Positions 1 to 64,000 of a stretch of 64,000 bases of DNA are shown one piece after another. Where the stretch lies: positions 558,001-622,000 of the forward strand of contig NZ_JALLGW010000002.1 of NCBI RefSeq assembly GCF_023074835.1. Direction: 5' to 3'. Both the position numbers and the translations under genes were made by a program. A model generated the notes under the pieces. It was not told the origin of the DNA. It saw only the letters and a program-made list of their open reading frames with translations, and did no database searches. Origin of the DNA: Halomarina salina. Lineage in GTDB: Archaea; Halobacteriota; Halobacteria; Halobacteriales; Haloarculaceae. Within the stretch, counting starts at the first letter, position 1, and each line of letters begins with the position of its first letter.

Positions 1-749
1 CCGGAGCCGGTGAGTCGGGGGCGCAGGGCGGGTTCGACGTGAACGAGGGGTTCGGTGCCGCGGACGCGATGTTCGGCGGGATGAACCCGATGGGCGGCGG
101 TGGCGGCGCGATGCCCGGCGACGACGAGACGGCCGCGATGCAGCTCCTGCTCCGGTACATGGACGACGAGCGGTTCGACCGGGTCGTCGTCGACACCGCC
201 CCGACGGGCCACACGCTCCGCCTCCTCCAGCTCCCCGAGGCGCTCGACTCGATGCTCGGGCGGATGCTCCAGTTCCGCGAGCAGATGAGCGGGATGCTCG
301 GCGACATGCCGGGACCGTTCGGTGACCCCGACGCGACGGACGTCGGCGGGTTGCGGGAGTTCGCCGACCGCGTCGAGCGTCTCCGCGACGCGCTTCAGGA
401 CCCCGACAGGACCGACTTTCGGGTCGTGATGGTGCCCGAGACGTTGAGCGTCATCGAGTCCGAGCGACTGCTGCGCGAACTCGGTGACTACGGCGTCGCG
501 TCGAGTACGGTCGTCGTCAACCGGGTCACCGAGGACGTGACGAACGTCGCCGACGTGGACCCCGACGCGTTCGTCACGCCGGACCCGGAGAACTGCGAGT
601 TCTGCTCGCGGCGCTGGGAGAGCCAGCAGAAGGCCCTCCAGCGCGCCAACGAGGTGTTCCGCGGGAAGGACATCGAGCGGGTCCCGCTGTTCGCCGAGGA
701 GGTCTCGGGCGAGACGATGCTGCGGGTCGTCGCGGCCTGTCTGGAGTAG
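1..749 (+). CDS. ArsA/GET3-type ATPase, C-terminal part (5'-truncated by window edge)
   Basis: The reading frame is open from the first bases, so the gene begins before the window and only about 250 C-terminal residues are seen. The Walker-B-like stretch RVVVDTAPTGHTLRLLQLP, the VVMVPETLSVIESERLLREL segment and the VVVNRV motif are typical of the ArsA/GET3 (anion-transporting or tail-anchored-protein-targeting) ATPase family; the N-terminal P-loop lies outside the window. A CEFC pair near the C-terminus resembles the zinc-binding CxxC of haloarchaeal and eukaryotic family members. A Met/Gly-rich insert (residues about 15-40 of the visible part) precedes the Walker B region. Whether it acts in arsenite efflux or in membrane-protein targeting cannot be decided here; no ars genes lie nearby. 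Confidence 0.88.
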   Translation, partial: GAGESGAQGGFDVNEGFGAADAMFGGMNPMGGGGGAMPGDDETAAMQLLLRYMDDERFDRVVVDTAPTGHTLRLLQLPEALDSMLGRMLQFREQMSGMLGDMPGPFGDPDATDVGGLREFADRVERLRDALQDPDRTDFRVVMVPETLSVIESERLLRELGDYGVASSTVVVNRVTEDVTNVADVDPDAFVTPDPENCEFCSRRWESQQKALQRANEVFRGKDIERVPLFAEEVSGETMLRVVAACLE

Positions 750-750
750 G

Positions 751-947
751 GAGACGCGAGCGGAGCGAGCGTCTCCGAACAGACGAACGGCGACCAGCGG
801 GAGCCGTGAGTAGTGAGGCGCGCGCGGGTCGCGCCTCGGATAGCCGAACGAGGAGCGGAGCGACTCGTGAGGAGTAGCGCGGTTCGGACCGAGCGGGTTG
901 CGGGCCGCTGGCCCGCAACCGAATGTCGTGGCGACTCCGTCGCCACG
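751..947. repeat. Cluster of perfect GC-rich hairpins in a convergent intergenic region
   Basis: Between the convergent ArsA-like and glycerate kinase genes lie four perfect inverted repeats: GAGACGC/GCGTCTC at 751-775, GAGGCGC/GCGCCTC at 815-837, an 11-bp stem GGTTGCGGGCC with 3-nt loop at 896-920, and a 9-bp stem CGTGGCGAC with 3-nt loop at 927-947. Motifs such as GAGCGGAGCGAG recur between them. There is no convincing gene. A bidirectional terminator or a haloarchaeal palindromic repeat cluster are the plausible readings. Confidence 0.7.
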
Positions 948-1025
948 CACAGCGAGGGAGAACCGCGAACGGTGAGCGGGGAGCGCGAGCGACCCGCGGA
1001 TGGCGAGACGCGAGCAGTAGAAGGC

Positions 1026-2393
1026 TCAGCCCGACGCGGGCGGGTCCACGAGCACGACCCGCAGGTCGTTGACGTTCGTCGCGCTCTCGACGGAGAGCAG
1101 CGCGTCGCACTCGGACAGAAGGGGGAGGGCGTCGTTGCTTGCAAGAGCCGAGCGTGCGCGTTCGCGCCCCTCGGCCGCCGAACTGATGGCGTCGGCATCG
1201 CCGTCCGCGCCCGACTCGCGGAGCGTCGCGCTGTCGACGACCGCGCCGGCCACGTCCGTCCCGCCGTCGCGGCCGTCGGTATCGACGCTCGCCAGCGTGG
1301 TCCCGTCGGGGAGTTCGAGGGCGGCGGCCAGCGCGAACTCCAGGTTCGGCCCGCCCTCGCCGTCGCCGCGGACGGTCACCGTCAGTTCGCCGCCCGAGAG
1401 CAGCGCCAGCGGCGGCGCGGCGGGGTCGCCCGTCGCCCGCGCCTCCTCGGCGACGGCGACGTGCGCGAGGGCGTTCTCGCGGGCCTCGCCGCGCATCCGC
1501 GAGGAGAGGATGAGCGGGTCGTAGCCCGCCTCGCTCGCCCGGTCGGCGGCCGCGTCGATGGCCGTCCGCGCCGTCGTCAGCATGTGGACGTGGACGTGCT
1601 CGAACGGGCCGGTAGCGGGCGACGCGTCCGCGATGGCCTCGCGGGCCTCGTCGCTCGCGTCGACGTCGTGGCGGTCGAGCACGTCGAGCGCCTCGCCCGC
1701 GCTCGTCTCGTCGGGCGTGAACGGCCCGCTGGCGATGATGCCGGGGTCGTCGCCGACCACGTCGCTGACGAGCAGCGCGACGACCGTCGCGGGCGCGGCG
1801 CGCTCGGCGAGGCCGCCGCCTTTCACCCGCGAGAGGCGCTTCCGGACGGCGTTTATCTCGTGGATGGTCGCGCCGCTCTCGACCAGCGCGTCGGTGAGGT
1901 CCCGGAAGTCGTCGAGCGGTATCGTCGGTGCGGCGAGCAGTGCGCTCCCGCCGCCGGTGACCGGCGCGAGGACGAGCGTCCGGTCGTCCGCCTCGTCGAG
2001 CAGCGAGACGATGCGGTCCGTCGCGTCGACGTTGCGCTGGCTCGGCACCGGGTGGTCCGCGACGCGGACCTCGACGCGGTGGGAGTCGTCGTCGCCGTCG
2101 GTGACGACCAGGCCGTCGTCGATGCGGTCGCCGAGGACGGATTCGAGACCGCGGGCGACCGCCGCGCTCGCCTTCCCGCCGCCGAGGACGAGGACGCGGT
2201 CGTAGTCCGCGAGGTCGACCGTCGTCTCGCCCACGCGCAGTTCGTCGCCGTCGAGACGTAGCTGGTCGCCGACGGCGCGTTCGGGGTCCGCCGCGGCGAC
2301 GCCCGCTTCGATGCACTCGCGGGCGAGGTCGCGGCGTCGCTGTCGGTCGGTCGTGGCGTCGGGGGTCGGGTTGGGTGTCGGGTCGTCGGTCAT
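1026..2393 (-). CDS. Glycerate 2-kinase (MOFRL / DUF4147 family)
   Basis: 455 aa, the usual length for the two-domain glycerate 2-kinase family that phosphorylates D-glycerate to 2-phosphoglycerate. Seen motifs: VLGGGKASAA at about residues 70-78 in the N-terminal Rossmann-like domain, VTGGGSALLAAP at about 145-160, INAVRKRLSRVKGGGLA, and a C-terminal MOFRL region with LLSGGELTVTVRG and TDGRDGGTD. The start is the ATG before a Pro/Thr/Asp-rich leader. It lies 31 bp downstream of, and on the same strand as, an SDR gene, so the two may be cotranscribed. In haloarchaea this enzyme fits glycerol/glycerate and serine-cycle-type carbon entry, which is an inference. Confidence 0.88.
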   Translation of the reverse strand: MTDDPTPNPTPDATTDRQRRRDLARECIEAGVAAADPERAVGDQLRLDGDELRVGETTVDLADYDRVLVLGGGKASAAVARGLESVLGDRIDDGLVVTDGDDDSHRVEVRVADHPVPSQRNVDATDRIVSLLDEADDRTLVLAPVTGGGSALLAAPTIPLDDFRDLTDALVESGATIHEINAVRKRLSRVKGGGLAERAAPATVVALLVSDVVGDDPGIIASGPFTPDETSAGEALDVLDRHDVDASDEAREAIADASPATGPFEHVHVHMLTTARTAIDAAADRASEAGYDPLILSSRMRGEARENALAHVAVAEEARATGDPAAPPLALLSGGELTVTVRGDGEGGPNLEFALAAALELPDGTTLASVDTDGRDGGTDVAGAVVDSATLRESGADGDADAISSAAEGRERARSALASNDALPLLSECDALLSVESATNVNDLRVVLVDPPASG

Positions 2394-2424
2394 GGTACGG
2401 GTAGGCGGTCAGTTCGGCAGTCCC

Positions 2425-3246
2425 TCAGAGCAGTCGGCCGAGCAGTGCGAACACCGAGTCGCGGACGCGGTCGGGGAGGTAGCGCGCCTTCAGCGAGAGG
2501 TCGGCGAACGCGCCCACCGGGTAACGCGCCTCGGGGTCGGGCGTGACGCCCGCTTCGAGGATGACCTCCGCGACGTCCGCGGGGCGGACGGCGACGGGGG
2601 AACTCCCGCCGAACGTCTGCCCGTCCTCGTACAGTTTGTAGAGCGTCTCGTACGCGCCCGAGCGGTCCAGCAGGTCGAGGCGGTCGTCGGCCCGGTCGGC
2701 GAAGTTCGTCTCGACGGGGCCGGGTTCGACCAGCACCGCCTCGATACCGTGGGGTTCGACCTCGTTCCGGAGCGCGTCGGTCAGCGCCTCCAGGCCGAAC
2801 TTCGAGGCGCTGTACACGCCCATCCCCGGCGTGGCGAACCGACCGGCGACGCTGGAGACGTTGACGATGCGCCCGTCCTCGCGTTCGCGCATGTACGGGA
2901 GGACGGCCCGAATCAGGCGATGCGGACCGTACAGGTTGACGTCCATCTGTTCGTGGAGGAGGTCGGTCGGTACGTCCTCGACCGGGCCGAACTGGCCGTA
3001 GCCAGCGTTGTTGACCAGACAGTCGATACGCCCCTGCTCCTCGTCCATCCGGTCGACGACCGACCGGATTTGCGTCTCGTCGGTGACGTCGAGCGCGGCC
3101 GTCTCGGCCCCACGCTCGGCGAGGTCCGTGATGTCCTCGGGGTCACGAGCGGTCGCGTACACGGTCCAGTCCTCGTGGAGGAACGCACGCGCGGTCGCTC
3201 GGCCGATACCCGACGACGCGCCCGTTATCAACACCGTCTTTGCCAT
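2425..3246 (-). CDS. Short-chain dehydrogenase/reductase (SDR)
   Basis: The start is placed at the internal ATG giving MAKTVLITGASSGIG rather than the upstream in-frame start, because SDRs begin just before the first beta strand. TGASSGIG (nucleotide-binding glycine motif) at about residues 7-14, NNAGYGQ, the catalytic Ser in VSSVAG, and YSASK (catalytic Tyr and Lys) are present, so it is a classical SDR of about 273 aa. The C-terminal part (ARYPVGAFADLSLKARYLPD) is the type seen in SDRs annotated as retinol- or ketoacyl-like reductases. The substrate cannot be inferred. Confidence 0.85.
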   Translation of the reverse strand: MAKTVLITGASSGIGRATARAFLHEDWTVYATARDPEDITDLAERGAETAALDVTDETQIRSVVDRMDEEQGRIDCLVNNAGYGQFGPVEDVPTDLLHEQMDVNLYGPHRLIRAVLPYMREREDGRIVNVSSVAGRFATPGMGVYSASKFGLEALTDALRNEVEPHGIEAVLVEPGPVETNFADRADDRLDLLDRSGAYETLYKLYEDGQTFGGSSPVAVRPADVAEVILEAGVTPDPEARYPVGAFADLSLKARYLPDRVRDSVFALLGRLL

Positions 3247-3471
3247 GGTCGCGACTCTCACCGGTCGTACTTAATGGGAGACGGTCGGGCGGTGGTCGGT
3301 TGCAGTACGGGCGTGGACTCGTGACCAGAGGGGACGGAACGCGGGAACGTCTCCACGACCGTGTGAACTCGCAAGCAGAACCTCTTGGACCGAGGTTGGT
3401 GTCCGTCCGTACGAAGCGGCACCTCCAGCGTCGTCCCCACCGGTTCGACCGGGGACGCTTCACGGACCACG

Positions 3472-3792
3472 ATGACCCCACACGACCCTTCGAACGTCGA
3501 CCGACCGCTCCCGGACTGCGCCGTCGTCCAGCCCCATCCGGACGGAACCGGCGTCACCATCGACAAGAGCGTCGTCGAAGCCGCACTCGACGAGTCGGAC
3601 CACGGCCTCGTCCCCGACGTGGCCGAGGACCGGGCGAGCGACGAACTGCTCCAGACGCTCACCGACGCGTTCACCTACGTCACGCCGCGGATGTCCCCCG
3701 ACATCGCCAGCGACCGCCGGGAGGCGGCCGAGACGATACGGACCCTCCACGAACGCGCCGTCCCGGTGTACGTCAGGCGTCGTCGACGCTGA
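3472..3792 (+). CDS. Hypothetical haloarchaeal protein, 106 aa
   Basis: The start is taken at the ATG at 3472 (MTPHDPSNVDRPLPD); the upstream in-frame extension is Arg/Ser-rich and looks non-coding. The product is acidic, soluble and predicted mostly helical, ending in an Arg run. No domain is recognised. It is divergent from the SDR gene and converges on endonuclease V; no functional partner is suggested. Composition and high third-position GC match the core genes. Confidence 0.55.
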   Translation: MTPHDPSNVDRPLPDCAVVQPHPDGTGVTIDKSVVEAALDESDHGLVPDVAEDRASDELLQTLTDAFTYVTPRMSPDIASDRREAAETIRTLHERAVPVYVRRRRR

Positions 3793-3885
3793 CGGCTACG
3801 TCGCCGGACGCGACGGCGGTCGGCGGCGCGGCACTCGTCGCCCACACGTGGGAACTGCTTCGCTCTGTCCTCAGCGTTCTCGTTC

Positions 3886-4674
3886 TCAGCTACCGCTGAC
3901 CTCCGCTTTCACCTCGTCCGCGTATGCGTCGGCCCGTCGCGTCGGTTCGGGGAGTTTGTACCCGCCGCGACAGGCCAGCACCACGTCGCGAGCGGTCGCC
4001 GCGCTCACGCGGTGGCCGGGCGAGACGTACACCGGATTGATGCGGTAGGAGTCGAACTGCCGGGTCTGGACGGCGTGCCCGACGACGGTCCCCGGCGGCG
4101 CGTCCATCCGGTCGTTCGCCCTGATGGCGACGCTCTCGCCCGCGTCGAGGCGGTCCGTGTCGGCGACCGGTTCGCCACAGAGCAGGCTCTTCGCGACGCC
4201 GAGCGCCGGCACGTCGAGCGCCACGCCCATGTGCGTCGCCAGTCCGGCCTGCCGGAAGTGGATGCGACCGGACCCGTCGAACAGGACCACGTCCGGCGTC
4301 GCGTCGAGCGTCTCGAACGCGTCGAGGATGGGGCCGCCCTCGCGGAACGAGAGCAGGCCGGGGATGTACGGGAACGTCAGCGGCGAGACGGCGTACGTCC
4401 GCTCGACCACCTCGTCGCCGCGCAGGACCACGATGGCGCTCACCACCCGCTCGTCGAGGAACGCCTGGTCGACGCCCGCGACGAGCGGTCCCGCCGACGC
4501 CGTGGAGTCGTCCGATCCGTCGAACGCGTCGAGCGAGGGAGCGCCGACGGCCGCGACGTCGAATCCGTGGTCGTCCCCGAACCGTGCGGTCGCGGCGATG
4601 TCCCGCTGGATGGCCTCCATCTCGTCGCGACTCGACTCGGGGTCCGGGCGGAACTCGGGGTGGACGACGTTCAC
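3886..4674 (-). CDS. nfi: Endonuclease V
   Basis: A GTG at 4672-4674 gives VNVVHPEFRPDP and a 262-aa product, the normal size. Longer in-frame starts run through low-complexity Ala/Ser sequence. Family motifs are visible: VAGVDQAF (first catalytic Asp), FPYIPGLLSFREG, VVLFDGSGRIHFR followed by GLATHMGV (second acidic residue and His), and LLCGEP. Endonuclease V nicks DNA next to deaminated adenine (hypoxanthine). It lies 82 bp from the end of the rhomboid gene on the same strand, so readthrough is possible. Function is confident, the start less so. Confidence 0.88.
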   Translation of the reverse strand: MNVVHPEFRPDPESSRDEMEAIQRDIAATARFGDDHGFDVAAVGAPSLDAFDGSDDSTASAGPLVAGVDQAFLDERVVSAIVVLRGDEVVERTYAVSPLTFPYIPGLLSFREGGPILDAFETLDATPDVVLFDGSGRIHFRQAGLATHMGVALDVPALGVAKSLLCGEPVADTDRLDAGESVAIRANDRMDAPPGTVVGHAVQTRQFDSYRINPVYVSPGHRVSAATARDVVLACRGGYKLPEPTRRADAYADEVKAEVSGS

Positions 4675-4756
4675 ACCGGGAAGTAGGAACGAGACGGGTT
4701 TCAAACCGATGGGCGCAGCGGAAAGGACAGGAGGGGCGACGGGAGGACCGGCCGAG

Positions 4757-5641
4757 TCAGAACCGACGGCGGCCGCCGCGGCCGCCACCACCGAACTGGA
4801 CCTGACCGGGGGCGCGAACGCCCTTGCGCTTGACGTACTCACCGTACGCGAGGCCGATGACGAGGCCCGAGAGGTGGGCCGCGTGGGCGACGTTCCCACC
4901 GCCCGGTGCGATGATGCCGAATGTCGATAGCGCTGCGTAGCCGAAGGTGAGCACCCAGATAGGGACGGGGATAACGAAGTAGAGCAACACCTTCATACCG
5001 GGATTCAACACGGTGAGAACGCCAAGAATCGCCATGATGGCACCGCTCGCACCGAGGACGCCGGAGATTGGGTCGCCGAGTGCGAGGCTGATACCGATTT
5101 GACCGAGACCAGCGAGCGCGCCGCTGACGAGGAAGAGGACGGCGAACGCCTTCGAACCGATCTGTCGTTCGACGACCGGCCCGAAGAAGTACAGCGCGAT
5201 GCCGTTGAACAGGATGTGGGTGAAGCCGACAGGGCTGTGCGCGAAGACGGAGGTGACCCACGTCCAGACCTGCAGTGGAGCACTGGACTTCAGGACGAAC
5301 AGCGTGTCGTGGAGCTGCCCACCGGCGACGAGCAGCGTCACCTGCTGGGCGACGAACGTCACGAGCATCAGCGCGAGGAACAGGTACGAGACGTTCCCCC
5401 GGAAGTAGCTCAGCGGGCCGTTCGTCGCCGAGAGCCGCGAGGAGACCTTCGACGCCCTGCTCTGCTCGTTCGCGCCAGCGCTGGGACCGCCGTCGAAGAC
5501 GCCGCTCGGGTCCCCCCAGTTCTGGAGGCCCGGACAGTCGTGGGCCTCCGGGAGACGGTGTTCGGAGCAGAACGTGTTGCCGCAGTGCCGACAGTTGTAC
5601 GGCATGTTCTCCTGCCGCCCACACTCGTCACACAGTGCCAT
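4757..5641 (-). CDS. Rhomboid intramembrane serine protease with N-terminal AN1-type zinc finger
   Basis: The start at 5641 gives MALCDECGRQENM, placing a Cys/His zinc finger (CDEC, CRHC, CSEHRLPEAHDC) at residues 1-40. About six membrane helices follow from residue 85. The rhomboid motifs are present: HILFNGIALYFFG, the serine motif GASGA at about residue 195, and the His-containing helix NVAHAAHLSG. The C-terminal tail is Gly/Arg-rich (FGGGGRGGRRRF). AN1-rhomboid fusions are typical of haloarchaea. Rhomboids cleave membrane-anchored substrates within the bilayer; the zinc finger may recruit partners on the cytoplasmic side (inference). Confidence 0.93.
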   Translation of the reverse strand: MALCDECGRQENMPYNCRHCGNTFCSEHRLPEAHDCPGLQNWGDPSGVFDGGPSAGANEQSRASKVSSRLSATNGPLSYFRGNVSYLFLALMLVTFVAQQVTLLVAGGQLHDTLFVLKSSAPLQVWTWVTSVFAHSPVGFTHILFNGIALYFFGPVVERQIGSKAFAVLFLVSGALAGLGQIGISLALGDPISGVLGASGAIMAILGVLTVLNPGMKVLLYFVIPVPIWVLTFGYAALSTFGIIAPGGGNVAHAAHLSGLVIGLAYGEYVKRKGVRAPGQVQFGGGGRGGRRRF

Positions 5642-5778
5642 TACCGGACGGTAGGTAGCCGACGGCAAAGGGGTTTGGGTCCGAGACGGATGCCGTCAGA
5701 ACCGTTCTCGCTACCGAATATAGCGGTATCGAGTCACGCCTCGGAGGATATCATCATTTCTCGACAGTCTCGGCTGAC

Positions 5779-6240
5779 TCAGAGGTCCTCGATGGTCCGG
5801 AGGTGCTGGACCACGTCCGGTGGGGCACCGCTCGACCCGTCTCGGACCCGGTGGTCCGGCACGAGGAGGGGGATGGGGTTCTCGGCGAGTGCGGCCCGAA
5901 TCGTGTCCTGGTCGGCCTCGTCGTCGCCGTCGAGTCCGGGCACCGTCCGGGCGAGGCGTTCGACGGTGACCTGCTGGCCGTACGGTATCTCCCGGACCGC
6001 CAGCAACACCTCTCGCTGGTCGGTGGGGACGGTGAGTCCGAGTTCCACGTCCTCGAACGACTCCCGTTCGCCCTCGACGTACCCCTCGATACGGTCGAGT
6101 AGTGGGAGGTCCGTCTCCGCGTCCTCGTCCGGTTCGTGCGGGAACGACAGCGAGATGACCTTCCCGCTGGCGAGACCGACCTGCACGTAGCGGTCGAGAT
6201 ACTCCGAGTTCCTGGCGTAGATGCCCGCCACGTCGTCCAT
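5779..6240 (-). CDS. MGMT-like DNA-binding protein lacking the alkyl-acceptor cysteine
   Basis: 153 aa. The C-terminal half matches the O6-alkylguanine-DNA methyltransferase winged-helix domain: REIPYGQQVTVERLAR (residues about 83-98) and NPIPLLVPDHRV (121-132). In active enzymes the last motif is PCHRV; here the Cys is Asp (PDHRV, residues 128-132), so methyl transfer is not expected. This is the pattern of alkyltransferase-like proteins, which bind alkylated bases and hand them to excision repair. The N-terminal half is poorly conserved and acidic. It sits among other repair genes (endonuclease V nearby) but is not clearly in an operon. Confidence 0.82.
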   Translation of the reverse strand: MDDVAGIYARNSEYLDRYVQVGLASGKVISLSFPHEPDEDAETDLPLLDRIEGYVEGERESFEDVELGLTVPTDQREVLLAVREIPYGQQVTVERLARTVPGLDGDDEADQDTIRAALAENPIPLLVPDHRVRDGSSGAPPDVVQHLRTIEDL

Positions 6241-6310
6241 ACGCGGATAACGACGAACCGGAGTATGAAAGTTAGCATACCGCTCGGTCGGCTATCGAGT
6301 TCGACGCCGA

Positions 6311-6925
6311 CTACAGCGCGTTCGCGTACTCGGAGAAGACGGCGGCGTCGGAGACGAGTTCCATGTGACCCGGTCCCCGGATGCGGACGTTCGTGACGTT
6401 CCGCCCGTCGAACGGCAGGACGGCGCGGTCGGCCGTCACGAGTCGGTCGCCGTCGCTCCCGACGGCGGTGTAGGTGACGCTCCGGGGCGGTCGGCGGTCG
6501 TTGAGGGTCTCCAGGAACTCGCTGTCGGGCGTCATCGCCCGACCGCCGGGCGTCGGCTGCGTGTACGCGAGCGTCGTTCCCTGGTGGGGCGTCCCGAGCG
6601 TCACGAGGTCGTCGACGAACGCCGCGCCGCCGCCGCGTTCGACGTACCACCGTGCGCCGAGCCCACCCATCGAGTGCGCGACGACGTCGACCCGCGAGTC
6701 GTACCGGTCGCGCAGTGCTTCGACCCGGTCACCGATTCGGCTGGCGTAGCGTCGCGGCGAGTCGAGCGTGAGGCCGGGGACGCCGAGCGAGAGCGTCTCC
6801 ACGGCGTCGTTCGGGTAGCCCCGGTCGGCGAATCGTCGTTCGAGCGTCCGCCACCAAGGCATCGCCCCGGTGTCGCCGTAGCCGTGGACGAGCAGAATCG
6901 GTTCGTCGCCGCGTCCTCCTTCCAT
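6311..6925 (-). CDS. Alpha/beta hydrolase, lipase-like
   Basis: The start at 6925 ([17 protein letters not shown]) is preferred because the upstream extension is Arg-rich and non-conserved. The oxyanion-hole motif HGYGDTG is near residue 14 and the nucleophile elbow AHSMGG near 85, followed by [14 protein letters not shown], as in small bacterial triacylglycerol lipases. The terminal [11 protein letters not shown] carries the likely catalytic His. At about 204 aa it is compact. There is no signal peptide, so it is probably cytoplasmic. Substrate unknown. Confidence 0.8.
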
Positions 6926-6998
6926 CACCCTCGCTACGGCCCGAAGACGTAAAGGTGACCCCCCGGCCCCCGCCCGCTGTCGGCCCACGACCCGCAAG

Positions 6999-7029
6999 CC
7001 TTACGTACAGACTAGTCCATCATAGTACA
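6999..7029 (+). promoter_or_regulatory. trp operon promoter with paired GTACA elements
   Basis: A TATA-like CCTTACGTA at 6999-7007 lies 26-34 bp before the trpC ATG, which fits a leaderless transcript. GTACA occurs at 7005-7009 and again at 7025-7029, 20 bp apart, overlapping the promoter and probable start site. Two equally phased half-sites could be an operator; this is inference. Confidence 0.35.
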
Positions 7030-7032
7030 ACG

Positions 7033-7803
7033 ATGAACAGTAGAGAGGAGCTGGCCCCCGCCGTCGCCTCAATCCTGGAGGCGGCCCGCCAGCGGCAGGG
7101 ACCGGGGGAGAGGGTCGCCGTGACGCCGCGCGACTTCCCGGCGGCCGTCGCGCGCGCCGAGGCGGACGGCCGCGTACCCGTCGTCGCCGAGGTGAAGCCG
7201 ACGAGTCCGACGACGGACGGCACGGACGACCGGGACCCGGTCGAACTGGCCGAGGAGATGGTCGCGGGCGGCGCGGCGGCGCTGTCGGTACTGACCGAAC
7301 CGGAGCACTTCGGGGGGAGTTGCGAGACGTTGCGGCGCGTCCGCGAGGCCGTCGACGTGCCCGTGTTACGCAAGGACTTCCTGCTGGAGGAACAGCACCT
7401 CGACGCCGTCGAGGCGGACGTGGTGTTGCTCATCGCGCGGTTCCTCGACGACCTGGAGGGGATGCTGACGGCGGCCCGCGAGCGCGGGTTCCAGGCGCTC
7501 GTCGAGGTCCACGACCGGACGGAACTCCGGCAGGCGCTCGACGCGGGCGCGGACGTCGTCGGCGTCAACAACCGCGACCTGGCGAACCTCGTGGTCAACC
7601 TCGAAACGTTCGAGGCCGTCGCCCCCGACGTTCCGGACGACGTGACCCTGGTCGCCGAGAGCGGAATCGCGATGCCCGCCGACGTCGCCCGGATGCGGCG
7701 AGCGGGTGCGGACGCGCTGCTCGTCGGCACGGCCATCATGCGCGGTTCCGGAACTGTGACCGAGAACACGCGACGACTGACGACACCGATGACAGACCGA
7801 TGA
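7033..7803 (+). CDS. trpC: Indole-3-glycerol phosphate synthase
   Basis: The ATG at 7033 ([11 protein letters not shown]) gives about 256 aa, normal for this TIM-barrel enzyme, which converts CdRP to indole-3-glycerol phosphate in tryptophan synthesis. Motifs: [11 protein letters not shown] (catalytic Lys of the first strand), [21 protein letters not shown] broken across strands 3-4, VGVNNRDL and VAESGI phosphate-binding loops. It is the first gene of trpC-trpB-trpA, with an AT-rich promoter just upstream. The last codons lie in a 22-bp sequence that recurs at the trpB start. Confidence 0.95.
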
Positions 7804-7850
7804 GTACACCGACGACCGAACCACGAACACACCGATGACAGACCAATGAG
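7783..7850 (+). repeat. 22-bp direct duplication spanning trpC end and trpB start
   Basis: Positions 7783-7804 and 7829-7850 match at 21 of 22 bases (begin ACACCGATGACAGACC), offset 46 bp. The first copy contains the trpC stop and the second contains the trpB start. It looks like a small tandem duplication that created the 42-bp spacer. Confidence 0.75.
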
Positions 7851-9093
7851 CGAACGAGCCAGCACCTTCGGCGATTACGGCGGACAGTACGTCCCCGAGG
7901 CACTGATGCCGGCCATCGAGGAACTGGACGACGCGTTCGAGCGCTACGTCCTGGGGAACGAGGACGGGTTCGTCGACGAGTTCCGCGAGCGACTGCGGGA
8001 CTTCGGCGGCCGCCCGACCCCGCTCCAGCACGCCGACCGCCTGAGCGAGCGCTACGACACCGACGTCTACCTGAAGCGCGAGGACCTGGTCCACGGCGGC
8101 GCGCACAAACTCAACAACGCGCTCGGGCAGGTGCTGCTGGCGAAGTACATGGGGAAAGAGCGCATCGTCGCGGAGACGGGCGCGGGCCAGCACGGCACCG
8201 CGACGGCGATGGCCGCCGCCCACCTCGATATGCCCTGCGAGGTGTACATGGGCGAACGCGACATCAACCGCCAGCGACCCAACGTGTTCCGGATGCGATT
8301 GAACGGCACGACGGTGACGCCGGTGACGACCGGCCGCGGGACCCTCAAGGAGGCCATCAGCGAGGCGATGCGCGACTGGGCGACCACCGTCGAGACGACC
8401 CACTACGTCATCGGGTCCGTCGTGGGTCCCCACCCGTTCCCGACGATGGTCCGGGAGTTCCAGTCCGTCATCTCGGAGGAGGCGCACCGCCAGTTCGACG
8501 AGCAGGTCGGTGGCCTGCCCGACAGCGTCGTCGCCTGCGCGGGCGGCGGGTCGAACACGATGGGCGCGTTCAGCGAGTTCACGGACGACGAGTCGGTCGA
8601 CCTCTACGCCGTCGAGGCGGGCGGCAGTTCCCTCGACGTGGACGAGGAGACGGGCGTCGCCCCCAACTCCGCGTCGCTCTCGACGGGGTCCGAGGGCGTC
8701 CTCCACGGCGCGCGGACGAGGCTCCTGCAGGACCGCGACGGGCAGATAGTGGAGTCACACAGCATCTCCTCGGGACTCGACTACGCCGGCGTCGGGCCGG
8801 AACTCGCCCACCTCGTCGACGAGGGACGAGTCACGCCCGTCACGGTGGACGACGACGCCGCGCTCGAAGGGTTCCACCGCCTCTCACAGACCGAGGGCAT
8901 CATCCCGGCGCTCGAGACCGCACACGCCGTCGCGTGGCTGGAGGACGCGACGCCCGAGCAACTGGGCGACAGCGTCGTCGTCTGCGTCTCCGGGCGCGGC
9001 GACAAGGACCTCGAATCCGTCATCGAGGAGACCGAAAATCGAGATATCCCGAACGCGCCCGACATGGACGTGTTCAGCGGAGGACTGCGATGA
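7846..9093 (+). CDS. trpB: Tryptophan synthase beta chain
   Basis: 415 aa from the ATG at 7846, standard TrpB1 length. The PLP lysine sits in [13 protein letters not shown] near residue 85, the catalytic glutamate region is [12 protein letters not shown], and the phosphate-binding glycine loop is [10 protein letters not shown]. It condenses indole with serine on PLP. The stop overlaps the trpA start (ATGA), so translation is probably coupled, as expected for an alpha2beta2 complex. Confidence 0.97.
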
Positions 9094-9920
9094 GCAGACT
9101 CGACGAGGCGTTCGCGGACGGACCCGCCTTCGTCCCGTATCTCGCGCTGGGCGACCCGGACCTCGAATCGAGCGTCGAGTACGTCGAGGCGCTCGAACGC
9201 GGCGGCGCGGATATCATCGAACTCGGCCTGCCGTTTTCCGAACCGGTCGCGGAAGGCCCGACCATCCAGTCCGCCGTGGTGCGGTCGCTGGAGGGCGGGA
9301 TGACGCCGACGCTGTTTTTCGACACCGTGGCCGACCTCGACGTGGACGTGCCGCTCGTCTGCATGACCTACTACAACCTCGTCTACCAGTTCGGCGACGG
9401 CGACGGACCGCGGCCGTTCGTCGAACGCGCCGCCGAGGTCGGACTGGAGGGGTTCGTCGTCCCCGACCTGCCGGCCGAGGAGGCCGGACCGCTCCGCGAG
9501 GCGTGCGACGAGTTCGGACTGGACCTCGTGTTCATCGTCGCTCCGACGACCCGCGGCGAGCGCCTCGAACGCATCATGGAGCGCACCTCCGGGTACGTCT
9601 ACGTGCAGGCTCGCCTCGGCGTCACCGGCGCTCGCGCGGACGTGAGCGACGAGACGGGCGCGAGCCTCGACCGCCTCGACCGCTGGGACCTCCCGAAGGC
9701 GGTCGGGTTCGGCATCTCCTCGGGCGAGCAGGCCCGCGAGGTAATCGCGGCCGGTGCCGACGGCATCATCGTCGGGAGCGCGCTGGTCGATATCGTCGGA
9801 ACGGGCCACGAGAACGGCGACGACGCGGCCGTCGTCGCGGACCGACTGGAGACGCTGTCGCGCGAACTGAAGGAGGGGGCGCTCGCCGGGGCGGAGCGAG
9901 TGCAATCGGAACGAACTTGA
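9090..9920 (+). CDS. trpA: Tryptophan synthase alpha chain
   Basis: Starts at the ATG overlapping the trpB stop by 4 bp and gives 276 aa. TIM barrel cleaving indole-3-glycerol phosphate. Motifs: [11 protein letters not shown], then [19 protein letters not shown], and [19 protein letters not shown] phosphate-binding loops. The catalytic Asp of the usual ADGP is Glu here (AEGP), and the preceding FSDP is FSEP; the first catalytic Glu (IIELG) is kept. Conservative Asp-to-Glu changes may be usual in haloarchaea, which I could not check. A 28-bp gap leads to the next operon gene. Confidence 0.95.
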
Positions 9921-9948
9921 ACGAACCTGCCACAGAGTCACACACTAC

Positions 9949-10743
9949 ATGAACGCCGGAACACAGGCGCGACTCGACCGCATCGGGCGGGACGGTCGCT
10001 ACGTCGTCATCCCGATGGACCACGGGATCACACTGGGAGCGGTACAGGGACTGAAGGACATCGAATCGACCATCGACGCGGTGACGCGAGGGGGTGCGGA
10101 CGCCGTGCTCACGCAGAAGGGCATCGCGCCGCGGGCCCACCCGAACCTGAACGGCGCGGGCTACATCGTCCACCTCAACGCCTCCACCTCCATCGGCCCG
10201 GACAGCAACGACAAGCGGATGACGGGCACCGTCGAGGAGGCCATCCGGGTCGGGGCCGACGCCGTCTCGCTCCACGTCAACGTCGGTAGCCACCACGAAC
10301 CCGACCAGATAGAGAACCTCGCGCAGGTCACCGAGACCGCCGAACGGTACGGTATCCCCGTGCTGGCGATGACCTACGCCCGCGGCCGCGACGTCGACGA
10401 ACACGACGCCGAGTCGCTGGGCCACGCCGTCCGTCTCGGCGAGGAACTCGGCGCACACGTCATCAAGACGGCGTACTCGGGCGACGCCGAGAGCTTCGAG
10501 CACGTCGTCGAGTCGACGCGCCTGCCCGTCGTCATCGCCGGCGGGTCGCCGTCCGGCGACGAGGCGACGCTGGACGCGGTCCGCGGCGCGATGGACGCGG
10601 GCGCGGCGGGGGTCTCGATGGGTCGCAGCGTGTTCCAGCACGAGGACCCCGAAGCCATCACGCGCGCCGTCAGCGCCGTCGTCCACGAGGACGTTGGCGC
10701 GGCGGACGCGCTGGAACGCGCAGGTCTCTCCGCGCGGGTCTGA
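9949..10743 (+). CDS. 2-amino-3,7-dideoxy-D-threo-hept-6-ulosonate synthase (archaeal shikimate pathway, class I aldolase fold)
   Basis: 264 aa, DhnA/class I fructose-bisphosphate-aldolase-like. VIPMDHGITLG near residue 20, the Schiff-base lysine in HVIKTAYSG near 175, and IAGGSPSGDEATLD are the family signatures. In archaea lacking DAHP synthase this enzyme makes the 3-dehydroquinate precursor from aspartate semialdehyde and a deoxyketohexose phosphate. Its position 28 bp after trpA couples aromatic precursor supply to tryptophan synthesis. The next enzyme, DHQ synthase II, is at 16485 in this window. Confidence 0.92.
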   Translation: MNAGTQARLDRIGRDGRYVVIPMDHGITLGAVQGLKDIESTIDAVTRGGADAVLTQKGIAPRAHPNLNGAGYIVHLNASTSIGPDSNDKRMTGTVEEAIRVGADAVSLHVNVGSHHEPDQIENLAQVTETAERYGIPVLAMTYARGRDVDEHDAESLGHAVRLGEELGAHVIKTAYSGDAESFEHVVESTRLPVVIAGGSPSGDEATLDAVRGAMDAGAAGVSMGRSVFQHEDPEAITRAVSAVVHEDVGAADALERAGLSARV

Positions 10744-10841
10744 CTCCGGGTCGGACCGTCGTCACTCTCGCTCGTCGGCGTGTTCGCGACCGGAACGTAT
10801 CTCAACCCGCTTCCCGACGAACCCGTTCCTGACGACGCACC

Positions 10842-11525
10842 TCAGTCGCTCGACGACGCGCCGCCGTGGACTATCTTCCCCTGACCGACGAGCAACGTCT
10901 CCGTGACGAGCGCCTCCTGGCCGCGGCGAAGGCGTTCGGAGAGCGCCTGGTGGGAGATACCGAGTTCCTCGGCGAGTTCGTCGAGGTCGGCCTCGCGCGG
11001 GATGGCGAAGTATCCGGCCTCGCAGGCCGCCGTGAGCGCGGAGAACTGCTCGTCGGTCAGCCCGTAGCGACCGCTCGGTTCGCCCTCCATCTCCCGGATT
11101 CGTTCGACGTCGAACTCGATGCCGCGTTCCTCGCAGAACTCGACGGTCTTCGACAGTTTGTCGCGGTTCGGGTAGAGGACGCGGAGGTACCACCGGCCGT
11201 TGTCGGTCCACGCCTCCATCACCGTCGCCTCGGAGTTCGTCAGCATCTGCAACACGACGTCGACCCGGTCGATCCACTCCATCCGGTAGAGCCACTCGCC
11301 GTCGAACGAACTGAGCAGTTCGACGGACTCGGTCGTCGGGTCGTCGTGTAGCGCCGCCTCGATGGCGTCGTGGTCGGACCCGCGGACCCACAGCAACGGG
11401 GCGACCGACTCGGAGCCGGTCTCCACGAGTCGCTCGCACTCGATGTCGATATCGTCCACCGTCCGAAGCGTCTGACCGAGGGCGAAGTTCTCGGCCGGGA
11501 GTGAACCGAGGATGACCGTACTCAT
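10842..11525 (-). CDS. HTH-10 (bacterio-opsin activator type) transcriptional regulator
   Basis: 227 aa. The N-terminal part (to about residue 150) is the acidic sensor-like region found in haloarchaeal Bat-type regulators, and the C-terminal part carries the HTH-10 domain: YGLTDEQFSALTAACEAGYF, IPREADLDELAEELGIS and ALSERLRRGQEAL (residues about 153-210). Such proteins bind DNA through this helix-turn-helix. It converges on the trp/aro operon. No PAS or GAF domain is obvious. The cognate signal is unknown. Confidence 0.88.
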   Translation of the reverse strand: MSTVILGSLPAENFALGQTLRTVDDIDIECERLVETGSESVAPLLWVRGSDHDAIEAALHDDPTTESVELLSSFDGEWLYRMEWIDRVDVVLQMLTNSEATVMEAWTDNGRWYLRVLYPNRDKLSKTVEFCEERGIEFDVERIREMEGEPSGRYGLTDEQFSALTAACEAGYFAIPREADLDELAEELGISHQALSERLRRGQEALVTETLLVGQGKIVHGGASSSD

Positions 11526-11614
11526 GCCCTCATGTCTCTATTCAACCGGAATAAGCGTGGCCCTGTTCGGTCGGTCGGAGACTCACGACGCCCCGACGCT
11601 GACAGGGGGCGAAC

Positions 11615-12757
11615 TCACTCGACCGGGAACCGCAGGAACGCCCCGCGGCCGTCGAACCCCTCGACGAACTGCTCGCCGCCCTCGATGTCGGTCGGGACGG
11701 TGAGCACCTCGCCGCCCTGCTCGGTCGCCCGCTCTTCGAGCGTGCGGTAGGTCTCCGTCTCGAGTGACTCCGAGAGGAGCAGCGTCTCGACGGCGTCGTA
11801 GGTGAGCGCCTCGTCGACGGCCTCGTGGCCGTGGACGACCTCCTCGTCGTCCGTCTTCGCCGCCTCGAACAGGCGGTCGAGGGCGTCGCGTGGACCGCGA
11901 CGCTCGACGTCGCCGACGCGCTCCTCGCCGAGGTCGGCGAGGCGTTCGAGGCCGCGCTCGTTGGCGTACTCGACGGCGAAGGCGTCGTCGAGCAGCCGGT
12001 CGGCGAGGTGCGTCGGGAGGAACTCGCCCTCGACGAACCGCTCGACGGTGCCCGTGGTGCCGCCGACGAGCAGGCCGTCGACCCCCGCACGGTCCTCGTC
12101 GTTCGGGTCGGGCGCGGCCGCGTCTTCGGTCGCCCGTTCGTGCGCCGACGGGTCGACGAACAGCCGACCGGCCGTCTCGCCGACCTCGTCGAAGAACGCC
12201 TCCAGGTTCGGGTCCTCGTCGCGTTCGAACCGCTCGGTCGACTCGCCGCTCTGGCGGGACGTGCCGCGTCCGTCGCGGTCGATTGTCTCGACAACCTCGA
12301 CGCGCCCGTCGTCGAGTCGGCCGAACGCCGCGCCGCCCCGCTCGACGACGAGCAGGCCGACCGACTGCGACGGCGTGGCGAGGGCGTCGAGCGGTTCGGT
12401 GTCGAACTCGTTGCCCCACGCGGTCCGCGACTCGCGGACGGGGTCGGGCAGCTCGTCGAACGTCCAGTCGGTCAGGTCGGCGTCGACGACGCCGGCGTAG
12501 GTGACGAGTCCGTTCTCGGGGGTCTCGTCGTACTCGGCGAGCGTCCGCCGGACGCGTTCGAGGGCGTCGCGTTCGTGTTTCGACACGTCGTTCGTGTCGA
12601 TGTACGAGACCTCGGCGTCGGCCTCCTCGATGCGCTCGTGGTACGTCCCGACGGACTCGTCGGCGGGGACGGCCACGGTGAGCAGACGGTCCTCGTCTAC
12701 CGAGACGCTCTCGACCGCCCGGATGCGGTCGTGCAGCGGAGTGTCCTCTGTCGTCAT
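11615..12757 (-). CDS. Vms1/Ankzf1-family (eRF1-like) peptidyl-tRNA hydrolase candidate
   Basis: The start is placed at 12757 (MTTEDTPLHDRIRAV), discarding an Arg/Pro-rich upstream extension; 380 aa. The domain order resembles archaeal release factor aRF1: a central VGLLVVERGGAAFGRLDDG strand region, then VDGLLVGGTTGTVERFVEG, HLADRLLDDAF, and a C-terminal domain with AVDEALTYDAVETLLLSESL. There is no NIKS or GGQ motif of true release factors; the corresponding loop reads GTSRQSGEST, which could be the divergent catalytic loop of Vms1-type enzymes. A role in releasing nascent chains from stalled ribosomes is inferred from family. Confidence 0.75.
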   Translation of the reverse strand: MTTEDTPLHDRIRAVESVSVDEDRLLTVAVPADESVGTYHERIEEADAEVSYIDTNDVSKHERDALERVRRTLAEYDETPENGLVTYAGVVDADLTDWTFDELPDPVRESRTAWGNEFDTEPLDALATPSQSVGLLVVERGGAAFGRLDDGRVEVVETIDRDGRGTSRQSGESTERFERDEDPNLEAFFDEVGETAGRLFVDPSAHERATEDAAAPDPNDEDRAGVDGLLVGGTTGTVERFVEGEFLPTHLADRLLDDAFAVEYANERGLERLADLGEERVGDVERRGPRDALDRLFEAAKTDDEEVVHGHEAVDEALTYDAVETLLLSESLETETYRTLEERATEQGGEVLTVPTDIEGGEQFVEGFDGRGAFLRFPVE

Positions 12758-12911
12758 GGCCCGGACTGCTCGCGGGCAGGGGTTGTCGGCGCGCCCTGCG
12801 TGTGCCACGGGTCTTTGTGGGAGGCGATTCGAGCCGGTCTGCCCCCGAGACGCGTGCGAGAGCCCACCACACCTCCGCAATCGCTATCTCGGGAGCCGGG
12901 AACCTCCTCAC

Positions 12912-13454
12912 GTGACTTCCCACGACATCTACCCGATGCCGCTGTTCCCCCGACTCACCGTCGAGGACGTGGCGGCGTCGGCCGACTTCTACACCGACGT
13001 GCTCGGGTTCGACGAACTGTTCGCGATGCCCGGCGGCGGCACGAGTCACGTCCGGTACCGCAAGTACGCCGACGTGATGCTCGTGCAGTCGGGGATGGCG
13101 GCCGAACCGGGCGCAGTCGCCGAATCGGGGACGGCAACCGAGTCAGAGGCGACTGCCGATGGCGACGACCCGCCCGAGGTGGCCGGCGCGGGCGTCGAGA
13201 TATATCTCACCGTCGAGGACGGGTCGGTCGACGACGTCGCCGAGCGTGTCCGCGAGGCCGGATTCGAGGCCGAGGGGCCGACGGAGACCCCGTGGAACAC
13301 CCGCGAGGTGAGCGTCGAGGACCCCGACGGCTACGTCCTCGTCTTCTCCCAGCAGACCGCCGACCCCGAAGACCTCCCGTGGCTGGAGGAGGGGACGGTG
13401 GACGGCGATGCGAAGACTCCAGCGGACAGCGACTCCCCAACGGATAGCGATTAG
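12912..13454 (+). CDS. VOC-superfamily (glyoxalase/bleomycin-resistance fold) protein
   Basis: A GTG at 12912 gives VTSHDIYPMPLFPRLTV; an ATG at 12936 is the alternative. The domain begins with LTVEDVAASADFYTDVLGF, and the second half carries VEIYLTVEDGSVDDVAERV and VSVEDPDGYVLVFSQ, the paired beta-alpha-beta modules of the VOC fold. An acidic, Ala/Glu-rich insert (residues about 62-90) separates the halves. Metal ligands are not obvious, so enzymatic activity is uncertain. It is 24 bp upstream of an SDR gene on the same strand. Confidence 0.8.
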   Translation: MTSHDIYPMPLFPRLTVEDVAASADFYTDVLGFDELFAMPGGGTSHVRYRKYADVMLVQSGMAAEPGAVAESGTATESEATADGDDPPEVAGAGVEIYLTVEDGSVDDVAERVREAGFEAEGPTETPWNTREVSVEDPDGYVLVFSQQTADPEDLPWLEEGTVDGDAKTPADSDSPTDSD

Positions 13455-13478
13455 TCACACCCCGTCGTCTCCCCCGGC

Positions 13479-14264
13479 ATGGGTTCGCTCTCGTTCGACT
13501 ACTCCGGGGAGACGGTCATCGTGACGGGCGGCAGTTCGGGCATCGGTCGGGCCACGGCACTCGCGTTCGGGCGGGCAGGCGCGACGGTCGTCGTCGCCGA
13601 CGTGCGCGAGATGCCGAAGGACCCCCACGCGAGCGTGCCGACCCACCGTGTGATTCGCGAAGGCGGCGGCGAGGCAGACTACGTCGAGTGCGACATCGCC
13701 GACCCGGACGACGTCGCAGCGGTGGTCGAGGCCGCCCGCGAGAAGGGCGGCCTCGACGTGATGGTGAACAACGCGGCCCTGTTCGTCGGCGAGTCGCTGG
13801 TCGACCTGGACCCCGACGACCTCGACCGCATCGTCGACGTGAACGTGAAGGGGACGTTCTACGGGACGCAGGCCGCCGCCCGCGATATGCAAGCGCGCGA
13901 CGAAGGCGGCGTCATCCTCAACACCGCGTCCATCTCCTCCCGGTTCGCCCAGCACGGACAGGTCCAGTACGACGCGACGAAGGCCGCCGTGGCGATGATC
14001 ACCCGCGGCGCGGCGCTCGAACTCGCGCCGGACATCCGCGTCAACGCCGTCGCGCCGGGCCAGATAGCGACCGAGTTCTCCGAGGGCGGCACCGAGCGCA
14101 CGCAGGACCGAGCGGGCGACGACGGGTTCATCAAGCCCGTGCCGATGGAGCGGGCGGGCTTCCCGGAGGACCTCGCACCCGCGTTCTGCTACCTGGCGAG
14201 CGAGGAAGCGAGCTACGTGACTGGTGAGGTGCTGTACGTCGACGGCGGGTGGAGCACGTTCTGA
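13479..14264 (+). CDS. SDR-family oxidoreductase (glucose/3-oxoacyl dehydrogenase type)
   Basis: 261 aa. GGSSGIGRATALAF cofactor loop at about residues 17-30, ADVRE after the second strand (acidic, suggesting NAD preference), VNNAALF, ASISSRF with the catalytic Ser, and YDATKAAV with Tyr/Lys. The C-terminus ends EVLYVDGGWSTF, typical of this classical SDR branch. It lies 24 bp after the VOC gene and the pair may be an operon. Substrate unknown. Confidence 0.88.
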   Translation: MGSLSFDYSGETVIVTGGSSGIGRATALAFGRAGATVVVADVREMPKDPHASVPTHRVIREGGGEADYVECDIADPDDVAAVVEAAREKGGLDVMVNNAALFVGESLVDLDPDDLDRIVDVNVKGTFYGTQAAARDMQARDEGGVILNTASISSRFAQHGQVQYDATKAAVAMITRGAALELAPDIRVNAVAPGQIATEFSEGGTERTQDRAGDDGFIKPVPMERAGFPEDLAPAFCYLASEEASYVTGEVLYVDGGWSTF

Positions 14265-14481
14265 ACGAGCAGCAGGGTTCGTGTTTGGGGTTGATCGTGA
14301 GAGTCCAGCGACAGCGACCGCCTCGAAAGCCCCCGGGTTCTCGACTCGGGTGTCTCGCTGCGCGCGCTCGGTCGCTGTCGCTCCCTCGCGTGCTTACGTC
14401 GTCAGCCGTCGACGAGAACCCGGCTCCTTTCAGTCCCACCCGTGGTGAGTGGAGGCCACGAGTACGCCAGAAGCGGTCCCC

Positions 14482-15630
14482 TCAGTCGGAGCGGAGGGAC
14501 CTGGCGACCGTGTTGCGGTGGACGTCGTTCGGGCCACCGGCGACGGTGAGCAGTTTGGCGTCCCGGAAGTAGCGCTCGACGGGGTACTCGCTGGTGAAGC
14601 CGACGCCGCCGTGGACGTCCATCGCGTCGGAGGCGTTCTCGACTGCTGCTTCGGTGGCGTGGACCTTCGCCATGCTCGTCTTCGCACTCGCCGTCTCGGC
14701 ACCTCGGTCGGCCTCGTCGGCCGCGCGGAGGGTGAGCAGTCGGGCCGTCTCGACGCGTTCGGCCATCTTCGCGAGTCGCCACTCGACTCCCTGGAACTCG
14801 CCGATGGCCTGCCCGAACTGCTCGCGTTCGGTCGCGTAGGCGACGGCGTCGTCGAGGGCGGCGCGGGCGATGCCGACCGCGCGAGCGGGGAGGTTGACGC
14901 CGCCGCGGAGGTCGCCACGCTGGACGAGCGCCCGTCCCTCCTCGCCGACCATCCGGTCGTCGGGGACGGCGAGGTACTCGAACTCGACGCGGGCGGTCGG
15001 GACGCTGTCGCCGCCGATGGCGTCCCACTCGTGGTCGATATCGAGGGCGTCGGTCGGGACGAGGAACGCGCTGACGTTCTCGGGGGCCTCGCTCTCGGGA
15101 CCGGTCTTGGCGTAGAGGAGCACCACGTCCGCCTCGGCGACGTTGGTGACCCACTGCTTGTGGCCGGTGAGGTGCCACTCGTCTCCGTCCGCGTCCCCGC
15201 TGGCACGTTCCGCGCGCGTCTCCATCGCGGCCTTGTCGCTGCCCGCGTTCGCCTCCGTGACGCCGAGCGCGCCGACCGTCTCGAAGTCGGCCATCGCGGG
15301 CAGGAACTCCTCGCGGAGGGCCTCGCTCCCGAACCGCTCGATGGTCTCGGCGACGCCGAGGTGGAGCGAGAGGGCCGCGCCGACCGACATCATCGCGGCC
15401 GACAGCTCCTCGACGACGACGGCGAGTTCGACGAACCCCTCGCCGCGGCCGCCGTACTGTTCGTCGACGGTGAGGCCGGTGACGCCGCGGTCGGCGAGTG
15501 CACCGAGGACGCCGCCGGGGTACGTTCCCGCGTGGTCGAGCGTCGACGCGACGGGCGCTATCTCCTCGGTGGCGAACTCGCGGAGTTCGTCGCGCAACTC
15601 GCGCTGGTCGGCGGTGAGTCGGAAGGGCAT
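14482..15630 (-). CDS. Acyl-CoA dehydrogenase
   Basis: The start at 15630 (MPFRLTADQRELRDEL) gives 382 aa, the usual size. Signatures: ALGVTEANAGSD (flavin/substrate contact), HLTGHKQWVTN, and the C-terminal helical domain with YATEREQFGQAIGEFQGVEW split by two helices, then MDVHGGVGFTSEYPVERYFRDAK. A catalytic glutamate near the C-terminus cannot be placed with certainty; HGGVGFTSEYPVER is the usual region. It catalyses FAD-dependent alpha,beta-desaturation of acyl-CoA. No etf or thiolase gene is adjacent. Confidence 0.93.
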   Translation of the reverse strand: MPFRLTADQRELRDELREFATEEIAPVASTLDHAGTYPGGVLGALADRGVTGLTVDEQYGGRGEGFVELAVVVEELSAAMMSVGAALSLHLGVAETIERFGSEALREEFLPAMADFETVGALGVTEANAGSDKAAMETRAERASGDADGDEWHLTGHKQWVTNVAEADVVLLYAKTGPESEAPENVSAFLVPTDALDIDHEWDAIGGDSVPTARVEFEYLAVPDDRMVGEEGRALVQRGDLRGGVNLPARAVGIARAALDDAVAYATEREQFGQAIGEFQGVEWRLAKMAERVETARLLTLRAADEADRGAETASAKTSMAKVHATEAAVENASDAMDVHGGVGFTSEYPVERYFRDAKLLTVAGGPNDVHRNTVARSLRSD

Positions 15631-15684
15631 GGGTGGTCGTACCACAGGACGGAGGAGGAAAACTGCAGCGGCAGCGGAGGCGGT

Positions 15685-16374
15685 TCAGAGCAGCGCCGTC
15701 AGGTCCGAAAGCGAGTCGAGCGTGTGGTCGGGCGTCGGGTCGGGGTCGGGGACGCGAGCGCGGTCGGTGGGGTACCACGCGGTCCGCATCCCGAGGTTGC
15801 GTGCGCCGGTCACGTCCGCGCGCAGGGAGTTCCCGACGTACAGCGTCCGGTCGACCGTCGCGTCGAGCGTCGAGAGCGCGCGCTCGAACGGGTACGGGTC
15901 GGGCTTGAGCCCGTGTTCGGGCGTGGCGTACACGTGGGCGTCGAACGCGCCCTGGAGCCCGAGCGTCGAGAGCTTCCGGGTCTGGGTCGCTCGACTGCCG
16001 TTCGTGACGAGGCCGACGTCGTAGCCGTCGTGGGCGAGGAGGCCCTCGACGGCGTCGCGTGCGCCGGGTCTGAACTGCACGTCGCCGTGGTCGAGCGCGG
16101 TGGCGTAGGACCGCGCGAGGTCCGGCGCGACGGCCGGGTCCGCGTCGACGTGGTCGGCGGCCGCGGCGAACAGTTCGGTGTAGAACTCGACGTCGGTGTC
16201 GACCGTCGGGAGGCCACCGACGACGGCGTCGAGGTCGGCGGGGGAGCAGTACGGGTCGACATCGGCGTGGTCGAACGCGGCGTCGAGTCGCTCGGCGGGC
16301 GACAGGCGGTACTCGCAGAGCGTGTCGTCGAGGTCGAAGAGGACCGTCGAGAGCGAGTCGGCGGAGATGGTCAC
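15685..16374 (-). CDS. HAD-superfamily hydrolase
   Basis: A GTG at 16374 gives VTISADSLSTVLFDLDDTLCEY, placing motif I (DLDDT, nucleophile Asp) at about residue 15. Motif II is VTNGS near residue 112, motif III is the KPDPYPFERAL lysine, and motif IV is YVGNSLRADVTGARNLGM. At about 229 aa it is a small HAD phosphatase with a helical cap, of the haloacid-dehalogenase/phosphoglycolate-phosphatase type. Substrate unknown. Confidence 0.85.
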   Translation of the reverse strand: MTISADSLSTVLFDLDDTLCEYRLSPAERLDAAFDHADVDPYCSPADLDAVVGGLPTVDTDVEFYTELFAAAADHVDADPAVAPDLARSYATALDHGDVQFRPGARDAVEGLLAHDGYDVGLVTNGSRATQTRKLSTLGLQGAFDAHVYATPEHGLKPDPYPFERALSTLDATVDRTLYVGNSLRADVTGARNLGMRTAWYPTDRARVPDPDPTPDHTLDSLSDLTALL

Positions 16375-16484
16375 TTGCGACAGGTAGCGGGGAGGTGGGC
16401 AAAAGGGTTGTGCGGGGCGTCGTCGCTGGCGTCGTGACGGCACCATCCAGCACGTTCATTACGCCCCCCGAACAGCGTGCGTCC

Positions 16485-17666
16485 ATGACACGTGCGGTCT
16501 GGCTCAAGGCGGACGACGAAGTCGGTGACTGGGACGCGCGGCGACGCCGCATCACGGCGGGGCTCGAAGCGGGCGTCGACTGGGTGCTCGTCGACCGCGC
16601 GGACGTCGAGAAGGTACGGGAACTGGGGCAGGTGAACGTCGCGGCGTTCGCGGGCGACGACGTTCACGTGATGGAAGCCGAGTCCGAACGCGCCGACGGC
16701 GGGGCCGAACCGGACGCGGTGGTCGTCGGCAAGGGCGCGGAGGGCGACGGCACCGTCGACCTGCCGGGCGACCTCTCGGGGTCGGCCGACCTGACGACGC
16801 TGCGCCGCGGGCAGGCCGACGGCGCGTTCGTCCGCATCCAGGGGAAGAAGTACGAGGCGTTCGCCGAGGAGGCCGCGAAGGCCGCGGACTACACCGTCGT
16901 CGTCGGCGAGGACTGGAAGATCATCCCGCTGGAGAACCTCATCGCGCGCATCGGGAGCGAGACGAGCCTCGTCGCGGGCGTCACGAACTCCGAGGAGGCG
17001 AAGACGGCGTTCGAGACGCTCGAACACGGCGCGGACGCGGTCCTGCTCGACACCGACGACACCGACGAGATACGCAAGACCGTCGACCTGCGTGACGAGG
17101 GCGAACGCGAGGACCTCGACCTCTCGTGGGCGACCGTCACCGCCATCGAGGAGGTCGGCAGCGCCGACCGCGTCTGCGTCGACACGGGGAGCCTGTTCGA
17201 GCACGACGAGGGGATGCTCGTGGGGTCGATGAGTCGCGGCCTCTTCTTCGTCCACGCCGAGACGGCCGAGTCGCCGTACGTCGAGTCCCGGCCGTTCCGG
17301 GTGAACGCGGGGGCCGTCCACGCCTACGCCCGCGCTGCCGACGGGTCGACGAAGTACCTCGCGGAACTGAAGTCGGGCGACGAGGTGCAGGTCGTCTCGA
17401 CGGACGGCAGTACGCGCGAGGCCATCGTCGGTCGGTCGAAGATAGAGCGCCGCCCGATGTTCCGCGTGGAGGCCGAGGTCGACGTGGGTGGGGGTACCGA
17501 CACGGTCGAGACGCTGCTCCAGAACGCCGAGACCATCAAGGTCGCCACCCGCGACGGGCGCACGGCCATCACCGACCTGCAGGAGGGCGACGAGGTGCTG
17601 GTCTACTACGAGACGGGCGGCCGTCACTTCGGCGAGAGCGTCGAGGAATCCATCATCGAGCGCTGA
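16485..17666 (+). CDS. 3-dehydroquinate synthase II (archaeal)
   Basis: The ATG at 16485 (MTRAVWLKADDEVGDWDARR) gives 393 aa. Family features include WKIIPLENLIA, TVTAIEEVGSADRVCVDTGSL (split across a loop), EGMLVGSMSRGLFFVHAE and RPFRVNAGAVHAYA. It oxidatively deaminates and cyclises the amino-dideoxy-heptulosonate made by the enzyme at 9949 to give 3-dehydroquinate. The two consecutive enzymes are separated by about 5.7 kb of unrelated genes here. Confidence 0.95.
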   Translation: MTRAVWLKADDEVGDWDARRRRITAGLEAGVDWVLVDRADVEKVRELGQVNVAAFAGDDVHVMEAESERADGGAEPDAVVVGKGAEGDGTVDLPGDLSGSADLTTLRRGQADGAFVRIQGKKYEAFAEEAAKAADYTVVVGEDWKIIPLENLIARIGSETSLVAGVTNSEEAKTAFETLEHGADAVLLDTDDTDEIRKTVDLRDEGEREDLDLSWATVTAIEEVGSADRVCVDTGSLFEHDEGMLVGSMSRGLFFVHAETAESPYVESRPFRVNAGAVHAYARAADGSTKYLAELKSGDEVQVVSTDGSTREAIVGRSKIERRPMFRVEAEVDVGGGTDTVETLLQNAETIKVATRDGRTAITDLQEGDEVLVYYETGGRHFGESVEESIIER

Positions 17667-17768
17667 GCAGGGCGAGTAGCCGGCTGCCGGTTTCACGACC
17701 GTCGGCGTCCGCGTGCGACGTTCTCGCACATCACAACATTGATTCTCGTCAATCCGATAGTAGACCCA

Positions 17769-18458
17769 ATGACCTCCACACGACGGCGGTTCCTCCTCGC
17801 TGGCGGTGCGGTCGCGGCGACCGGACTGACCGGGTGTCTCAGCAGTGGTAGCGCCGACCTCCCGGACGACGTGCCGGACACCGCCGTCACGAACGCGCCG
17901 GTACCGAACTCCCCCGGCGACTACGACTACGCGACGATGGGGAGCGGCGACAACCCGACCGTGGTCTACTTCGGCGACTGGAAGTGCCCCCACTGTGCGA
18001 CGTTCTCGACGAACGTGCTCCCCACCATCGTCTCCGAGTTCGTCGAACCGGGCGACCTGGACCTCCGGTTCAGAGCGTGGAACATCTTCCAGAACGACGA
18101 CGTCCGTGCCGCGCGCGCCGGACTCGGAGTCTGGAACGTCGACCCTGCCACGTACTGGACGTTCCACGAGTACGTGATGGCGAACCAGGCGGGACCGCAC
18201 TCCCAGGAGTGGGCGACGACCGACTGGCTGACGACGGCCGCCGAGAAGGTGGGCGTCAGCGACGTCGACGCGGTTCGCTCACAGATCGAGAACGAACAGT
18301 TCGGCAGCCTGTTCAGTGATTCGCAGAACGCCGCACGTCAGTTCGGGCTCCAGGGGACGCCGGGGCTCATCGTCGACGGCCAGCGCGTCCGGGCGATGGA
18401 GTCGGAGGCGCTCCCCGAGTCGACCCGGAACGCGCTCGAGCAGTTCGCCTCGCAATGA
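17769..18458 (+). CDS. DsbA-like thioredoxin-fold lipoprotein (Tat substrate)
   Basis: The ATG at 17769 (MTSTRRRFLLAGG) gives a twin-arginine signal and lipobox LTGC at about residue 22, so the protein is probably exported folded and lipid-anchored. The thioredoxin-fold active site is CPHC (in DWKCPHCATFSTN) near residue 76, and FGLQGTPGLIVDGQRV supplies the cis-proline loop. It should oxidise or isomerise disulfides outside the cell. The stop overlaps the DsbB gene start (ATGA), making a coupled oxidase/re-oxidase pair. Confidence 0.92.
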   Translation: MTSTRRRFLLAGGAVAATGLTGCLSSGSADLPDDVPDTAVTNAPVPNSPGDYDYATMGSGDNPTVVYFGDWKCPHCATFSTNVLPTIVSEFVEPGDLDLRFRAWNIFQNDDVRAARAGLGVWNVDPATYWTFHEYVMANQAGPHSQEWATTDWLTTAAEKVGVSDVDAVRSQIENEQFGSLFSDSQNAARQFGLQGTPGLIVDGQRVRAMESEALPESTRNALEQFASQ

Positions 18459-18925
18459 GCACCGGGGCGAGTGGTGGCATCGCCGGTCGACGCTCCCCCA
18501 AACAGTGGCTCGCCTTCGGCACGCTCGTCGCCATCGTCGCCACTATCGGGAGCCTCACGTTCAGCCTCGGCTACGGCTACATCCCGTGTGACCTCTGCTG
18601 GTACCAGCGCATCCTGATGTACCCGCTCGTCGTCGTCCTCGGCGTGGCCGCCTACGAGGACCGCCCCGGCGTCTACCGCACCGTCCTGCCGCTGGCGCTC
18701 GTCGGTACCACCATCGCCGCGTACCACTCCGTCATCCAGCGGACGGGGAGCGACGTCTGTGGGTTCGGTGGCGGCTGTACTGCCATCCAGTGGCAGGTGC
18801 CCGTGCTCGGCCTCTCGATTCCGAACCTCTCGCTCCTAGCGTTCGTCCTGATTCTCGGGGCGCTCGTCGGCGCGGTGCGCTACTCCGCGTCCGCCGGGTC
18901 GACCACCTCGCCCGTCTCCGGGTAG
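18455..18925 (+). CDS. DsbB-family disulfide bond formation membrane protein
   Basis: 156 aa with four hydrophobic segments. The first periplasm-side cysteine pair is in CDLCWYQRILMYP (residues about 46-58, with the quinone-contact Arg), and the second pair is CGFGGGC near residue 101. It re-oxidises the DsbA-like partner with quinone. It overlaps the upstream dsbA-like gene by 4 bp. Its 3' end overlaps the convergent endonuclease III gene by 46 bp. Confidence 0.93.
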   Translation: MSTGASGGIAGRRSPKQWLAFGTLVAIVATIGSLTFSLGYGYIPCDLCWYQRILMYPLVVVLGVAAYEDRPGVYRTVLPLALVGTTIAAYHSVIQRTGSDVCGFGGGCTAIQWQVPVLGLSIPNLSLLAFVLILGALVGAVRYSASAGSTTSPVSG

Positions 18926-19698
18926 ACGCCGACCTGGTCGCAGAGGTCCGCCATCGGGCACGCCTCGGGGTCGTCGAGACACGCCGGTTTCCGCGCCGAG
19001 CAGTACTCGCGGCCGAACTGAATGCTCGCGGTGTGCCCGAAGCCGCACTTCTCGGCCGGAACCGCGGCTTCGAGCACCTGCCGGACCTGCTCGTGGTCGG
19101 CGTCGGCGGGCGCGATACCCATCCGGCGGTAGATACGGTGGACGTGAGTGTCGACGGGGAACACCCCACCGGTGCCGCCCGCGAACAGGAGGACGCAGTC
19201 GGCCGTCTTCGGTCCGACGCCCTTCATGTCGAGGAGCGCGTCCCGGACCTCGTCGTACGGGTCCTCGCGGACGAACGCGTCGAACGCGCTCGCGCTCCCG
19301 TACTCCTCGACGACCCGCCCGGCGATGCGCACGATGGTCTCCGACTTCTGGTTGTAGAGGCCCGCCGAGGAGATGGTCTCGGCGAGGTCGTCCCGGTCGG
19401 CGTTCGCCAGCGAGACGGCGAGGTCGTCGTCTCTGTGTGCAGGCCCACCGTCGCCGTACCGCGTCATCAGGTCGTCGTGTGCCGGCTGGGAGGCCTTGTC
19501 CGAGGTGTTCTGCGAGAGGATGGTCCGGACGAGACACTCGAAGGCGTCCTGCCCACCGTACGTCTTCTGCCAGTAGGCATCGCCGAGTCGGTCGACGACG
19601 GCTTCGGCACGGGAGGTACCGTCTCCCGGCGTGAACTCGTCGAACGTGCCCCCGCCCGCGTCGCCGCCGCTGATGTTCTCGGCGGGTTCGTCGTCCAT
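18880..19698 (-). CDS. nth: Endonuclease III (DNA glycosylase/AP lyase)
   Basis: 272 aa. The HhH-GPD domain shows ECLVRTILSQNTSDKASQ, helix-hairpin-helix LLDMKGVGPKTADCVLLF with catalytic Lys, and FPVDTHVHRIYRRMG with catalytic Asp. A four-cysteine iron-sulfur loop (CSARKPACLDDPEACPMADLC, split after PAC) ends the domain. It removes oxidised pyrimidines in base excision repair. The N-terminal 30 residues are an acidic extension. It converges on and overlaps dsbB. Confidence 0.95.
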   Translation of the reverse strand: MDDEPAENISGGDAGGGTFDEFTPGDGTSRAEAVVDRLGDAYWQKTYGGQDAFECLVRTILSQNTSDKASQPAHDDLMTRYGDGGPAHRDDDLAVSLANADRDDLAETISSAGLYNQKSETIVRIAGRVVEEYGSASAFDAFVREDPYDEVRDALLDMKGVGPKTADCVLLFAGGTGGVFPVDTHVHRIYRRMGIAPADADHEQVRQVLEAAVPAEKCGFGHTASIQFGREYCSARKPACLDDPEACPMADLCDQVGVYPETGEVVDPADAE

Positions 19699-19834
19699 AC
19701 CGTCGCTTCGCGTTCCGAACCGAAAACCGGTCGCCTCACCGAACCGGATTGCCGCAGACGCGGTTCACGTCGCGGGGGTTCGGCGGGGTGCACGAAGGGC
19801 GAACGTGACTGGTCTACCGGGGGAGAGGAGGGAT

Positions 19835-19866
19835 GCTAGATAGTTAGCCCCAGGGGTGTCGCGACC
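19835..19866 (+). promoter_or_regulatory. Promoter/operator block shared with the opposite-strand element at 21320-21350
   Basis: GCTAGATAGTTA at 19835-19846 followed by a GGGG/GTCGC stretch lies 84 bp before the HalOD1 gene start. A near-identical block in opposite orientation lies 82 bp before the small gene at 21268. Shared sequence plus matching distance argue for a common regulatory element. Confidence 0.55.
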
Positions 19867-19918
19867 CCGTATACGGTTACGGCAATGGACTATGGGTAGA
19901 AGTTCCCTAGCACCGTTG

Positions 19919-20236
19919 ATGTCGGACTCGACCAGTCGTACGGGGGCACCGGGGGAGGCGGTCACCGTCGACTCACTCGTGGTAACGATCGTCGACGAAC
20001 TCGCAGACAGCCGTGGAGTCGAGCCACTGCACCTCCCCCCGCTCTACGACTACGTCGACCTCGACGCCATCGCCACGCTGTTCGACCAGTCGTCGCCCGC
20101 CAGCGACCGACTGTTCGATCAGGTGACGTTCTGGGTGGGGGACGACGAGGTTCGAGTCCAGTCCGACGGAACGGTCACCGTGACCACAACCACGACAGAC
20201 GCCGAACCCCGACCGACGGGGCAGGCGTCCGACTGA
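19919..20236 (+). CDS. HalOD1 output-domain protein
   Basis: The start at 19919 (MSDSTSRTGAPGEAV) gives 105 aa. The region SLVVTIVDELADSRGVEPLHLPPLYDYVDLDA (as three pieces: SLVVTIVDELAD, GVEPLHLPPLYDYVD, LFDQVTFWVGDDEV) matches the haloarchaeal HalOD1 domain, thought to act as an output or regulatory module. The C-terminus is Thr-rich and disordered. It may head a cluster of tightly spaced small genes (20250, 20513). Preceded by a conserved promoter-like block. Confidence 0.8.
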   Translation: MSDSTSRTGAPGEAVTVDSLVVTIVDELADSRGVEPLHLPPLYDYVDLDAIATLFDQSSPASDRLFDQVTFWVGDDEVRVQSDGTVTVTTTTTDAEPRPTGQASD

Positions 20237-20249
20237 ACAGCGGACAGCT

Positions 20250-20516
20250 ATGGAACGGACAGAGCCACACGACTCGGCACTCCACCCGAGGTCGAACGAG
20301 CGAACCATCCCGGAGACCATCGACCCCACCAGGAACGTCGAGTCGTCACGACACGGTCGTATCGAACACCAGCCACGACTAGTCGAGGAGACGAGGACGA
20401 ACCCGCTCACAGCGGAGCGCACACCCGAGCCCACGACCAACCGAAGGCAGCGGTCTCGGACGCCCGGCGTGGTCACCGTCTCGTCCGGTGGGTCCCCGGA
20501 GGTCGGGACCGCGTGA
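20250..20516 (+). CDS. Hypothetical low-complexity protein, 88 aa
   Basis: The ORF begins 13 bp after the HalOD1 stop and its TGA overlaps the GTG start of the next gene (GTGA), which is operon-like spacing. The product is Arg/Pro/Thr/Glu-rich without hydrophobic core or known motif, so it could be disordered or not a true gene. Kept because of the spacing on both sides. Confidence 0.35.
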   Translation: MERTEPHDSALHPRSNERTIPETIDPTRNVESSRHGRIEHQPRLVEETRTNPLTAERTPEPTTNRRQRSRTPGVVTVSSGGSPEVGTA

Positions 20517-20779
20517 ACAGTCCGTTCCTCGTCGGCTGTCACGACTGCGACTTCCACCGACGCGTCGAGGACCTGAACACCGCGCTCGACTGGTTCGAGC
20601 GCCACAAGACCCACCAGAACGAGGACCACACCGTCGAGGTCTGGTCGAAGCAGTATCTCGAAGAGATGGACGGCGACGCGCCCGACATCGCCACGTCGGA
20701 CGTCGACGAGAACGCACCCTCCCCCCAGCCGACCGCGCGCAAGGACGATGAGACGGACCGGGCCGAGACCGACGACTGA
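20513..20779 (+). CDS. Small CxxC protein, paralogue of 20827-20991
   Basis: A GTG start at 20513 gives 88 aa beginning MNSPFLVGCHDCDFHRRVED. It has a CHDC pair at residues 9-12, then RRVED, an ALDWF helix, HK, and EDHTVEVW. The same order (CxxC, Arg-Arg-hydrophobic-Glu, Ala-Leu, His, HHTVDV) occurs in the 54-aa product at 20827-20991. Two cysteines plus conserved histidines suggest metal binding, perhaps as a dimer. The tail is acidic and disordered. Confidence 0.65.
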   Translation: MNSPFLVGCHDCDFHRRVEDLNTALDWFERHKTHQNEDHTVEVWSKQYLEEMDGDAPDIATSDVDENAPSPQPTARKDDETDRAETDD

Positions 20780-20826
20780 CCCCAGACCGCCGCTCGCGGG
20801 ACGACAGTCGACCGAACCGGTTCACC

Positions 20827-20991
20827 CTAGCTCGCGTCGGAGGGACGTCGCTCTTCTAGCACCACGTCGACGGTGTGGTGCGGCCCGGCCTCGGCCTGGT
20901 GCGCGTCGGCGGTTCGGAGCGCCGACTCGGCACCCTCGATACGGCGCTCGTACCGACACTCGCTACAGTCGATGACGTAGACGTTCGTCAT
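20827..20991 (-). CDS. Small CxxC protein, 54 aa
   Basis: Reads MTNVYVIDCSECRYERRIEG at the N-terminus, with CSEC at residues 9-12, ESALRTADAHQ, and HHTVDVVLEE. It is homologous over its length to the first 50 residues of the divergent gene at 20513. It lies 70 bp downstream of the 21062-21268 gene on the same strand, so both may be read from the promoter block near 21350. Likely a small zinc-binding or redox-sensitive protein (inference). Confidence 0.65.
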   Translation of the reverse strand: MTNVYVIDCSECRYERRIEGAESALRTADAHQAEAGPHHTVDVVLEERRPSDAS

Positions 20992-21061
20992 GGCTGGGAG
21001 ACGGCGGAGTCGTCGGGGTCAGCGGGGTCGGACAGTCGCACGCGGAGGGCTACCACCGCGG

Positions 21062-21268
21062 TCACCGACGGACGTCGACCGTCGTGTCGGACTCGATGCG
21101 AGCGTCCCCGTTCTCCCGGTGACGGATGACCACGACGGGGCCGTCACCGAGGTCGTACTGGACGAACAGGTACTGGTCGAGCGTGGAGCGTCGAGCGTCG
21201 GCATCGTCGCTCCGGTGTCGCTGTGGTGTCAGTGCCACGTCCTCTTCCAGTTCAGTCTCGTCGTCCAT
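21062..21268 (-). CDS. Hypothetical small acidic protein, 68 aa
   Basis: The start at 21268 gives MDDETELEEDVALTPQRHRS. The second half, YLFVQYDLGDGPVVVIRHRE, looks like a compact beta-rich domain. No family is recognised. The promoter block 82 bp upstream matches the one before the HalOD1 gene, suggesting coregulation with that locus. Confidence 0.5.
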   Translation of the reverse strand: MDDETELEEDVALTPQRHRSDDADARRSTLDQYLFVQYDLGDGPVVVIRHRENGDARIESDTTVDVRR

Positions 21269-21319
21269 ACGTCGGGTACAGGACAAGCCCCCATGAACGG
21301 ACTCGATAGCTCAATATCC

Positions 21320-21350
21320 CCGACGGCGACCCCCAGGATAACTATCTAGC
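21320..21350 (-). promoter_or_regulatory. Inverted copy of the 19835-19866 promoter block
   Basis: On the minus strand it reads GCTAGATAGTTATCC followed by GGGGGTCGCCG. It differs from the HalOD1-upstream copy at only a few positions and lies 82 bp before the 21268 start. TAGATAGTTA may act as the TATA/BRE region. Confidence 0.55.
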
Positions 21351-21416
21351 GTCGGTCGGCTCCGTCGCCACGACCGGTCGTGTCGGGGGCCGGCCACTCT
21401 CGCCGGTGTCGACCGC

Positions 21417-24400
21417 TCAGCCCTCGTCGAACAGCAGCGAGAACAGTTTGCGCTCTCCCGTCCGGATGTGCCGGCTGACGGTCGGCTGTGAGACGTCGAG
21501 CAGCGACGCGAGTTCCGCCCCGGAGGTGTCTCGCGGCCACTCGAAGAACCCGCTGAAGTAGGCCGTCTGGAGCACCTCGGTCTGCCGCTCGGTCAGGCGG
21601 TCGCGGTAGTTCGCCTCGAACTCCGCCAGCGTCTGGACCGGCCGGTCGCGATGGACACGAGCGATCAACTCACTGCCGTCGTAGGTGTCGAGGAACATGC
21701 GAACGAACGAGCGCACCTCCCCGCTCTGTGGCAGTTCGACGGTGAGTCGCCCGCCCTCCGGGCCGACGCTCATCGCGGTAGGGTGTGCCCCGTACGAGAC
21801 GAGTCGAGCCAGGAAGCTCCCGTCGGTGACGGACGCCTCGTAGTACATCCCCGACTGTCGTTCCGACAGCAGGGTCACGTCGAGTATCTCCTCGCTCAGG
21901 TCGGCGAACTCGTACACCGTCTCGAGGTCGGCCCCGGAGATCGTGAAGAACACGCGGAACGACCCGTCGCTCTGCTCGACCAGGGACTCGAACTCGAACG
22001 AGCCGCCGGTCTCCTGGACGAACTCGATCGCCGGAATCGAGGAGTCGTCGACGCCGAACGTGAGTTCGACGGACTCCTCGCTCACCAGCGCCTTCTTGCG
22101 CTCGATGGCGTTGATGGCGTACCCGATCATCGTCCCCAGTTCGGAGAAGACGGCGGCCTCCATCTCGTCGAACACGCCCGACTCGTCGGCGTACAGGTTG
22201 AGCGTCCCGTAGGTCGTCTCCCGGTACTGCAGCGGGACCGCGACCGCAGCACGGTAGCTCCGCCTGAGCGCCTCCTGCCGCCACCGGTCGAACGGTGGGT
22301 CGGCCTGGAGGTTGTTCTCGACGGCCCGGTCGCCGGTCTGAATCACCCGGCCGGAGAGCTGCTCGTCGACCGACGGCGAGTCACCCTCGCCCGAGAGCGC
22401 GTCGAGGTACCCGGAGTCGTCTCCCGCCTGGGCCGTCGGGGTCACTCCCTCGTGTTCCGCCCGTCGCTGGCCGACCCACGCGAACGAGTACGGGTCGGTC
22501 GCGGCGAGTTCCTCGCAGACGGCGGTCTCTATCTCCTCGCGGGTCGAGGCCTGCGTGAGCTTCTGCGTCAGCCCCCTGATGACCCCGTTGAGCCGGTTGA
22601 CGCGTTCGAGCGACTCGTTGTGTTCTGCCAGCCGGGTCGACTTCTCGCGGAGTTCCTGCTCGCGGTCCACCCGGTCGAGCGCCGCGACGGCGTTGGCGAC
22701 CAGGATTCGTGCGGTCGTCACGTCCGCGTCGGAGAACGCCCCGGCCTCGGTCGCTCCGGCGATGAACACGCCGTGTGACCCGACCGGAGCGACGATCACG
22801 CTCCGCAGGGCCGTCTCGTCGGCCTCGACCGACGGCTCCTCCCGGAGGTCGTCGATGACTCGTTCCTCGCTCTCGGCGTACACTCGCCACGGGAGGTTCC
22901 ACTCCGAGTCGAAGAGTGCCGCCGACCCGGCGAGCGATTCGAGCTCCGGCGTCCGGGGTCCGGGGACGAGTTCGCCCATCTCCTCGTCGTAGAACTCGAC
23001 CGTGGCGAGCGGCAGGTCGAGCGTCTCCTGGGCACCCTCGACGACGATGGTACCGACCTCGCTGTCCGTCTCGGCACCGGCGAGCGCCTGACCGACCTCG
23101 TTCAACTGGGCGAGTCGCTCCTCGCGCCGTCTCCGCTCGGTGATGTCGCGGACGACGCCCGCCCGACCGTACTCCTCGCCGAGGTCGAACAGCGAGAGGC
23201 GGACCTCGACCGGACGCTGCTCGCCCGACTTCGTCGTGACGACGGTCTCCAGCGTCGCATCGTTCCGGTCGCCCGCCAGAATCTCGGCCGCCAGGTCGCC
23301 TGCAGCCTCGGTGACGCCGGTGTCGATGAACTCGTCGGCGGGACGACCGAGTAGCTCCGCCCGGTCGTAGCCGACGAGGTCGGTGTACGCCTGGTTGACG
23401 GCGACGAATCGACCCGCTTCGTCGAGGGCGTAGACGCCGTCGCCGACGGTCTCCATCACCGCGTCGGTCGTCTGGAGTCGTCGCTCGCGCTCCTTGCGCT
23501 CGGTGACGTCCCGGAACGAGAAGACGCCGGACGACAGCGTCCCGTCCTCGTCGTGGAGCGGCGCACCGCTCACGACCAGCCAGCGCGTCTCGCCCCGAAT
23601 CGTCACCTCTGCTTCGCCCGACACCGACTCGCCCTCCTCGACGACCCGCTGGTACGGCTGGTCCTCGTCGGGAACCGACCTGCCGTCGAACGTCACCAGG
23701 TCGACGTCGGCGTCGGCGGCGACCGCCTGTTCCGCCGACGGGTCGCCCGTCAGCAGCTCGGCGGCGCGTTCGTTGAGGTACTCGAAGTTCCCCTCGCTGT
23801 CCGTGATGGCGATGCCGACGGGGCTGGTCTCCAGGATGCGGTCCTGGAGACGCTGCTGCTCGCGCACGGCGGTCTCCGCTTCGAGTCGTTCCATCAACCG
23901 TCCGAGGTCCGCGGCGATGGTCGTCGTCGCGTCGAGCATCGCCTGGTCCGGTTCTCGCCGCTCGGTGAGGAAGAACACCATGACGGCGACGACCGTCCCC
24001 TCCGAGACGACCGGGACGCCGAGCGCGGCGCGGAGGTCGGCCTCGACGGCGGCCCGCCCGCGCTCGAATCCGTCGTCGACGTCGGCGACCCACTCCGGCT
24101 CCCCGGACGCCCAGACCCGACCGACGAGTCCCTCGTCCACCTCGACCGGTGTGGTGGCCGCCAGTTCCTCGAACCGGGAGGACTCGCCGGACGCGACGTA
24201 CTCGGTGGCGGCCCGTTCGAGTCGTCCGTCGTCGGACCGGGTCCAGGCCTCGCCGTACTCCCAGTCCATCGCCGACCCGACGACGTCGAGGGCGGTGTCG
24301 AGTCCCTCCTCGAACGAGTCGGACCGGAGGATTCGCTGGGTCGCCTCGTGGTAGAGGTCGCGTTCGGCCTGCAACCGCTTGCGCTCCTGGATGTCGCGAA

Positions 24401-25157
24401 CGATGCCGGTGAAGTACCGCTCCCCGTCGACGGTGAACTCCGCGAACGAGACGCTCAGGGGGAGTTCGTGGCCGTCTCTGTGCCGACCGGGAATCTGGAC
24501 GTCGTCCCACTCGAACGTCCGCTCTCCCGTCTCCAGATACTGCTGGTATCGCTCCCGGTGGCGTCCGGAGAGGTCGTCGGGCATCAGCGTGGTCAGCGGT
24601 TCGCCGACCAGTTCCTCCGGTTCGTAGCCGAAGACGTCGGTGACGGCGGGGTTCACGTAGCGGATGACGCTCGACTCGTCGATGGAGATGATGGCGTCCG
24701 ACGTCGTGGCGGCGAGCGCGTCGAGGTGCTGTAAAGAGCGGTGGTCGTCTCCCGACCCCTCGCCGTCGTCGACGTGGCGGTCGAGGCGATGTTCGAGGAC
24801 GGGGAGCTTCTCCGCGCCGGTGTAGTGGACGTACTCGTCGATACCTGCCTCGTACGCTCGCTCGACCAGCGCCGAGGTACTGGTCTCCGAGACGAGGACG
24901 GTCAGGGCTCGCACTGGCGGGTCGACACACTCGAGTATCGCGTCGATGCCGTCGCAGTCGGGCAGGTCGTACTGGGCGACGATGCCATCGAGCAGCGTCT
25001 CACAGGCCAGTTCGGCCGCTTCGCTGGCGGTCTCGGCCTGGAGGAGGGTCGTCCGTGCGTCCACCGCCTCCAGATACGAGTCGAGCGCCTCGAAGAGCGT
25101 CGAGGACGACCCGACGTAGAGGAACCGCTGTGAGCCCGCAGTCGAGTCGCTACCCAT
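21417..25157 (-). CDS. Multi-domain PAS/GAF sensor-regulator with HTH-10 output domain
   Basis: The ATG at 25157 (MGSDSTAGSQRFLYVG) is preferred over a GTG five codons upstream; 1246 aa. Approximate order: receiver-like 10-130; PAS 145-270 (TSDAIISIDESSVIRYVNPA); GAF 280-430; PAS 440-560; PAS 570-690 (GDGVYALDEAGRFVAVNQAY); GAF 700-850; GAF 875-1020; a Bat-type region 1030-1180; and a C-terminal HTH-10 (LTERQTEVLQTAYFSGFFEW, LLDVSQPTVSRHIRTGERKL). The receiver-like domain has Gln where the phosphorylated Asp is expected (IVAQYDLPDCDG). There is no histidine kinase domain. It probably integrates light, redox or small-molecule signals into transcription. Confidence 0.9.
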   Translation of the reverse strand: MGSDSTAGSQRFLYVGSSSTLFEALDSYLEAVDARTTLLQAETASEAAELACETLLDGIVAQYDLPDCDGIDAILECVDPPVRALTVLVSETSTSALVERAYEAGIDEYVHYTGAEKLPVLEHRLDRHVDDGEGSGDDHRSLQHLDALAATTSDAIISIDESSVIRYVNPAVTDVFGYEPEELVGEPLTTLMPDDLSGRHRERYQQYLETGERTFEWDDVQIPGRHRDGHELPLSVSFAEFTVDGERYFTGIVRDIQERKRLQAERDLYHEATQRILRSDSFEEGLDTALDVVGSAMDWEYGEAWTRSDDGRLERAATEYVASGESSRFEELAATTPVEVDEGLVGRVWASGEPEWVADVDDGFERGRAAVEADLRAALGVPVVSEGTVVAVMVFFLTERREPDQAMLDATTTIAADLGRLMERLEAETAVREQQRLQDRILETSPVGIAITDSEGNFEYLNERAAELLTGDPSAEQAVAADADVDLVTFDGRSVPDEDQPYQRVVEEGESVSGEAEVTIRGETRWLVVSGAPLHDEDGTLSSGVFSFRDVTERKERERRLQTTDAVMETVGDGVYALDEAGRFVAVNQAYTDLVGYDRAELLGRPADEFIDTGVTEAAGDLAAEILAGDRNDATLETVVTTKSGEQRPVEVRLSLFDLGEEYGRAGVVRDITERRRREERLAQLNEVGQALAGAETDSEVGTIVVEGAQETLDLPLATVEFYDEEMGELVPGPRTPELESLAGSAALFDSEWNLPWRVYAESEERVIDDLREEPSVEADETALRSVIVAPVGSHGVFIAGATEAGAFSDADVTTARILVANAVAALDRVDREQELREKSTRLAEHNESLERVNRLNGVIRGLTQKLTQASTREEIETAVCEELAATDPYSFAWVGQRRAEHEGVTPTAQAGDDSGYLDALSGEGDSPSVDEQLSGRVIQTGDRAVENNLQADPPFDRWRQEALRRSYRAAVAVPLQYRETTYGTLNLYADESGVFDEMEAAVFSELGTMIGYAINAIERKKALVSEESVELTFGVDDSSIPAIEFVQETGGSFEFESLVEQSDGSFRVFFTISGADLETVYEFADLSEEILDVTLLSERQSGMYYEASVTDGSFLARLVSYGAHPTAMSVGPEGGRLTVELPQSGEVRSFVRMFLDTYDGSELIARVHRDRPVQTLAEFEANYRDRLTERQTEVLQTAYFSGFFEWPRDTSGAELASLLDVSQPTVSRHIRTGERKLFSLLFDEG

Positions 25158-25404
25158 TTCGACCGTCTTCACCGCCGCGCGCTAAACCGGATGTGCCTTC
25201 GAACTCGGTCGAGACACCCTCACATCTACGGTACATTCGGGTCACGATGGAGGCTCGCCGTCGCCATCACCCGGTTACCCTGGTGAGGCCACATTCGTCG
25301 ACTTGCACGTGCCACGCTCTGACAGTCTTCGGCGTGAGGTCGAGAGGGGAGTCGGTCGGGCGCCGAGAGACAGGAGGTACGTCGGTCGCAGGGACCGGTT
25401 CGAC

Positions 25405-25821
25405 TCACTCGACGCGGAGGGTCACCGTGAGGTCCGCACCGTCCTGGAGTTCCGCGACGAGGTCCCGGTCGAGGTCGGCGGCCGCCGCGTCGGCCGCGAC
25501 CATCACGGTCCGCTCGTCGACGTACCCGCTGGTCCGGAACACCATCGAGCGCTCGCCCTCGAACGTGAGGTCGGGGTCGCCGCGACCGGCGACGGTCGTC
25601 TCGACCCCGCCGGCGACGAGGTGGGCGGTGACGTGGGCCGACTCGTCCCGGCAGGCGTCGACGAACGACGACGGGAGGTCGGCGGGCGTCGCGTCGGCCT
25701 CGACGCCGACGATGCAGTCGCCCGCCGGCGTCAGCCAGTCGTCGGTGGTCAGTTCGAAGGTGCTCTCGTGGGCCGCCCGCACGTGGTCGTGGCCACGCGC
25801 GCGCAAGGTCACCTCGTGCAT
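25405..25821 (-). CDS. DUF371 family protein
   Basis: The start at 25821 (MHEVTLRARGHDHVRAAHES) gives 138 aa. RARGHDHVRAAHESTFELTT and LTPAGDCIVGVEAD match the archaeal DUF371 family, followed by FEGERSMVFRTSGYVDERTV and a C-terminal LTVTLRVE. No catalytic function is established for the family. Single gene with no obvious operon partner. The start choice fits the conserved N-terminus. Confidence 0.82.
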   Translation of the reverse strand: MHEVTLRARGHDHVRAAHESTFELTTDDWLTPAGDCIVGVEADATPADLPSSFVDACRDESAHVTAHLVAGGVETTVAGRGDPDLTFEGERSMVFRTSGYVDERTVMVAADAAAADLDRDLVAELQDGADLTVTLRVE

Positions 25822-25934
25822 ACGCCGTCTGACCGCCCGGGGCACTTGAGCGAGTCGTTCCGTCGTCGTCGCATCTCCGGTATCGTTCGACGCTGCGCTC
25901 CGCTACGCGGACGGGAACGACGACGACCCCGACT

Positions 25935-26191
25935 CTTGCTTAAATACCCCTCCGCGTGCCATCCGAAACCGTGTCACGTCTTGACGAGGCCGTTGGCAGG
26001 GGTTTCGGGGGCATCCTTCCCCCCTGAAGTGAGAAAGGCTTAAGTACGAGCTTCCGGTATGGATACCTACCAGAACGCCTCCGGCGTTTCGGTGGATTGC
26101 ACGGCGAACAGAATGACAGGAGACCCTGCTTATCGATCGGCCAGTACCACCGTGAGCCACCGCGCTGGAGCGTAATGGACAGTTCACAACC
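25935..26191 (+). ncRNA. Intergenic region with stacked TATA boxes and hairpins; possible small RNA or long leader
   Basis: The 370-bp gap before the coiled-coil gene holds two strong haloarchaeal TATA-like elements, CTTAAATA at 25939-25946 and GCTTAAGTAC at 26038-26047. A hairpin (GGGGG...CCCCC) lies near 26006-26024, ending in CTGAAGTGAG. A second hairpin AACGCC/GGCGTT is near 26074-26088. No ORF fits. One box could drive a short RNA and the other the coiled-coil gene. Weak evidence. Confidence 0.25.
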
Positions 26192-27082
26192 ATGGCAGAG
26201 ACTATTGACGAATCCAAGAACGTAGAACTCACCGACGACGACCTCGAAAACAAATCCAAGGGCGGCCTCATCAAGATGGCCGGGATGCTTCGAGATCGAC
26301 GGAACGAGCTCAACCAGATGGCGTCGGAGCGCGCATCGAAGCGCGACGAGCTCAACGCGAAGACACGCGAGAAGGTCGACGAGGCCCAGCAACACCGCGA
26401 GAAACGCGACGAGCTCAACGAACAGGTTCAGGAGCACAAGAACCAGCGCAACGAGCTCAACGCGAAGGCGAACGAACTCTTCTCGCAGGTCGACGACGCG
26501 AAGTCCGACCTCGACCTCGACGACGGCAAGAGCCTCGACGAGCTGAAGGAGGAGATCGAGCAGCTGGAGTTCCGCCAGCAGACCGAGGTCCTCTCGACGG
26601 AGGACGAGCGCGAACTCATCGAGAAGATCGAGACGAAGCGCGACCAGTACCAGGAGCGCAAGTCGAAGCTCGACGACACCGACGGCATCGAGGACCTGAA
26701 GTCCGAAGCCCAGGAGGTCCGCGCCGAAGCCTCGAAGCACCACCAGAAGGTGACGGAGCTCGCCGACGAGGCCCAGGAGCACCACAACCAGATGATCGAG
26801 GCCTACCGCGAGGCCGACGACATCCGCGACGACGCCGACGAGTGGCACGAGAAGTTCGTCGACGCCCAGGAGGCGGCCGACCGCCACCACGAGGACTTCG
26901 TCCGCGTCCAGAAGCGCCTGCGCGAGATGGACAAGGCCGAGGAGGAGGAGCGCAAGGACGAGCGCGCCGCCAAGCGCGAGGAGGCCAAGGAGGAGGCCGA
27001 GGAGATCTACCAGAAGTTCAAGGAAGGCGAGACCCTCGACACCGAGGACCTGATGAAGCTCCAGAAGTCGGGGCTGCTCTGA
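26192..27082 (+). CDS. Archaeal conserved coiled-coil protein
   Basis: 296 aa, almost wholly heptad-like and highly charged, with recurring NELN/DELN units (RRNELNQMASERASKRDELN, split repeats to residue about 100), then long Glu/Lys helices and a final LDTEDLMKLQKSGLL. Proteins of this length and composition are conserved across Euryarchaeota and often misannotated as phosphatases; no enzymatic motif is present. Possible structural, ribosome- or chromatin-associated roles are speculation. The strong promoter elements upstream and near-optimal codon use suggest high expression. Confidence 0.85.
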   Translation: MAETIDESKNVELTDDDLENKSKGGLIKMAGMLRDRRNELNQMASERASKRDELNAKTREKVDEAQQHREKRDELNEQVQEHKNQRNELNAKANELFSQVDDAKSDLDLDDGKSLDELKEEIEQLEFRQQTEVLSTEDERELIEKIETKRDQYQERKSKLDDTDGIEDLKSEAQEVRAEASKHHQKVTELADEAQEHHNQMIEAYREADDIRDDADEWHEKFVDAQEAADRHHEDFVRVQKRLREMDKAEEEERKDERAAKREEAKEEAEEIYQKFKEGETLDTEDLMKLQKSGLL

Positions 27083-27273
27083 TCCACTAGCAGGGTCACT
27101 CTACACCCGTTCTACGTTCTCGTTTCACGCACCGCACACCGACGACCTGACCGGCAGGTGTCGCGGCCGCGCGTTCCTCAGGGACGACTCCAGCTCACGA
27201 GCGACCGCACAGCGACGCGTCTACTCGGCGAGGGCGGGAGATACAACGGGGTCGTCAGTGGCCGGTCACCGAC

Positions 27274-28542
27274 TCAGTGCTCCGCGGCGAGTCGCAGGAT
27301 GGACTCGGAGAGCACCGAGACGCCGATGGGGAGCGAGTCCTCGTCGACGTCGAACGTCGAGGTGTGGTGGCCGCCGGGATGGTCAGTGCCGATGCCGACG
27401 TAACAGGCCTTCCCGCCGTTGTCCTGCACGCGCTGCATGAGGTAGGTGGCGTCCTCGCTCCCGCCGAGGGCGTCCGAGCGGAGGACGGAGTCGACGCCCT
27501 CGACGCCGCCAGCGACCGACTCGACCACGTCGACGATGGCGTCGTCGCTGACGGCGCTCGGCGCGCCGCCCACGGTGTCGACGTCCACCTCGCAGGCGTG
27601 CATCTCCGCGGCGGCCCGGATGACGCGTTCGGCGCTGTCGCGCATGTACTCCATCAGTTCGGTCGTCTCGCCGCGGACCTCGCCCTCGACGTACGCCTCC
27701 TCGGGAACGATGTTGGTCGCCGAGCCGCCGCGGATGACGCCCGCGTTGACCGTCGTGCGGCCGTCCTGGTGGCGCGGGATGGCGTAGAGGTTCTGGACCG
27801 CGGCGGCGAGCGCCTGGTTGGCGTTGCGGCCGTCGCCGGGGTTCGCGCCCGCGTGGGCCGGTTCGCCCGTGAACGTCGCCTCGAAGTGGTGGACGGCGAG
27901 GAAGCCGTCGATGCCCGCGACCACCTCGCCCGTCGGGTGGTCGAGGCCGACGTGGGCGGCCAGCAGGTAGTCGCAGTCGTCGAGCAGGCCGGACTCGGCG
28001 ACCGGTTTGCCGCCGCCGACCACCTCCTCCGCCGGCTGGAAGACGACCTTCAGCGTGCCGGAGAACTCGCTGTCCTTGATGGCCTCCAGCACGCCGAGCC
28101 CGAACGTGATGTGGGCGTCGTGGCCGCAGGCGTGCATCGCCTCGGTCTCGGCGCGGAAGCCCTCCGCGTTCGGTGCGTGGTCGGCGTCCTCGGACTCGGC
28201 GCGCGGCAGACCGTCGATGTCGACCCGGAGGCCGACCGTCGGCCCCTCGCCCATGTTCAGGACGGCGAGTGCGCCGGTGTACCCACCGTCGAGTCGGTCG
28301 AGGACGTCCGCGTCGACGCCGTGGTCGCGGGCGTCGTCGAACCAGCGACGCTGTTCGGCCTCGTCCGGGAGGCCCATGCGCTCGCCGCTCAGCAGGTCCG
28401 GACCGACGTACAGTTCGTCGACGCCGATGCGGTCGAGTTCCTCGACGATGCGCGCGGTGGTACGGAACTCCCGCCACGCCGGTTCGGGGAAGCGGTGGAA
28501 CTCACGGCGAAGCGACACGAGTCGGTCGCGGTCGACACTCAT
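27274..28542 (-). CDS. M20-family amidohydrolase/peptidase
   Basis: 422 aa. VGLRVDIDGLPRAE, HACGHDAHITFGLG (metal ligands), and FQPAEEVVGGGKP (catalytic Glu-Glu) identify the M20D branch: hippurate, indole-3-acetyl-amino-acid or N-acyl amino acid hydrolases. The lid/dimerisation domain follows (GEPAHAGANPGDGRNANQA region), and the C-terminal ligand is in GTDHPGGHHT. Cytoplasmic. Similar haloarchaeal proteins are annotated as aminobenzoyl-glutamate-utilisation-like. It stands alone, with an intergenic gap of about 190 bp on its 3' side. Confidence 0.9.
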   Translation of the reverse strand: MSVDRDRLVSLRREFHRFPEPAWREFRTTARIVEELDRIGVDELYVGPDLLSGERMGLPDEAEQRRWFDDARDHGVDADVLDRLDGGYTGALAVLNMGEGPTVGLRVDIDGLPRAESEDADHAPNAEGFRAETEAMHACGHDAHITFGLGVLEAIKDSEFSGTLKVVFQPAEEVVGGGKPVAESGLLDDCDYLLAAHVGLDHPTGEVVAGIDGFLAVHHFEATFTGEPAHAGANPGDGRNANQALAAAVQNLYAIPRHQDGRTTVNAGVIRGGSATNIVPEEAYVEGEVRGETTELMEYMRDSAERVIRAAAEMHACEVDVDTVGGAPSAVSDDAIVDVVESVAGGVEGVDSVLRSDALGGSEDATYLMQRVQDNGGKACYVGIGTDHPGGHHTSTFDVDEDSLPIGVSVLSESILRLAAEH

Positions 28543-28661
28543 GGGCAGTGAGTCACACGCGTACGGCTTAGTTCACGCGGACCGGGTACTGACAGCGAGG
28601 GGAGAAGATGAGGGTAGCGAAGACCGGGAACCGGAGAGCGGCAGGAAGTCGTAGCGACGGC

Positions 28662-28991
28662 TCAGGCCCGGCCAGCGCCGGTGACCTGTTCGACATCCAC
28701 CTCGACGTGGACGCCGTCGGGGAACTCCCGCTGGGTGGCGTCGCGGGCGAACTCGTCGTGGCCGACGATGCGCATCGTCCGGGTGTACACCGAGAACGAC
28801 CAGTCGGCGAACCGGTCGCCGTCGGGGTGGAGCGACTTCTGCTGGGGTGCGACGTACCGTTCGGGTGGCGGCGTCTGCGGTCCCTTTATCTCGACGCCCT
28901 TGCGCGACGCCATCGACTTGATGCTGGAGACGACGTCGTCGAGGGCCGGACGGTCCCCGCTGGAGAGTGAGAGAGTCGTGACGAACGGCAT
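28662..28991 (-). CDS. uS10-like ribosomal-protein-fold protein
   Basis: The start at 28991 gives MPFVTTLSLSSGDRPALDDV and 109 aa. The GVEIKGPQTPPPERYVAPQQ segment is close to the KGP-PLP loop of ribosomal protein S10, followed by FSVYTRTMRIVGHDEFARDA. It is not in a ribosomal operon and has an unusually acidic C-terminus, so it is likely a haloarchaeal uS10 paralogue rather than the ribosomal subunit. Divergent from the NUDIX gene. Confidence 0.78.
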   Translation of the reverse strand: MPFVTTLSLSSGDRPALDDVVSSIKSMASRKGVEIKGPQTPPPERYVAPQQKSLHPDGDRFADWSFSVYTRTMRIVGHDEFARDATQREFPDGVHVEVDVEQVTGAGRA

Positions 28992-29148
28992 GTCAGTCCG
29001 GTCGGTGGCGACGGCAAAAAGCCCATCCATCCGGACCCGTCTCCTCCGGAGACCCGACCGAGTGGCGTCCTCACCGGGAGAGCCGGCGGCTGACGGACAC
29101 CGACCGCATGGCGATATTCTCTTATGTAGTGAATCAGTATCCAGAGCC

Positions 29149-29586
29149 ATGATAGAGGCCACGAGCGCCGGAGCAATCCTGTTCCGCGATACACGTGGCC
29201 GTCGCGAGTACCTCCTGCTCAAGTCCCGAACGGGGGACTGGGAGTTCCCGAAGGGCGGCGTCGAAGGGAAGGAGGAGTTACAGCAGACGGCGATACGTGA
29301 GGTCGCGGAGGAAGCGGGAATCGAGGAACTCAGACTCATCGACGGGTTCCGCGAGGACTACGACTACATCTTCGAGGCGAACGGCAACACAATCCACAAG
29401 ACGGTCCACCTGTTCATCGCGCGGTCGTTCGAGGCGAGCGCCGAACTGTCGCGCGAGCATCGCGACCTGCAGTGGCGCGACTACGAGCAGGCCATCAACA
29501 CCATCACGCAGGACGGCCCCCGCGAGATACTCGAACAGGCCGACGAGTTCCTCGAGAACGGCGGCCTCGACGACGACGACGGGTAG
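29149..29586 (+). CDS. NUDIX hydrolase (diadenosine tetraphosphatase-like)
   Basis: The ATG at 29149 (MIEATSAGAILFRDTRGR) gives 145 aa. The NUDIX box is complete: GGVEGKEELQQTAIREV followed by AEEAGI (residues about 37-59). WEFPKGG before the box is typical of Ap4A hydrolases of the NUDT2 type. It would remove toxic dinucleoside polyphosphates. TAG is followed directly by the ATG of the DUF5787 gene, so the two are probably cotranscribed. Confidence 0.92.
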   Translation: MIEATSAGAILFRDTRGRREYLLLKSRTGDWEFPKGGVEGKEELQQTAIREVAEEAGIEELRLIDGFREDYDYIFEANGNTIHKTVHLFIARSFEASAELSREHRDLQWRDYEQAINTITQDGPREILEQADEFLENGGLDDDDG

Positions 29587-30699
29587 ATGACCTCCCGGGA
29601 GTTCACCTTCGAACTCCGCGTCTGCCAGTGGGCCGAACGCGAGTGGACGCCCGCGCGTCGCGCGGCGGACAGCGAGGGCTCCGGGCCGAGCGCCGTCCTC
29701 GTCGCCCGGCAACTCGGGACGCGCGGCCGCCGCTGGGACACGCTCGTCGTCGAGTGCGACCCCGACGGCCTCGCCGCCCGGAGCGTCTTCGGGAACGAGC
29801 GGCTGGACTCCGACCTCCTGCACGTCGTCCGGAACGCCCCCCGCGAGTGGACGTACTACCGCGACGCGCTCCCCCATCCGGGGTACCCGTGGCGCTACGT
29901 CCGCGAGGCCATCCACACCGCCAGCGACCGCGGTATCGTCGAGGAGCGACGCGCGGGCAACCGCATCGAGATTCGTCGCAAGTGGCACTACCCCGACTGG
30001 GTTCGGCGAATCGTCGCCATCGAGAACAAGCCGGACCTCGACGCCAGCGCCGCCCGCGTCCTGGGCGACCAGCTCGAACGCGACGTCGCGCTGTCGCTCG
30101 CCGACGAGGTGTGGGTCGCCACGGCAGCCAAAGGGGACGGCGCCGAGCAGAGCTCGGCTGGCACCCGGAGCTCGGCGAGTTCCGGCGATGGCGTCGAGCC
30201 CGTACTGTTCGAACGCCTGCCCGTCGAGGCGGGCATCCTCGCCGTGACGCGTGGCGGGGACGGAACTCCCACGAGCGCCGACGTGGCGTGGCACCCGAGT
30301 TCGCTCCGCGTCGACGACCCCGGCACGCGTATCCTCGAACGGCCGACCGGGACCGGCCACGACGCCTCCGCCGCGCGCTTCGAGTACGCCGACCCCGACT
30401 GGAAGCGCGCCAAGCGTCTCGAAATCGCCGAACGAGCCTACGAGCGCGGCTGGCGGTCGTACGTCGACACGATGCGCGCGGACTGTCGCCACTTCGAACT
30501 GCGCGACGACGGCGACACGCTCCCCTGGTGTGCCGCGAAGGCCCACAGTCCGACGGGCCGGGAGTGTTCGGGGTCCTGTCCCGAGTTCACCCCCGAACCG
30601 CCACAGTGGCGCACCCGCGGGTGGCCCATCGAGGGCGGCCCGGGAAAGGGACTGAAACGCCTCCTGGCTCGGCAGCGGGAGCGACGTCGAGAGCCGTAG
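29587..30699 (+). CDS. DUF5787 family protein, possible PD-(D/E)XK-like nuclease with C-terminal cysteine cluster
   Basis: 370 aa, starting at the base after the NUDIX stop codon. The N-terminus FTFELRVCQWAEREWTP is characteristic. A central IVAIENKPDLD then DQLERDVALSLADEVWVATA has the E-x-K and trailing helix pattern of restriction-like nuclease folds. An Ala/Ser-rich insert follows (about residues 180-200). The C-terminus has four cysteines in CRHFELRDDG...WCAAK...ECSGSC, which could hold a metal or Fe-S cluster. The nuclease assignment is inference; the family itself has no assigned function that I know of. Confidence 0.7.
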   Translation: MTSREFTFELRVCQWAEREWTPARRAADSEGSGPSAVLVARQLGTRGRRWDTLVVECDPDGLAARSVFGNERLDSDLLHVVRNAPREWTYYRDALPHPGYPWRYVREAIHTASDRGIVEERRAGNRIEIRRKWHYPDWVRRIVAIENKPDLDASAARVLGDQLERDVALSLADEVWVATAAKGDGAEQSSAGTRSSASSGDGVEPVLFERLPVEAGILAVTRGGDGTPTSADVAWHPSSLRVDDPGTRILERPTGTGHDASAARFEYADPDWKRAKRLEIAERAYERGWRSYVDTMRADCRHFELRDDGDTLPWCAAKAHSPTGRECSGSCPEFTPEPPQWRTRGWPIEGGPGKGLKRLLARQRERRREP

Positions 30700-30701
30700 C
30701 G

Positions 30702-30721
30702 AGCGACGGCGCAGTCGCTCG
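30702..30721 (+). terminator. Hairpin just after the DUF5787 gene
   Basis: GAGCGAC and GTCGCTC form a perfect 7-bp stem with a 6-nt loop immediately after the stop codon at 30699. No T-tract follows, so it may stabilise the mRNA 3' end rather than terminate. Confidence 0.35.
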
Positions 30722-30876
30722 GGGTCGGTGGTCGTCGTCCTGTTCGTGGTGAACCGTGTCGTCCGACGGCGCTCCCTTCGTGTCCACGCGCTTCGCGTCC
30801 GGCAGGTAACTCGCCTCGATGGGTTGGCGTTATCCGTCGACCGTTCGGAACGTCGCCGGCACGTCGGGGTGGCCGC

Positions 30877-31698
30877 TCACCAGAGGAAGCCTCCGTCGTC
30901 GGACGACTCGCTGGCTTCGTTCGCGAGGTCGGGGCGTCCCGTCGTGAGCATGTCCGGTTCGGCAGCCACCACGTCCCGAATCGTCTCCTCGCTCTCGAAC
31001 AGCGCCCACACGCCGACGTCGAGCGGGCTCTGCTCGACGGTGTCGACGAACTGGTTGGTGAGGTAGGGGAGGTAGTGTGCGGAGACGAGACCAGTGCCCA
31101 GTCGTTCGGCGTCGGCGAGCAACCCGTCACGTGGCAGCGCGCCGAGCAGCGCCGTGTCGACGGCCGCTCGGCGAGCGGTCGGGAGCGCGGGTGCGTCGAA
31201 CGAGGCGAGGGTCGTCCGGCCGGACAGCCCGTGTCGACGAACGCTGTCGAGGACCGCCCCGGTGTAGCCGGGGCGTTTGAGTTCGAGGTAGACGTCGACG
31301 GACCGGTCGGCGAGCGCTTGCAGTCCCTCGTCGAGGGTGAGAATCGGCTCGCCGCCGACGGTGGCGTCGAGCACGTCCTCGGAGTGCGTGTAGCGGACGA
31401 CACCGCCGGCCGTACTGGCGACGTCGAGAACCGGGTCGTGGAACAACACGAGTTCGCCGTCGCGCGTCCGTCGAACGTCGAGCTCCACCCCGTCGACGTC
31501 GTGTTCGAGACCGGCCTCGATGGCAGCACGCGTGTTCGGAGGCGCGAGTCCCGACGCGCCACGATGGCCGACGATGGTCGGGGTGGTCGACCGGTCGGTG
31601 CGTGCCGTGCCGCGTCCGACCGCGAGTCCTCCGAGGACGCTCCCGGTGCCAGCGAGGACGCGTCGTCGCGAGACCGTCGTAGAAGCGAGGTCTGTCAT
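30877..31698 (-). CDS. Exported glycerophosphodiester phosphodiesterase
   Basis: 273 aa with twin-arginine signal SRRRVLAGTGSVLGGLAVG at residues 10-28. There is no lipobox cysteine, so it is secreted or N-terminally retained. GHRGASGLAPPNT carries the catalytic His and Arg, and VELDVRRTRDGELVLFHDP carries the metal ligands and second His; VYLELKRPG is the third motif. It hydrolyses glycerophosphodiesters to glycerol-3-phosphate outside the cell, supplying glycerol phosphate or phosphate. Single gene. Confidence 0.92.
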   Translation of the reverse strand: MTDLASTTVSRRRVLAGTGSVLGGLAVGRGTARTDRSTTPTIVGHRGASGLAPPNTRAAIEAGLEHDVDGVELDVRRTRDGELVLFHDPVLDVASTAGGVVRYTHSEDVLDATVGGEPILTLDEGLQALADRSVDVYLELKRPGYTGAVLDSVRRHGLSGRTTLASFDAPALPTARRAAVDTALLGALPRDGLLADAERLGTGLVSAHYLPYLTNQFVDTVEQSPLDVGVWALFESEETIRDVVAAEPDMLTTGRPDLANEASESSDDGGFLW

Positions 31699-31906
31699 CC
31701 GTACTACCAGACATCACGACTGGTCGGAAGTCGGTTCAGCTTGCTGAGGCGAGCGACGACGGGGCACGCCCTCCAGCGAACGGTTCGTCGAGGAGTACGG
31801 CCGTCCGGGGCGTTCGACGGTTCGACGTACGCGTCGGGGCTATCCACACGGCTCGTCGACCTGTCGGCCAGGGGACCGAGCGTCCGGGCGACTCCCGGTC
31901 AGTCTC

Positions 31907-32086
31907 TCAGTCGGTCGCCCGGACGTTGGTGCTGGTACACCCGGGGCAGCTCACCCGTGTCATCTTCAGTTTCGACTCTTCGAAGGAGGCGCCACACCGC
32001 GCACATCGGTACTCGAACGTCTCCGTGGCCCCCTCCGACGCTCCCGATTCGACCACCGTATCGCGGAGTGTGGTGAGGACGCTCAT
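31907..32086 (-). CDS. Small zinc-ribbon protein, 59 aa
   Basis: Reads MSVLTTLRDTVVESGASEGA, then YRCARCGASFEES and VSCPGCTSTNVRATD. Two CxxC pairs (residues 28-31 and 47-50) make a zinc ribbon of the rubredoxin/FmdB-like type common among haloarchaeal small proteins. High third-position GC and an intact zinc knuckle support it as a gene despite its size. Confidence 0.72.
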   Translation of the reverse strand: MSVLTTLRDTVVESGASEGATETFEYRCARCGASFEESKLKMTRVSCPGCTSTNVRATD

Positions 32087-32293
32087 CGTTGGCCGCTACG
32101 GCAAGAGCGTAAAACATCTGACGGAACCCGTCGGTTCTGCTCGTTCTTCGCTGGAGGCCGAGGGCGAGAACGGAGCCGCGACCCCTGACCCGCCAAGTCG
32201 GTGCCGGCCGTCAGGGACCCCAGTCTCGGACATCGAGAATCGTCGCCCCGATATATGTCGTCGCCGAAACAACTAGAAGACGGTGACAGCACG

Positions 32294-32950
32294 ATGACTC
32301 CCGTCGACACCTACACCGAGTCCGTCGAGACGACGGCGCGAACGACGTCCGACCACAGAACGCTCGCCGGTCTATGCTTCTTCGCCCTCGGGGCGGGGTT
32401 CATGACGGTGATAATGCTCGCGGCGGCGATGGTGCCCGGCTACGACTTCGGCGGCGGTGCCATCAGCGACCTGGGGGTGGCCACCGAGACGGCGCTCCTG
32501 TTCAACGCGTCGCTCGTCCTCGTCGGCGCGTTCAACCTGCTCGGCGGGTACTTCCTCTACCGGAGCCACGGGAAGCGCTGGCTCCTGGCCGTCTACGCGC
32601 TCGCTGGCGTCGGCGCGGTCGGAGCCGGGGCGTTCCCGCTCGACACCGGTGGCCTCCACGGCCTGTTCGCGCTCCTCGCGTTCCTGTTCTTCAACGTGCA
32701 GGCCGTCGGGACCGCGACCCAGGTGACCGGACTGATGCGCGCACTGTCGGCCGTCGCCGGCGGGGTCGGTCTCGTGTTCGTCGTCCTCATGGCCATCGGC
32801 GACGCGGGCACCGTGGCGGCGTTCGGCCCCATCGGTCACGGTGGGACCGAACGGATGATCGTCTACCCGGTGATGCTCTGGCTGGTCGCCTTCGGCGGGT
32901 ACCTCCTCGGCGCCAGCGAGCGGGGCGAACGCATCCGCTCGACGGAGTGA
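32294..32950 (+). CDS. DUF998 family membrane protein
   Basis: The start is taken at 32294 (MTPVDTYTESVETTARTT), about 45 bp after the TATA-like GATATATG at 32250; an upstream ATG at 32255 is possible. 218 aa with six hydrophobic helices. DFGGGAISDLGVATETALLFN and GYFLYRSHGK are typical of DUF998 proteins, whose function is unknown. It converges on the DUF5797 gene. Confidence 0.82.
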   Translation: MTPVDTYTESVETTARTTSDHRTLAGLCFFALGAGFMTVIMLAAAMVPGYDFGGGAISDLGVATETALLFNASLVLVGAFNLLGGYFLYRSHGKRWLLAVYALAGVGAVGAGAFPLDTGGLHGLFALLAFLFFNVQAVGTATQVTGLMRALSAVAGGVGLVFVVLMAIGDAGTVAAFGPIGHGGTERMIVYPVMLWLVAFGGYLLGASERGERIRSTE

Positions 32951-32971
32951 CGGAGGACGAGGGGCGCGGCC

Positions 32972-33451
32972 TCAGTCCTCGGCGTCGAGCGGTTCGACGT
33001 CGAGGTCATCGCGGGCCGTCGTGAGGCGGAACGTCGGGACCGTCTCCCTGACCACCTCGACGATACCCTTGTCCTGTAGGCTACGGAGGCCGGAGCGGAC
33101 CGCGTCCACGTCCGTCTCCATCCCGGTGTCCTGGACCTCGTGGAGGACGCTAACGACGCTCTCCGGGTCGTCGTCCGGGCCGGCCAGCACCTCCGTGATG
33201 CGGACCTGGAGTTCGGGGACGCGGATGGTCTCGGCGTCCATCTCGATGCCGAGCAGTTCTGCCCCCTCCTGCGTCGCGCGGATGAGGCTGTTCTCGTCCC
33301 GGAAGTAGTACTCCTTCAGCTCGGATTCGAGGTACTGGTGGACCTCGCTCCCGCCGTCCATGTCCCAGCGCTCCTGCAACTCCTTGTTCTTGGTGGGCTG
33401 GAGTTCGACGATGTCGCGCAGGCGTGCCTGGGCTTCCTCCGAAAGGCTCAC
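32972..33451 (-). CDS. DUF5797 family winged-helix protein
   Basis: 159 aa. The N-terminus SEEAQARLRDIVELQPTKNK then ELQERWDMDGGSEVHQYLES matches the haloarchaeal DUF5797 family. The arrangement of helices and the SLIRATQEGAELLG wing suggest two winged-helix units, so DNA binding is plausible. Soluble and acidic. Regulatory target unknown. Confidence 0.8.
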   Translation of the reverse strand: MSLSEEAQARLRDIVELQPTKNKELQERWDMDGGSEVHQYLESELKEYYFRDENSLIRATQEGAELLGIEMDAETIRVPELQVRITEVLAGPDDDPESVVSVLHEVQDTGMETDVDAVRSGLRSLQDKGIVEVVRETVPTFRLTTARDDLDVEPLDAED

Positions 33452-33563
33452 TGCCGGTCGGTTAGGGGAGGTAGTACATCGGTATTGCGACTTCTATGCC
33501 GTCGGTTCGACGTGGACGGGAATACCAGAGTGGTCCGGTCGCGGGGCGGTTGCGGAGACGACT

Positions 33564-33593
33564 GTACCGCGAACGAGCGGAGCGAGTGAGCGG
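33564..33593 (+). repeat. 30-bp repeat, inverted identical copy at 59813-59842
   Basis: Begins GTACCGCGAACGAGCGG and ends GAGTGAGCGG. The same 30 bases occur in opposite orientation between the PAPS-reductase-like and hydrolase genes. It lies in the gap downstream of the geranylgeranyl reductase gene. It contains the GAGCGGAGCGAG element common in haloarchaeal intergenic regions. Confidence 0.7.
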
Positions 33594-33670
33594 ACGCCGT
33601 TCTGGTGATGGTCCGGCCGTCGTCCCGTTGGCGACCCGGCGGCCCTCGACTCGTGACGAAGGGGTGGTTC

Positions 33671-35041
33671 TCAGTACTTCGCTTCCGCGCCGGTCCGCTC
33701 GTAGATGTCGTCCATGATGCGGTCGCGGCGGATCTGCCACGCGCGGAACTCGTCGGGCGAGTCCGGGTAGTTCTCGTAGTGAGCGAGGAGTCGGTCGGCG
33801 AGGCCCTTCGTCTCGTAGAAGTCGAACATCGTCCGCCAGTGGCCGCGGGACTTCCAGAGCGTCTTGAGCGCGAGACCGGGCCCGACGCTCGAACTGCCCG
33901 AGTAGAGGGCTTCCGAGAGCTGTTGACCGGGCAGCGCCGCGAGGAGGCTCATCAGGTCGTCGAGGTCGTAGGCGGTGCTGAAGATGTTGTAGACGTCGAG
34001 CGCCGCGTAGCGGGCACCGAAGTGGTCCATCACGCGCTCGTTGTACCGCCAGAGTCGGTCCTCGCTGTCGTCGTCGTGTTCGATGGCCTCGATGGCCTGC
34101 TCGGCGGCGTACTGTCCGGCGTAGGCCGCGCCGGCGATACCGCCGCCGGTGGTGGGGTTGACGTGGGCGGCCGAGTCGCCCGCGGCGATGAACCCCGGCG
34201 CGACGGCCGAGTCGTAGGTCCGGCGCGTGGGGAGGGCCGCGCCGAGTTTGTCCTTCACCGTCGCGTTCTCGAACTCGGGCCGCTGGCGCAGGTCGTCGCG
34301 CAGGTCGCCGACGAGCTTCATCGGCTCCTCGTTCATCTGGAAGCCGAGGCCGACGTTGATCTCGGTGGGCGTCCGCGGGAAGTACCAGAGGTAGCCCGCC
34401 GAGCGCTTGGTGGGCTTGAACACGAGCGCGTCGGACCACTCGACCGGTTCGTCCACCTCGACGATCTCGCGGTAGGCGGAGGCGAACTGCGAGTACCGGA
34501 CGTTGGTGTCGAACGTCGCGTCCGAGAGGTCGGCCTTGTCCTGGAGGATGGACAGCGCGCCGGCGCCGTCGACGAGCATCTCTGACTCGTAGGTGACGGT
34601 GTCGCCCTTGCGGACGCCGGTGACGCCGGTGACGCGACCGTCGTCGTTCTGGTTCACGTCGCGGACGACGGTGTCGTAGTGGAACTCGACGCCGGCCTCC
34701 TCCGCGCCCTCGATGAGCAGGCGACCGTACTCCCAGCGGTCGATGACGGCTATCTCGCCGGGGACCGGGATGTCGAGGACGACGTCCTCGGAGGGGATCT
34801 CGAACTGCCCGTGGTCGACCTCCGTGTTGGTGAACGCGGGTTCGATCTGGGACTTCGGGATGGCGCTCGGGAAGTTCGCGGCCCCCTTGAGCGCGTCCCC
34901 GCACGCGATGTGGCCCGCCTCCTCCGCCGTCTTCCGCTCGACGATGACGACGTCGTACCCCGCTCGGGCGACCGTCGCGGCGGCGTAACAGCCCGCCGTC
35001 CCCGCGCCGACGACGACGACGTCGTACGTGTGACTGGTCAT
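33671..35041 (-). CDS. Geranylgeranyl reductase family (digeranylgeranylglycerophospholipid reductase)
   Basis: The start at 35041 (MTSHTYDVVVVGAGTAGCYA) gives 456 aa; the FAD-binding GxGxxG lies at residues 11-16. The substrate-side motif YLWYFPRTPTEINVG and the second FAD motif FIAAGDSAAHVNPTTGGGI identify the archaeal GGR family. These enzymes saturate the isoprenoid chains of archaeal membrane lipids. It is divergent from a 2Fe-2S ferredoxin gene with about 109 bp between starts, and that ferredoxin is a candidate electron donor. Confidence 0.93.
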   Translation of the reverse strand: MTSHTYDVVVVGAGTAGCYAAATVARAGYDVVIVERKTAEEAGHIACGDALKGAANFPSAIPKSQIEPAFTNTEVDHGQFEIPSEDVVLDIPVPGEIAVIDRWEYGRLLIEGAEEAGVEFHYDTVVRDVNQNDDGRVTGVTGVRKGDTVTYESEMLVDGAGALSILQDKADLSDATFDTNVRYSQFASAYREIVEVDEPVEWSDALVFKPTKRSAGYLWYFPRTPTEINVGLGFQMNEEPMKLVGDLRDDLRQRPEFENATVKDKLGAALPTRRTYDSAVAPGFIAAGDSAAHVNPTTGGGIAGAAYAGQYAAEQAIEAIEHDDDSEDRLWRYNERVMDHFGARYAALDVYNIFSTAYDLDDLMSLLAALPGQQLSEALYSGSSSVGPGLALKTLWKSRGHWRTMFDFYETKGLADRLLAHYENYPDSPDEFRAWQIRRDRIMDDIYERTGAEAKY

Positions 35042-35150
35042 GTCCCCCAGTGACCGGCGCGCGGCAAAACGGTTTCCGATACGGACGACCGAACGGTCGA
35101 GACAGACCGGTCCAACAAGAGTTTTGGTCGGGTTCGTCCAACCGGAGACC

Positions 35151-35483
35151 ATGACCGAGTACACCGTCGAGTTCGTCGGGACGGGCGAGACCATCACCTG
35201 TTCCGACAAGCGGACCATCCTGAGCCGCTGCATCGAGGAGGGCATCGCCCAGGAGTACTCCTGCCGCGTCGGGATGTGTCTCGCCTGTTCGGCCGAGATA
35301 ATCGAGGGTGAGGTCGAACAGCAGGTCGCCGTCGCTCGCGGCCTGACCGAGGAGGAGGCCGAGCACTACACGCTGACGTGCATGGCGCGACCGGCCTCCG
35401 ACCTGAAACTCGACCGCGGGAAGTACCCGCCGAGCATCGAGGGCGACGTCGCGGACGGCGACGCGGCAGCGGCCGACGACTGA
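35151..35483 (+). CDS. 2Fe-2S ferredoxin (plant type)
   Basis: The ATG at 35151 (MTEYTVEFVGTGETITCSDK) gives 110 aa. The cluster-binding cysteines are in YSCRVGMCLACSAEI (C-x4-C-x2-C) plus LTCMARP, the normal 2Fe-2S pattern. It lacks the large N-terminal insertion of the major haloarchaeal ferredoxin, so it is a specialised paralogue. The divergent arrangement with geranylgeranyl reductase suggests reductant supply to lipid saturation; in Methanosarcina a ferredoxin next to the reductase gene serves this role. Confidence 0.93.
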   Translation: MTEYTVEFVGTGETITCSDKRTILSRCIEEGIAQEYSCRVGMCLACSAEIIEGEVEQQVAVARGLTEEEAEHYTLTCMARPASDLKLDRGKYPPSIEGDVADGDAAAADD

Positions 35484-35576
35484 CCCGACGGTCCGCGACT
35501 GGCTCGGGGCGTTCAGATTCCGGACCGGTTCCGAGCGGTCCGACGCGGACGCCGAGGTCCAGCACGGGAGCCACGC

Positions 35577-37211
35577 TCAGTCGAGCGTGTAGCTCCGGAA
35601 CCGACGGACGGCGTAGACGTAGCTCCCGAGCGCCGTGGCGAGGAGGACGGCCGCCGCGACGGCACCCACCCCGATTACGAGGGGACTCGTGGCCACGCCC
35701 TCGCTGAGCGCGACGCCGAGGAGGACGAGCCCGAGGACGCCGGTGAGGCCGACGAGCGCGTTGTAGCCGAACAGCACGAGGAGCGACGGCGTCACCGTCT
35801 CGACGCCGTACATCGTCCGGGACTCGAACTTCGGGACGGCCGTCCCCAGTCCGACGCCCCACGTCGCGCTCGCGACGGCGAGCAGGAGCCCGAACGACGC
35901 GTAGACGACCGCCTCCAGCAGCGTCTGCGGACCGACGAGTGCGACGACCAGTGGCCCCAGAACGACGAACGGGAGGCCGATGGCGAGTCCCGCCACGAGT
36001 CGCCCCCGGACGAACGCCCGTGGCGGCGTCGCGGTGACGAGGAGGAGCGGCAGGACGGCCTGGTCGTCGCCGAAGGGGTTCAGCCCGAACGCGGAGCCCG
36101 AGAGGAACGCGCCGAGGACGACCGACCCGGCTATCGCGACGAGGTAGAGCAGGTCCGGGCTCTCCACCACCGACGAGGCGACCGGCGCGAGCATGAACAG
36201 GACGAAGAACAGGTGGACGAACCGCCGCGGCGAGCGCCCGCCCTGCCGGAGGTAGTGCCAGCCGATACGCCCGGCCTTCGAGAACGCGAACGGTCGCGGC
36301 GTCCGGGTCGGCGTCGCCTCGACCGTCCCCTCACTCCCGGTACCGTCGGTGACCGCCGCGTCCGTCGTCCAGAACCGGTCGACGACGCGGGCGGTGACGG
36401 TCAACCCGACCGGAACGGCCGCCAGAAGCGCGCCGAGAACGGCGACCGCCACCGGAGAGACGGGGCGGGCGACGGGCGTCCCGAGGAGGAAGAACTCGCC
36501 GTACGCGGCGAACGGCGACGCGTCGAGCAGGTCGAACAGCGGGTCGAGCGTGAACGGTAGCGACCCCGAGAGGTAGAGTCGCGGGAGTATCTGGGAGGCG
36601 ACGATGACGACGCCGATGAGCAGCGGGTAGGCGACCGTCTTCAGCGACGACGGAAGCGGGACGTAGCGACTCGCGTAGAGCGCACAGATACCGAGCAGGT
36701 AGCCGAAGACGGCCGCGAACGCGACCAGCGGCGCGAGGGCGAGGAGCGTGCTCACCGCGAACAGCGGCGTCCCCGCACCGAGGCAGAACGCGCCGAGGGC
36801 GAGCAGGAGGGGCGGACCGAACCAGAGACAGAGGCGCGTCACCTCCGCGAGCAGGAGGCCGAACACCACGGCGCGCGAGGACGTCGTCGTCAGCAGCAAC
36901 TCCTCGTTGTCGACGTTCGAGAGGCGTTCGACGGTACGGAGTGCGAAGATGACGAGCAGGGTCCCCACCACGGACGTCGTCTGCTGCCGCAGGGCGTCGA
37001 GCAGCGGGAACTGGCTCTCGGTGCTGACCACCCGGCCGACGCCGTAGGCCGCCGGGAGGACGCCGAAGACGAACACCGACCCGAATATCAGCACCAGGGC
37101 CGCGAGCCCCAGTTTCGCGCTGCGTTGCTGGAAGTAGCCGCGGACGCTGCGGCGGACCTCGACGCGAGCGATTCGCCGCCCGTGGCGGGCGTCCGCGACG
37201 AGCGACGTCAT
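35577..37211 (-). CDS. ABC-type exporter membrane subunit (ABC-2-like)
   Basis: 544 aa with about 12 hydrophobic segments arranged as two similar halves. The N-terminus (RRIARVEVRRSVRGYFQQRS) is a cytoplasmic amphipathic stretch, as in ABC-2 permeases. It overlaps the preceding ATPase gene by 4 bp (ATGA), so subunits are made together. Substrate unknown. Haloarchaeal pairs of this kind are often called drug or Na+ exporters without evidence. Confidence 0.82.
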   Translation of the reverse strand: MTSLVADARHGRRIARVEVRRSVRGYFQQRSAKLGLAALVLIFGSVFVFGVLPAAYGVGRVVSTESQFPLLDALRQQTTSVVGTLLVIFALRTVERLSNVDNEELLLTTTSSRAVVFGLLLAEVTRLCLWFGPPLLLALGAFCLGAGTPLFAVSTLLALAPLVAFAAVFGYLLGICALYASRYVPLPSSLKTVAYPLLIGVVIVASQILPRLYLSGSLPFTLDPLFDLLDASPFAAYGEFFLLGTPVARPVSPVAVAVLGALLAAVPVGLTVTARVVDRFWTTDAAVTDGTGSEGTVEATPTRTPRPFAFSKAGRIGWHYLRQGGRSPRRFVHLFFVLFMLAPVASSVVESPDLLYLVAIAGSVVLGAFLSGSAFGLNPFGDDQAVLPLLLVTATPPRAFVRGRLVAGLAIGLPFVVLGPLVVALVGPQTLLEAVVYASFGLLLAVASATWGVGLGTAVPKFESRTMYGVETVTPSLLVLFGYNALVGLTGVLGLVLLGVALSEGVATSPLVIGVGAVAAAVLLATALGSYVYAVRRFRSYTLD

Positions 37212-37975
37212 CGACCGAACCGCCCCCCGTGTCCGCTCGTCACGTCGAGGAAGACGTCCTCGAGCGTCTCGTCGCTGTCCGACTCGACGCGGTTCTTCAG
37301 CCCGTTCGGCGTCCCCTCGGCGACGAGTCGGCCGTCGCTGAGGACCCCGACGACGTCGGCGAGTTCCTCGACCACGGGGAGGACGTGCGTCGAGAGGAAG
37401 ACGGTCGTCCCGTCGTCGGTGAGGTTCCGAATCTCCTCGCGGAGCGTCCGCGCCGCCCGCGGGTCGAGTCCCGACGTGGGTTCGTCGAGGAAGACGACAT
37501 CGGGGTCGTGGAGCACCGTCTGGACGAACGCCGTCTTCTGGCGCATCCCCTTCGAGTACGCCTCGATGCGCTTGCCGGCGTCGCCGGCCAGGTCGAACCG
37601 TTCGACCAGCGAGTCGATGCGTGCGTCGGCGTCGGGACCGACGTCCCGGAGGTCCGCGACGTAGTCGAGTTGCTCTCGTCCCGTGAGTTCGTCGTACAAC
37701 GGCGGGGTCTCGGGGAGGTAGCCGACGACGCCGGCGAGCGCCCGCCGGTCGCGGATGGACGCGCCCGCGACGTGACCCTCGCCGCTCGTCGGGTCGAGCA
37801 GGCCCGTGAGCATCCGCATCGTGGTGGTCTTCCCGGCACCGTTCGGCCCCAGGAAACCGTAGACGCTCCCCTCGGGGACGGACAGGTCGAGTTCGCGGAC
37901 CGCGGTCGAACTCGGGTAGCGTTTGGTCAGTGCTCGCGTTTCGACGGCGTCGGAGTCGGTGAACGTGGAGGGCAT
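37208..37975 (-). CDS. ABC transporter ATP-binding subunit
   Basis: 255 aa. Walker A GPNGAGKTT near residue 44, signature YSKGMRQKTAF near 138, Walker B VVFLDEPTSGLDP near 158, and H-loop LSTHVLPVVEE. The CcmA/NatA-like branch has this size and a C-terminal tail. It is the first gene of the two-gene exporter operon. A palindrome and TATA-like sequence lie just upstream. Confidence 0.93.
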   Translation of the reverse strand: MPSTFTDSDAVETRALTKRYPSSTAVRELDLSVPEGSVYGFLGPNGAGKTTTMRMLTGLLDPTSGEGHVAGASIRDRRALAGVVGYLPETPPLYDELTGREQLDYVADLRDVGPDADARIDSLVERFDLAGDAGKRIEAYSKGMRQKTAFVQTVLHDPDVVFLDEPTSGLDPRAARTLREEIRNLTDDGTTVFLSTHVLPVVEELADVVGVLSDGRLVAEGTPNGLKNRVESDSDETLEDVFLDVTSGHGGRFGR

Positions 37976-37997
37976 CGTGTGCGTGTGTCGGGGGACT

Positions 37998-38010
37998 GCG
38001 TACGGTACGC
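37998..38010 (-). promoter_or_regulatory. Palindrome GCGTACGGTACGC at the ABC operon promoter
   Basis: A 13-bp palindrome lies 23 bp before the ATPase start. A TATA-like GGTTTTACTAC (minus strand, 38026-38036) lies just upstream, so the palindrome covers the expected transcription start. It is a plausible repressor site. The rest of the 363-bp gap to 38338 shows no gene. Confidence 0.4.
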
Positions 38011-38338
38011 TACTGAGAGCGAGAGTGTAGTAAAACCCGGGAGGGTGTTCTCCCGGGGTGAGAATCGGTCACCGTCGACGTCTGCGACCGAGGGATGACG
38101 ACCAGTGACGAGCGGCCGGTAGAAGCGACGCGAGGACGGAGGCGGCGAGGCGTCCGAGCGGACGGGGGGCACGGATACCTGACGCGACCGTTCCCCGCGT
38201 GGCGACCCCCGACGTGAGGGCGTACGGTCCGAGCCTCTGACAACTCTCGGTCGACCGCCACCGCGACATCTCGTTGTCAGACAGTTAGCAGTACCCCCGA
38301 CAGGTGTTGGCGTATTAAATCACGACAGCACCGACAGG

Positions 38339-39796
38339 TCACTCGTCGAGGCCGGGGTAGTCCTCGCGCCACGGTCGAACCCGTTCGACGACGCTCGCGA
38401 CGGCCAGTGCCGAGCGCTCGTCGTACCGCCCGGCGACGACCTGCATCCCGACGGGGAGGCCATCGACCAGGCCGGCGGGCACGGTCACGACCGGGTGGCC
38501 GGTGAGGTTGAACGGCCACGAGAGCGTCCAGTCCATCGGCAGGCCGGCGACGGACTCGCCGTCGACCTCGGTCGGGAGCGGTTCGTCGTGGGCCAGCGGA
38601 GGCGTCGCCAGCGCCGGGCAGACGAGGGCGTCGTAGCCGTCGAGCGTCTCCTCGACGGCGTCGTACAGTCGGGTCCGCACGGTGTCGGCCGTCGTGTAGT
38701 CGAGCGCGTCGTACCCCCGTCCCATCCGGACGGTCTGGGCGAACGACGACCGGAGGTCGTCGGCGTGGTCGTCCAGGAGGTCCATCCCGTGCGCCTCGTT
38801 CAACTCCCGGACGAGCGTGGCGAACAGCGTCGTCGCCTGCGTCCCGTAGGCCGCAACCAGTTCGCCCTTCTCCGGACCGCCGACCGCGACCGACTCGACG
38901 GTCGCGCCAGCGTCGGCGAGGTCGGAGACGGCGTCGCCGACGGTGTCGCGGACGGCGGGGTCGACGGCGAACCGGTCGAGGTCGGGACTGTAGCCCACGT
39001 CGAGGTCCGCTGCGTCCCGCTCCGTAGCGGTGGTGTAGGACTCGTCGTCGGGCCGCGGGACGCTGTAGGGGTCGGCGTCGGCCGGTCCAGCCAGGACGTC
39101 CATCGCGAGGGCGACGTCCTCGACCGTCCGCGCCATCGGGCCGAGGACGCCGAACGGCGTGTGCGTCCGGAACGCGTCGGGTCGGGCGTCGCGAGGGACG
39201 ACGCCGAACGACGGCTTGACCGAGACGACGCCGCAGCACGAGGCGGGCGTCCGGAGCGACCCGCCGACGTCGGACCCGGTCGCTAGCGCGCAGAGGCCGT
39301 CGGCGACGGCCGCCGCGGACCCGCCCGAGGAGCCACCGGCGTTGCGTTCCGGGTCGAAGGGGGTGGCCGTCGGCCCGACGAGTTCGTTGTCCGTCCGGAC
39401 CGTGTGGCCGAGTTCCGGCGTGTTCGTCGTCCCCACGACGACAGCGCCGGCCGATTCGAGGCGCTCGACCGCGACGGTCGTCCGGTCGGCGACGTTGTCC
39501 GCGAACGGTGCCATCCCGTAGGTGTGGCGCACGCCCGTTTTCGTGTACCCCAGGTCCTTGATGGCGACCGGGACACCCGCGAGCGGTCCGGGGTCGTCGC
39601 CGCGTTCGACGGCAGTCTCGACCTCGCGGGCGCGCTCTCGTGCTTCGTCGGCGAGGACGGTGACGAACGCGTTCGTCCGGTCGCCCCGCTCGTCGATACG
39701 GTCGAGGTACTGGTCGAGGAGCGTGACTGGAGAGAGCGTCCCCGCGCGCACGTCCGCCGCGACGTCGGCCGCGGGACGGAAGCAGTCGTCCGACAT
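38339..39796 (-). CDS. Amidase-signature family amidase
   Basis: 485 aa. The Ser-cisSer-Lys triad is visible: Lys in VPVAIKDLGYTKTG near residue 79, GGSSGGSAAAVADGLC near 155, and the nucleophile region TGSDVGGSLRTPASCCG near 175. It hydrolyses carboxamides. It is not adjacent to gatB or gatC and the C-terminal PLPTEVDGESVAGLPMDWTL is of the general amidase type, so a tRNA amidotransferase role is unlikely. Substrate unknown. Confidence 0.92.
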   Translation of the reverse strand: MSDDCFRPAADVAADVRAGTLSPVTLLDQYLDRIDERGDRTNAFVTVLADEARERAREVETAVERGDDPGPLAGVPVAIKDLGYTKTGVRHTYGMAPFADNVADRTTVAVERLESAGAVVVGTTNTPELGHTVRTDNELVGPTATPFDPERNAGGSSGGSAAAVADGLCALATGSDVGGSLRTPASCCGVVSVKPSFGVVPRDARPDAFRTHTPFGVLGPMARTVEDVALAMDVLAGPADADPYSVPRPDDESYTTATERDAADLDVGYSPDLDRFAVDPAVRDTVGDAVSDLADAGATVESVAVGGPEKGELVAAYGTQATTLFATLVRELNEAHGMDLLDDHADDLRSSFAQTVRMGRGYDALDYTTADTVRTRLYDAVEETLDGYDALVCPALATPPLAHDEPLPTEVDGESVAGLPMDWTLSWPFNLTGHPVVTVPAGLVDGLPVGMQVVAGRYDERSALAVASVVERVRPWREDYPGLDE

Positions 39797-39874
39797 ACCG
39801 GTTCGTCGGCCGGCCGTGGCAAGAAGTCTCGGGGCAGAGCGCTCTGGGAGGAACTGCTCGACGGAGCCACGGCG

Positions 39875-40876
39875 TCAGTCGTCGTCGCTCCAGACCGGGC
39901 CGTCGTGGCGACCGTTGACTGACCCGCCTGCGCCCATCGTCACAGCGTCGTCGCCGTCGCCGACGAACCGGCCGAACGCCGACGAGATGGCGTCGTGACC
40001 GATGATGGTGAACCCGAGGAATATCGTGAGGAAGCCGACGAGCGTGAGGGTGGAGATGGTCTCGCCGAGCAGGAGCCACCCACCCAGCGTGGCGACGATG
40101 GGGACGACGTAGAACACGAGGTTCCCGTGGATGGGGCCGACGTCGTCGAGCAGGCCGAAGTACGCGATGAACGCCACCGCGCCCGAGAACACGCCGACGT
40201 AGCCGAGGGCGACGAGCGCGGCGGGCGTCCACGCGACGGCTCCGAGCCGCTCGCCGGTCCCCAGGCTCAGGAGGTGACAGAGGAGTGCACCGACGGGCAG
40301 CGCCCACGCCGTCCTGACGGTACTCGACAGCGAGGAGTCGGCCCGGCGGATGAGGACGGCACCGAGCGCACCGCTCACCGCGCCCGCGAACACGATGGCC
40401 TTGCCGAGGACGGCACCGCCGACCAGGGCGCTCGGGTCGACGCCGACGACGAGCGCCACGCCGACGAACCCGACGGCCATTCCGAGCGCGCCGACCCGCG
40501 AGAGGCGCTCGTTCGACAGGATACCGGCGGCGAGCACCGGCGTCAGGATGGGGTTGAGACTGAAGACGATAGCGCCCACCCCGCTGGTGGTGTACTGCTG
40601 ACCGACGAAGATGAAGACGTTCGCCAAGCCGATGGCGAAGACGCCCGCCGCGAGGATGCCGGCGACGTCGGCGCGCGTCCGCGGCAGTAGCTCTTCGCGT
40701 GGGAACCGCGCCAGCACGAACCCGAACAGCAGCACCGCCCCGATGTCGAACCGGAACGCCGCGAACAGGAGCGGCGGGAAGTACGCCAGTCCGGCCGTCG
40801 CCGCGACGAACGTCCCGCCGAAGCAGACGCTGGCGACGAGGAACGCCGCGACCAGCCGGAGACGCGAGTCCGTCAC
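39875..40876 (-). CDS. EamA/DMT-superfamily transporter
   Basis: 333 aa with ten predicted helices in two EamA repeats; the second begins near AIVFAGAVSGALGAVLIRR. PILTPVLAAGILSNERLSRVGALG and VVPIVATLGGWLLLGETIS are typical DMT motifs (the GE after a helix). It likely exports a metabolite or amino acid. Divergent from the HTH regulator at 41099, which might control it. Confidence 0.87.
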   Translation of the reverse strand: MTDSRLRLVAAFLVASVCFGGTFVAATAGLAYFPPLLFAAFRFDIGAVLLFGFVLARFPREELLPRTRADVAGILAAGVFAIGLANVFIFVGQQYTTSGVGAIVFSLNPILTPVLAAGILSNERLSRVGALGMAVGFVGVALVVGVDPSALVGGAVLGKAIVFAGAVSGALGAVLIRRADSSLSSTVRTAWALPVGALLCHLLSLGTGERLGAVAWTPAALVALGYVGVFSGAVAFIAYFGLLDDVGPIHGNLVFYVVPIVATLGGWLLLGETISTLTLVGFLTIFLGFTIIGHDAISSAFGRFVGDGDDAVTMGAGGSVNGRHDGPVWSDDD

Positions 40877-41050
40877 CGCCCCCTCGCGGTCGCCGTGTGA
40901 CTCGTTCGCAGAGCTATTCGAACACTCGGTTCAGACGTGGAGACCATCACTTGTTTCGAAAGAGGCGGGTTCGACGGTTGAACCTGTCCAGTAATACTTT
41001 CGCTGCGTGTAACATCGACCAGTGCCGACGGCGATTCACACTGTGACGAT

Positions 41051-41067
41051 TTTTCGTGGTGCGAAAA
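41051..41067. promoter_or_regulatory. Palindrome TTTTCG-N5-CGAAAA between divergent transporter and regulator
   Basis: Perfect 6-bp arms around TGGTG, 32 bp before the 41099 start, in the 222-bp gap between the DMT transporter and the HTH regulator. AT-rich arms in a GC-rich genome make it stand out as a possible operator. Confidence 0.45.
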
Positions 41068-41098
41068 CCGCTATGTGGGAGGACTCTGAACACGGTGT

Positions 41099-41905
41099 AT
41101 GGACACGGCGCTGGAGGAGATCGAGTTCCTCGCCCGCTCGGAGAACCGGGTGGCCGTCCTCCGGGCGCTGGACGACGCGCCGGCCACGCGGCGCGAACTC
41201 GGCGACCGCATCGACGCCTCCCAGCCCACGCTCGGACGGGTGCTGAACGACCTGGCGGACCGCCAGTGGATATCGTACGACGGGACGCGCTACGAGGCGA
41301 CGGCGACCGGTCGGCTCGTCGCCGAGCAGTTCACCGCGCTCTCGGAGACGCTGGCGACCGAACTGCGACTCCGGCCGGTCGTCGAGTGGCTCCCGGAGGC
41401 GTCGATGGGGTTCGACCTCCGGCACCTCGCCGACGCGACCATCACGATACCGACCCAGACGAAGCCCGGCGCGCCCGTCCATCGGGTGCTCGAACTGCTC
41501 CGGGCGACGGACCACGTCCGAATCGTCTCCCACGCGCTGAACGAGCAGAGCCTCGACGTGGTGCGGCGGCGGGTCGTCGCGGGCGAGCAGTCCGTCGAGG
41601 GCGTCTTCTCGCAGACCGCGCTCGACGCCGTCGCCAGCGACGACGCGCTCCGGGGGCAGCTCCGCGACCTGCTCGCCTCGCCCGACGCCGAGATTCGCCT
41701 CCACGACGAGCGCGTCCCGCTCGCGGTGACCATCACCGACGACCGCGTCCACCTGCTGCTCAGGGACGACGACGGCTTCCTGCGCGCAGCCGTCGACACC
41801 GACGACGAGGTCGTTCGCGACTGGGCGGAAGAGGCGTACGACCGTTACTGGGCCGCCGCGACGCCGCTCGACCCGAGCGACCTCGACGCCGACAGCCTCG
41901 GCTGA
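41099..41905 (+). CDS. Winged-helix transcriptional regulator (haloarchaeal, TrmB/MarR-like N-terminus)
   Basis: 268 aa. The N-terminal winged helix covers residues 5-85: IEFLARSENRVAVLRALDDA, TRRELGDRIDASQPTLGRVL, WISYDGTRYEATATGRLVA. The C-terminal half (MGFDLRHLADATITIPTQTK, then VHRVLELLRATDHVRIVSHA, VEGVFSQTALDAV) resembles the phospholipase-D-like effector domain seen in many haloarchaeal HTH proteins. Divergent DMT transporter gene is the natural regulatory target (inference). Confidence 0.85.
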   Translation: MDTALEEIEFLARSENRVAVLRALDDAPATRRELGDRIDASQPTLGRVLNDLADRQWISYDGTRYEATATGRLVAEQFTALSETLATELRLRPVVEWLPEASMGFDLRHLADATITIPTQTKPGAPVHRVLELLRATDHVRIVSHALNEQSLDVVRRRVVAGEQSVEGVFSQTALDAVASDDALRGQLRDLLASPDAEIRLHDERVPLAVTITDDRVHLLLRDDDGFLRAAVDTDDEVVRDWAEEAYDRYWAAATPLDPSDLDADSLG

Positions 41906-41956
41906 GGGCAGTGGGGTATCCGCCGTTCTCCGGTAGTCGTCAGGTCGGTGGACGTG

Positions 41957-42988
41957 TCAGTCGTCGTCCGAGGCGGTGGGCGCGGGTGCGTCGGCGTTGT
42001 GCTCGCGTGCGTGCTCGCGCATCCGCTCGGAGATGCCGGGCACGTCCTCGGTGGTGACCTCGCCCTCGGCCTCTATCTCCTCCACCGAGCGCGGGAACGT
42101 CCGGAGGCGGTAGTGGATGCCGATGCCGGCCTTCGCGCCCTCGCCCATCGCGACGGGAATCTGGTTGTGGCCGGGCGTGAGGTCGCCGACGGCCGAGACG
42201 CCCTCGACGCTCGTCCGCCCGTGGTCGTCGACGGCGACCGTGCCGTCGTCGTTCGTCTCGACGCCGAGCTGGTCGGCCAGGTCGCTGTTGTAGTCCGACC
42301 CGTACATCGGGAAGCCGCCGCGGTACTCCCGCCGGGTGCCGTCCTCGAACACGAACGCTTCGAGCCAGCCGTCGTCGCCCTTCTCGATGGCGTCGATGTC
42401 CTCGTGAATCACGTCGACGGGATGGGCGTCGAGCTGCGTCTGGGTGTCCTCGCTCCACTCGGGGTCGTCGCCGCGCGTGAGCAGGTCCACCTCGTCGGTG
42501 AAGTTGAGCATGATCATCGCCACCGTCGCCGCGGCGTCGCCCGTCCCCATCACGAACACCGGCTGGTCGACGAACATGTAGGCGTCGCAGTGGAGACACC
42601 AGTGGAGGCCGCGACCCGTGCGCGGGAGCGGAGGTTCGGGGCGCACGTCGTTGAACCCGGTCGCGAGGACGACGTGGTCGGTCACGATGTCGACGTCGCC
42701 ACCGGTGACGCGGAAGCGACCGTCGTCGGTCCGCTCGACGTCGGAGACGGTATCGCGGACGTACTCCGCGCCGTACCCCTGTATCTGTTCGACGGCCGTC
42801 TGGAGGAACTCGTTACCGCTAACGTCCTCGGTGACGCCGATGACGTTGTGCGTGTCGAGCATCATCGCCGCCCGCCCACCGCCGCGGTTGACGACGGCGG
42901 TGTCGTGGCCGAGGCGGGTCGTGTAGAGCGCCGTCGTCAGTCCCGCCGGACCGCCACCGATCACCGTCACCTGGTACTCGTCGGTCAT
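41957..42988 (-). CDS. Thioredoxin-reductase-like FAD/NAD(P) oxidoreductase
   Basis: The start at 42988 (MTDEYQVTVIGGGPAGLTTA) gives 343 aa. GGGPAG FAD motif at residues 10-15, the CLHC redox pair in LHWCLHCDAYMF near residue 133, the second nucleotide loop VMGTGDAAATVAM (Ala-rich rather than the usual GGDSA), and VEGVSAVGDLTPGHNQ. This is the thioredoxin reductase architecture with an altered cysteine motif and a modified NADPH site, so the electron donor may differ. The C-terminal tail is acidic. Confidence 0.87.
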   Translation of the reverse strand: MTDEYQVTVIGGGPAGLTTALYTTRLGHDTAVVNRGGGRAAMMLDTHNVIGVTEDVSGNEFLQTAVEQIQGYGAEYVRDTVSDVERTDDGRFRVTGGDVDIVTDHVVLATGFNDVRPEPPLPRTGRGLHWCLHCDAYMFVDQPVFVMGTGDAAATVAMIMLNFTDEVDLLTRGDDPEWSEDTQTQLDAHPVDVIHEDIDAIEKGDDGWLEAFVFEDGTRREYRGGFPMYGSDYNSDLADQLGVETNDDGTVAVDDHGRTSVEGVSAVGDLTPGHNQIPVAMGEGAKAGIGIHYRLRTFPRSVEEIEAEGEVTTEDVPGISERMREHAREHNADAPAPTASDDD

Positions 42989-43245
42989 GGCGGGACGTTG
43001 GGTCGCCGGACACATAACCGATTAGTCGGACGTGCGCTCGGCACGCCGAGGCGTGCCGACGAGTGCTGACGGCGGCGACCCCGTGGCACGCAAGCAGTCG
43101 ATACACTGGTCGGGGCCGTCGACGGTCGATACGGAGCGTCGGGCACTCGACTGGAGCGGCCGTCGCGTCGACGGCGTCATCGACCGTGGCTGGCGGTGAC
43201 GGTGTCGGCGAAAGGAGTTTCCACGTCGGGACCCACCGTTCGCAC

Positions 43246-43587
43246 ATGAGCTTCGACCCCACGCCGTCCCTCAGCGAGGAGGAAGTCGAGGAGACCGTCG
43301 CGTCGACCATCGCGGACAACGACGTGGTGCTGTTCATGAAGGGGACGCCCCTGATGCCCCAGTGTGGCTACTCGCGCCGGGCGCTGGGGCTCATCCAGCA
43401 GCACCGCGAGGACGTCGCGACCGTCGACGTGCTGGATGCGCTGGACCTCTACCGCGAGGCGCTCCAGGAGCGTAGCGGGTGGGAGACGATTCCACAGACG
43501 TACGTCGAGGGGGAATTCGTCGGGGGCAGTGACATTCTCGCAGAACTCGACGAACGTGGCGAACTGGGCGAGACGCTGGGGGAATAA
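43246..43587 (+). CDS. Monothiol glutaredoxin-like protein (CGYS type)
   Basis: The ATG at 43246 (MSFDPTPSLSEEEVEETVAS) gives 113 aa. The KGTPLMPQCGYSRRALGL active site holds a single cysteine, as in the CGFS monothiol glutaredoxins that carry Fe-S clusters. TIPQTYVEGEFVGGSDIL is the conserved cis-Pro and GG region. Likely role: Fe-S cluster trafficking in the cytosol. Adjacent to redox genes but in its own unit. Confidence 0.9.
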   Translation: MSFDPTPSLSEEEVEETVASTIADNDVVLFMKGTPLMPQCGYSRRALGLIQQHREDVATVDVLDALDLYREALQERSGWETIPQTYVEGEFVGGSDILAELDERGELGETLGE

Positions 43588-43705
43588 CCGGCCCCTGTGT
43601 CCGAGTGACAAAAAGGGCAGAAAATATAAACCTCAAATCCCTAGAGTAGGGTGACCAGTTCCGGTCGCGGGGAGGGATTTGCCCCGGTTAGCTCGTGCTA
43701 CATCC

Positions 43706-44311
43706 ATGACCAGCCACGTATACAGCCTTCACTCGACGCTCGAACTGCCACTCGAAGACGTACACGATTTCTTCGAGGACCCCGACCTGCCCGCCGAGAT
43801 CGCCGACATCGAGATCACTCGACGGAACAACACGCTCATCGTGAGCGCCGTCGCCGCCGAGGACAACATCAGCAAGTACACCCCGACCGCACAGCTCAAA
43901 GCCAGCGTCACGGAGAACCGCATCTACCTCGACGAGGAGGAGGAAGACGAGGAGGACTCCGGCCCGTTCGCGAGCGGCCCCTCGGGCGGCCCCCAGTGGG
44001 GCGCGTTCGGCCAGGAGGAGGAGATGGAGCGACCCTCCGAACTCGTCGAGTACGCCTGCTTCAAGGGCGACCGCGAGACGGTGCTCCAGAACACCGCGCT
44101 CCAGTATCCGATGTTCGAGGTGCTCTGCAAACTCGCACTCGAGTGCGAGAAGGGCGCGCTGACGGCCATCACCGCACGCGACGGCACGCTCGAAGCGACG
44201 CGAATCGTCGACGGCGAGGAGCGAGCGGCCCGACTCGAAGTCGTCGAGGACCCACGCGAGAACGGCCCCGGGAACGGCATCAACTGGCGGGACAACAAGT
44301 TCATTAGTTAG
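43706..44311 (+). CDS. Conserved haloarchaeal acidic protein; left boundary gene of the cassette island
   Basis: The start at 43706 (MTSHVYSLHSTLELPLEDVH) gives 201 aa; a TATA-like AAAATATAAACC lies at 43619-43630. An acidic run EEEEDEEDSG near residue 80 separates a small N-terminal domain from a helical C-terminal region (FKGDRETVLQNTALQYPMFE, VLCKLALECEKGALTAITAR). No function is known to me. The last codons ATT AGT TAG are unusually AT-rich for this gene, and the final seven codons recur at 58601-58621. The gene remains intact. Confidence 0.82.
   Translation: MTSHVYSLHSTLELPLEDVHDFFEDPDLPAEIADIEITRRNNTLIVSAVAAEDNISKYTPTAQLKASVTENRIYLDEEEEDEEDSGPFASGPSGGPQWGAFGQEEEMERPSELVEYACFKGDRETVLQNTALQYPMFEVLCKLALECEKGALTAITARDGTLEATRIVDGEERAARLEVVEDPRENGPGNGINWRDNKFIS
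44291..44311 (+). repeat. Left copy of the 21-bp boundary repeat (att-like, gene 3' end)
   Basis: Encodes the last seven codons (Asp-Asn-Lys-Phe-Ile-Ser-stop) of the 43706 gene. It matches 58601-58621 at 18 of 21 bases; all three differences are third-codon-position and synonymous (GAC/GAT, ATT/ATC, AGT/AGC). The island lies between the copies. Confidence 0.65.
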
Positions 44312-44582
44312 AGCGATTACAGATAGACTCTGTAAGATTCCGGGCGGTTAATCTCCTCACTTTAGCGACGCGGGACCTTCTGAGCGAGACTCTCCATTCT
44401 CAATCCTATATCTGACCACCTCGCTATTAGGATTTCACGGAGATGGCTTAGATTGGCTCCTCTGCCGATTCGCTCCCTCACTGACGGATACCCTGAAGGC
44501 TCGACAGACCCCTCTCCAATCGCCTCCTATCGCTCAGAGCGCCACGCTACTTTCTTTCAGATGGAGGAGCCATGACTCAGCT
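44312..44582. other. Island left edge without recognisable gene
   Basis: A perfect hairpin TTACAGA/TCTGTAA with TAGAC loop lies at 44317-44335, six bases after the gene end, and could be a terminator or part of an attachment site. The remaining 250 bp are AT-richer than the core and have no ORF with plausible start or composition. Confidence 0.5.
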
Positions 44583-44607
44583 GATAGACTTGTGCCGCGA
44601 GTCTATC
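44583..44607 (+). repeat. Cassette repeat 1 (collapsed short form)
   Basis: GATAGACT and AGTCTATC flank TGTGCCGCG, so only the outer arms remain. The stop codon of the minus-strand gene at 44606 overlaps its right arm. Confidence 0.8.
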
Positions 44608-44833
44608 ACTTGCTCTGCGTCGCCGAACTATCACGGTAGGTTCTGATTTTGTGTATGCCGTACACTGCAAGCCCTATCGAGAACACGTAATAAAGCAGCG
44701 CGGGCGACCCATCGTAGTAGCTCCCTGTCACGCGAACCTCCGCAAACGGGTGGCCGTAGGTCACCGCAAACCATACCGTTGAGAGGACGCCGACGAGGAC
44801 GCCTGAGATACCTCCCCGGAGCTGCTCGTCCAT
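44606..44833 (-). CDS. Small membrane protein, 75 aa
   Basis: MDEQLRGGISGVLVGVLSTV begins a first membrane helix, and LLYYVFSIGLAVYGIHKI forms the second; the loop between them is YGHPFAEVRVTGSYYDGSP. No family recognised. The stop codon lies inside repeat 1, and the minus-strand upstream region holds the TATA-like GCTATTTG. First cassette of the array. Confidence 0.6.
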   Translation of the reverse strand: MDEQLRGGISGVLVGVLSTVWFAVTYGHPFAEVRVTGSYYDGSPALLYYVFSIGLAVYGIHKIRTYRDSSATQSK

Positions 44834-44880
44834 GATAGTGAGTGTTCAGTACTGCATCACAAATAGCTACCTGACTACAC

Positions 44881-44943
44881 GATACACCCACGCTCTAAGT
44901 CTCTCGACCGGACCGAGTGAGCGACGCGTGCCGCGGGTCTATC
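44881..44943 (+). repeat. Cassette repeat 2 (full length)
   Basis: Full-length copy. The left end reads GATACACCC and the right end GGGTCTATC, so ACCC pairs with GGGT here where other copies pair ACTC with GAGT: a compensating change. The right end contains the stop of the 44939 gene. Confidence 0.9.
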
Positions 44944-45478
44944 GTTCGGAGACTGGTTCAAGGGTCGTTGACTCGGTGATGACAACCACTCCATCCGGGT
45001 CAGTCTCATAGACTTCCAGTCCCGCCCCACCTGTACTGGACTCGCCCTTCGAATATGTAATCCATATCCTCGCCCCCACGACCGCGAGCGTTCCGAGGAG
45101 GTTCTCCTGCGTGTGGTTGTCAACCAGTTCTGATGCAGTTCCGGGTGGAAAGTCCTGATATACCACTGACCGGGCCGGTGATGGGGCGACCGGGCGAACG
45201 GTGACTTCCCGACCCTCCGTTTCGACGGGCAGCTCGTCGGGTACGGTGTGGAAGTCCAGATAAATCGACTGCTCGTCCACCTCACGGTCCCAGCGTGGCT
45301 CCTCTGTGACGGAATGAGCGTAGTACCCCACCTGATGCTCGCCGTCGCTGACCAGCACTGCGTCTCCTGACGAGATTCCCAACTGGTCCATCACTGCTGG
45401 GTGGAGCCGACACCACCCCTTCTGGACGTCTCCGATGAACTGGCGAGCGATTCGCAGGTGAAGCTTCGACTCGGCCAT
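44939..45478 (-). CDS. Orphan CDC48/VAT N-domain-like (double-psi beta-barrel) protein
   Basis: The start at 45478 (MAESKLHLRIARQFIGDVQK) gives 179 aa. FIGDVQKGWCRLHPAVMDQL followed by GISSGDAVLVSDGEHQVGYY strongly resembles the N-terminal domain of CDC48/VAT AAA ATPases, with the aspartate, arginine and GD turn of the first barrel half. There is no AAA ATPase domain; the C-terminal part (GTLAVVGARIWITYSKGESS) is unassigned. It could be a substrate-adaptor mimic or regulator of CDC48. Its stop lies in repeat 2. Confidence 0.6.
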   Translation of the reverse strand: MAESKLHLRIARQFIGDVQKGWCRLHPAVMDQLGISSGDAVLVSDGEHQVGYYAHSVTEEPRWDREVDEQSIYLDFHTVPDELPVETEGREVTVRPVAPSPARSVVYQDFPPGTASELVDNHTQENLLGTLAVVGARIWITYSKGESSTGGAGLEVYETDPDGVVVITESTTLEPVSER

Positions 45479-45533
45479 TGAGGTAGAGTTTGACAACGAA
45501 CACCAAGACGGTTGCCCTGAACCGTATCGAAGT

Positions 45534-45594
45534 GATACACCCACGCTCTACGTCTATCGAACGGGCAGAGTGAACGACGTGTACTGCAGTGAGG
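45534..45594 (+). repeat. Cassette repeat 3
   Basis: Left arm GATACACCCA, loop CACGCTCT, right arm TACGTCTATC; the distal end is degenerate (ACTGCAGTGAGG). It lies between the divergent genes starting at 45478 and 45630. Confidence 0.85.
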
Positions 45595-45629
45595 AACCTA
45601 CAAATCAATTGTACCTCTACTGAACAATT

Positions 45630-45908
45630 ATGAACCGCTCTCATCATGAGCCCAGCTCGGACAAGCTGGGCATTCCGCTTCCAGCTATCGTCGGCGGCAT
45701 ACTCTTTGGCCTGACACCGACAGTGCTTCTCATCTACCGAGTGAGACGAGGCGGCCCGGTACCACGCTGGGTGTTCGTGGTCGCACCGTTCAGTGCGCTG
45801 TTCCCGCTATTCATGGCGTATGCGGAATTGAAATTCCGGTGCGACGAGGAGTTTCGCCAGAAGGCCTACGAGGTACACCAGCGACACAAGGAGAACACGC
45901 AGCGATAG
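45630..45908 (+). CDS. Small two-helix membrane protein, 92 aa
   Basis: MNRSHHEPSSDKLGIPLPAI leads into a first helix (VGGILFGLTPTVLLIYRV), a basic RRGGPVPR loop, a second helix (VFVVAPFSALFPLFMAYAEL), and a charged tail. No family recognised. The stop TAG is supplied by the GATAG start of repeat 4. Confidence 0.6.
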   Translation: MNRSHHEPSSDKLGIPLPAIVGGILFGLTPTVLLIYRVRRGGPVPRWVFVVAPFSALFPLFMAYAELKFRCDEEFRQKAYEVHQRHKENTQR

Positions 45909-45953
45909 ACTCACGCTCTCAGTCTATCGATAGACACGTGCCGCGAGTGTATC
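45904..45953 (+). repeat. Cassette repeat 4
   Basis: GATAGACTCA, CACGCTCT loop, TCAGTCTATC, then a shortened middle and GTGCCGCGAGTGTATC. It overlaps the stop of the preceding gene. Confidence 0.9.
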
Positions 45954-45997
45954 ATTCACCACAGAAGATACTTATCATGGATTGACTAAATTCGGAT

Positions 45998-46426
45998 ATG
46001 AAGCGCCGTGCCCTCCTCGCTGTCGGCTGTAGTGCCGCACTCGCCCTGAGTGGCTGCATTGGCAACACGAACAATCCGGGAGGTCAGACAAGCACTGCAG
46101 CGGTAGAGTCACCATCTACTGAAAACAGGACTGTGACACAGTTCTACAGGACGGCTATCTACTCCAAGAATTACACAAACGAGGCAGTGGAGGCAACTGT
46201 CCGTCTTGAGGGTCCACAAGAGACGTTGGTGCATGAGACACTTTCTCTCGAATCTGGTGAGGATGTCCGATTCAATGTAGAGCTACGACATCGGGTGAAG
46301 TACTACGTCATCGTCGAAGTCGATTCAAACCCGACTCAGCAACCAGTAACTCCTGATGGGGGGTTCGGTGGCATTGAAGTATTTTTTGAGGATGACGGTG
46401 TTGCAGTAGGTTCTGTCTGGAAGTAG
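45998..46426 (+). CDS. Lipoprotein, 142 aa
   Basis: MKRRALLAVGCSAALALSGC is a signal peptide with lipobox LSGC; a Thr/Ser/Asn linker follows. The core (TVTQFYRTAIYSKNYTNEAV, VEATVRLEGPQETLVHETLS) looks like a beta-sandwich. TATA-like CTTATC lies 27 bp before the ATG. Some features resemble the 46628 product (both carry a VTQ beta segment and a vertebrate-like Ig pattern is possible), but homology is uncertain. Confidence 0.68.
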   Translation: MKRRALLAVGCSAALALSGCIGNTNNPGGQTSTAAVESPSTENRTVTQFYRTAIYSKNYTNEAVEATVRLEGPQETLVHETLSLESGEDVRFNVELRHRVKYYVIVEVDSNPTQQPVTPDGGFGGIEVFFEDDGVAVGSVWK

Positions 46427-46509
46427 TCCGACGTCCCATAGACAGGTCTACGGCGAAAGCATGCTTTCCGAGAGGTCATCAGAATAGTCGGCCTCGGTCC
46501 GAGATTTCT

Positions 46510-46572
46510 GATACACTCACGCTCTGCGTGTATCGAATGGACCGAGTGAGCGACCCGTACAGCGAATCCATC
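46510..46572 (+). repeat. Cassette repeat 5
   Basis: GATACACTCA, CACGCTCT loop, TGCGTGTATC. GATACAC and GTGTATC pair fully, unlike the GATAGAC/GTCTATC form: compensating G/C swap. Confidence 0.9.
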
Positions 46573-46627
46573 ACCGAGTACTTCGATTCACAGAAAGGTA
46601 CTTACCGAAATTTACGAATAGCAGCAT

Positions 46628-47107
46628 ATGAATCGACGCGCCCTCCTCACGTCGTTGAGTATTCTGCCAGCCTCAGCTTCCGCGGGGTGTACGTCACTCG
46701 GTCGAGAACTATTCGGGACGGACGACGCTGAGACGCCAGACCCGCTGTTCCTTCAGAACGACGTCGATGAGGTTCACGTGCTCACAGTCACAGTAACTCA
46801 ACCTGCAACTGAGACCACGCTCATCGAGGGAGCGTTCAGGCTCCCCGGACGACACTTCGTTCGATTCCCCGAGATTGGCGTGACGGGTGAAACGTACACT
46901 ATTCGAGCGTCTACCGTGGATGGAGCGTCCGTCGAGGAACGTTGGATGCCGGACCCGTGTTCAGCGGTCACAGGACAGGCAGCCGTCATTCGCGTTACCT
47001 CATCCGGGTTGAGATACGACCAGAACGGCTGTGACGTGTATACTCAGCAACCATCGTTCGAACTCTCACCTGAGGAAGCAGCAGTCACCAGTTCGGGAAG
47101 TGAGTAA
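46628..47107 (+). CDS. Lipoprotein-like exported protein, 159 aa
   Basis: MNRRALLTSLSILPASASAG, then C-TSLG, gives a signal sequence and lipobox-like SAGC. The body (VDEVHVLTVTVTQPATETTL, then FPEIGVTGETYTIRASTVDG) is predicted beta-rich with two later cysteines (PDPCSAV, NGCDV) that could form a disulfide. TATA-like CTTACC lies 27 bp upstream, identical in spacing to the previous cassette. Confidence 0.65.
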   Translation: MNRRALLTSLSILPASASAGCTSLGRELFGTDDAETPDPLFLQNDVDEVHVLTVTVTQPATETTLIEGAFRLPGRHFVRFPEIGVTGETYTIRASTVDGASVEERWMPDPCSAVTGQAAVIRVTSSGLRYDQNGCDVYTQQPSFELSPEEAAVTSSGSE

Positions 47108-47137
47108 GCGACAATCCTCGATTCGTCCCTTCATGTT

Positions 47138-47184
47138 CGACTCACGCTCTGAGTCGCTCGTTCGACGCGTGCCACGAGTGTATC
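47138..47184 (+). repeat. Cassette repeat 6 (arm variant)
   Basis: Arms CGACTCA and TGAGTCG pair perfectly around CGCTC; the usual GATAGACTCA/TGAGTCTATC has changed on both sides together. Ends GCCACGAGTGTATC. Confidence 0.85.
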
Positions 47185-47238
47185 GGTGGCCAGCGAGCGC
47201 CCGAAAGCTTATTCGATAACACATTGACACGCAACTGA

Positions 47239-47727
47239 ATGAGCTACGATTGGTCCCGTAGAACGTCCCTTCAGGCGGCGTGGGGCATTGGAGTCGTCAG
47301 TGTGGTCGCTGTGTACGTGGTCAGTGTGTTCTGGACGTACTATGGGTTGCAGTCGGCGGGATATCTCGCCCTCGGGGTTACGCTCGGCGTTCCACTGCTT
47401 GCTCTCGTGAGTGGCCCCACAGGAATTTGGCAACGTCGAACCGTCTTCGCATTGTTCGTATTCGGTGTAGTTGCCCTCATCGTTGGGGTCATCGGGTCAG
47501 GAGTGGTGAGTGCGCTCACTGCACCAGTGAACCCCTCAGAGTACTACTACGGGTTCGACTACGACTGGACCACCAACACGCTCCGATTCGGACTCACCCG
47601 AACAGGAGCGGTCTACGACAGCACTGTTCATCCAAATCGAGGGTCCGTACTACTCGGTGCACTCGTCATCGCACTGGGTCTCTATGGCCGACTCCCAGAA
47701 CGGTGGGTGGGCCAGATACAGGAGTGA
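47239..47727 (+). CDS. Membrane protein with about four helices, 162 aa
   Basis: MSYDWSRRTSLQAAWGIGVV begins the first helix; further helices run near residues 37-58, 68-92 and 135-152. An external-looking loop, NPSEYYYGFDYDWTTNTLRF, precedes the last helix. TATA-like CTTATTCG lies 31 bp upstream. The stop TGA is the TGA of the TGATAG that begins repeat 7. Confidence 0.62.
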   Translation: MSYDWSRRTSLQAAWGIGVVSVVAVYVVSVFWTYYGLQSAGYLALGVTLGVPLLALVSGPTGIWQRRTVFALFVFGVVALIVGVIGSGVVSALTAPVNPSEYYYGFDYDWTTNTLRFGLTRTGAVYDSTVHPNRGSVLLGALVIALGLYGRLPERWVGQIQE

Positions 47728-47780
47728 TAGACTCACGCTCTGGGTCTATCAAAACCGGCAAGCGATGCGACGAGTGTATT
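47726..47780 (+). repeat. Cassette repeat 7 (second subtype)
   Basis: GATAGACTCA, CACGCTCT, TGGGTCTATC, then AAAACCGGCAAGCGATGCG, a different middle from the main class. Repeats 24, 26 and 30 share CCGGCAA or CGGCAA in the same place. Confidence 0.85.
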
Positions 47781-47907
47781 TCGACCAGCTATAGTACGAT
47801 TCTGCTGTTAGAGCCGTGGCGTATTTGTAGTTACACCCACTGGTCGCCTCTCAACTTTCGAATAGTGTGGCTGTGGGTGGGAATTTGATGTTCGGCGCGT
47901 ATCGCTC

Positions 47908-48084
47908 CTACTGACGTGCATTCTCCACCATTCCATAGATAATCGCAATGGAGGCGCCCAAGACTAGCGGTGAATCGGAAATCGGAAGCAGGTCCATCAC
48001 GAGAACGACGCTTACGCTCACCACAATCAACGACCCACACATCGAGGCGAGTCGTCTCCAAGAGGGAAGAGCGTCGAATCGCAT
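47908..48084 (-). CDS. Small membrane protein, 58 aa
   Basis: Reads MRFDALPSWRRLASMCGSLI at the N-terminus, with one helix at about residues 15-33 and a second (LVLGASIAIIYGMV) at 40-53. TATA-like GATTTATCC lies upstream on the minus strand. It is the only plausible gene in this interval; low complexity is absent, which supports it. Confidence 0.5.
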   Translation of the reverse strand: MRFDALPSWRRLASMCGSLIVVSVSVVLVMDLLPISDSPLVLGASIAIIYGMVENARQ

Positions 48085-48176
48085 ATGTAGTATTCAAACC
48101 GGGTGGATAAATCGATTCTGCTGACAGCTCCAATCCATCACACTTGCCAGCGCAGCGGACAACCGTCTTCCTGCCC

Positions 48177-48227
48177 GGTAGACCCACGCTCTGAGTCTTT
48201 CGAACGAGCGTGCGACGTGTGTGTCGA
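48177..48227 (+). repeat. Cassette repeat 8 (degenerate)
   Basis: GGTAGACCCA, CACGCTCT, TGAGTCTTTC, then a shortened right half ending GTGTGTGTCG. The remaining gap to 48396 contains TATA-like ACGTATATTTAA (about 48353) for the next gene and nothing else recognised. Confidence 0.75.
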
Positions 48228-48396
48228 TAATGGTGATAGGTCAACGTTAGTAGAAGTGTCTGGCCGGGCCTTTAGGTGAGTTGCCATGCCTTGTGGTCAC
48301 AGTTCGATATCCCTCGGTAGGACTCACAGCGTTTCGCCAGATGATGGACAGAAACGTATATTTAATCAAATTGGTAAACTCTTCACAGCCAATAGT

Positions 48397-49821
48397 ATGT
48401 CCCGCTACTCCCCCGCCTCTCCCTCTCCAACGCGCCGTCGCCTCCTTCGAGCGGGGGCGCTCGGCCTCGCCACCGGGCTGGCTGGCTGTTCGGCCCCGTT
48501 CAGCAGTGAGCCCGCCCCTCAGCGCGACCCCATCGAACCGCCCACCGACAACCAAGACCCCACCGACCGTGTCGAGACCGGCGACGATGACGATTCGCCA
48601 ACCCTGTCGCGCGAGCCAGCGGCGGCATTCGATGCCCCTGACGGCAAGCTCACCACCAATGACTACCTCACGATGGATGAGTCACCCCCCTCGCCCGCTG
48701 ACCATCGCCACCCGCGCGAGCGCGCGTTCAGCATCACCGTCGACGCCTCAACGGCCCGCTTAGAGATGCCTCCAGTGCGTGTGTTTCGCGACTGCACGCT
48801 TCACCTCCACGTCCGAGACACCCGCGGTCGGTTCATCACTAAGCGCGCCAGCCTGACGAAGAGTCCGAACACGCAGTACCGAGCGGAGTCCGCGGAGTTC
48901 GGCCTCTCGAACGTTGACCTGCCGAGGGGTGCAGGTGGATTCGTTGTGCTGACGCTCACCGACAGCGAAGAAGAGCGCATCCTCGGCCCGGACTCCGCCA
49001 GCCATCACCTGCTGACGCGCCACCAGTTCGTCGGCATCGACCACCCCGACGGCACGCGGTGGTTCAACGACGCGGAGTTCAACGACCCCGACAACAGCGG
49101 CGGTGTCATGGCCACCGAAGACCACGGCGACAAACGCACCGTCTTCCTCGTCTGTCGGACCAACGTCAACGATGAGGTGTTCGGCGTCGCCACGCAAGTC
49201 GAGAAGGAGTTCGTCGAGACATATCGACGGAAGAGCGATGATTTCCAGTGGCGGCTCGCTCACAGCGGCCGATGGGAAACTCACTGGGCGACACGTATCA
49301 GTCACCTGCGCGACCTCGCAGAGAAGACCGATGCCGTCATCTCGGCTGTCGGCATCACCGGGTCGTTTGACCGCCTACAAGCCCTCGGCGACCTCATCCA
49401 GATGGCCATCCCGTATGGCACGGCTATCAAGGCGGCAAACCCGCCCATCGTCGTCCTGCACGAAGGGAGCGGCGACTGTTCGGAGGTCAGTATGCTAATC
49501 GCTGGTATCCTCGCCAACGACCCGTGGAACGTCCGCACTGCATACATCGACTGCGAACTCCGTGGAGCCAGCCATATGACGGTCGGGATAGACGAACGTG
49601 ACTTCGACGGGAGGGGGAACATTCGCTGGGTTGACGGTCAACTTGGACCGGAAGGCAATCCCCGACCCGACTTCCCGGATACCCGCTACGCGTTCTTTGA
49701 GATGACGGCCGACACAAATCTCGGGATAGCATCGAAACGGGTGAACAAGATTAACGGAATCAAAGACACCGGGACGTTCGAGTACACGTACGACCGCTCG
49801 GAGACGCCCCCCGACTACTGA
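48397..49821 (+). CDS. Tat lipoprotein with transglutaminase-like domain, 474 aa
   Basis: The start at 48397 (MSRYSPASPSPTRRRLLRAG) gives a twin-arginine signal and lipobox LAGC near residue 30. A long Asp/Pro-rich linker follows, then a beta-rich region (ITVDASTARLEMPPVRVFRD). The C-terminal region has GSGDCSEVSMLIAGILAND, with the cysteine after a GD, then ASHMTVGIDE and IRWVDGQLGP: the Cys, His and Asp order of transglutaminase-like proteases. It is the largest cassette gene. It may cleave or crosslink proteins at the cell surface (inference). Confidence 0.72.
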   Translation: MSRYSPASPSPTRRRLLRAGALGLATGLAGCSAPFSSEPAPQRDPIEPPTDNQDPTDRVETGDDDDSPTLSREPAAAFDAPDGKLTTNDYLTMDESPPSPADHRHPRERAFSITVDASTARLEMPPVRVFRDCTLHLHVRDTRGRFITKRASLTKSPNTQYRAESAEFGLSNVDLPRGAGGFVVLTLTDSEEERILGPDSASHHLLTRHQFVGIDHPDGTRWFNDAEFNDPDNSGGVMATEDHGDKRTVFLVCRTNVNDEVFGVATQVEKEFVETYRRKSDDFQWRLAHSGRWETHWATRISHLRDLAEKTDAVISAVGITGSFDRLQALGDLIQMAIPYGTAIKAANPPIVVLHEGSGDCSEVSMLIAGILANDPWNVRTAYIDCELRGASHMTVGIDERDFDGRGNIRWVDGQLGPEGNPRPDFPDTRYAFFEMTADTNLGIASKRVNKINGIKDTGTFEYTYDRSETPPDY

Positions 49822-50036
49822 GTCCCCTCCAGTTCTCCACGCTCTTCGACAGTCTCCAGATACGACTTCAGCGAGACCCCCAGCTTCTCCTCGACGACCC
49901 ACCGGAGCGCGCGCAGGTAGGTGTCTGCGCCCTCCGTCCAGTCGAGGACGTAGTCATCGAGGTCGTCGAGGTCGTCTTCCAGTAACCCGACGCGCTTCTC
50001 GATAGTCTTCACCGCCGGAGCCTCCGCTCGATTCAC
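49815..50036 (-). CDS. Small acidic coiled-coil protein, 73 aa
   Basis: A GTG at 50036 gives VNRAEAPAVKTIEKRVGLLE; an internal GTG at 50012 is possible. Acidic heptad-like DDLDDLDDYVLDWTEG and a second helix. The 3' end overlaps the lipoprotein stop on the other strand by 7 bp. Function unknown. Confidence 0.45.
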   Translation of the reverse strand: MNRAEAPAVKTIEKRVGLLEDDLDDLDDYVLDWTEGADTYLRALRWVVEEKLGVSLKSYLETVEERGELEGTQ

Positions 50037-50037
50037 T

Positions 50038-50100
50038 GATAGACCCACGCTCTGAGTCTCTCGACCGGACCGAGTGAGCGACGCGTGCCGCGAGTGTATC
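50038..50100 (+). repeat. Cassette repeat 9 (full length)
   Basis: GATAGACCCA, CACGCTCT, TGAGTCTCTC, the ACCGGACCGAGTGAGCGACG middle, and GTGCCGCGAGTGTATC: one of the most complete copies, almost identical to repeats 2 and 20. Confidence 0.93.
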
Positions 50101-50106
50101 GGTCGA

Positions 50107-50319
50107 TTAGTTTCCATTCCCCCTCTCCTCGGGTGTTGGGTCAGCGTCAACCGGCGATACTTGGACATCATAGAGCGAATTGCGGGCAGTGACACACTCA
50201 TAGGAGCCTCTTGGGTCAATGTCGCTCTCTTCAGCGGCGTCGAGGAGAGCCGTCAGTCGCTCTTCGAGGTCCTCTTGACTGGTGATGGTCGAATCGCTCT
50301 CGAACGTATCGTCATCCAT
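50107..50319 (-). CDS. Member of a 59-70-aa cassette protein family (copy 1)
   Basis: 70 aa. ITSQEDLEERLTALLDAAEE then DIDPRGSYECVTARNSLYDV and VSPVDAD. The pattern acidic N-terminus, LLxxA helix, D-x-x-G-x-Y-E/D, YDV-x-VS-x-V is shared with the products of 52701-52880 and 61046-61225. The stop lies 7 bp from repeat 9. Small single-domain alpha/beta protein of unknown function. Confidence 0.65.
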   Translation of the reverse strand: MDDDTFESDSTITSQEDLEERLTALLDAAEESDIDPRGSYECVTARNSLYDVQVSPVDADPTPEERGNGN

Positions 50320-50930
50320 GGCGAATCAATACGTCACTACGAGATGGTTCGACCTTTGATTCTCGGAGCGTGAGAAGACTCGGCATGAGTGCCTTTGCGT
50401 GACCAACGCTCTGCTCAACACCCTACTGCCTCCACTACCGGACAGGTCGTACTTGGGGAACGGCGCAGCACATCCATCGGGAGCGAATAGAACGGGGGGC
50501 CGATGGGGACGAGGTAAACAACCGAGTGCCTCTGACAGCGTGGCCCCAGTTGGGGCATACTCAGCCTTGGCATGTAAGGCTACTGCTATGAACAATCTCA
50601 TGAGATAACGATACCACCCAGTAGTAGAAGCACCCTCTGTTAAATCGCGCAACACGTAGATACGTTTATATATCCAGTATCCTGAACCACCGCTGTCCGG
50701 TGGCGTCGCCGAGGGTCGTTCACAAGTGGACGCCCGTGGTCGTCTTGGCCGATGCACCAGCGACGGACGGTGACGCCACGGACATTCCTTGCTCGACACG
50801 ACCGCTAATAACTCTGTGTGACCGCCCGATGTACAACCCGCCCGCACCGTAGGTCAGTTAGTCTCGTGAGACACTCACGCTCTGCGTCTCTCGTTCAGTT
50901 CAATCAACGGAATGGTCGTAGACTGGGGGT
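50320..50930. other. 611-bp gap: unidentified, possible decayed mobile or RNA segment
   Basis: No convincing gene. A minus-strand reading frame ending at 50326 (MRLFIAVALHAKAEYAPTGA) is weakly protein-like but unfamiliar. A strong TATA-like TTTATATATCC near 50665 precedes a GC-rich structured stretch (CCACCG/CGGTGG hairpin near 50691-50707) of about 120 nt that could be a small RNA. A degenerate half repeat (ACGCTCTGC) is at about 50405. Confidence 0.3.
50868..50900 (+). repeat. Cassette repeat 10 (left half only)
   Basis: GAGACACTCA, CACGCTCT, TGCGTCTCTC. GAGACAC and GTCTCTC pair partially; the right half is missing. It lies 30 bp before the stop of the 50931 gene. Confidence 0.75.
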
Positions 50931-51251
50931 TCAGAGAAGTGGGTCGAGGTCGTCGATGTGCTCCCCCGTCACCACCGTCTCGTCCTCGAAATCGAACTCG
51001 ACGACATCGGCATCGGCGAGCTTCGGCAGGTCCCGGTGGAGGAGGGCAACGGCAACGCGTTTCTGGTCCCCCTCGTTGACCTCGCTGTGTGAGATGTCTG
51101 ATTCACGGGCGGCGATTTCCGTCGCGAGACTGCTGACGTCCCATTCCTCGCTCTCGTTTAACAGAAGGCGGAGCGTCTCGCGACGGAGTTCTTCGGCGAC
51201 GAGGTCGTATGCCTCGTCTTCGGATAACTCATCCGGCGTCCAGTCATCCAT
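50931..51251 (-). CDS. Haloarchaeal small winged-helix protein (DUF7344-like)
   Basis: 106 aa. LSEDEAYDLVAEELRRETLR, LLLNESEEWDVSSLATEIAA, then VALLHRDLPKLADADVVEFD form the small helix-turn-helix plus wing seen in many haloarchaeal DUF7344-type regulators. One of three predicted DNA-binding proteins in the array. Target unknown. Confidence 0.72.
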   Translation of the reverse strand: MDDWTPDELSEDEAYDLVAEELRRETLRLLLNESEEWDVSSLATEIAARESDISHSEVNEGDQKRVAVALLHRDLPKLADADVVEFDFEDETVVTGEHIDDLDPLL

Positions 51252-51312
51252 CTCACGATATCTCGCAGTGCTGGACTGGTAGGATTTTTGGCCGCTTCGA
51301 CGAGACGCGACT

Positions 51313-51375
51313 GATTGACTAACGCTCTGCGTGTATCAAACGGACCGAGTGCGTGACGCGTGCCGCGAGTATATC
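51313..51375 (+). repeat. Cassette repeat 11 (full length)
   Basis: GATTGACTAA, ACGCTCT loop (first base changed), TGCGTGTATC, CGGACCGAGTG middle, GTGCCGCGAGTATATC. Confidence 0.88.
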
Positions 51376-51563
51376 AGTCGCGCTTCCGCTTATGGGTAGT
51401 ATCTCTACATGTTTGAACGCTCGCGTTAGGTATTCTGGATGAGAGTCTCAGACGTGTATTTATCTCGTCCACTGAGTCTCAGTGGTCTCTTCAATGAAAC
51501 TTTTGAGAGGTGCTATTGAGGGACAGCCATAGATGTCGACTACTCATTCCGCGGTCGATTTCC

Positions 51564-52232
51564 ATGATAGTTAGATTCAGCGTCCAAGAACGAACGCTCC
51601 TTCAGGCCCTTCGGGAGGTGCCTACGACGAGGGTTGTCTGGGAGGACATGAACATCACGGAGGATGGTGGAGTGGTGTTGTTGTTCTGGGCAGAGTCGGA
51701 TGATTTCGAGGCGTTCGAGGCAGCGATGCAGAACGACCCGACCGTCGAGTCCCCGCGCACGGTTACGACGTTTCGCAACCGACGGCTGTACCAAGCCGAA
51801 TACGTGGGGGGTGGGAGAGCGAAACGGGCACATTCTGCGCTCGTCGAGACAGGAGCCATCATTCAGGAGTGTGTGGGCACGCACAACGGGTGGACCTTAC
51901 AGATTGCCTTCCCGAGTCACGACGCCCTCCAACAGTACTATACGATTTTCGACGAGTCAGACATCCAGTTCACGCCCTTGGAGAAGTACGAGCAATCCGC
52001 TGACCGACTGCTCGATGAGTTCGGGCTCACTGCGAAACAAGAACAGATGCTGGCACTCGCTTCGGACCGAGGCTATTTCGACGTTCCCCGGAAGACGGAC
52101 CTCGACGAACTCGCCGATGAGCTGGGTATCTCTCACCAAGCGGCATCTGAACGGCTTCGCCGAGCGATGGACATCTTGGTTGGTCGGTCGGTTGGCACTG
52201 CCACAGCGTCCACATCGGAATACGAACACTGA
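51564..52232 (+). CDS. HTH-10 (bacterio-opsin activator type) regulator
   Basis: The start at 51564 (MIVRFSVQERTLLQALREVP) gives 222 aa. The N-terminal sensor-like region is followed by FGLTAKQEQMLALASDRGYF, VPRKTDLDELADELGIS and QAASERLRRAMDILV (residues about 152-210). Same architecture as the core gene at 10842, but lower third-position GC. The stop TGA is inside repeat 12. Confidence 0.85.
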   Translation: MIVRFSVQERTLLQALREVPTTRVVWEDMNITEDGGVVLLFWAESDDFEAFEAAMQNDPTVESPRTVTTFRNRRLYQAEYVGGGRAKRAHSALVETGAIIQECVGTHNGWTLQIAFPSHDALQQYYTIFDESDIQFTPLEKYEQSADRLLDEFGLTAKQEQMLALASDRGYFDVPRKTDLDELADELGISHQAASERLRRAMDILVGRSVGTATASTSEYEH

Positions 52233-52276
52233 GTGACACTTTGGGTCACTCGCTCGACGCGTACCATGCATCTCTC
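52231..52276 (+). repeat. Cassette repeat 12 (strongly diverged)
   Basis: GAGTGAC and GTCACTC still pair perfectly although neither matches the usual GATAGAC; the loop is ACTTTGG, so the usual CACGCTCT is lost. The right part CGACGCGTACCATGCATCTCTC is recognisable. Confidence 0.6.
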
Positions 52277-52409
52277 ACACTCGTTCAGATAGCATCGCTC
52301 GGGGACAGGTGGCAGAAAGGGTTAGAACTGGACGGGCCGTACTCTCACGTCCCAAGCCGTGTTGAGACGGCGCACATCGGTCGGACCGCTTGGGAAGAGG
52401 TGACTCGGC

Positions 52410-52580
52410 ATGCTCGACCAACTCATCGTCGTCTGCGAGGCGTGTCGACAGGTGTACACTGCTCGGCAACGGGCCGATGGCAGTTTCATCCTCCCGACGA
52501 GGGAGGGAGACTGCCGGTGCGGAGGGACAGTGTTCAGCAGATACGCTGGTTCCGGGGGTATCAGCCCCACTCCCTCCTAA
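52410..52580 (+). CDS. Small zinc-binding protein, 56 aa
   Basis: Reads MLDQLIVVCEACRQVYTARQ, then EGDCRCGGTVFSRYAG. CEAC at residues 9-12 and CRC at 35-37 make a four-cysteine-like zinc site with one unusual CxC pair. Other haloarchaeal small proteins with two cysteine pairs are common. No partner identified. Confidence 0.55.
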   Translation: MLDQLIVVCEACRQVYTARQRADGSFILPTREGDCRCGGTVFSRYAGSGGISPTPS

Positions 52581-52640
52581 CACGGCAGTTTTTCCTAAGG
52601 CGTTAGTCCCGAGCTGAGGAGAGTGTGACGAACTGTACTC

Positions 52641-52702
52641 GATTGACCACGCTCTGCGTCCATCGAACGAACCGCGTGACCAATATGTGCCGCGAGTGAT
52701 TC
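52641..52702 (+). repeat. Cassette repeat 13
   Basis: GATTGACCA, CACGCTCT, TGCGTCCATC; GTGCCGCGAGTGATTC at the right end overlaps the stop of the minus-strand gene at 52701. Confidence 0.85.
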
Positions 52703-52880
52703 AGTCTCCGTTTGGTTTGACGGCACTCACGACGACATCGTACCGCGAACCGTCGTAGGAGGTTGTAATATCGTACGCTCCTTCCACATCATCACCGGAG
52801 GCCGCAGCGCGAGCGAGGAGGTCGGCCAACAGTTCGTCAAATGTCTCTCGGGAGTCATCGTCAGAAGCGCGAGTTTCCAT
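52701..52880 (-). CDS. Member of the 59-70-aa cassette protein family (copy 2)
   Basis: METRASDDDSRETFDELLAD, LLARAAASGDDVEGAYDITT, YDGSRYDVVVSAVKPNGD; exactly 59 aa. It aligns without gaps to the 59-aa product of 61046-61225: DVEGAYDITT versus DVEGGYEVNT, then GSRYDVVVSAV versus GNRYDVEVSAV. Its stop lies in repeat 13. Confidence 0.75.
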   Translation of the reverse strand: METRASDDDSRETFDELLADLLARAAASGDDVEGAYDITTSYDGSRYDVVVSAVKPNGD

Positions 52881-52987
52881 ATTACTCTGGAACCTTCAGC
52901 GGAAGTGTCTATCAAGTATCTCCATGACGGGAGGGGATTCTCGAAGGTGTTTAAGTGAGTTCGTCGCTGCGCGAAGGAACGAAGACT

Positions 52988-53044
52988 GATAGACTCACGC
53001 TCTGCGTCTCTCGAACGGGCCAAGTAAGCGATGCGGGAGATTTA
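52988..53044 (+). repeat. Cassette repeat 14
   Basis: GATAGACTCA, CACGCTCT, TGCGTCTCTC, AACGGGCCAAGTAAGCGATG; the right end is eroded. Nine bases from the stop of the 53053 gene. Confidence 0.85.
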
Positions 53045-53052
53045 CACCAGTC

Positions 53053-53478
53053 TCACTCTCCGGTGCGTTTCATTTCAATCGTCGAGGTAACCATCTGTCC
53101 GACCTCCCTGTCGGTGAGGTCCCCGCTCACCATCTTCTCGACCATTTTCTCAGTTACGTAGTACGTCGCAGTGAGCGTATCAGACTCAGTAAGGACGCTA
53201 ACATTCAATCGTTCCACGTGCCATCCTTGGTCGACGTAGGCAGCATAGATACCCACAACGGACCCGATATGTGGGATTTCGGCACTCGTTCGGGCAGTCG
53301 AGTAGTACTCCAGTGTTACAATCCCTTCGTCCACACCCAAGCTAGCGATGTCGACATCGTCATCCTTGAGCTCTTGAGCATATCTCTCCCGGAACTCAGC
53401 CTCGCTACTCGCAGAGCACCCTGCGAGGCCGACTATACCGGCCCCTCCCAAGAGCTGGAGGAGTCGCCGCCGGTTCAT
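53053..53478 (-). CDS. Lipoprotein, 141 aa
   Basis: The start at 53478 gives MNRRRLLQLLGGAGIVGLAG followed by C: a twin-arginine-like signal with lipobox LAGC. The body (FRERYAQELKDDDVDIASLG, EGIVTLEYYSTARTSAEIPH) is alpha/beta. TATA-like ACTATTTAC lies upstream on the minus strand. Unknown function. Confidence 0.68.
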   Translation of the reverse strand: MNRRRLLQLLGGAGIVGLAGCSASSEAEFRERYAQELKDDDVDIASLGVDEGIVTLEYYSTARTSAEIPHIGSVVGIYAAYVDQGWHVERLNVSVLTESDTLTATYYVTEKMVEKMVSGDLTDREVGQMVTSTIEMKRTGE

Positions 53479-53589
53479 ATCCAATTTCTGATATTGTTGA
53501 GTAAATAGTTTGTGTATGCACAGATGGCCTCCGATTAGACCAACTTGTATTGATGCGGGGAATGTGTCTTTGTGTGGATTTCTGGTGAC

Positions 53590-53652
53590 GACAGACCCAC
53601 GCTCTCAGTCTCTCGATAGGGCCGCGTGAGCGACGCGTACCGCGAGTCTAAC
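53590..53652 (+). repeat. Cassette repeat 15 (full length)
   Basis: GACAGACCCA, CACGCTCT, TCAGTCTCTC, GGGCCGCGTGAGCGACGCG, TACCGCGAGTCTAAC. Confidence 0.9.
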
Positions 53653-53691
53653 GGACACTCTACGTCGGAAGGACAAGGGAGATGGTATCGC

Positions 53692-53943
53692 TCAGTTCGA
53701 CGAGAGCCGACGATTCGAGAGTTCTCGAATGAGAAGGTAGACACAGAGCAGCACCAGTTCGGTGAAGACCAAATCGACGACCTTGCCGGACCAGAACGCA
53801 AGCGTGACCGGGACGACAAACACACAGAGCCCGATGAGTGCAGCGACGGTCTTGTTGCTGTGAGCTATCTCTGAGTAGCTAAACCACGCGATAGCAGCTT
53901 GGACGAGGAGGAAAATTGGGAGACCGATTCCAAGAGCAGGCAT
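53692..53943 (-). CDS. Small membrane protein, 83 aa
   Basis: The start at 53943 (MPALGIGLPIFLLVQAAIAW) gives three hydrophobic helices (residues 3-22, 33-50, 55-73) and a basic tail. TATA-like AGTATTTATC lies 24-33 bp upstream on the minus strand, supporting the start. No family recognised. Confidence 0.6.
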   Translation of the reverse strand: MPALGIGLPIFLLVQAAIAWFSYSEIAHSNKTVAALIGLCVFVVPVTLAFWSGKVVDLVFTELVLLCVYLLIRELSNRRLSSN

Positions 53944-53987
53944 ATCTTTCCAGTTAGTGATGGTTGATAAATACTTTCCGGGATGCT

Positions 53988-54031
53988 GATACACTCACGC
54001 TCTCAGTGTCTCAACGGATAGTTTGACGCAC
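53988..54031 (+). repeat. Cassette repeat 16 (shortened)
   Basis: GATACACTCA, CACGCTCT, TCAGTGTCTC, then a reduced right half ending GTTTGACGCAC. It separates divergently oriented genes. Confidence 0.82.
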
Positions 54032-54068
54032 AGGAATACTATTGGTGTGAAGGAGTCAACAGAGAAGT

Positions 54069-54572
54069 ATGAACCGCCGCCGGTTTCTCGGGGCGACAGG
54101 GGGCCTCCTCACGGCACTCGCGGGGTGTACCGCACTCGGTGGTGATGGACCACAGGGTCACCCCATGAGCGCGGGATACGAAGACAATCCCATCGTGTAC
54201 TCTAACGGCACCCTGCAGTTGACCGGCCCTGACCAACCGGTCCGTGCCGGTGACCACGTCGAATTCACGCTCAGGAACGTCGGCGATGAGACCATCGAGA
54301 GCGGCTGTGGAAGTTCGTGGACGATTCAGCGGAACGACGGTGAGTCGTGGCGCGAACTGATTTATACGACTGCCCGAGGTGGCGCTGGCTGCGCAGCCCC
54401 ACTCGCACCGGGCGAATCGCGGACGACACGACTCACGCTCGACAAAGCTGGTATCGAGGACAGCATCGGCGGCACACTCGTCGAGGAGTTCACGTCGGGA
54501 CAGTACCGGTTCGTGTGGCTCGGCACCGACCCGTTTCTCGCTGTTCGGTTCCGTATCGACGCCTCGCAGTGA
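54069..54572 (+). CDS. Tat lipoprotein with Ig-like fold, 167 aa
   Basis: MNRRRFLGATGGLLTALAGC is a twin-arginine signal ending in lipobox LAGC. The domain (YEDNPIVYSNGTLQLTGPDQ, PVRAGDHVEFTLRNVGDETI, ESGCGSSWTIQRNDGESWRE) has the beta-strand pattern and two cysteines of bacterial Ig-like domains. The stop TGA is the TGA of the repeat that follows. TATA-like TACTATTGG about 33 bp upstream. Confidence 0.72.
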   Translation: MNRRRFLGATGGLLTALAGCTALGGDGPQGHPMSAGYEDNPIVYSNGTLQLTGPDQPVRAGDHVEFTLRNVGDETIESGCGSSWTIQRNDGESWRELIYTTARGGAGCAAPLAPGESRTTRLTLDKAGIEDSIGGTLVEEFTSGQYRFVWLGTDPFLAVRFRIDASQ

Positions 54573-54633
54573 TAGACTCACGCTCTGAGTGTATCGACCG
54601 GACCGAGTGAGTGACCCGTGCCGCGAGTGTAAC
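54571..54633 (+). repeat. Cassette repeat 17 (full length)
   Basis: GATAGACTCA, CACGCTCT, TGAGTGTATC, CGGACCGAGTGAGTGACCCG, GTGCCGCGAGTGTAAC. It overlaps the preceding stop. Confidence 0.93.
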
Positions 54634-54668
54634 ATAAGAAGTAATCGAGTGGAAGGACGTTCACGAGT

Positions 54669-55286
54669 ATGCCAAAACGACGGGCCCTCCTGATTAGTCT
54701 GGTCATACTCTGTGTCGTCCTTTCGGGGTGTGGCGGGCTCAACACACAATCCACTCCTCAGGCTACAGTAACACCCGGTAGTGTCCCCACTGACCAGCAG
54801 GCATCCGTTACGACAACAGAACCGACGTCGACAGGCACTCTCACGCGGCCATTGCTCGGCATAGAGATTCAAAACGAACAGAATCGCTCCTACCAACTGC
54901 AGATGTTCTTCACGAAGGAACGCCTCTCCTCGGTCACTCTTCACTCGCGGACTGGGACAGTGAATCATTCGGTGGACAAGGACGATTCAATGTCGATACA
55001 ACTACCGAACGTCAGGCCCGCCGATAACATCAGTCGTGTCGTTCCGGGACATGAACCATCCCGAGTACTTAATTCGAGCATCTCGGGTGACGACGTTCGT
55101 TTTGGCCGGGTCCCCTCAGAGGAAGAGGTCTCGGTGCTTGTCGTCCTTCGAGCGAGTAATCAACCGACACGAGTTTCCGCAGTAGCCGGGCTTCAGTGTA
55201 CGGATGAGCGACGGCTTGATGGACTCCGTATCGACATCGTTGATGAGGACGCACTCACAGTCGGCGGGAGCTGCACAAGTGAATGA
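54669..55286 (+). CDS. Lipoprotein, 205 aa
   Basis: MPKRRALLISLVILCVVLSG followed by C gives a lipobox (LSGC) with a hydrophobic core longer than in the Tat-type cassettes, so Sec export is likely. A Thr/Ser-rich linker to residue about 60 precedes a beta-rich domain (LGIEIQNEQNRSYQLQMFFT). Two late cysteines. The stop TGA is supplied by the repeat's TGATAC. Confidence 0.68.
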   Translation: MPKRRALLISLVILCVVLSGCGGLNTQSTPQATVTPGSVPTDQQASVTTTEPTSTGTLTRPLLGIEIQNEQNRSYQLQMFFTKERLSSVTLHSRTGTVNHSVDKDDSMSIQLPNVRPADNISRVVPGHEPSRVLNSSISGDDVRFGRVPSEEEVSVLVVLRASNQPTRVSAVAGLQCTDERRLDGLRIDIVDEDALTVGGSCTSE

Positions 55287-55346
55287 TACACTCACGCTCT
55301 ACGTCTATCGAACGGGTCGGCGAACGACGCGTGCCGCGAGTCTACC
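55285..55346 (+). repeat. Cassette repeat 18
   Basis: GATACACTCA, CACGCTCT, TACGTCTATC, AACGGGTCGGCGAACGACGC, GTGCCGCGAGTCTACC. Overlaps the preceding stop. Confidence 0.92.
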
Positions 55347-55384
55347 AGTCTACGAGGACAATTCGCTCACTTCGACATCCACTC

Positions 55385-55627
55385 ATGCTGAAGAGTTATT
55401 CGAGATGCCACCGTCGGATGGAGGCGATGGGATGGCTCAAAATGCTCTGGAATCGACTCTCGTGGTTACAGATTGGTCTGAGCATCATCATCGTTGGACT
55501 ACTGATTGCCCTCTCTCTGGGTAGCATCGAATACGAGACGTTCTCTCTCCCATTTTCACTCGTGTGTGTCGTACTCTGCTTAGAATCCATTCGCGTTAGT
55601 ATGAGGGCAAACTCGTCGAGCAACTGA
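55385..55627 (+). CDS. Small membrane protein, about 66-80 aa
   Basis: The start is uncertain: ATGs at 55385, 55418 and 55427 are in frame. The last gives MGWLKMLWNRLSWLQIGLSI, with helices IGLSIIIVGLLIALSLGS and FSLPFSLVCVVLCLESI. Two-helix protein, function unknown. Confidence 0.5.
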   Translation: MLKSYSRCHRRMEAMGWLKMLWNRLSWLQIGLSIIIVGLLIALSLGSIEYETFSLPFSLVCVVLCLESIRVSMRANSSSN

Positions 55628-55674
55628 GCCGGTTTCTACGATAGTGTCTGCTCACTGTCTCGCTGTTAGACCCA

Positions 55675-55727
55675 CGCTCTAAGTCTCTCGACCGGACCGA
55701 GTGAGCGACGCGTGCCGCGAGTGTATC
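55675..55727 (+). repeat. Cassette repeat 19
   Basis: GTTAGACCCA, CACGCTCT, TAAGTCTCTC, ACCGGACCGAGTGAGCGACG, GTGCCGCGAGTGTATC; from the loop onward nearly identical to repeats 2 and 9. Confidence 0.92.
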
Positions 55728-55775
55728 ATGCCAGTGACCCGAAGCTATTCGAGAGTGTGTCTATTCTGTCCCGCT

Positions 55776-56198
55776 ATGAGACGGCTCCGGGAGTGGGGAG
55801 AGGCAGTATATACTCGATTTGAGGCGATGCCCGGGGGGTACGTGATGGGGCCGATTCAACTCCTGTTCGTGCTTCCGCTTCTCTTAGGAGCGGCGCTCAT
55901 CGACTTCCTCGTCGGCGAGACGTTCAGCGGGTATCTCTGGGTCATCTTGCTGGGGGCGAATGTCGCATTGGTACTCCTCTTTCTCGTTCTTGATGTCGGC
56001 ATTGAGCAGTTGTTTGCACGACTCCCGAACCCAGCGAGAGAGGGAGCAGGGGCGTACCTGTTGGTCGCTGCCTCCTTCATGTTCGTTGCCGCTGCCTTGG
56101 TGTACGCGACTGCCAACTCCGTCGAACCGGCAGTGTTGTTCGTCGGACTTGGCGTCGTAGCCATCGGCCGGTATGTCATCGACGAACGTGCAGCGTAA
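55776..56198 (+). CDS. Membrane protein with four helices, 140 aa
   Basis: The start at 55776 (MRRLREWGEAVYTRFEAMPG) gives a basic amphipathic leader, then helices near residues 25-45, 50-70, 88-108 and 113-133. IGRYVIDERAA ends the protein. The TAA stop lies in the GTAAGAC start of the following repeat. Confidence 0.62.
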   Translation: MRRLREWGEAVYTRFEAMPGGYVMGPIQLLFVLPLLLGAALIDFLVGETFSGYLWVILLGANVALVLLFLVLDVGIEQLFARLPNPAREGAGAYLLVAASFMFVAAALVYATANSVEPAVLFVGLGVVAIGRYVIDERAA

Positions 56199-56257
56199 GA
56201 CTCACGCTCTGGGTCGCTCAAACGGGCCGAGCGAGAGACCAGTGCCGCGAGTGTAAC
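56195..56257 (+). repeat. Cassette repeat 20
   Basis: GTAAGACTCA, CACGCTCT, TGGGTCGCTC, AACGGGCCGAGCGAGAGACC, GTGCCGCGAGTGTAAC. Overlaps the preceding stop. Confidence 0.9.
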
Positions 56258-56315
56258 GGGAGCCCATTCGTTCAGCCAGCAAAGACTATCCAATAGGCTG
56301 TAGTCACAGGATGGT

Positions 56316-56546
56316 ATGGACCAGCGATACAAAGACGCACTCATCATCGGTGGGATGGGGGTCGCAACCCTTGGCACACTTATTATCGGCGAGCTGTCGT
56401 CATCTGGTGGTGTTAATTTATGGGAAGAAGCTGGACGATTTGACTTGCCAATTATCGTTGCGTGGCTTTTTGGCATCGGAGCAGTGATTTTCAGCATACT
56501 GATTGTGACAAACGTTTACTATCCCAACTCGGATTACGAGGGGTGA
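56316..56546 (+). CDS. Small two-helix membrane protein, 76 aa
   Basis: MDQRYKDALIIGGMGVATLG starts the first helix; FDLPIIVAWLFGIGAVIFSI is the second. The tail VTNVYYPNSDYEG is acidic. No family recognised. It converges on the next gene with only one repeat between their stops. Confidence 0.58.
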   Translation: MDQRYKDALIIGGMGVATLGTLIIGELSSSGGVNLWEEAGRFDLPIIVAWLFGIGAVIFSILIVTNVYYPNSDYEG

Positions 56547-56558
56547 AAAGCGGTCGAC

Positions 56559-56621
56559 GATACACTCACGCTCTGAGTCGGTCAAACACTTCCAATGGGA
56601 GACGCGTGCTGCGAGTCTATC
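56559..56621 (+). repeat. Cassette repeat 21
   Basis: GATACACTCA, CACGCTCT, TGAGTCGGTC, a divergent middle, CGTGCTGCGAGTCTATC. Wedged between two convergent stop codons (56546 and 56624). Confidence 0.88.
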
Positions 56622-56623
56622 GC

Positions 56624-56920
56624 TCAGGCAGTTGGTCGGTTCCGCCGAATACTCCACCCCAGATACGTGAATCCAGCGACGACGAAGACGGGGAGGATGA
56701 TTTCCAACCGACCGAGAAGGAAGGCGATGGAGAGCAGACCACCGAGAACGCCGACGACAGTCGCGTGTTCGCGGTCACCTCGCCGAACGAGGAAAGAGGC
56801 GGCACAAATCGCGGCGACACTCACGAGTCCGAAGAACAACTGGCCCTCAATGACCACCGCATACGCCAGCACGAGTATCGAGAGGAGGGCTGTCGCAACG
56901 ATTGCGCTGTAACGGTCCAT
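56624..56920 (-). CDS. Membrane protein with four helices, 98 aa
   Basis: MDRYSAIVATALLSILVLAY, VVIEGQLFFGLVSVAAICAA, then a charged RRGDREHA turn, VVGVLGGLLSIAFLLGRL and IILPVFVVAGFTYLGWSI. TATA-like GACCTATACC is upstream on the minus strand. Function unknown. Confidence 0.62.
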   Translation of the reverse strand: MDRYSAIVATALLSILVLAYAVVIEGQLFFGLVSVAAICAASFLVRRGDREHATVVGVLGGLLSIAFLLGRLEIILPVFVVAGFTYLGWSIRRNRPTA

Positions 56921-56964
56921 ATTCTAACCTATTTCTTGGAAGGGTATAGGTCTTCTCGCAAACT

Positions 56965-57013
56965 GATACACTCACGCTCTGGGTCTCGCATTCGATGCGT
57001 GCCGCGTGTGTAC
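56965..57013 (+). repeat. Cassette repeat 22
   Basis: GATACACTCA, CACGCTCT, TGGGTCTCGC, shortened middle, GTGCCGCGTGTGTACC. Confidence 0.85.
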
Positions 57014-57084
57014 CATTGCAACTCAGACGCATCCTTCATGTCCCCCAAAAGCACTTACCAGTTATTGCAGTAATATTAGCAAGT

Positions 57085-57684
57085 ATGAACAAAGTGCCCC
57101 GCCGCCGGGTTCTCGCCCTCGGTGCGACCGCCATCAGCGGACTGCTCGCCGGGTGTGGAAGCTCCGTTGGCGACGAGCCTTCTACGACGGCCCGCTCATC
57201 TTCGGAGAACACCGGCACTGCCAGCCCTCCTCAAACGTCGGCCTCAGAGCCTCCAGCCTCAACGACCACTTCTTCCCGCGACGAGAGATTGCCACTGGTG
57301 TATTCAACGAGTAGCGGACCATTCTCCAAAAGCGCAACGCCGAACAGAGGGTGGGTCCATATCGTCGCTGATGGGGAGAGCGCGGACCTCACATTCGACG
57401 CTCGTCTCTGCACCAGTCAGTCCGTTGAGGTGACGCTCACCAATCCAGTCTCAACAGAGTACAGACTCAACGTTGCGACGGAAAGCGAGTCGAGTCCGGT
57501 CTCTTCGACGCCGAGCTCGGAGACGCCCACTTGTGGAACAGGAACCCACATCACCGGCAGTGCAAACGTCCCCAATGACTGGGAAGAGCTGCCAGTAACC
57601 GTCAACGGCTACGAAATTCAACGACTCGAACGCTCCGGCACGACGGGCAGGCTTTGGCAACTCCCAGACCCCATAGTGTTCTGA
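57085..57684 (+). CDS. Lipoprotein, 199 aa
   Basis: The start at 57085 (MNKVPRRRVLALGATAISGL) gives an arginine-rich signal with lipobox LAGC near residue 24, then a Ser/Thr/Pro linker to about 75. The domain PLVYSTSSGPFSKSATPNRG, ADLTFDARLCTSQSVEVTLT looks beta-rich with paired cysteines. TATA-like CTTACC lies 31 bp upstream. Confidence 0.7.
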   Translation: MNKVPRRRVLALGATAISGLLAGCGSSVGDEPSTTARSSSENTGTASPPQTSASEPPASTTTSSRDERLPLVYSTSSGPFSKSATPNRGWVHIVADGESADLTFDARLCTSQSVEVTLTNPVSTEYRLNVATESESSPVSSTPSSETPTCGTGTHITGSANVPNDWEELPVTVNGYEIQRLERSGTTGRLWQLPDPIVF

Positions 57685-57705
57685 CCACCTGAGCGACGAC
57701 GAACT

Positions 57706-57740
57706 GATAGACTCACGCTCTGAGTCTATCATTACCGGCA
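57706..57740 (+). repeat. Cassette repeat 23 (second subtype, left half)
   Basis: GATAGACTCA and TGAGTCTATC form a perfect 10-bp stem around CGCTC, followed by ATTACCGGCAA. The rest of the gap to 57922 holds TATA-like GGTTATTTTG (about 57892) for the next gene. Confidence 0.88.
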
Positions 57741-57922
57741 AATATCTTCCATCCCCGGATTCGTGCCCGTCTACTAATCGCCAATATCGCCATCTCGACA
57801 TACTCCGACGACTCACTCATCTCCTGAGCGACGAATCCGATACCTGAATTACGCATCGATAGAATGGTCGTCACGCTGACTAGTCCGGTAGGGTTATTTT
57901 GTTGACACAGTATACATCTCCC

Positions 57923-58414
57923 ATGGCTCAGCGAAGACAGTTCCTCAGAGCGACGGTGGCTGGTTCTGCGGCTATCCTCGCGGGATGCTCAGGTGCATCG
58001 GAATCAGACAATCAGGATGATGCCGGAGGAGGGGGCGGGTCGAACGCCAACGTGGTACTCGAATACAGCCTCACATCAGGCAAATCACCTGACGCGGTTC
58101 CCTCGGACATCAGTAAGAGTCGAGAGAATGGCGGGCGGCGAGAAGAGGGATACAAATGGATCGTCGTCAGCTTCGACGTGACACAGGGGACGCTTGATAT
58201 GGAGGACGTCTGGTTCCGGAGCCGGGTTGAAACGAGCGAGCGGTTCTTTGACCTCGACCACGGGACTGCAGACCTCACTGACGGCGTCCAATCACGAGGG
58301 GAAATCAAACAGGGGGCCTCAGGAATCGCGCTCTACCAAGTCCCACAAGACGTGAATAGACTCTCTTGGAATCTCGATGAGATGCGTCAGAACGTCGACG
58401 CTCAGAGGCGATAA
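57923..58414 (+). CDS. Lipoprotein, 163 aa
   Basis: The start at 57923 (MAQRRQFLRATVAGSAAILA) gives an arginine signal with lipobox LAGC near residue 22 and a Gly/Asp linker. The domain (YKWIVVSFDVTQGTLDMEDV, WFRSRVETSERFFDLDHGTA, GEIKQGASGIALYQVPQDVN) resembles Ig-like DUF4352-type extracellular domains. Last gene of the left block. Confidence 0.7.
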   Translation: MAQRRQFLRATVAGSAAILAGCSGASESDNQDDAGGGGGSNANVVLEYSLTSGKSPDAVPSDISKSRENGGRREEGYKWIVVSFDVTQGTLDMEDVWFRSRVETSERFFDLDHGTADLTDGVQSRGEIKQGASGIALYQVPQDVNRLSWNLDEMRQNVDAQRR

Positions 58415-58778
58415 CTACCCAGAGGGGTCTGACTGCCCTTCGCGGCTCAAGGCTCGCTCTCCTCGAACAGGTAATCCTCCCATCGCTCCTTCTACTCCTC
58501 GGTCACTATCAGGTTGACTTGGAGTTTCCTGCCGCCCATATCTTGTCCCCTGAATTACCAATCCCGAGCCATCTATATGAATCCTCTTGAGCAGAGATTT
58601 GATAACAAGTTCATCAGCTAGTCGCGCGGTTCTACCGGCCCTCTCGAACGAGCCATTTCTCGACCGACCTCGCAGGACGCTACCCACCCACAGACGTGTC
58701 ACGACGCCTGTGACAGTGTCACGTAGGCTGCGCGGAGCCATAAGGAGTTTATAGCGAGTAATGATATGTAATTACGAG
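58415..58778. other. Island right edge, no gene; boundary repeat and promoter of the next gene
   Basis: AT-richer sequence up to about 58600 contains no gene. The 21-bp boundary copy is at 58601-58621, after which GC-rich core-like sequence resumes. An inverted array GTGTCAC/GTGACAGTGTCAC lies near 58697-58724, and TATA-like TTTATAG at 58749-58755 is about 24-30 bp before the 58779 start. Confidence 0.55.
58601..58621 (+). repeat. Right copy of the 21-bp boundary repeat
   Basis: GATAACAAGTTCATCAGCTA plus G encodes the same Asp-Asn-Lys-Phe-Ile-Ser-stop as 44291-44311. It is followed by GTCGCGCGGTTC-type GC-rich sequence, so it may be the displaced original gene end. Confidence 0.65.
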
Positions 58779-59747
58779 ATGGCAGACGACTTCCCCGACT
58801 ACCTGGACGTCGACTACAGCGCCGGCGAGGGCGAGTCGCCCGAGGACTACCCCACGCTGGAGGACAAGATCGAGAAGGCCATCGAGGTCACGCGCATCGG
58901 CCTCGAACAGTACGAGAACCCCGCCATCATGTGGACCGGTGGGAAGGACTCGACGCTGACGCTGTACTTCGTGAAGGAGGTCGCCGAGCAGTTCGACATG
59001 GAGGTGCCCCCCGCCATCTTCATCGACCACTACCAGCACTTCGACGAACTGCACGACTTCGTCGACCACTGGGCCGAGGAGTGGGACCTCGACGTCGTCT
59101 ACGCCCGGAACACCGACGTCGGCGACTACGTCGAGGCGAACGGTCTCACGCCGGGCGACGACATCCCCATCGACGAGCTCAACGAGCAGAACCAGCACCA
59201 CGTCCGCAACCTGCTGGAGTACGAGGAGGACACCTTCCCGTTCCTGCTCGACACCTACGTCGGCAACCACCTGCTGAAGACCGTCGCGCTCAACAACGCG
59301 CTGGAGGAGCACGACGTCGACGGTATCCTCTCGGGCATCCGCTGGGACGAGCAGGAGGCGCGCGCCGACGAGACGTTCTTCTCGCCGCGCCACGACCCCG
59401 ACGTCTACCCGCCCCACGACCGCATTCAGTCCATCCTCCAGTTCGACGAGGCCGCCGTCTGGGAGGCGTTCTGGAACTTCGTCGTCCCGGAGACCGTCGA
59501 GGGCTACCCCGCGGGCCACGTCCCGCAGGACTACGACGACCTGCCGAACGACCTCACCCACGAGGACATCCCGGTCAGCCCGAAGTACTTCGCGGGCTTC
59601 CGCTCGCTCGGGAGCGAGATCTCGACCGACAAGTCCGCCGAGGAGCCCGCCTGGCTCCAGGACCTCGAAGGCACCACCGAGCGCGCGGGCCGCGCCCAGG
59701 ACAAGGAGGACCTGATGGAGCGCCTGCGCGACCTCGGGTACATGTAA
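58779..59747 (+). CDS. PP-loop phosphoadenosine-phosphosulfate-reductase-like protein (copy 1)
   Basis: The start at 58779 (MADDFPDYLDVDYSAGEGES) gives 322 aa. The PP-loop IMWTGGKDSTLTLYFVKEVA near residues 47-66 and IFIDHYQHFDELHDFV identify the PAPS reductase/ATP sulfurylase subunit CysD superfamily. YGVN-type cysteines of true PAPS reductase are absent, so an adenylyl-transfer or thiolation role is as likely as sulfate reduction. A paralogue begins at 63539, and the pair was probably adjacent before the array inserted between them (inference). Confidence 0.85.
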   Translation: MADDFPDYLDVDYSAGEGESPEDYPTLEDKIEKAIEVTRIGLEQYENPAIMWTGGKDSTLTLYFVKEVAEQFDMEVPPAIFIDHYQHFDELHDFVDHWAEEWDLDVVYARNTDVGDYVEANGLTPGDDIPIDELNEQNQHHVRNLLEYEEDTFPFLLDTYVGNHLLKTVALNNALEEHDVDGILSGIRWDEQEARADETFFSPRHDPDVYPPHDRIQSILQFDEAAVWEAFWNFVVPETVEGYPAGHVPQDYDDLPNDLTHEDIPVSPKYFAGFRSLGSEISTDKSAEEPAWLQDLEGTTERAGRAQDKEDLMERLRDLGYM

Positions 59748-59891
59748 ACGCACGTTTTTCTTCGTCGGGGTCGCTCCGCGACCCGCTCCTCGAAAAACCT
59801 GCACTAAAAAGGCCGCTCACTCGCTCCGCTCGTTCGCGGTACGACAGAACGACAGTCCGTTTTTCCTGCAATCGACCGCCGACTGGTGAGT
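59748..59891. terminator. Convergent terminator region
   Basis: On the plus strand, CGTTTTTC at about 59755 and CCGTTTTTC at about 59861 give T-tracts for the PP-loop gene; on the minus strand GTTTTTCG (from CGAAAAAC) and TTTTTAG give them for the hydrolase. GGGTCGCTCCGCGACCC forms a hairpin near 59768. Confidence 0.6.
59813..59842 (-). repeat. 30-bp repeat, inverted copy of 33564-33593
   Basis: Identical over 30 bases to 33564-33593 in opposite orientation. Within the convergent gap between the PP-loop and hydrolase genes. Confidence 0.7.
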
Positions 59892-60839
59892 CTACGACGA
59901 GGTTCCGAACGCGTCGCGCAGGTCGTCGGCGATTTGCTCGACCGCTTCCATCGCACGGTCGATACCGTTCGCACCAGGGGCGGAGGCGAAGCCGTGTATC
60001 ATGTCGTCGTAGTTGTCGTACCGTACGGGAACGCCGTCCGCGACGAGACGCTCGGCGTAGGCCTTCCCGCCGTCACGCAGCGGGTCGAAACCAGCGGTGA
60101 TGACCGTCGCGGGGGGCATCCCCGAGAGGTCGCAGGCCTGGACGGGGTCGGCGTACGGGTTGCGCATCGTGAGTTCGCTGCCGAAGTAGCTCTCGCGGAA
60201 CCACTCCATGTCCTCCTCCAGCAGGACGATACCGGTGTGCTCCTCGGACGGGTGGTCACCGGCGAGGCCGACGCCGGGGTACAGCAGCGCCTGATAGTCG
60301 ACGTCCGGGCCGTCGCGTTCGGCGGCCAGCAGCGAGACGACGGCCGAGAGGTTCCCGCCCGCGCTGTCACCGGCGACCGCGAGGTGACCGTCCGAGTCGA
60401 GCTCGTCTCCGTGTTCGGCCGCCCACTCGGTCGCCGCGTAGGCGTCCTCGACGGCCGCCGGGAACGGGTGTTCCGGCGCGAGACGGTAGTCGACGGACAC
60501 CACGACGCAGTCGCTCTCGCGGGTCAGGTGGCGACAGAACAGGTCGTGGCTTCCCAGATCGCCGATGACGAACCCGCCGCCGTGGAAGAACATGGTCACC
60601 GGGAACGGCCCCTCACCCTCGGGTCGGTAGACGCGAATCGGAAGGTCGCCGTCCGGGCCGGGAATCGTCCGGTCGGCCGTCGACCCGACCGCTGGCGGGT
60701 CCCGGTTCTGGAACCAGTTCGCCACGCGCATGAACGAGCGCAGGAATCGCAGGTTGCGGTCCCGGAGCGGGTACAGCGGGAGCCGCTCCTGTCTGTCGAG
60801 GTACGCCTGTGCCTGGGGGTGAATCTCGGACGCTTCCAC
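59892..60839 (-). CDS. Alpha/beta hydrolase, hormone-sensitive-lipase (esterase) family
   Basis: 315 aa. HGGGFVIGDLGSHD (oxyanion HGGG) near residue 86, nucleophile in VAGDSAGGNLSAVV near 160, and the catalytic Asp/His in ITAGFDPLRDGGKAY and MIHGFASAPGANG. N-terminal HPQAQAYLDRQERLPLYP cap helices. A GC-rich core-like gene situated between the two array blocks. Acts on short-chain esters in the cytoplasm. Confidence 0.93.
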   Translation of the reverse strand: MEASEIHPQAQAYLDRQERLPLYPLRDRNLRFLRSFMRVANWFQNRDPPAVGSTADRTIPGPDGDLPIRVYRPEGEGPFPVTMFFHGGGFVIGDLGSHDLFCRHLTRESDCVVVSVDYRLAPEHPFPAAVEDAYAATEWAAEHGDELDSDGHLAVAGDSAGGNLSAVVSLLAAERDGPDVDYQALLYPGVGLAGDHPSEEHTGIVLLEEDMEWFRESYFGSELTMRNPYADPVQACDLSGMPPATVITAGFDPLRDGGKAYAERLVADGVPVRYDNYDDMIHGFASAPGANGIDRAMEAVEQIADDLRDAFGTSS

Positions 60840-61022
60840 GCCGGACCGTTCGGTTCCTCGACTGATAAGGTCGCCGCGAGTGACGGTGTCGCCGTTGTAG
60901 CGCGGTAGCGAATCTGTGCGTCCCAGTGAACACGGCCGCCGGGGCCGAGTCCACAGAAGTACTCCTCCCGACGATCGATTACCCAGGCACTCTCGTTCAC
61001 GTCCTTCGCACGTGATTCTCCG

Positions 61023-61047
61023 GACAGACTCGTGTCGCGAGTGTCTC
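61023..61047 (+). repeat. Cassette repeat 24 (collapsed short form)
   Basis: GACAGACTC and GAGTGTCTC flank GTGTCGC, the same collapsed layout as repeat 1. The right arm contains the stop of the minus-strand 61046 gene. Confidence 0.8.
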
Positions 61048-61225
61048 AGTCTCGTCTCGGGACGACGGCACTCACTTCGACGTCGTAGCGGTTGCCAGCA
61101 GGGGTGGTGTTGACCTCGTAGCCCCCTTCAACATCAACGCCGCCCAGTTCGGCGGCGTTGATGAGTTCTGCCAGTCGGTCGGTGAACGCGTCCCTGCTGT
61201 CGATGGTATCGGTGGTGTCGGACAT
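61046..61225 (-). CDS. Member of the 59-70-aa cassette protein family (copy 3)
   Basis: MSDTTDTIDSRDAFTDRLAE, LINAAELGGVDVEGGYEVNT, TPAGNRYDVEVSAVVPRRD; 59 aa. Closely related to the 52701-52880 product and more distantly to 50107-50319. It belongs to the array's second block, so the family bridges both blocks. Its stop is within repeat 24. Confidence 0.75.
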   Translation of the reverse strand: MSDTTDTIDSRDAFTDRLAELINAAELGGVDVEGGYEVNTTPAGNRYDVEVSAVVPRRD

Positions 61226-61458
61226 GGCTCATCGAGAACGAGCAATCCGCGATTCAGGGGTAGTGCACAGCGAAGTCGGTCTTCACAGGGAGGATACCAC
61301 GGCTCACAGGAACCGTGAGTCAATCGTTCACCCTGACCATCGAAGGCCACTCGGATAAGCTTATGTACTGGGTCACCACGCCGTGCCCCCCACGCTGAAC
61401 GACCGAGGCACCAGGCATGCCGCATCCTTAACAAAGGCGAGTGGTAATCCCACGCACC

Positions 61459-61695
61459 ATGGATGGGGTCGAGCCCACAGACGGCGTGCCGCTCACCGGG
61501 ATAGAGCGGGAGGTACTGTACACCGCGGTCGACGAAGGGTACTTCGGGGTTCCGCGGCGCATCTCGACAGTCGAACTCGCCGAGGCGGTCGGGGTCTCGA
61601 CTACCGCACTCACCGAACACCTCCGCCGTGGCATGACGAAGGTGCTGCGCGAGAAGATGCAGGAGGAACGTCCGTCCAGCAGGACCGAACGATAG
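61459..61695 (+). CDS. Stand-alone HTH-10 DNA-binding protein, 78 aa
   Basis: The start at 61459 (MDGVEPTDGVPLTGIEREVL) gives only the C-terminal HTH-10 domain of Bat-type regulators: YTAVDEGYFGVPRRISTVEL then AEAVGVSTTALTEHLRRGMT. No sensor region. It could compete with or partner full-length HTH-10 regulators. The TAG stop lies in the GATAG of repeat 25. A 233-bp region upstream contains no other gene. Confidence 0.72.
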   Translation: MDGVEPTDGVPLTGIEREVLYTAVDEGYFGVPRRISTVELAEAVGVSTTALTEHLRRGMTKVLREKMQEERPSSRTER

Positions 61696-61738
61696 ACTCA
61701 CGCTCTCTGTCTTCCAATCCCGGCAAACGACGTTCGCC
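61691..61738 (+). repeat. Cassette repeat 25 (second subtype)
   Basis: GATAGACTCA, CACGCTCT, TCTGTCTTCC, then AATCCCGGCAAACGACG. It sits between two convergent stop codons (61695 inside it, 61740 two bases beyond). Confidence 0.85.
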
Positions 61739-61739
61739 T

Positions 61740-62294
61740 TCATTTTACGGTGGGGCGATTTGACGTGGCGACCGGCTTCGACTCGGGGGGTCGAACAAAC
61801 AGCCACCAGCCGACCAGTATCCACGACAGGCCGTAGACTGAGACGCCGAACGAAAACAGCGGTGTCACCAGCGCATTCACGAGTGGGTCAAGCGGGAGCG
61901 CGGCGCTGAAGCCGACCGCGAGCCACGACGGCATCGCGTCCAGTTTCCAGAGTCGATGGGCGAGCTTTCCGGTGCCGAGTGCGACCAGCACCATCCCAAC
62001 ACCTGCTGGGAGTCCGGTGAGGAGAACGAACGCGATACTTCCCGCCGTCAGGCGGGCCCACGTGAAGATGAGGGCCGCGACGAGCAAGAACCCCAGTCCG
62101 CTGGCCATGAGCACGATATCTGACCGGCTGGTGTCGTAGGTGCGGTGAATCCCGTACACACCACCGGCGAGGAGCAGTGGGAGGATGCCAACCAGCAGTT
62201 CGTAGGTCGGATAGATACCGTCCAGGAGCGGAACGAGGGCCCACAACAGACCGCCGCCGATAGCGGTTATCCCAGAGAGACGGCGCAGTTCCAT
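61740..62294 (-). CDS. Multi-helix membrane protein, 184 aa
   Basis: The start at 62294 (MELRRLSGITAIGGGLLWAL); a GTG four codons upstream is the alternative. Five to six hydrophobic segments, with YGIHRTYDTSRSD and AHRLWKLDAMPSW loops. Resembles small haloarchaeal integral membrane proteins of unknown function. Its stop adjoins repeat 25. Confidence 0.62.
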   Translation of the reverse strand: MELRRLSGITAIGGGLLWALVPLLDGIYPTYELLVGILPLLLAGGVYGIHRTYDTSRSDIVLMASGLGFLLVAALIFTWARLTAGSIAFVLLTGLPAGVGMVLVALGTGKLAHRLWKLDAMPSWLAVGFSAALPLDPLVNALVTPLFSFGVSVYGLSWILVGWWLFVRPPESKPVATSNRPTVK

Positions 62295-62374
62295 AGGACC
62301 ACTCACATGTCGTGTGGTAAACTCTTTCTGACAGGCGATTCGTGATATCTCCAGATACTGGGACCGTTCGGTTC

Positions 62375-62437
62375 GATAGACTCACGCTCTGCGTGTATCG
62401 AACGGGTCGAGTGAGCGACGTGTGTCGAGAGTCAAGC
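62375..62437 (+). repeat. Cassette repeat 26 (full length)
   Basis: GATAGACTCA, CACGCTCT, TGCGTGTATC, AACGGGTCGAGTGAGCGACG, TGTGTCGAGAGTCAAGC. Confidence 0.9.
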
Positions 62438-62488
62438 AGAGCTATCGGGGAGAGAAGGTACTTGTCAGCCGAGTTGTGACTCCCTGAT

Positions 62489-62680
62489 ATGATAGCAATT
62501 GATGTCGACGACGTCGTCACGATGGGGTTCGCGTTCTTCGGGAGCGTCGGCACTGCTGCTATCGGAGCAGCGCACGACGTCCCGTATCCGCTCGCTGTCC
62601 TTCCCGGTCTGCTGATTGGAGCGGCTATCGGTACCTACCTACTCGGCCCGCTGTCGACCCCCCGCGAGGAAACTGGGTGA
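62489..62680 (+). CDS. Small two-helix membrane protein, 63 aa
   Basis: MIAIDVDDVVTMGFAFFGSV, then YPLAVLPGLLIGAAIGTYLL. TATA-like GTACTTGTC lies about 28 bp upstream. No family recognised. Confidence 0.58.
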   Translation: MIAIDVDDVVTMGFAFFGSVGTAAIGAAHDVPYPLAVLPGLLIGAAIGTYLLGPLSTPREETG

Positions 62681-62709
62681 CGTCGAACTGCGGTCGAGCA
62701 GAGTGAAGT

Positions 62710-62771
62710 GAGAGACCCACGCTCTGCGTGTATCGGCGGGTAGAGCGGACGACTCGTGCCGCAAGTGTAAC
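62710..62771 (+). repeat. Cassette repeat 27
   Basis: GAGAGACCCA, CACGCTCT, TGCGTGTATC, GGGTAGAGCGGACGACTCG, TGCCGCAAGTGTAAC. Confidence 0.88.
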
Positions 62772-62816
62772 AGTGGACGAACGCTTACCTGTCATCGGAT
62801 GGTACGTTTCGATACC

Positions 62817-62987
62817 ATGCCCAAACCCAGTCGGCGCGTCTTTGCTCTACTGTCGCTCTGTTACGCAGTTCTGGTGCTGGTGGCTATTGACGAAGGGGAC
62901 CTCGCTAAAGCCACTCAATGGACAGCTATCGGTGTAACGGTGACTTTCGGGTTGTGGTGGTGGAACTCCGAGAGCCCAACCAACTGA
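62817..62987 (+). CDS. Small two-helix membrane protein, 56 aa
   Basis: The start at 62817 (MPKPSRRVFALLSLCYAVLV); an in-frame ATG at 62799 is possible. Second helix ATQWTAIGVTVTFGLWWW. TATA-like CTTACC lies 33 bp before 62817. The stop TGA is the TGA of the TGATAC starting repeat 28. Confidence 0.55.
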   Translation: MPKPSRRVFALLSLCYAVLVLVAIDEGDLAKATQWTAIGVTVTFGLWWWNSESPTN

Positions 62988-63027
62988 TACGCTCACGCTC
63001 TCAGTGTATCGATGCCCCTGTGCTGCA
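62986..63027 (+). repeat. Cassette repeat 28 (shortened)
   Basis: GATACGCTCA, CACGCTCT, TCAGTGTATC, then a short right half GTGCTGCAG. Confidence 0.85.
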
Positions 63028-63081
63028 GATCTGACGAGCACTGTGCGTCAATCGTCTGTCGTAGTGGCTCCCAATCTGTGT

Positions 63082-63321
63082 TCAGATATCGCTCTGAATC
63101 GCTTGCTGAAGGCCGCTCATGAACGACGTGAACGCGACGACGACGCCGATGATGAAGAACAGTCCGTTGAACCACCACCCACCGCCCGAAACTGACCCCG
63201 TGTTCGGATTCGCTTTCATGTATCCGTACCAATGGTACGATTCGAAGGTGTAGAGCATCACGAACAGACCAAGAGCTACACCAAGACCATACTTCACGAA
63301 GGTCAGTGAATCGGTGCTCAT
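63082..63321 (-). CDS. Small two-helix membrane protein, 79 aa
   Basis: The start at 63321 (MSTDSLTFVKYGLGVALGLF). Two hydrophobic helices flank a Gly/Asn-rich loop, GYMKANPNTGSVSGGGWW. TATA-like AAATATACGG lies upstream on the minus strand. Function unknown. Last gene of the array. Confidence 0.6.
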   Translation of the reverse strand: MSTDSLTFVKYGLGVALGLFVMLYTFESYHWYGYMKANPNTGSVSGGGWWFNGLFFIIGVVVAFTSFMSGLQQAIQSDI

Positions 63322-63376
63322 CACCAGTGTTCAGCTATATCCCCGTATATTTGTTCTCATTGTCTAGTTCGGAACG

Positions 63377-63419
63377 GTAGATTCACGCACTCAGTCTAGC
63401 AATCTCGGCAACCGACGTA
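63377..63419 (+). repeat. Cassette repeat 29 (second subtype, terminal)
   Basis: GTAGATTCA, CACGCACT (one loop change), CAGTCTAGC, AATCTCGGCAACCGACG. The final copy; core-like sequence follows. Confidence 0.75.
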
Positions 63420-63538
63420 GACGGCAGTGACGGACGCTATCCACCGACATAGCCGGCCGACAAGGTGATGAAGGCGGATAGTGTCCTGTCGACAAGCGTA
63501 CCCGATGCCGCTCGTCGGCATCGACGCTGATCACACCC

Positions 63539-64000
63539 ATGACGTTCCCAGAGTACCTCTCGCTCGACTACGACGACGGCCGCGGCCAGAGCGCCGCCGA
63601 CTACCCCGCGCTGGAGGACAAACTCGGCAAGGCCGTCGAGGTCACCCGTACCGCCCTCGAACAGTACCGCGACCCGGCGGTGATGTGGACCGGCGGGAAG
63701 GACTCGACGCTCGTCCTCTACTTCGTCCGGGAGGTGGCCGAGGAGCACGGCCACGACGTGCCGCCCGTCGTCTTCATCGACCACTACCAGCACTTCGACG
63801 AGGTCGAGGCGTTCGTCGAGCGCTGGGCCGAGGAGTGGGACCTGGACCTCGTCGTCGCCCGCAACGACGACCCCGCCTTCGAGCGCCACACGCCCGGCGA
63901 GGACGTACCCGTCGACTCGCTCACCGAGGCGAACCGCCGGGAGCTCGCGCGGGCGGACCACGAGGGCGAGACGTTCCGCTTCGAGGCCGACAGCCTCGGG
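63539..64000 (+). CDS. PP-loop PAPS-reductase-like protein (copy 2), 3'-truncated by window edge
   Basis: The start at 63539 (MTFPEYLSLDYDDGRGQSAA); 154 codons visible. Strongly similar to the 58779 product: VMWTGGKDSTLVLYFVREVA versus IMWTGGKDSTLTLYFVKEVA, and VFIDHYQHFDEVEAFVERWA versus IFIDHYQHFDELHDFVDHWA. The two are tandem paralogues separated by the hydrolase gene and the second array block. Core-like high GC. Confidence 0.85.
   Translation, partial: MTFPEYLSLDYDDGRGQSAADYPALEDKLGKAVEVTRTALEQYRDPAVMWTGGKDSTLVLYFVREVAEEHGHDVPPVVFIDHYQHFDEVEAFVERWAEEWDLDLVVARNDDPAFERHTPGEDVPVDSLTEANRRELARADHEGETFRFEADSLG

Follow-up and report, generated by a model that had tools for sequence, protein, structure and literature searches.

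To our knowledge, no platforms other than integrons are widely known for collecting and shuffling single-gene cassettes. In elements of the Tn1549/Tn916 type, the mobile unit has binding arms in inverted orientation at its ends, with a 5-7 bp crossover between the arms. Integrons have also been reported from archaea (Ghaly et al. 2022, PMC9668308). In phiCh1 and phiH1, the Int1 gene lies between inverted repeats in an inverting segment, and the module flips two tail-fibre genes (PMC6210493). In Haloquadratum, the PATEs are derived from IS605-type elements and the SMRs are of uniform sequence (PMC3119063).

The window analyzed here is the whole 64,000-nucleotide stretch from Halomarina salina. 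A sequence-only reading had described one integron-like cassette array in it, built from at least 29 copies of a structured repeat. Using the 17-bp h1 core with at most 4 mismatches, 25 clear copies were found between 44,881 and 63,400, all on the + strand, while the same search of the − strand of this interval gave 0. By chance, 1.3 copies are expected on average and 50 dinucleotide-model shuffles never gave more than 4; the probability of a single orientation is about 6e-8. Degenerate copies (near 52,640) and unpaired h2 cores (44,583 and 61,023) raise the total to near 29, in agreement with the earlier count and orientation. The repeat family is real, but each copy consists of two separate core sites and a linker rather than one structured repeat. 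Likewise, the cassettes are arrayed, but in two arrays (44.55-57.75 kb and 61.02-63.42 kb) and not in one; the stretch between them has a gene at 58.7-59.7 kb that recurs beside the array of another species. Table 1 lists the features.

Both cores are of the tyrosine-recombinase type, with a 7-bp spacer between two 10-bp arms: ACGCTCT in h1 and GTGCCGC in h2. The linker from h1 to h2 has a fixed length of 18, 31 or 74 bp, and a cassette spans from h2 to the next h1. Copies at the array ends are h2 alone or h1 alone. Over the genus, 106 of 115 neighbouring h1 pairs have the same orientation, and genes do lie on both strands as first noticed (best ORF on + in 63 and on − in 46 of 109 cassettes). 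Site copies frequently sit directly behind + strand stop codons. Most of the window cassette proteins tested have no significant Pfam match. A defence-island reading was rejected because PADLOC gave no match for ten proteins of the region.

Table 1. Sites and cassettes of the two arrays (positions in the window).
Feature	Position	Strand	Remark
attI-like left end L (TTTCTTTCA-N..-GACTCAGCTGATAGAC) and first h2 core (44583-44607)	44551..44607	+	L motif also on both sides of integrase gene (L013/L055/L056)
Cassette 1, 75-aa ORF on −	44592..44896	+	99.7% identical copy stands alone at C1:884475
Cassette junction: h1 (44881-44905), linker, h2 (44919-44943)	44881..44943	+	
h1, linker, degenerate h2	45534..45596	+	
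Compact junction, h1/h2 abutting	45904..45953	+	
Cassette gene, lipoprotein-like, 142 aa	45998..46426	+	No Pfam match
h1, linker, degenerate h2	46510..46572	+	
Compact junction, h1 and h2	47135..47184	+	
Cassette gene, 162 aa	47239..47727	+	Stop TGA is first bases of next site
h1, R-type sequence (AAAACCGGCAAGCGATGC), h2 remnant	47726..47785	+	
h1, degenerate h2	48177..48234	+	
Junction h1, linker, h2	50038..50100	+	
h1; h2 degenerate	50868..50892	+	
Junction h1, linker, h2	51313..51375	+	
Cassette gene, BAT/HTH_10 regulator	51510..52232	+	
Degenerate h1, h2	52640..52702	+	
h1, degenerate h2	52988..53050	+	
Junction h1, linker, h2	53590..53652	+	
h1; h2 degenerate	53988..54012	+	
Junction h1, linker, h2	54571..54633	+	
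Junction h1, linker, h2	55285..55346	+	
Junction h1, linker, h2	55665..55727	+	
Junction h1, linker, h2	56195..56257	+	
Junction h1, linker, h2	56559..56621	+	
Cassette common to another Halomarina species (G052, L111)	56606..56980	+	91.5% identity over 375 bp, flanks unrelated
Compact junction, h1 and h2	56965..57014	+	
Last h1 of array 1, R-type right end (ATTACCGGCAA)	57706..57745	+	
First h2 of array 2	61023..61047	+	
h1, R-type end (AATCCCGGCAAACGACG)	61691..61735	+	
h1, linker, degenerate h2	62375..62437	+	
Junction h1, linker, h2	62710..62771	+	
h1; h2 degenerate	62986..63010	+	
Last h1 of array 2, R-type right end (AATCTCGGCAACCGACG)	63376..63420	+	

Cassettes have been transferred from one locus to another and from one species to another, the breaks lying inside h2 and h1, and the cassettes differ from one orthologous platform to the next. 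Four full-length cassettes are present again, with 91-100% identity, at an unrelated locus or in another Halomarina species, ending exactly at GTGCCGCG and CACGCTCT between unrelated flanks. In all four, the breakpoints fall within the 7-8 bp spacers at both ends, and the linkers and outer half-sites stayed behind. Among the platforms, L084 and L101, with L015, agree in their flanks and differ in their cassettes, the breakpoints lying at h2 and h1, and L055 and L056 are 99.9% identical as far as h1, beyond which the cassette differs. About ten cassettes at L012 face one at L107, and the window shares its flanks with L087, the array regions being about 14.4 and 5.4 kb. At the L101 locus, the platform is absent in three species. 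A comparison for cassette turnover had been proposed as a check; gain, loss and replacement of cassettes between species all occur with breakpoints inside the repeat. The cassette reading was right, on stronger grounds than its author could know; "integron-like" holds for the behaviour and fails as membership of the integron family.

No integrase had been visible in the window, but one is encoded elsewhere in the same genome, a 280-aa tyrosine recombinase at C1:1975813-1976652. In this genome, H. oriensis and H. rubra, its gene lies between two divergent attI-like L sites, at most about 120 bp away on either side, and cassettes begin there; a recombinase beside such arrays was another check suggested. 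Its catalytic set is intact, with R, K, HxxR, W and Y invariant. By fold it is most similar to Tn1549 Int and XerA, and the homologues are confined to haloarchaea, their viruses and plasmids. The closest studied relative is Int1 of virus phiCh1 (42-45% identity over about 217 residues, E down to 3e-53). From its position and distribution, this recombinase is likely the agent of cassette exchange. No close integrase was detectable in the site-bearing genomes G052, G053 and G057.

A search for type-1 repeats, those of Halomarina, in other genera came up empty, after which a second site type was derived from integrase flanks. These type-2 sites belong to a second integrase clade (at least 5 families) and stand at fixed offsets on either side of the gene; homology between loci ends at them, and both of their ends resemble inverted repeats. 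The type-2 core occurs in 84 of the 146 genomes and 18 of the 22 genera of the family searched, and none was found in the phiCh1 flanks. A third clade (L166-L184) is probably another element, since it is without both site types and its members have longer neighbourhoods in common.

We consider it probable that site-specific recombination at two cores, h2 on the left and h1 on the right, runs the region as a platform for gene cassettes. The inner arms of h2 and h1 would be part of the cassette, and the outer arms, which are the L and R half-sites, part of the chromosomal locus. The phiCh1 Int1-related enzyme may bind the arms as double-stranded DNA, and strands would be exchanged within the 7-bp spacers, each core recombining with its own kind (h2 with h2, h1 with h1). 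As the spacers of h2 and h1 are not alike, a cassette would enter in one orientation, a locus would never be emptied, and an incoming cassette would replace or join the resident. One crossover, at h2 or h1, would add or remove a cassette with its linker, so that arrays grow or shrink, while crossovers at both cores would swap the cassette and leave the flanks intact. The single-crossover addition is deduced only from the tandem arrays, as neither linker moved in the four shared cassettes. Arrays without an integrase, such as those of the window, would be served in trans. At some loci the array is flipped with respect to L and R (the outer arm is R at 9 h2 and L at 8 h1), and two-core exchange alone does not explain this.

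The flipped arrays bear on a rival that we regard as unlikely, namely that cassettes are transposon-like units with h2 and h1 as terminal inverted repeats, whose circles insert into a palindromic target without target duplication, in the style of Tn916/Tn1549. It would accommodate the two orientations found with respect to L and R, the sharing of the cassette without its linker in all four cases, the inverted-repeat look of type-2 ends and the Tn1549 integrase as best fold match. However, L was joined to R around one core in 0 of 348 classified sites, and pattern searches of 8 genomes for an empty target, with a gap of 0-10 bp, found none. The sole candidate with locus-type arms on both sides, L-h2-L, is located at a contig end. 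Moreover, the spacers here are fixed and the left differs from the right, whereas the coupling sequences of Tn916 are variable, and discrete insertion does not predict an inter-cassette linker of fixed length.

The exact breakpoints also make it very improbable that a dispersed non-autonomous repeat (MITE, PATE or SMR) or a terminator family is involved, with exchange by homologous recombination between repeats. The many copies, often behind stop codons, would suit it, haloarchaea do have PATEs, as well as SMRs whose insertion into palindromes leaves no target duplication (PMC3119063), and this genome carries four Y1 transposase genes. One of these (C1:1437690-1438037) is about 6 kb from a small array (L017), and none of the four was seen between array sites. 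But spacers of 7-8 bp are too short for homologous recombination, terminal copies are single cores, sites stand at fixed distances around a recombinase gene, and an Rfam search with the element gave no match. The cargo is unrelated between copies; an IS200/IS605 or PATE element would be uniform, with a Y1 transposase linked to the sites. The MITE, REP and terminator alternatives offered earlier do not explain how unrelated genes are exchanged exactly between flanks that stay the same.

Hardly any more credible is a true integron variant, in which the junction is a single-stranded attC hairpin and the integrase recombines the folded strand with attI. It draws on the cassette layout, the attI-like site adjoining the integrase and the ends of the 26 long linkers, 11 of which match RYYYAAC and 14 GTTRRRY, mostly in sister species. 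These boxes had been called absent, which holds for the short linkers of this genome (0 of 44). Against the variant, 150 h1, 117 h2, 71 cassette-end pairs and 38 full junctions gave no convincing arm covariation, and no compensatory pairing was found in local and long-range folds. The fold of the 74-bp linker is not significant, the 26-linker consensus being within one s.d. of column-shuffled alignments. The folded single-stranded attC model was rejected on these two grounds. One h2 column pair reached z=4, with 2 compensating sequences only. No IntI model is among the NCBIfam matches of the integrase at E<=1, which are weak, XerA/XerC/XerD-type and far under the cut-offs; among the PDB sequence matches IntI4 (2a3v) comes last, as the weakest, and by fold it stands below Tn1549 Int and XerA. 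With neither an IntI match, including the IntI-specific domain, nor an attC-like fold or covariation, and with a linker that stays when the cassette moves instead of gene-plus-attC movement, the system is not an integron.

Returning to two-core exchange, we lean towards a haloarchaeal form of cassette exchange independent of integrons, with a catalytic-domain-only recombinase related to phiCh1 Int1, two non-matching cores, slots always filled and at least two site dialects (Halomarina type 1 and type 2 of the second integrase clade). The open-access papers searched yielded no description of such a system. A second system with another recombinase, other sites and probably another strand chemistry would show more than one evolutionary origin of cassette capture and account for part of the strain-to-strain gene turnover in haloarchaea. 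Through the arrays, hundreds of orphan genes become approachable, and the two-core exchange rule is a prediction testable in genetically tractable haloarchaea.

When compared with the known systems, the 10-7-10 core is dif-like in size, but a dedicated recombinase is flanked here and the sites differ between genera; in Xer/dif modules, host XerCD or XerA acts on identical dif sites. PATEs and SMRs are also palindrome- or inverted-repeat-ended and mobilised in trans without target duplication; here, the ends are constant, the cargo is variable and the sites are associated with a tyrosine recombinase. Tn1549/Tn916 shares the inverted-arm ends and provides the best structural match of the integrase, whereas here conjugation genes are lacking, left and right spacers are fixed and different, cassettes encode no recombinase and arrays have fixed linkers. 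The Int1 of phiCh1/phiH1 is homologous in the catalytic domain, and its gene too lies between inverted sites (here the divergent L sites, and type-2 sites in the sister clade), but many unrelated genes are arrayed here and swapped between loci and species. Common to this system and integrons are arrayed gene cassettes, small and for the most part without annotation, with recombination sites between them, an attI-like site adjoining a tyrosine recombinase gene, and many arrays that lack an integrase, as CALINs do. The differences are that the recombinase is not IntI, that each cassette has two different cores where an integron cassette has a single attC, that a folded attC was not detectable, that genes occur on both strands, that the linker remained with its locus whenever an exchange was seen, that two divergent attI-like sites surround the recombinase gene, and that platforms were never seen empty. 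Since the enzyme likely at work is a dedicated recombinase that is not related to the integron enzyme of bacteria, the Halomarina arrays look like an independent archaeal counterpart of the integron.

Between 44 and 64 kb of the window, 25 copies of the repeat were found on the + strand and none on the - strand, when compared with 1.3 expected by chance over both strands, and GC content drops from about 0.69 to 0.55-0.61 across most of the array region. At least 29 copies had been claimed in the sequence-only reading; their single orientation is borne out, with 25 as our count. More arrays of the same family are carried by this genome, Halomarina salina (G000), in which the window spans C2:558001-622000. 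A PAPS-reductase-like copy follows each of two window arrays, and related sequence also adjoins arrays in relatives (loci L087, L081 and L091). Separately, two C2 segments about 40 kb apart, beside an array locus, suggest a duplicated segment.

Each repeat copy consists of two sites of 25-27 bp: h1, the right-hand core site of a cassette (TGATASACYC-ACGCTCT-NNGTCTAACA), and h2, the left-hand one (TGTTAGACNN-GTGCCGC-GAGTSTAWCA), with arms given as the Halomarina consensus. The outer arms in G000 are mostly GATAGAC/GTCTATC or GAGCGAC/GTCTCTC. An array starts with h2 alone, preceded by the attI-like sequence L (TTTCTTTCA-N..-GTGACTCAGCTGTTAGAC), and ends with h1 alone, followed by the sequence R (GTCTAACAAAACCGGCAATCGATGCA); every complete site has one locus-type and one cassette-type arm. 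Across the genus, including H. oriensis JCM 16495 (G054) and H. rubra ZS-47-S (G056), 106 of 115 neighbouring h1 sites at most 3 kb apart are co-oriented. Linkers joining h1 to h2 within arrays measure 74 (+/-1), 31 or 18 bp, with a few exceptions (26-32 bp); the long linker is R then L, and G000 typically has the short ones. The lengths are quantised in the arrays examined, and the 43-bp step comes near to four turns of the helix; a fixed nucleoprotein complex may lie behind this.

The cassettes have a median length of 603 bp (n=121) and a GC content of 0.56. Genes lie on both strands, as had been claimed: of 109 cassettes, 63 have their best ORF on + and 46 on -. Convincing Pfam matches were obtained for only a few of the window cassette proteins searched (HTH_10 regulators and DUF7344). 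When the 121 cassettes were compared all-against-all, four full-length matches at different places were found (see the table), and in all four identity spans GTGCCGCG to CACGCTCT and collapses beyond. Where orthologous flanks were compared, identity stops at the sites and the cassettes are unlike each other; at the L101 locus the platform is absent in three species (G051, G053 and G055), the flanking genes being 65-608 bp apart. Cassette gain or loss with breakpoints inside the repeat, which the sequence-only reading had proposed to look for, was thus found both in the shared cassettes and at orthologous loci, and cassettes are almost certainly exchanged at h1 and h2.

Shared cassettes, compared loci and other features (C, contig; G, genome; L with number, locus)
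Feature	Location	Observation
Shared cassette	window cassette 1 / C1:884475	99.7% identity
Shared cassette	window 56606-56980 / G052 C4	91.5% identity
Shared cassette	L011 / H. oriensis L104	93% identity, 1564 bp
Shared cassette	H. rubra integrase-locus cassette / H. oriensis L098	100% identity, 232 bp
Compared loci	L101 (H. oriensis) / L084 (H. rubra)	aligned left up to h2, right from h1; cassettes between differ
Compared locus	L015 (G000)	flanks common to L101/L084 locus
Compared loci	L055 / L056	99.93% identity across the 8.5 kb that end at h1; unrelated past h1
Compared loci	L012 / L107	flanks in common; about ten cassettes vs one
Compared loci	window array / L087 (G057)	orthologous flanks; array regions about 14.4 vs 5.4 kb
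Integrase candidate	C1:1975813-1976652 (L013:4813-5655)	280 aa
Divergent L (attI-like) sites	L014 9043(-) and 9264(+) (C4 about 84.0-84.3 kb)	about 220 bp apart, no integrase between
Tandem L-h2 units	L058:3382-3480 (H. oriensis)	two units, one L-h2-L; end of 3.5-kb contig
Type-2 sites, G000	C1:1443315, C5:35269, C5:47450	first within type-1 array locus L017
PAPS-reductase-like gene	window 58761-59747	
Partial second copy	window 63539-64000	77% over 300 bp
Segment pair, G000	C2:405157-407780 and C2:445075-447698	equal match scores to one query

A PF00589 search gave ten tyrosine recombinases in G000. One of them, the integrase candidate, is flanked by a divergent pair of L sites that both head an array (order R'-cassette-L'-int-L-cassettes-R), and the same layout occurs in H. 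oriensis and H. rubra. The recombinase gene beside the arrays that had been suggested as a check therefore exists, and the earlier statement that no integrase is visible is qualified by a gene encoded outside the window. Residues R100, K167, H226, R229, W252 and Y261 are invariant. The AlphaFold model (mean pLDDT 74.7) is confident from residue 61 except for the last 20 residues or so, and its closest folds are Tn1549 Int and XerA. This integrase family is probably the agent of cassette exchange. At L014, where both sites of the divergent L pair head an array, an integrase locus seems to have lost its gene.

No palindromes with a 0-10 bp gap were found in the eight genomes searched. The site arms lack covariation and the linker does not fold, and therefore double-stranded recognition is favoured. 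Since the two conserved spacers are unlike, exchange is predicted only between two h2 or between two h1 sites, a step we infer; it would account for constant orientation, for filled slots, for arrays growing by a cassette and a linker at a time, and for replacement that keeps the flanks. We give such a two-core double-stranded exchange somewhat better than an even chance. Among the 348 sites classified there is no L-core-R site; the sole double-L case, in the tandem units of L058, is at a contig end and is the only candidate emptied site. Room should be left for an insertion route like that of Tn916, in view of the flipped arrays (outer arm R at 9 h2 sites and L at 8 h1 sites) and of the sharing of the cassette only in the four shared cassettes.

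All 62 loci of the integrase family in GTDB genomes are haloarchaeal, and members are also carried by plasmids and viruses of haloarchaea, among them phiCh1, phiH1, ChaoS9 and HCTV-5. In the tree, clade 1 (Halomarina/Halobium) has type-1 sites, the Halomarina dialect; the type-1 label of L180 is probably a motif-score artefact. Clade 2 (20 integrases) spans at least five families, and type-2 sites, a different dialect (TGCTGAATATAGAGNNTG), were scored near 15 of these genes. The sites stand on both sides of the gene at nearly fixed offsets (background 0.08 per kb per strand), and mutual homology of the loci ends at them. Type-2 cores are present in 84 of the 146 genomes and in 18 of the 22 genera searched, with about five hits in the control. 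For example, G119 has a type-2 array in one orientation, two junctions of which share an identical linker. G000 has type-2 sites as well as type-1 arrays. Clade 3 (26 integrases; L166-L184) has neither type; near-identical members occur across many genera and share a 3-7 kb neighbourhood, and the clade is probably a separate mobile element.

No description of such a cassette system was found in the open-access papers searched. The archaeal integron survey of 2022 relied on IntI profiles and on models of attC sequence and structure (PMC9668308), so detection of the Halomarina system would not be expected. Haloquadratum SMR-A elements have repeats of about 110 bp and inverted ends, and insert into palindromes without target duplication (PMC3119063); because the integrase is also present in a Haloquadratum MAG (L158), comparison with the type-2 system may be worthwhile. 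The cassette system behaves like an integron, but no IntI domain was found in its recombinase and no attC-like folding in its sites, and in the four shared cassettes the linker did not travel with the gene. The recombinase belongs with Int1 of phiCh1, whose gene is central between the inverted repeats of a tail-fibre switch (PMC6210493).

Follow-up and report, generated by a model that had tools for sequence, protein, structure and literature searches.

Paired palindromic sites in Halomarina salina as probable junctions of an integron-like gene-cassette system

Introduction

A 64,000-nt stretch of the genome of the salt-loving archaeon Halomarina salina (hereafter the window) carries a repeat whose outer edges coincide with the stop codons of genes on both strands, which raises the question of whether the repeat joins gene cassettes or forms a structure at the 3' ends of RNAs. 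Sequence comparison points to the former, and we assign a probability of roughly 0.8 to the recombination model as a whole, in which the repeat would join the gene cassettes of a system resembling an integron.

Results

Analysis of the repeat revealed two distinct 25-bp palindromic site types, L and R, each with inverted arms of about 9 bp flanking an asymmetric 7-bp centre. The site alignment showed per-position conservation of 96-100% for the L centre, ACGCTCT (n=157), and 92-99% for the R centre, GTGCCGC (n=131), with more variation in the arms of both types (consensus GATAGAC / GTCTATC). The sites of the window are listed in Table 1; none was found at 1-44 kb or in 20 mononucleotide shuffles of 44-64 kb, and more sites lie past the window end, to about 628.3k on contig C2 of the genome.

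Table 1. Sites, junctions and cassette genes, in coordinates of the 64,000-nt window
Feature	Position	Strand	Remark
Solitary R	44583..44607	+	Left end of array; upstream TTTCTTTC..CATGACTCAGCTG
Cassette gene, 75 aa	44606..44833	-	Stop TGA inside R
Composite L-13-R	44880..44943	+	
Cassette gene, 179 aa	44939..45478	-	Stop TAG inside R; weak CDC48_N match, under curated cut-off
L, R partner decayed	45533..45558	+	
Cassette gene	45630..45908	+	Stop TAG inside L
Composite L-0-R	45903..45953	+	
Composite L-13-R, R decayed	46509..46572	+	
Composite L-0-R	47134..47184	+	
Cassette gene	47239..47727	+	Stop TGA inside L
L	47725..47750	+	Group end; then ACCGGCAAGCGATGCG
L	48176..48201	+	
Composite L-13-R	50037..50100	+	
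L	50867..50892	+	
Composite L-13-R	51312..51375	+	
Cassette gene, BAT/HTH_10 transcription regulator	51564..52232	+	Stop TGA
Decayed L-R junction	52230..52266	+	At stop of 51564..52232 gene; family D5; TGAGTGACACTTTGGGTCACTC
Diverged composite	52636..52702	+	
L, R partner decayed	52987..53012	+	
Composite L-13-R	53589..53652	+	
L	53987..54012	+	
Cassette gene	54069..54572	+	Stop TGA inside L; weak Ig-like match, under curated cut-off
Composite L-13-R	54570..54633	+	
Cassette gene	54669..55286	+	Stop TGA inside L
Composite L-12-R	55284..55346	+	
Composite L-13-R	55664..55727	+	
Cassette gene	55776..56198	+	Stop TAA inside L
Composite L-13-R	56194..56257	+	
Composite L-13-R	56558..56621	+	
Cassette gene	56624..56920	-	
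Composite L-0-R	56964..57014	+	
Solitary L, perfect palindrome arms	57705..57730	+	Array end; then ACCGGCAA
Solitary R	61023..61047	+	Second group starts
Cassette gene	61441..61695	+	Stop TAG inside L
L	61690..61715	+	Then CCGGCAAACGACG
Composite L-13-R	62374..62437	+	
Composite L-12-R	62709..62771	+	
Cassette gene	62799..62987	+	Stop TGA inside L
L	62985..63010	+	
Diverged L	63375..63400	+	Then CGGCAACCGACG

The arrays are built of units in the order R-gene-L, chained in a common orientation. Neighbouring sites less than 2.5 kb apart shared their orientation in 136 of 139 pairs throughout the H. salina genome and in 102 of 108 pairs at the other Halomarina loci. Successive pairs were mostly R-far-L and L-near-R, with an L-to-R spacer between chained cassettes of usually 13, 0 or 55-57 bp; the exceptions among the 136 same-strand pairs of H. 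salina (26 L-L and 6 R-R) are read as decay or L-to-L units. A cassette holds one short gene, lone units are also numerous, and the unit at loci L058-L060 is inverted relative to its flank motif. ORFs were found in 105 of 110 R-to-L cassettes from the loci of six Halomarina genomes and one Halobium locus (cassettes below 120 or above 2600 bases were excluded) with our own codon-usage caller, which is crude for small ORFs; the five cassettes lacking a scored ORF were left out of the counts. These genes showed no prevailing orientation relative to the sites, 57 lying on one strand and 48 on the other. Among ten cassette proteins of the window that were scanned, none was a tail fibre or a transposase, and a PADLOC defence-gene search of 10 window proteins gave 0 matches.

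The sequence-only reading had placed 12 stop codons within the edge of the repeat, and a base-by-base check confirmed every one, on the plus strand (45908 TAG, 47727 TGA, 52232 TGA, 54572 TGA, 55286 TGA, 56198 TAA, 61695 TAG and 62987 TGA) and on the minus strand (44606 TGA, 44939 TAG, 52701 TGA and 61046 TGA). For 52701 and 61046, the corresponding ORFs span just 59 codons from the first ATG, which makes them weak genes, and the stop at 52232 adjoins a decayed copy of the site (TGAGTGACACTTTGGGTCACTC). A further stop, 61740, had been counted as lying near a repeat; it falls outside the L of its group and is not a cassette stop. In the larger set, 27 of 105 stops overlapped a site, and 35 overlapped one or lay within 10 bp, compared to 13.4 expected for genes sliding within their cassettes, while no start (0 of 105) lay within 10 bp of a site. 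The distance to the site was shorter at the 3' end than at the 5' end for 88 of the 105 genes (p about 1e-12), and restriction to caller scores of at least 15 left 14 of 56 stops compared to 6.7 expected. The preference for 3' ends, whose loss in a larger copy set was to have spoken against the pattern, persisted when the window was removed (26 of 89).

The claim that the repeat is fixed at gene 3' ends nevertheless proved too strong: the excess of stops at sites is real, and roughly one in three cassette genes ends at a site. These genes do so because the cassettes are compact and the Halomarina arms happen to spell TGATA(G/C) when read away from the cargo in either direction, so that an arm often serves as the stop codon. 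In Haloprofundus arrays, a single gene listed in the RefSeq calls ends in a site; stop overlap is a Halomarina trait and is not general to the system.

Comparison of homologous array segments aligned at 84% identity or more yielded 61 free alignment ends, 33 of which fell in the same site type and register in both partners, although such windows make up 4.2% of bases; the other 28 did not lie in a common site. The breakpoints resolved to the centres of both L and R, placing crossovers in both half-sites, and identity began or ended at the centres at base level for the pairs L050/L051, L067/L077, L067/L075 and L058/window. For L067/L077, the flanks were conserved as far as the centre and the cargo was different. 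Cassettes were also shared between loci. The window cassette at 44583-44905 is 99% identical to the lone unit L058 on contig 1 of the same genome, with the mismatches at the ends of this pair falling in the outer arms; that at 56597-56964 (gene 56624..56920) shares 91% identity with L160, a single unit in another Halomarina (G001); and the L060 cassette is 93.7% identical to its counterpart in genome G002.

At one convergent intergenic locus, the cassettes differ among H. salina (G000), G002 and G007, and the locus is empty in G006. The empty-locus comparisons were made between species and so place the target sequence only approximately, and in that of L158 another repeated element is missing as well; the flanks of L058 were sought in other Halomarina genomes and not found. 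A pattern search for a hybrid empty site (left half R, right half L) matched in 0 of 8 genomes, and no site-like place at the loci examined carried a hybrid R/L centre; direct R x L exchange is therefore unsupported. Matrices built for the same hybrid also let true L and R sites pass and so do not discriminate. Because the centres differ, a lone unit bearing both R and L at a wholly new place would need a rare event, or two.

A tyrosine recombinase gene (PF00589, the only Pfam-type match) lies between divergent R sites in H. salina, H. oriensis and H. rubra (genomes G000, G002 and G007) and in Halobium salinum. In H. salina, both of these R sites begin a group. Arrays extend away from the integrase in both directions. 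The H. salina gene is on contig 1, not on the contig of the window, whose array lacks an integrase; action there would be in trans. The protein is 41.6% identical to Int1 of phiCh1, a tail-fibre invertase. R, K, HxxR, W and Y, the presumed catalytic residues, were invariant in 13 relatives except for the His, present in 12 of 13. Up to an E value of 1, NCBIfam returned no model specific to integron integrases, only XerA/XerC/XerD-type models with weak scores, the best being the archaeal XerA model ("tyrosine recombinase/integron integrase") at 27 bits, where the cut-off is 220. In G002 and G007, which are different species, the integrase points in opposite directions with respect to a shared flank. 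By eye, the adjoining ORFs are lipoprotein- and membrane-protein-like.

Discussion

Array grammar, breakpoints resolved to the base, cassettes present at different loci, differing cargo at one locus and an integrase linked to matching sites are documented in these genomes and strongly support the cassette-junction reading. We infer that recombination takes place at the sites of Halomarina arrays, and the phiCh1-Int1-family integrase is most likely the enzyme that acts on them. In the model we propose, L and R would be 25-bp core sites of a tyrosine recombinase, bounding a cassette of one short gene on either strand with R at its left and L at its right, the L of one cassette adjoining the R of the next. 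The recombinase, supplied from the other contig, would exchange strands inside the 7-bp centres, with equal centres recombining in L-L and R-R pairs; direct site pairs would release or insert cassettes, probably through circles, inverted pairs would turn round the segment bearing the integrase, and double events would exchange the cargo flanked by R and L. The asymmetry of the centres would give every cassette within an array the same orientation, and the arms would often also supply the stop codon of a compact cassette gene. Such a system is presumably active now.

The other expectation of the sequence-only reading, a terminator or 3' UTR structure marking gene ends on both strands, would suit the palindromic arms and the overlap of stops with the repeat above chance. 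We rejected a hairpin or terminator since a test of the stems detected no covariation and an Rfam search matched no family; the single site orientation despite genes on both strands, a 7-bp centre conserved more than the arms, breakpoints inside the repeat and far fewer stops in the sites of the sister family also argue against an RNA element, making it extremely improbable. Shuffling of genes by homologous recombination between dispersed repeats, with no dedicated enzyme, is very unlikely: such repeats can provide homology and could explain some flank exchanges, but junctions often share no more than 25-65 bp, breakpoints fall at a conserved centre kept in more than 100 copies, orientation is strict, a recombinase is linked, and the layout is the same in other genera despite other site sequences.

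Mobile elements of known kinds fit more of the data. If R and L were the ends of non-autonomous transposons, mobilized by a transposase in trans and stacked into arrays by insertion beside existing ends, the numerous lone units, the presence of entire R-to-L units in unrelated places, the loci that other species have empty and the inverted unit at L058-L060 would follow; however, the outer-arm mismatches of the 99% pair place the exchange inside R and L, not at the outer edge, the L067/L077 flanks are conserved to the centre around different cargo, L-to-L units exist, and a tyrosine recombinase is linked to the sites while 0 of 10 scanned cassette proteins is a transposase, leaving this explanation unlikely. 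A true integron, with an archaeal IntI and attC sites recombining as folded single strands, would likewise have single-gene arrays, uniform site orientation, composites of two palindromic half-sites and an integrase by the array start. As single-stranded DNA, one composite takes up a fold roughly resembling that of attC, and the inner arms of composites pair slightly above shuffled sequences (p 0.001), a signal that junction classes can produce; yet the outer stem lacks covariation (p 0.94) and composites as a group have fold energies like those of shuffles. The core boxes of attC are RYYYAAC and GTTRRRY, and these are absent, the L and R consensus arms and centres differing from them. Together with crossovers in both half-sites rather than one, nearly equal numbers of genes on both strands, arrays to either side of the integrase and the NCBIfam results (XerA far under cut-off), this renders a true integron decidedly unlikely.

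Canonical integrons have been reported in archaeal metagenome-assembled genomes (Ghaly et al. 2022, PMC9668308), in an article whose text makes no mention of halobacteria, haloarchaea or halophiles. Integrons of bacteria and of these archaea share with the Halomarina arrays single-gene cassettes, one site orientation, composites that join two palindromic half-sites, a tyrosine recombinase beside the array start and some arrays lacking a local integrase. In contrast, the Halomarina recombinase is not an IntI by the models searched, the site consensus differs, two core sites with unlike centres both take crossovers, genes lie on either strand, arrays flank the integrase on both sides, and there is no clear support for single-strand folding. 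The system is thus integron-like in its presumed working and in its uniform site orientation, and differs from integrons in its integrase, its attC boxes and its gene orientation.

The Int1 module of phiCh1, phiH1 and ChaoS9 flips two tail-fibre genes (PMC6210493, PMC6471424, PMC8651126) and resembles the Halomarina system in its homologous recombinase and in a gene between inverted sites. Here, by comparison, the recombinase is associated with long arrays whose genes are unrelated, with no tail-fibre cargo among the ten window cassette proteins, and the phiCh1 record contained no L or R when scanned with the site matrices. Similarly, pieces of phiCh1, HCTV-5 and CGphi46 scanned with these matrices contained no sites. 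The pdif modules of Acinetobacter plasmids carry movable genes between short Xer-type sites that are single, alternate in orientation and are recombined by the chromosomal XerCD, unlike the two site types, fixed orientation and dedicated recombinase found here. In shufflons, one tyrosine recombinase, Rci, acts on several sites to invert alternative ends of one gene, whereas here entire genes change place.

We lean towards the broader proposal that haloarchaea may have a separate class of cassette-shuffling system that owes nothing to integrons, derived by conversion of a family of viral-type tail-fibre invertases to gene exchange. With two orthogonal core sites at every junction, a gene lying between an R and an L could be replaced through double exchange, which would amount to recombinase-mediated cassette exchange in nature. 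The system would extend over most of the order and supply a common pool of small genes, for the most part unknown and surface- or lipoprotein-like, with arms that in Halomarina double as stop codons on either strand. If so, it would be an integron-type gene-capture platform outside the integron lineage, of which we found no earlier description in haloarchaea within the open-access literature. It would help to account for the abundance of small orphan genes in haloarchaeal replicons and for their gene turnover, and would offer natural events for studying the passage of tyrosine recombinases from inversion to cassette exchange; relatives that are culturable and genetically tractable make direct testing feasible.

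Finally, matches to a sister site family occur in 197 of the 243 Halobacteriales genomes, strong ones in about 87 (best E <= 1e-10, counted by hand), and in none of the genomes sampled outside the order. Haloprofundus carries this sister family with the same grammar and integrases about 47% identical, other genera show the same layout with different site sequences, and many distant integrases are flanked by short inverted sites.

The array repeat comprises two sites

Position-matrix scans of the 4.46-Mb genome of this haloarchaeon of the genus Halomarina resolved the repeat into two different sites, not one: L (TGATAGACTCACGCTCTGAGTCTATC) and R (GAGCGACGCGTGCCGCGAGTGTATC), 25-bp palindromic cores in which inverted arms of ~9 bp enclose an asymmetric 7-bp centre. 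The centre is the most conserved part of both, at 96-100% per base in L (n = 157) and 92-99% in R (n = 131). Control scans found neither site in the window from 1 to 44 kb nor in array DNA shuffled 20 times. Groups of sites typically open with a lone R, continue with L-R composites and close with a lone L, the unit being R-gene-L and each composite joining the L of one cassette to the R of the next. The L-R spacer in 67 distinct composites was 13 bp in 30, 0 bp in 14 and 55-57 bp in 15, other lengths being few; TTTCTTTC..GTGACTCAGCTG, often found upstream of a lone R, and ACCGGCAATCGA, often found downstream of a lone L, are the two halves of a 56-bp junction. Of the pairs of adjacent sites, 136 of 139 share a strand in the window's genome, as do 102 of 108 at other Halomarina loci, whereas cassette genes occur on both strands (57 vs 48). 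A covariance model of the repeat matched 114 places in the window's genome at E <= 1, and 7 of the 59 genomes searched had matches, all in Halomarina, this one included. Three lone units are oriented as if the core could insert in either direction (see table).

Locations of sites, cassettes, stop codons and neighbouring repeats (L plus three digits, locus examined; G000, the window's genome, with the window at C2:558001-622000; G001, G002 and G004-G007, other Halomarina genomes; C, contig)
Feature	Location	Observation
Tandem R pair	L075:3383-3477	69 bp apart, beside the H. oriensis integrase; small duplication of array start
Inverted lone units	L058:8475-8797; L059; L060	Inverted relative to flank motif CAGCTG..GAAATAAA
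300-bp repeat, copy 1	window 58791-59090	77% identical to copy 2; within ORF with PAPS-reductase domain match, between both cassette groups
300-bp repeat, copy 2	window 63545-63844	Beyond both cassette groups
Minus-strand stops	window 52701; 61046	ORFs of 59 codons each from first ATG (2 of the 4 minus-strand cases)
Plus-strand stop	window 52232	Adjoins decayed repeat copy
Moved cassette	window 56597-56964	91% identical to lone unit in G001
Moved cassette	L060	93.7% identical to G002 C32
Locus B	L046, L155, L071, L174	Arrays between convergent stop codons; empty site in G006 reads TGAGTCTAC, similar to site arm
150-bp repeat	L158, about 7521-7674	Many places in four Halomarina genomes; beside cassette group, and missing together with it from the G000 empty locus
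Haloprofundus-type sites	G000:C5, about 35-88 kb	For example 81888-81986

Stop codons at the site edge

The sequence-only reading held that repeat edges supply or overlap the stops of plus- and minus-strand genes, and all 12 stop codons that it named lie in the repeat edge, with correct coordinates and codons. One of the four further stops that it placed within 10 bp, at 61740, is that of a gene sitting outside the cassette group. The proposed preference for gene 3' ends also held in a larger set of 110 R-to-L cassettes of 120-2600 bp, taken from loci in six Halomarina genomes and from a single locus of Halobium; 105 of these cassettes contained a scored ORF. The stop codon overlapped a site in 27 of the 105 genes and overlapped or lay within 10 bp of one in 35 (26 of 89 when the window is left out), compared with 13.4 of the 105 expected when each gene was slid within its own cassette; no start codon (0/105) lay within 10 bp of a site, and the gene end nearer to a site was the stop in 88. 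Both arms read TGATA(G/C) outward on either side of the cargo, and a compact gene therefore often terminates within an arm. In the arrays of Haloprofundus, few stops fall in a site (a single case among the listed genes), which argues that stop supply is not the core of the cassette system but a by-product or local refinement.

Alignment breakpoints and cassette movement

Among alignments of at least 150 bp and at least 84% identity between array fragments, 33 of the 61 free ends (those not at a fragment border) fell in the same site type and the same register in both partners, in windows that make up 4.2% of bases. At base level, the sequence shared by L050 and L051 begins exactly at ACGCTCT, and flank X, which adjoins the integrase, is 99.9% identical between G007 and G002 outward from the base adjoining the centre, the cargo inside being different. 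The first cassette of the window matches the lone unit L058 at 99% identity, with end mismatches in the outer arms. One convergent intergenic locus differs in its cassettes between G000, G002 and G007; in G006 it is empty, the two stop codons there being only a few bases apart. G004 and G006 are empty at the L060 locus, which is occupied by other units in G001 and G005, that of G005 identified by eye only. The 150-bp repeat beside the cassette group of L158 is possibly a MITE.

A tyrosine recombinase between divergent sites

Flank comparison showed that several site groups have outer flanks in common. Two relatives in the genus match records of H. oriensis JCM 16495 and H. rubra ZS-47-S. A tyrosine recombinase gene (Pfam PF00589, E about 1e-8; 285 aa in G000 C1) sits between divergent R sites in G000 C1, G002 and G007. 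Relics of it occur in G000 C4 and G007 C3, and the recombinase of Halobium salinum (77% identity) has divergent copies of R and L on its sides. Relative to the integrase, flank X lies on the 5' side in G007 and on the 3' side in G002. The residues expected to be catalytic are invariant across 13 relatives except for His (12/13), and three cysteines conserved within an insertion in the alignment of 13 integrases (C132, C142 and C145) are perhaps a metal-binding knuckle typical of the family. NCBIfam matches were weak and of Xer type only, and the closest characterised relatives are viral (phiCh1 Int1, 41.6%; ChaoS9 int1, 42.1%; HCTV-5, 50%). In phiH1 and phiCh1, inverted repeats lie on both sides of a central integrase, which switches tail-fibre genes (PMC6210493, PMC6471424, PMC8651126).

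We consider it most likely that L and R are two core sites of one recombinase, with the 7-bp centres setting partner and direction. The model would account for the uniform orientation of the arrays, the conservation of the centres, crossovers in both sites, L-to-L units and the absence of R/L hybrids. Recombination of L with L or R with R between direct copies would excise or insert a cassette, R with R between divergent copies would flip the integrase, and L with L together with R with R would swap cargo. The two-core-site model alone does not account for the arrival of a unit at a wholly new place; our guess is that a poor site is then used loosely.

Relation to integrons and wider occurrence

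This cassette system works like an integron but departs from integrons in integrase family, core-site consensus and gene orientation, and we give slightly better than even odds (about 0.55) to its being a separate class. As regards folding of the site as a single strand, the outer stems showed no covariation and the inner arms a weak signal. Such arrays were not found described for haloarchaea in the open-access literature searched, which takes in few subscription journals or preprints.

Short inverted sites of different sequence, such as CTGAATAGAGGGCGCGTATC, flank many of the more distant integrases (44-57% identity). When 2 mismatches at most were allowed, 14 other haloarchaeal genomes contained the pattern CTGMATASAGRGCGCGWATC, in up to 41 copies each; the reversed control pattern gave one match in total across the 16 genomes searched. 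Such sites make up composites of ~100 bp (TGCTGAATACACCCTCTGTATCTCGCAC, ~38 bp, GCTGAATACAGGGCGCGTATCGGTCAC) in Haloprofundus salinisoli and H. halobius, where they stand in arrays that share the R-gene-L grammar, with 120 of 123 neighbouring sites in one orientation. A sequence model of this composite, scored at no more than 16 places per genome, matched 197 of 243 genomes and 63 of 77 genera of the order at E <= 0.001, about 87 of the genomes, by hand count, at 1e-10 or better. Among 148 genomes sampled from the phylum, 20 matched, all in Halobacteriales, the window's order; this implies about 124 genomes outside it with no match to the model. Haloprofundus-type sites are also present in the window's own genome, where two cassette systems may coexist. 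On a megaplasmid of Halorubrum ezzemoulense, R and L of the Haloprofundus type enclose one gene adjoining an integrase.
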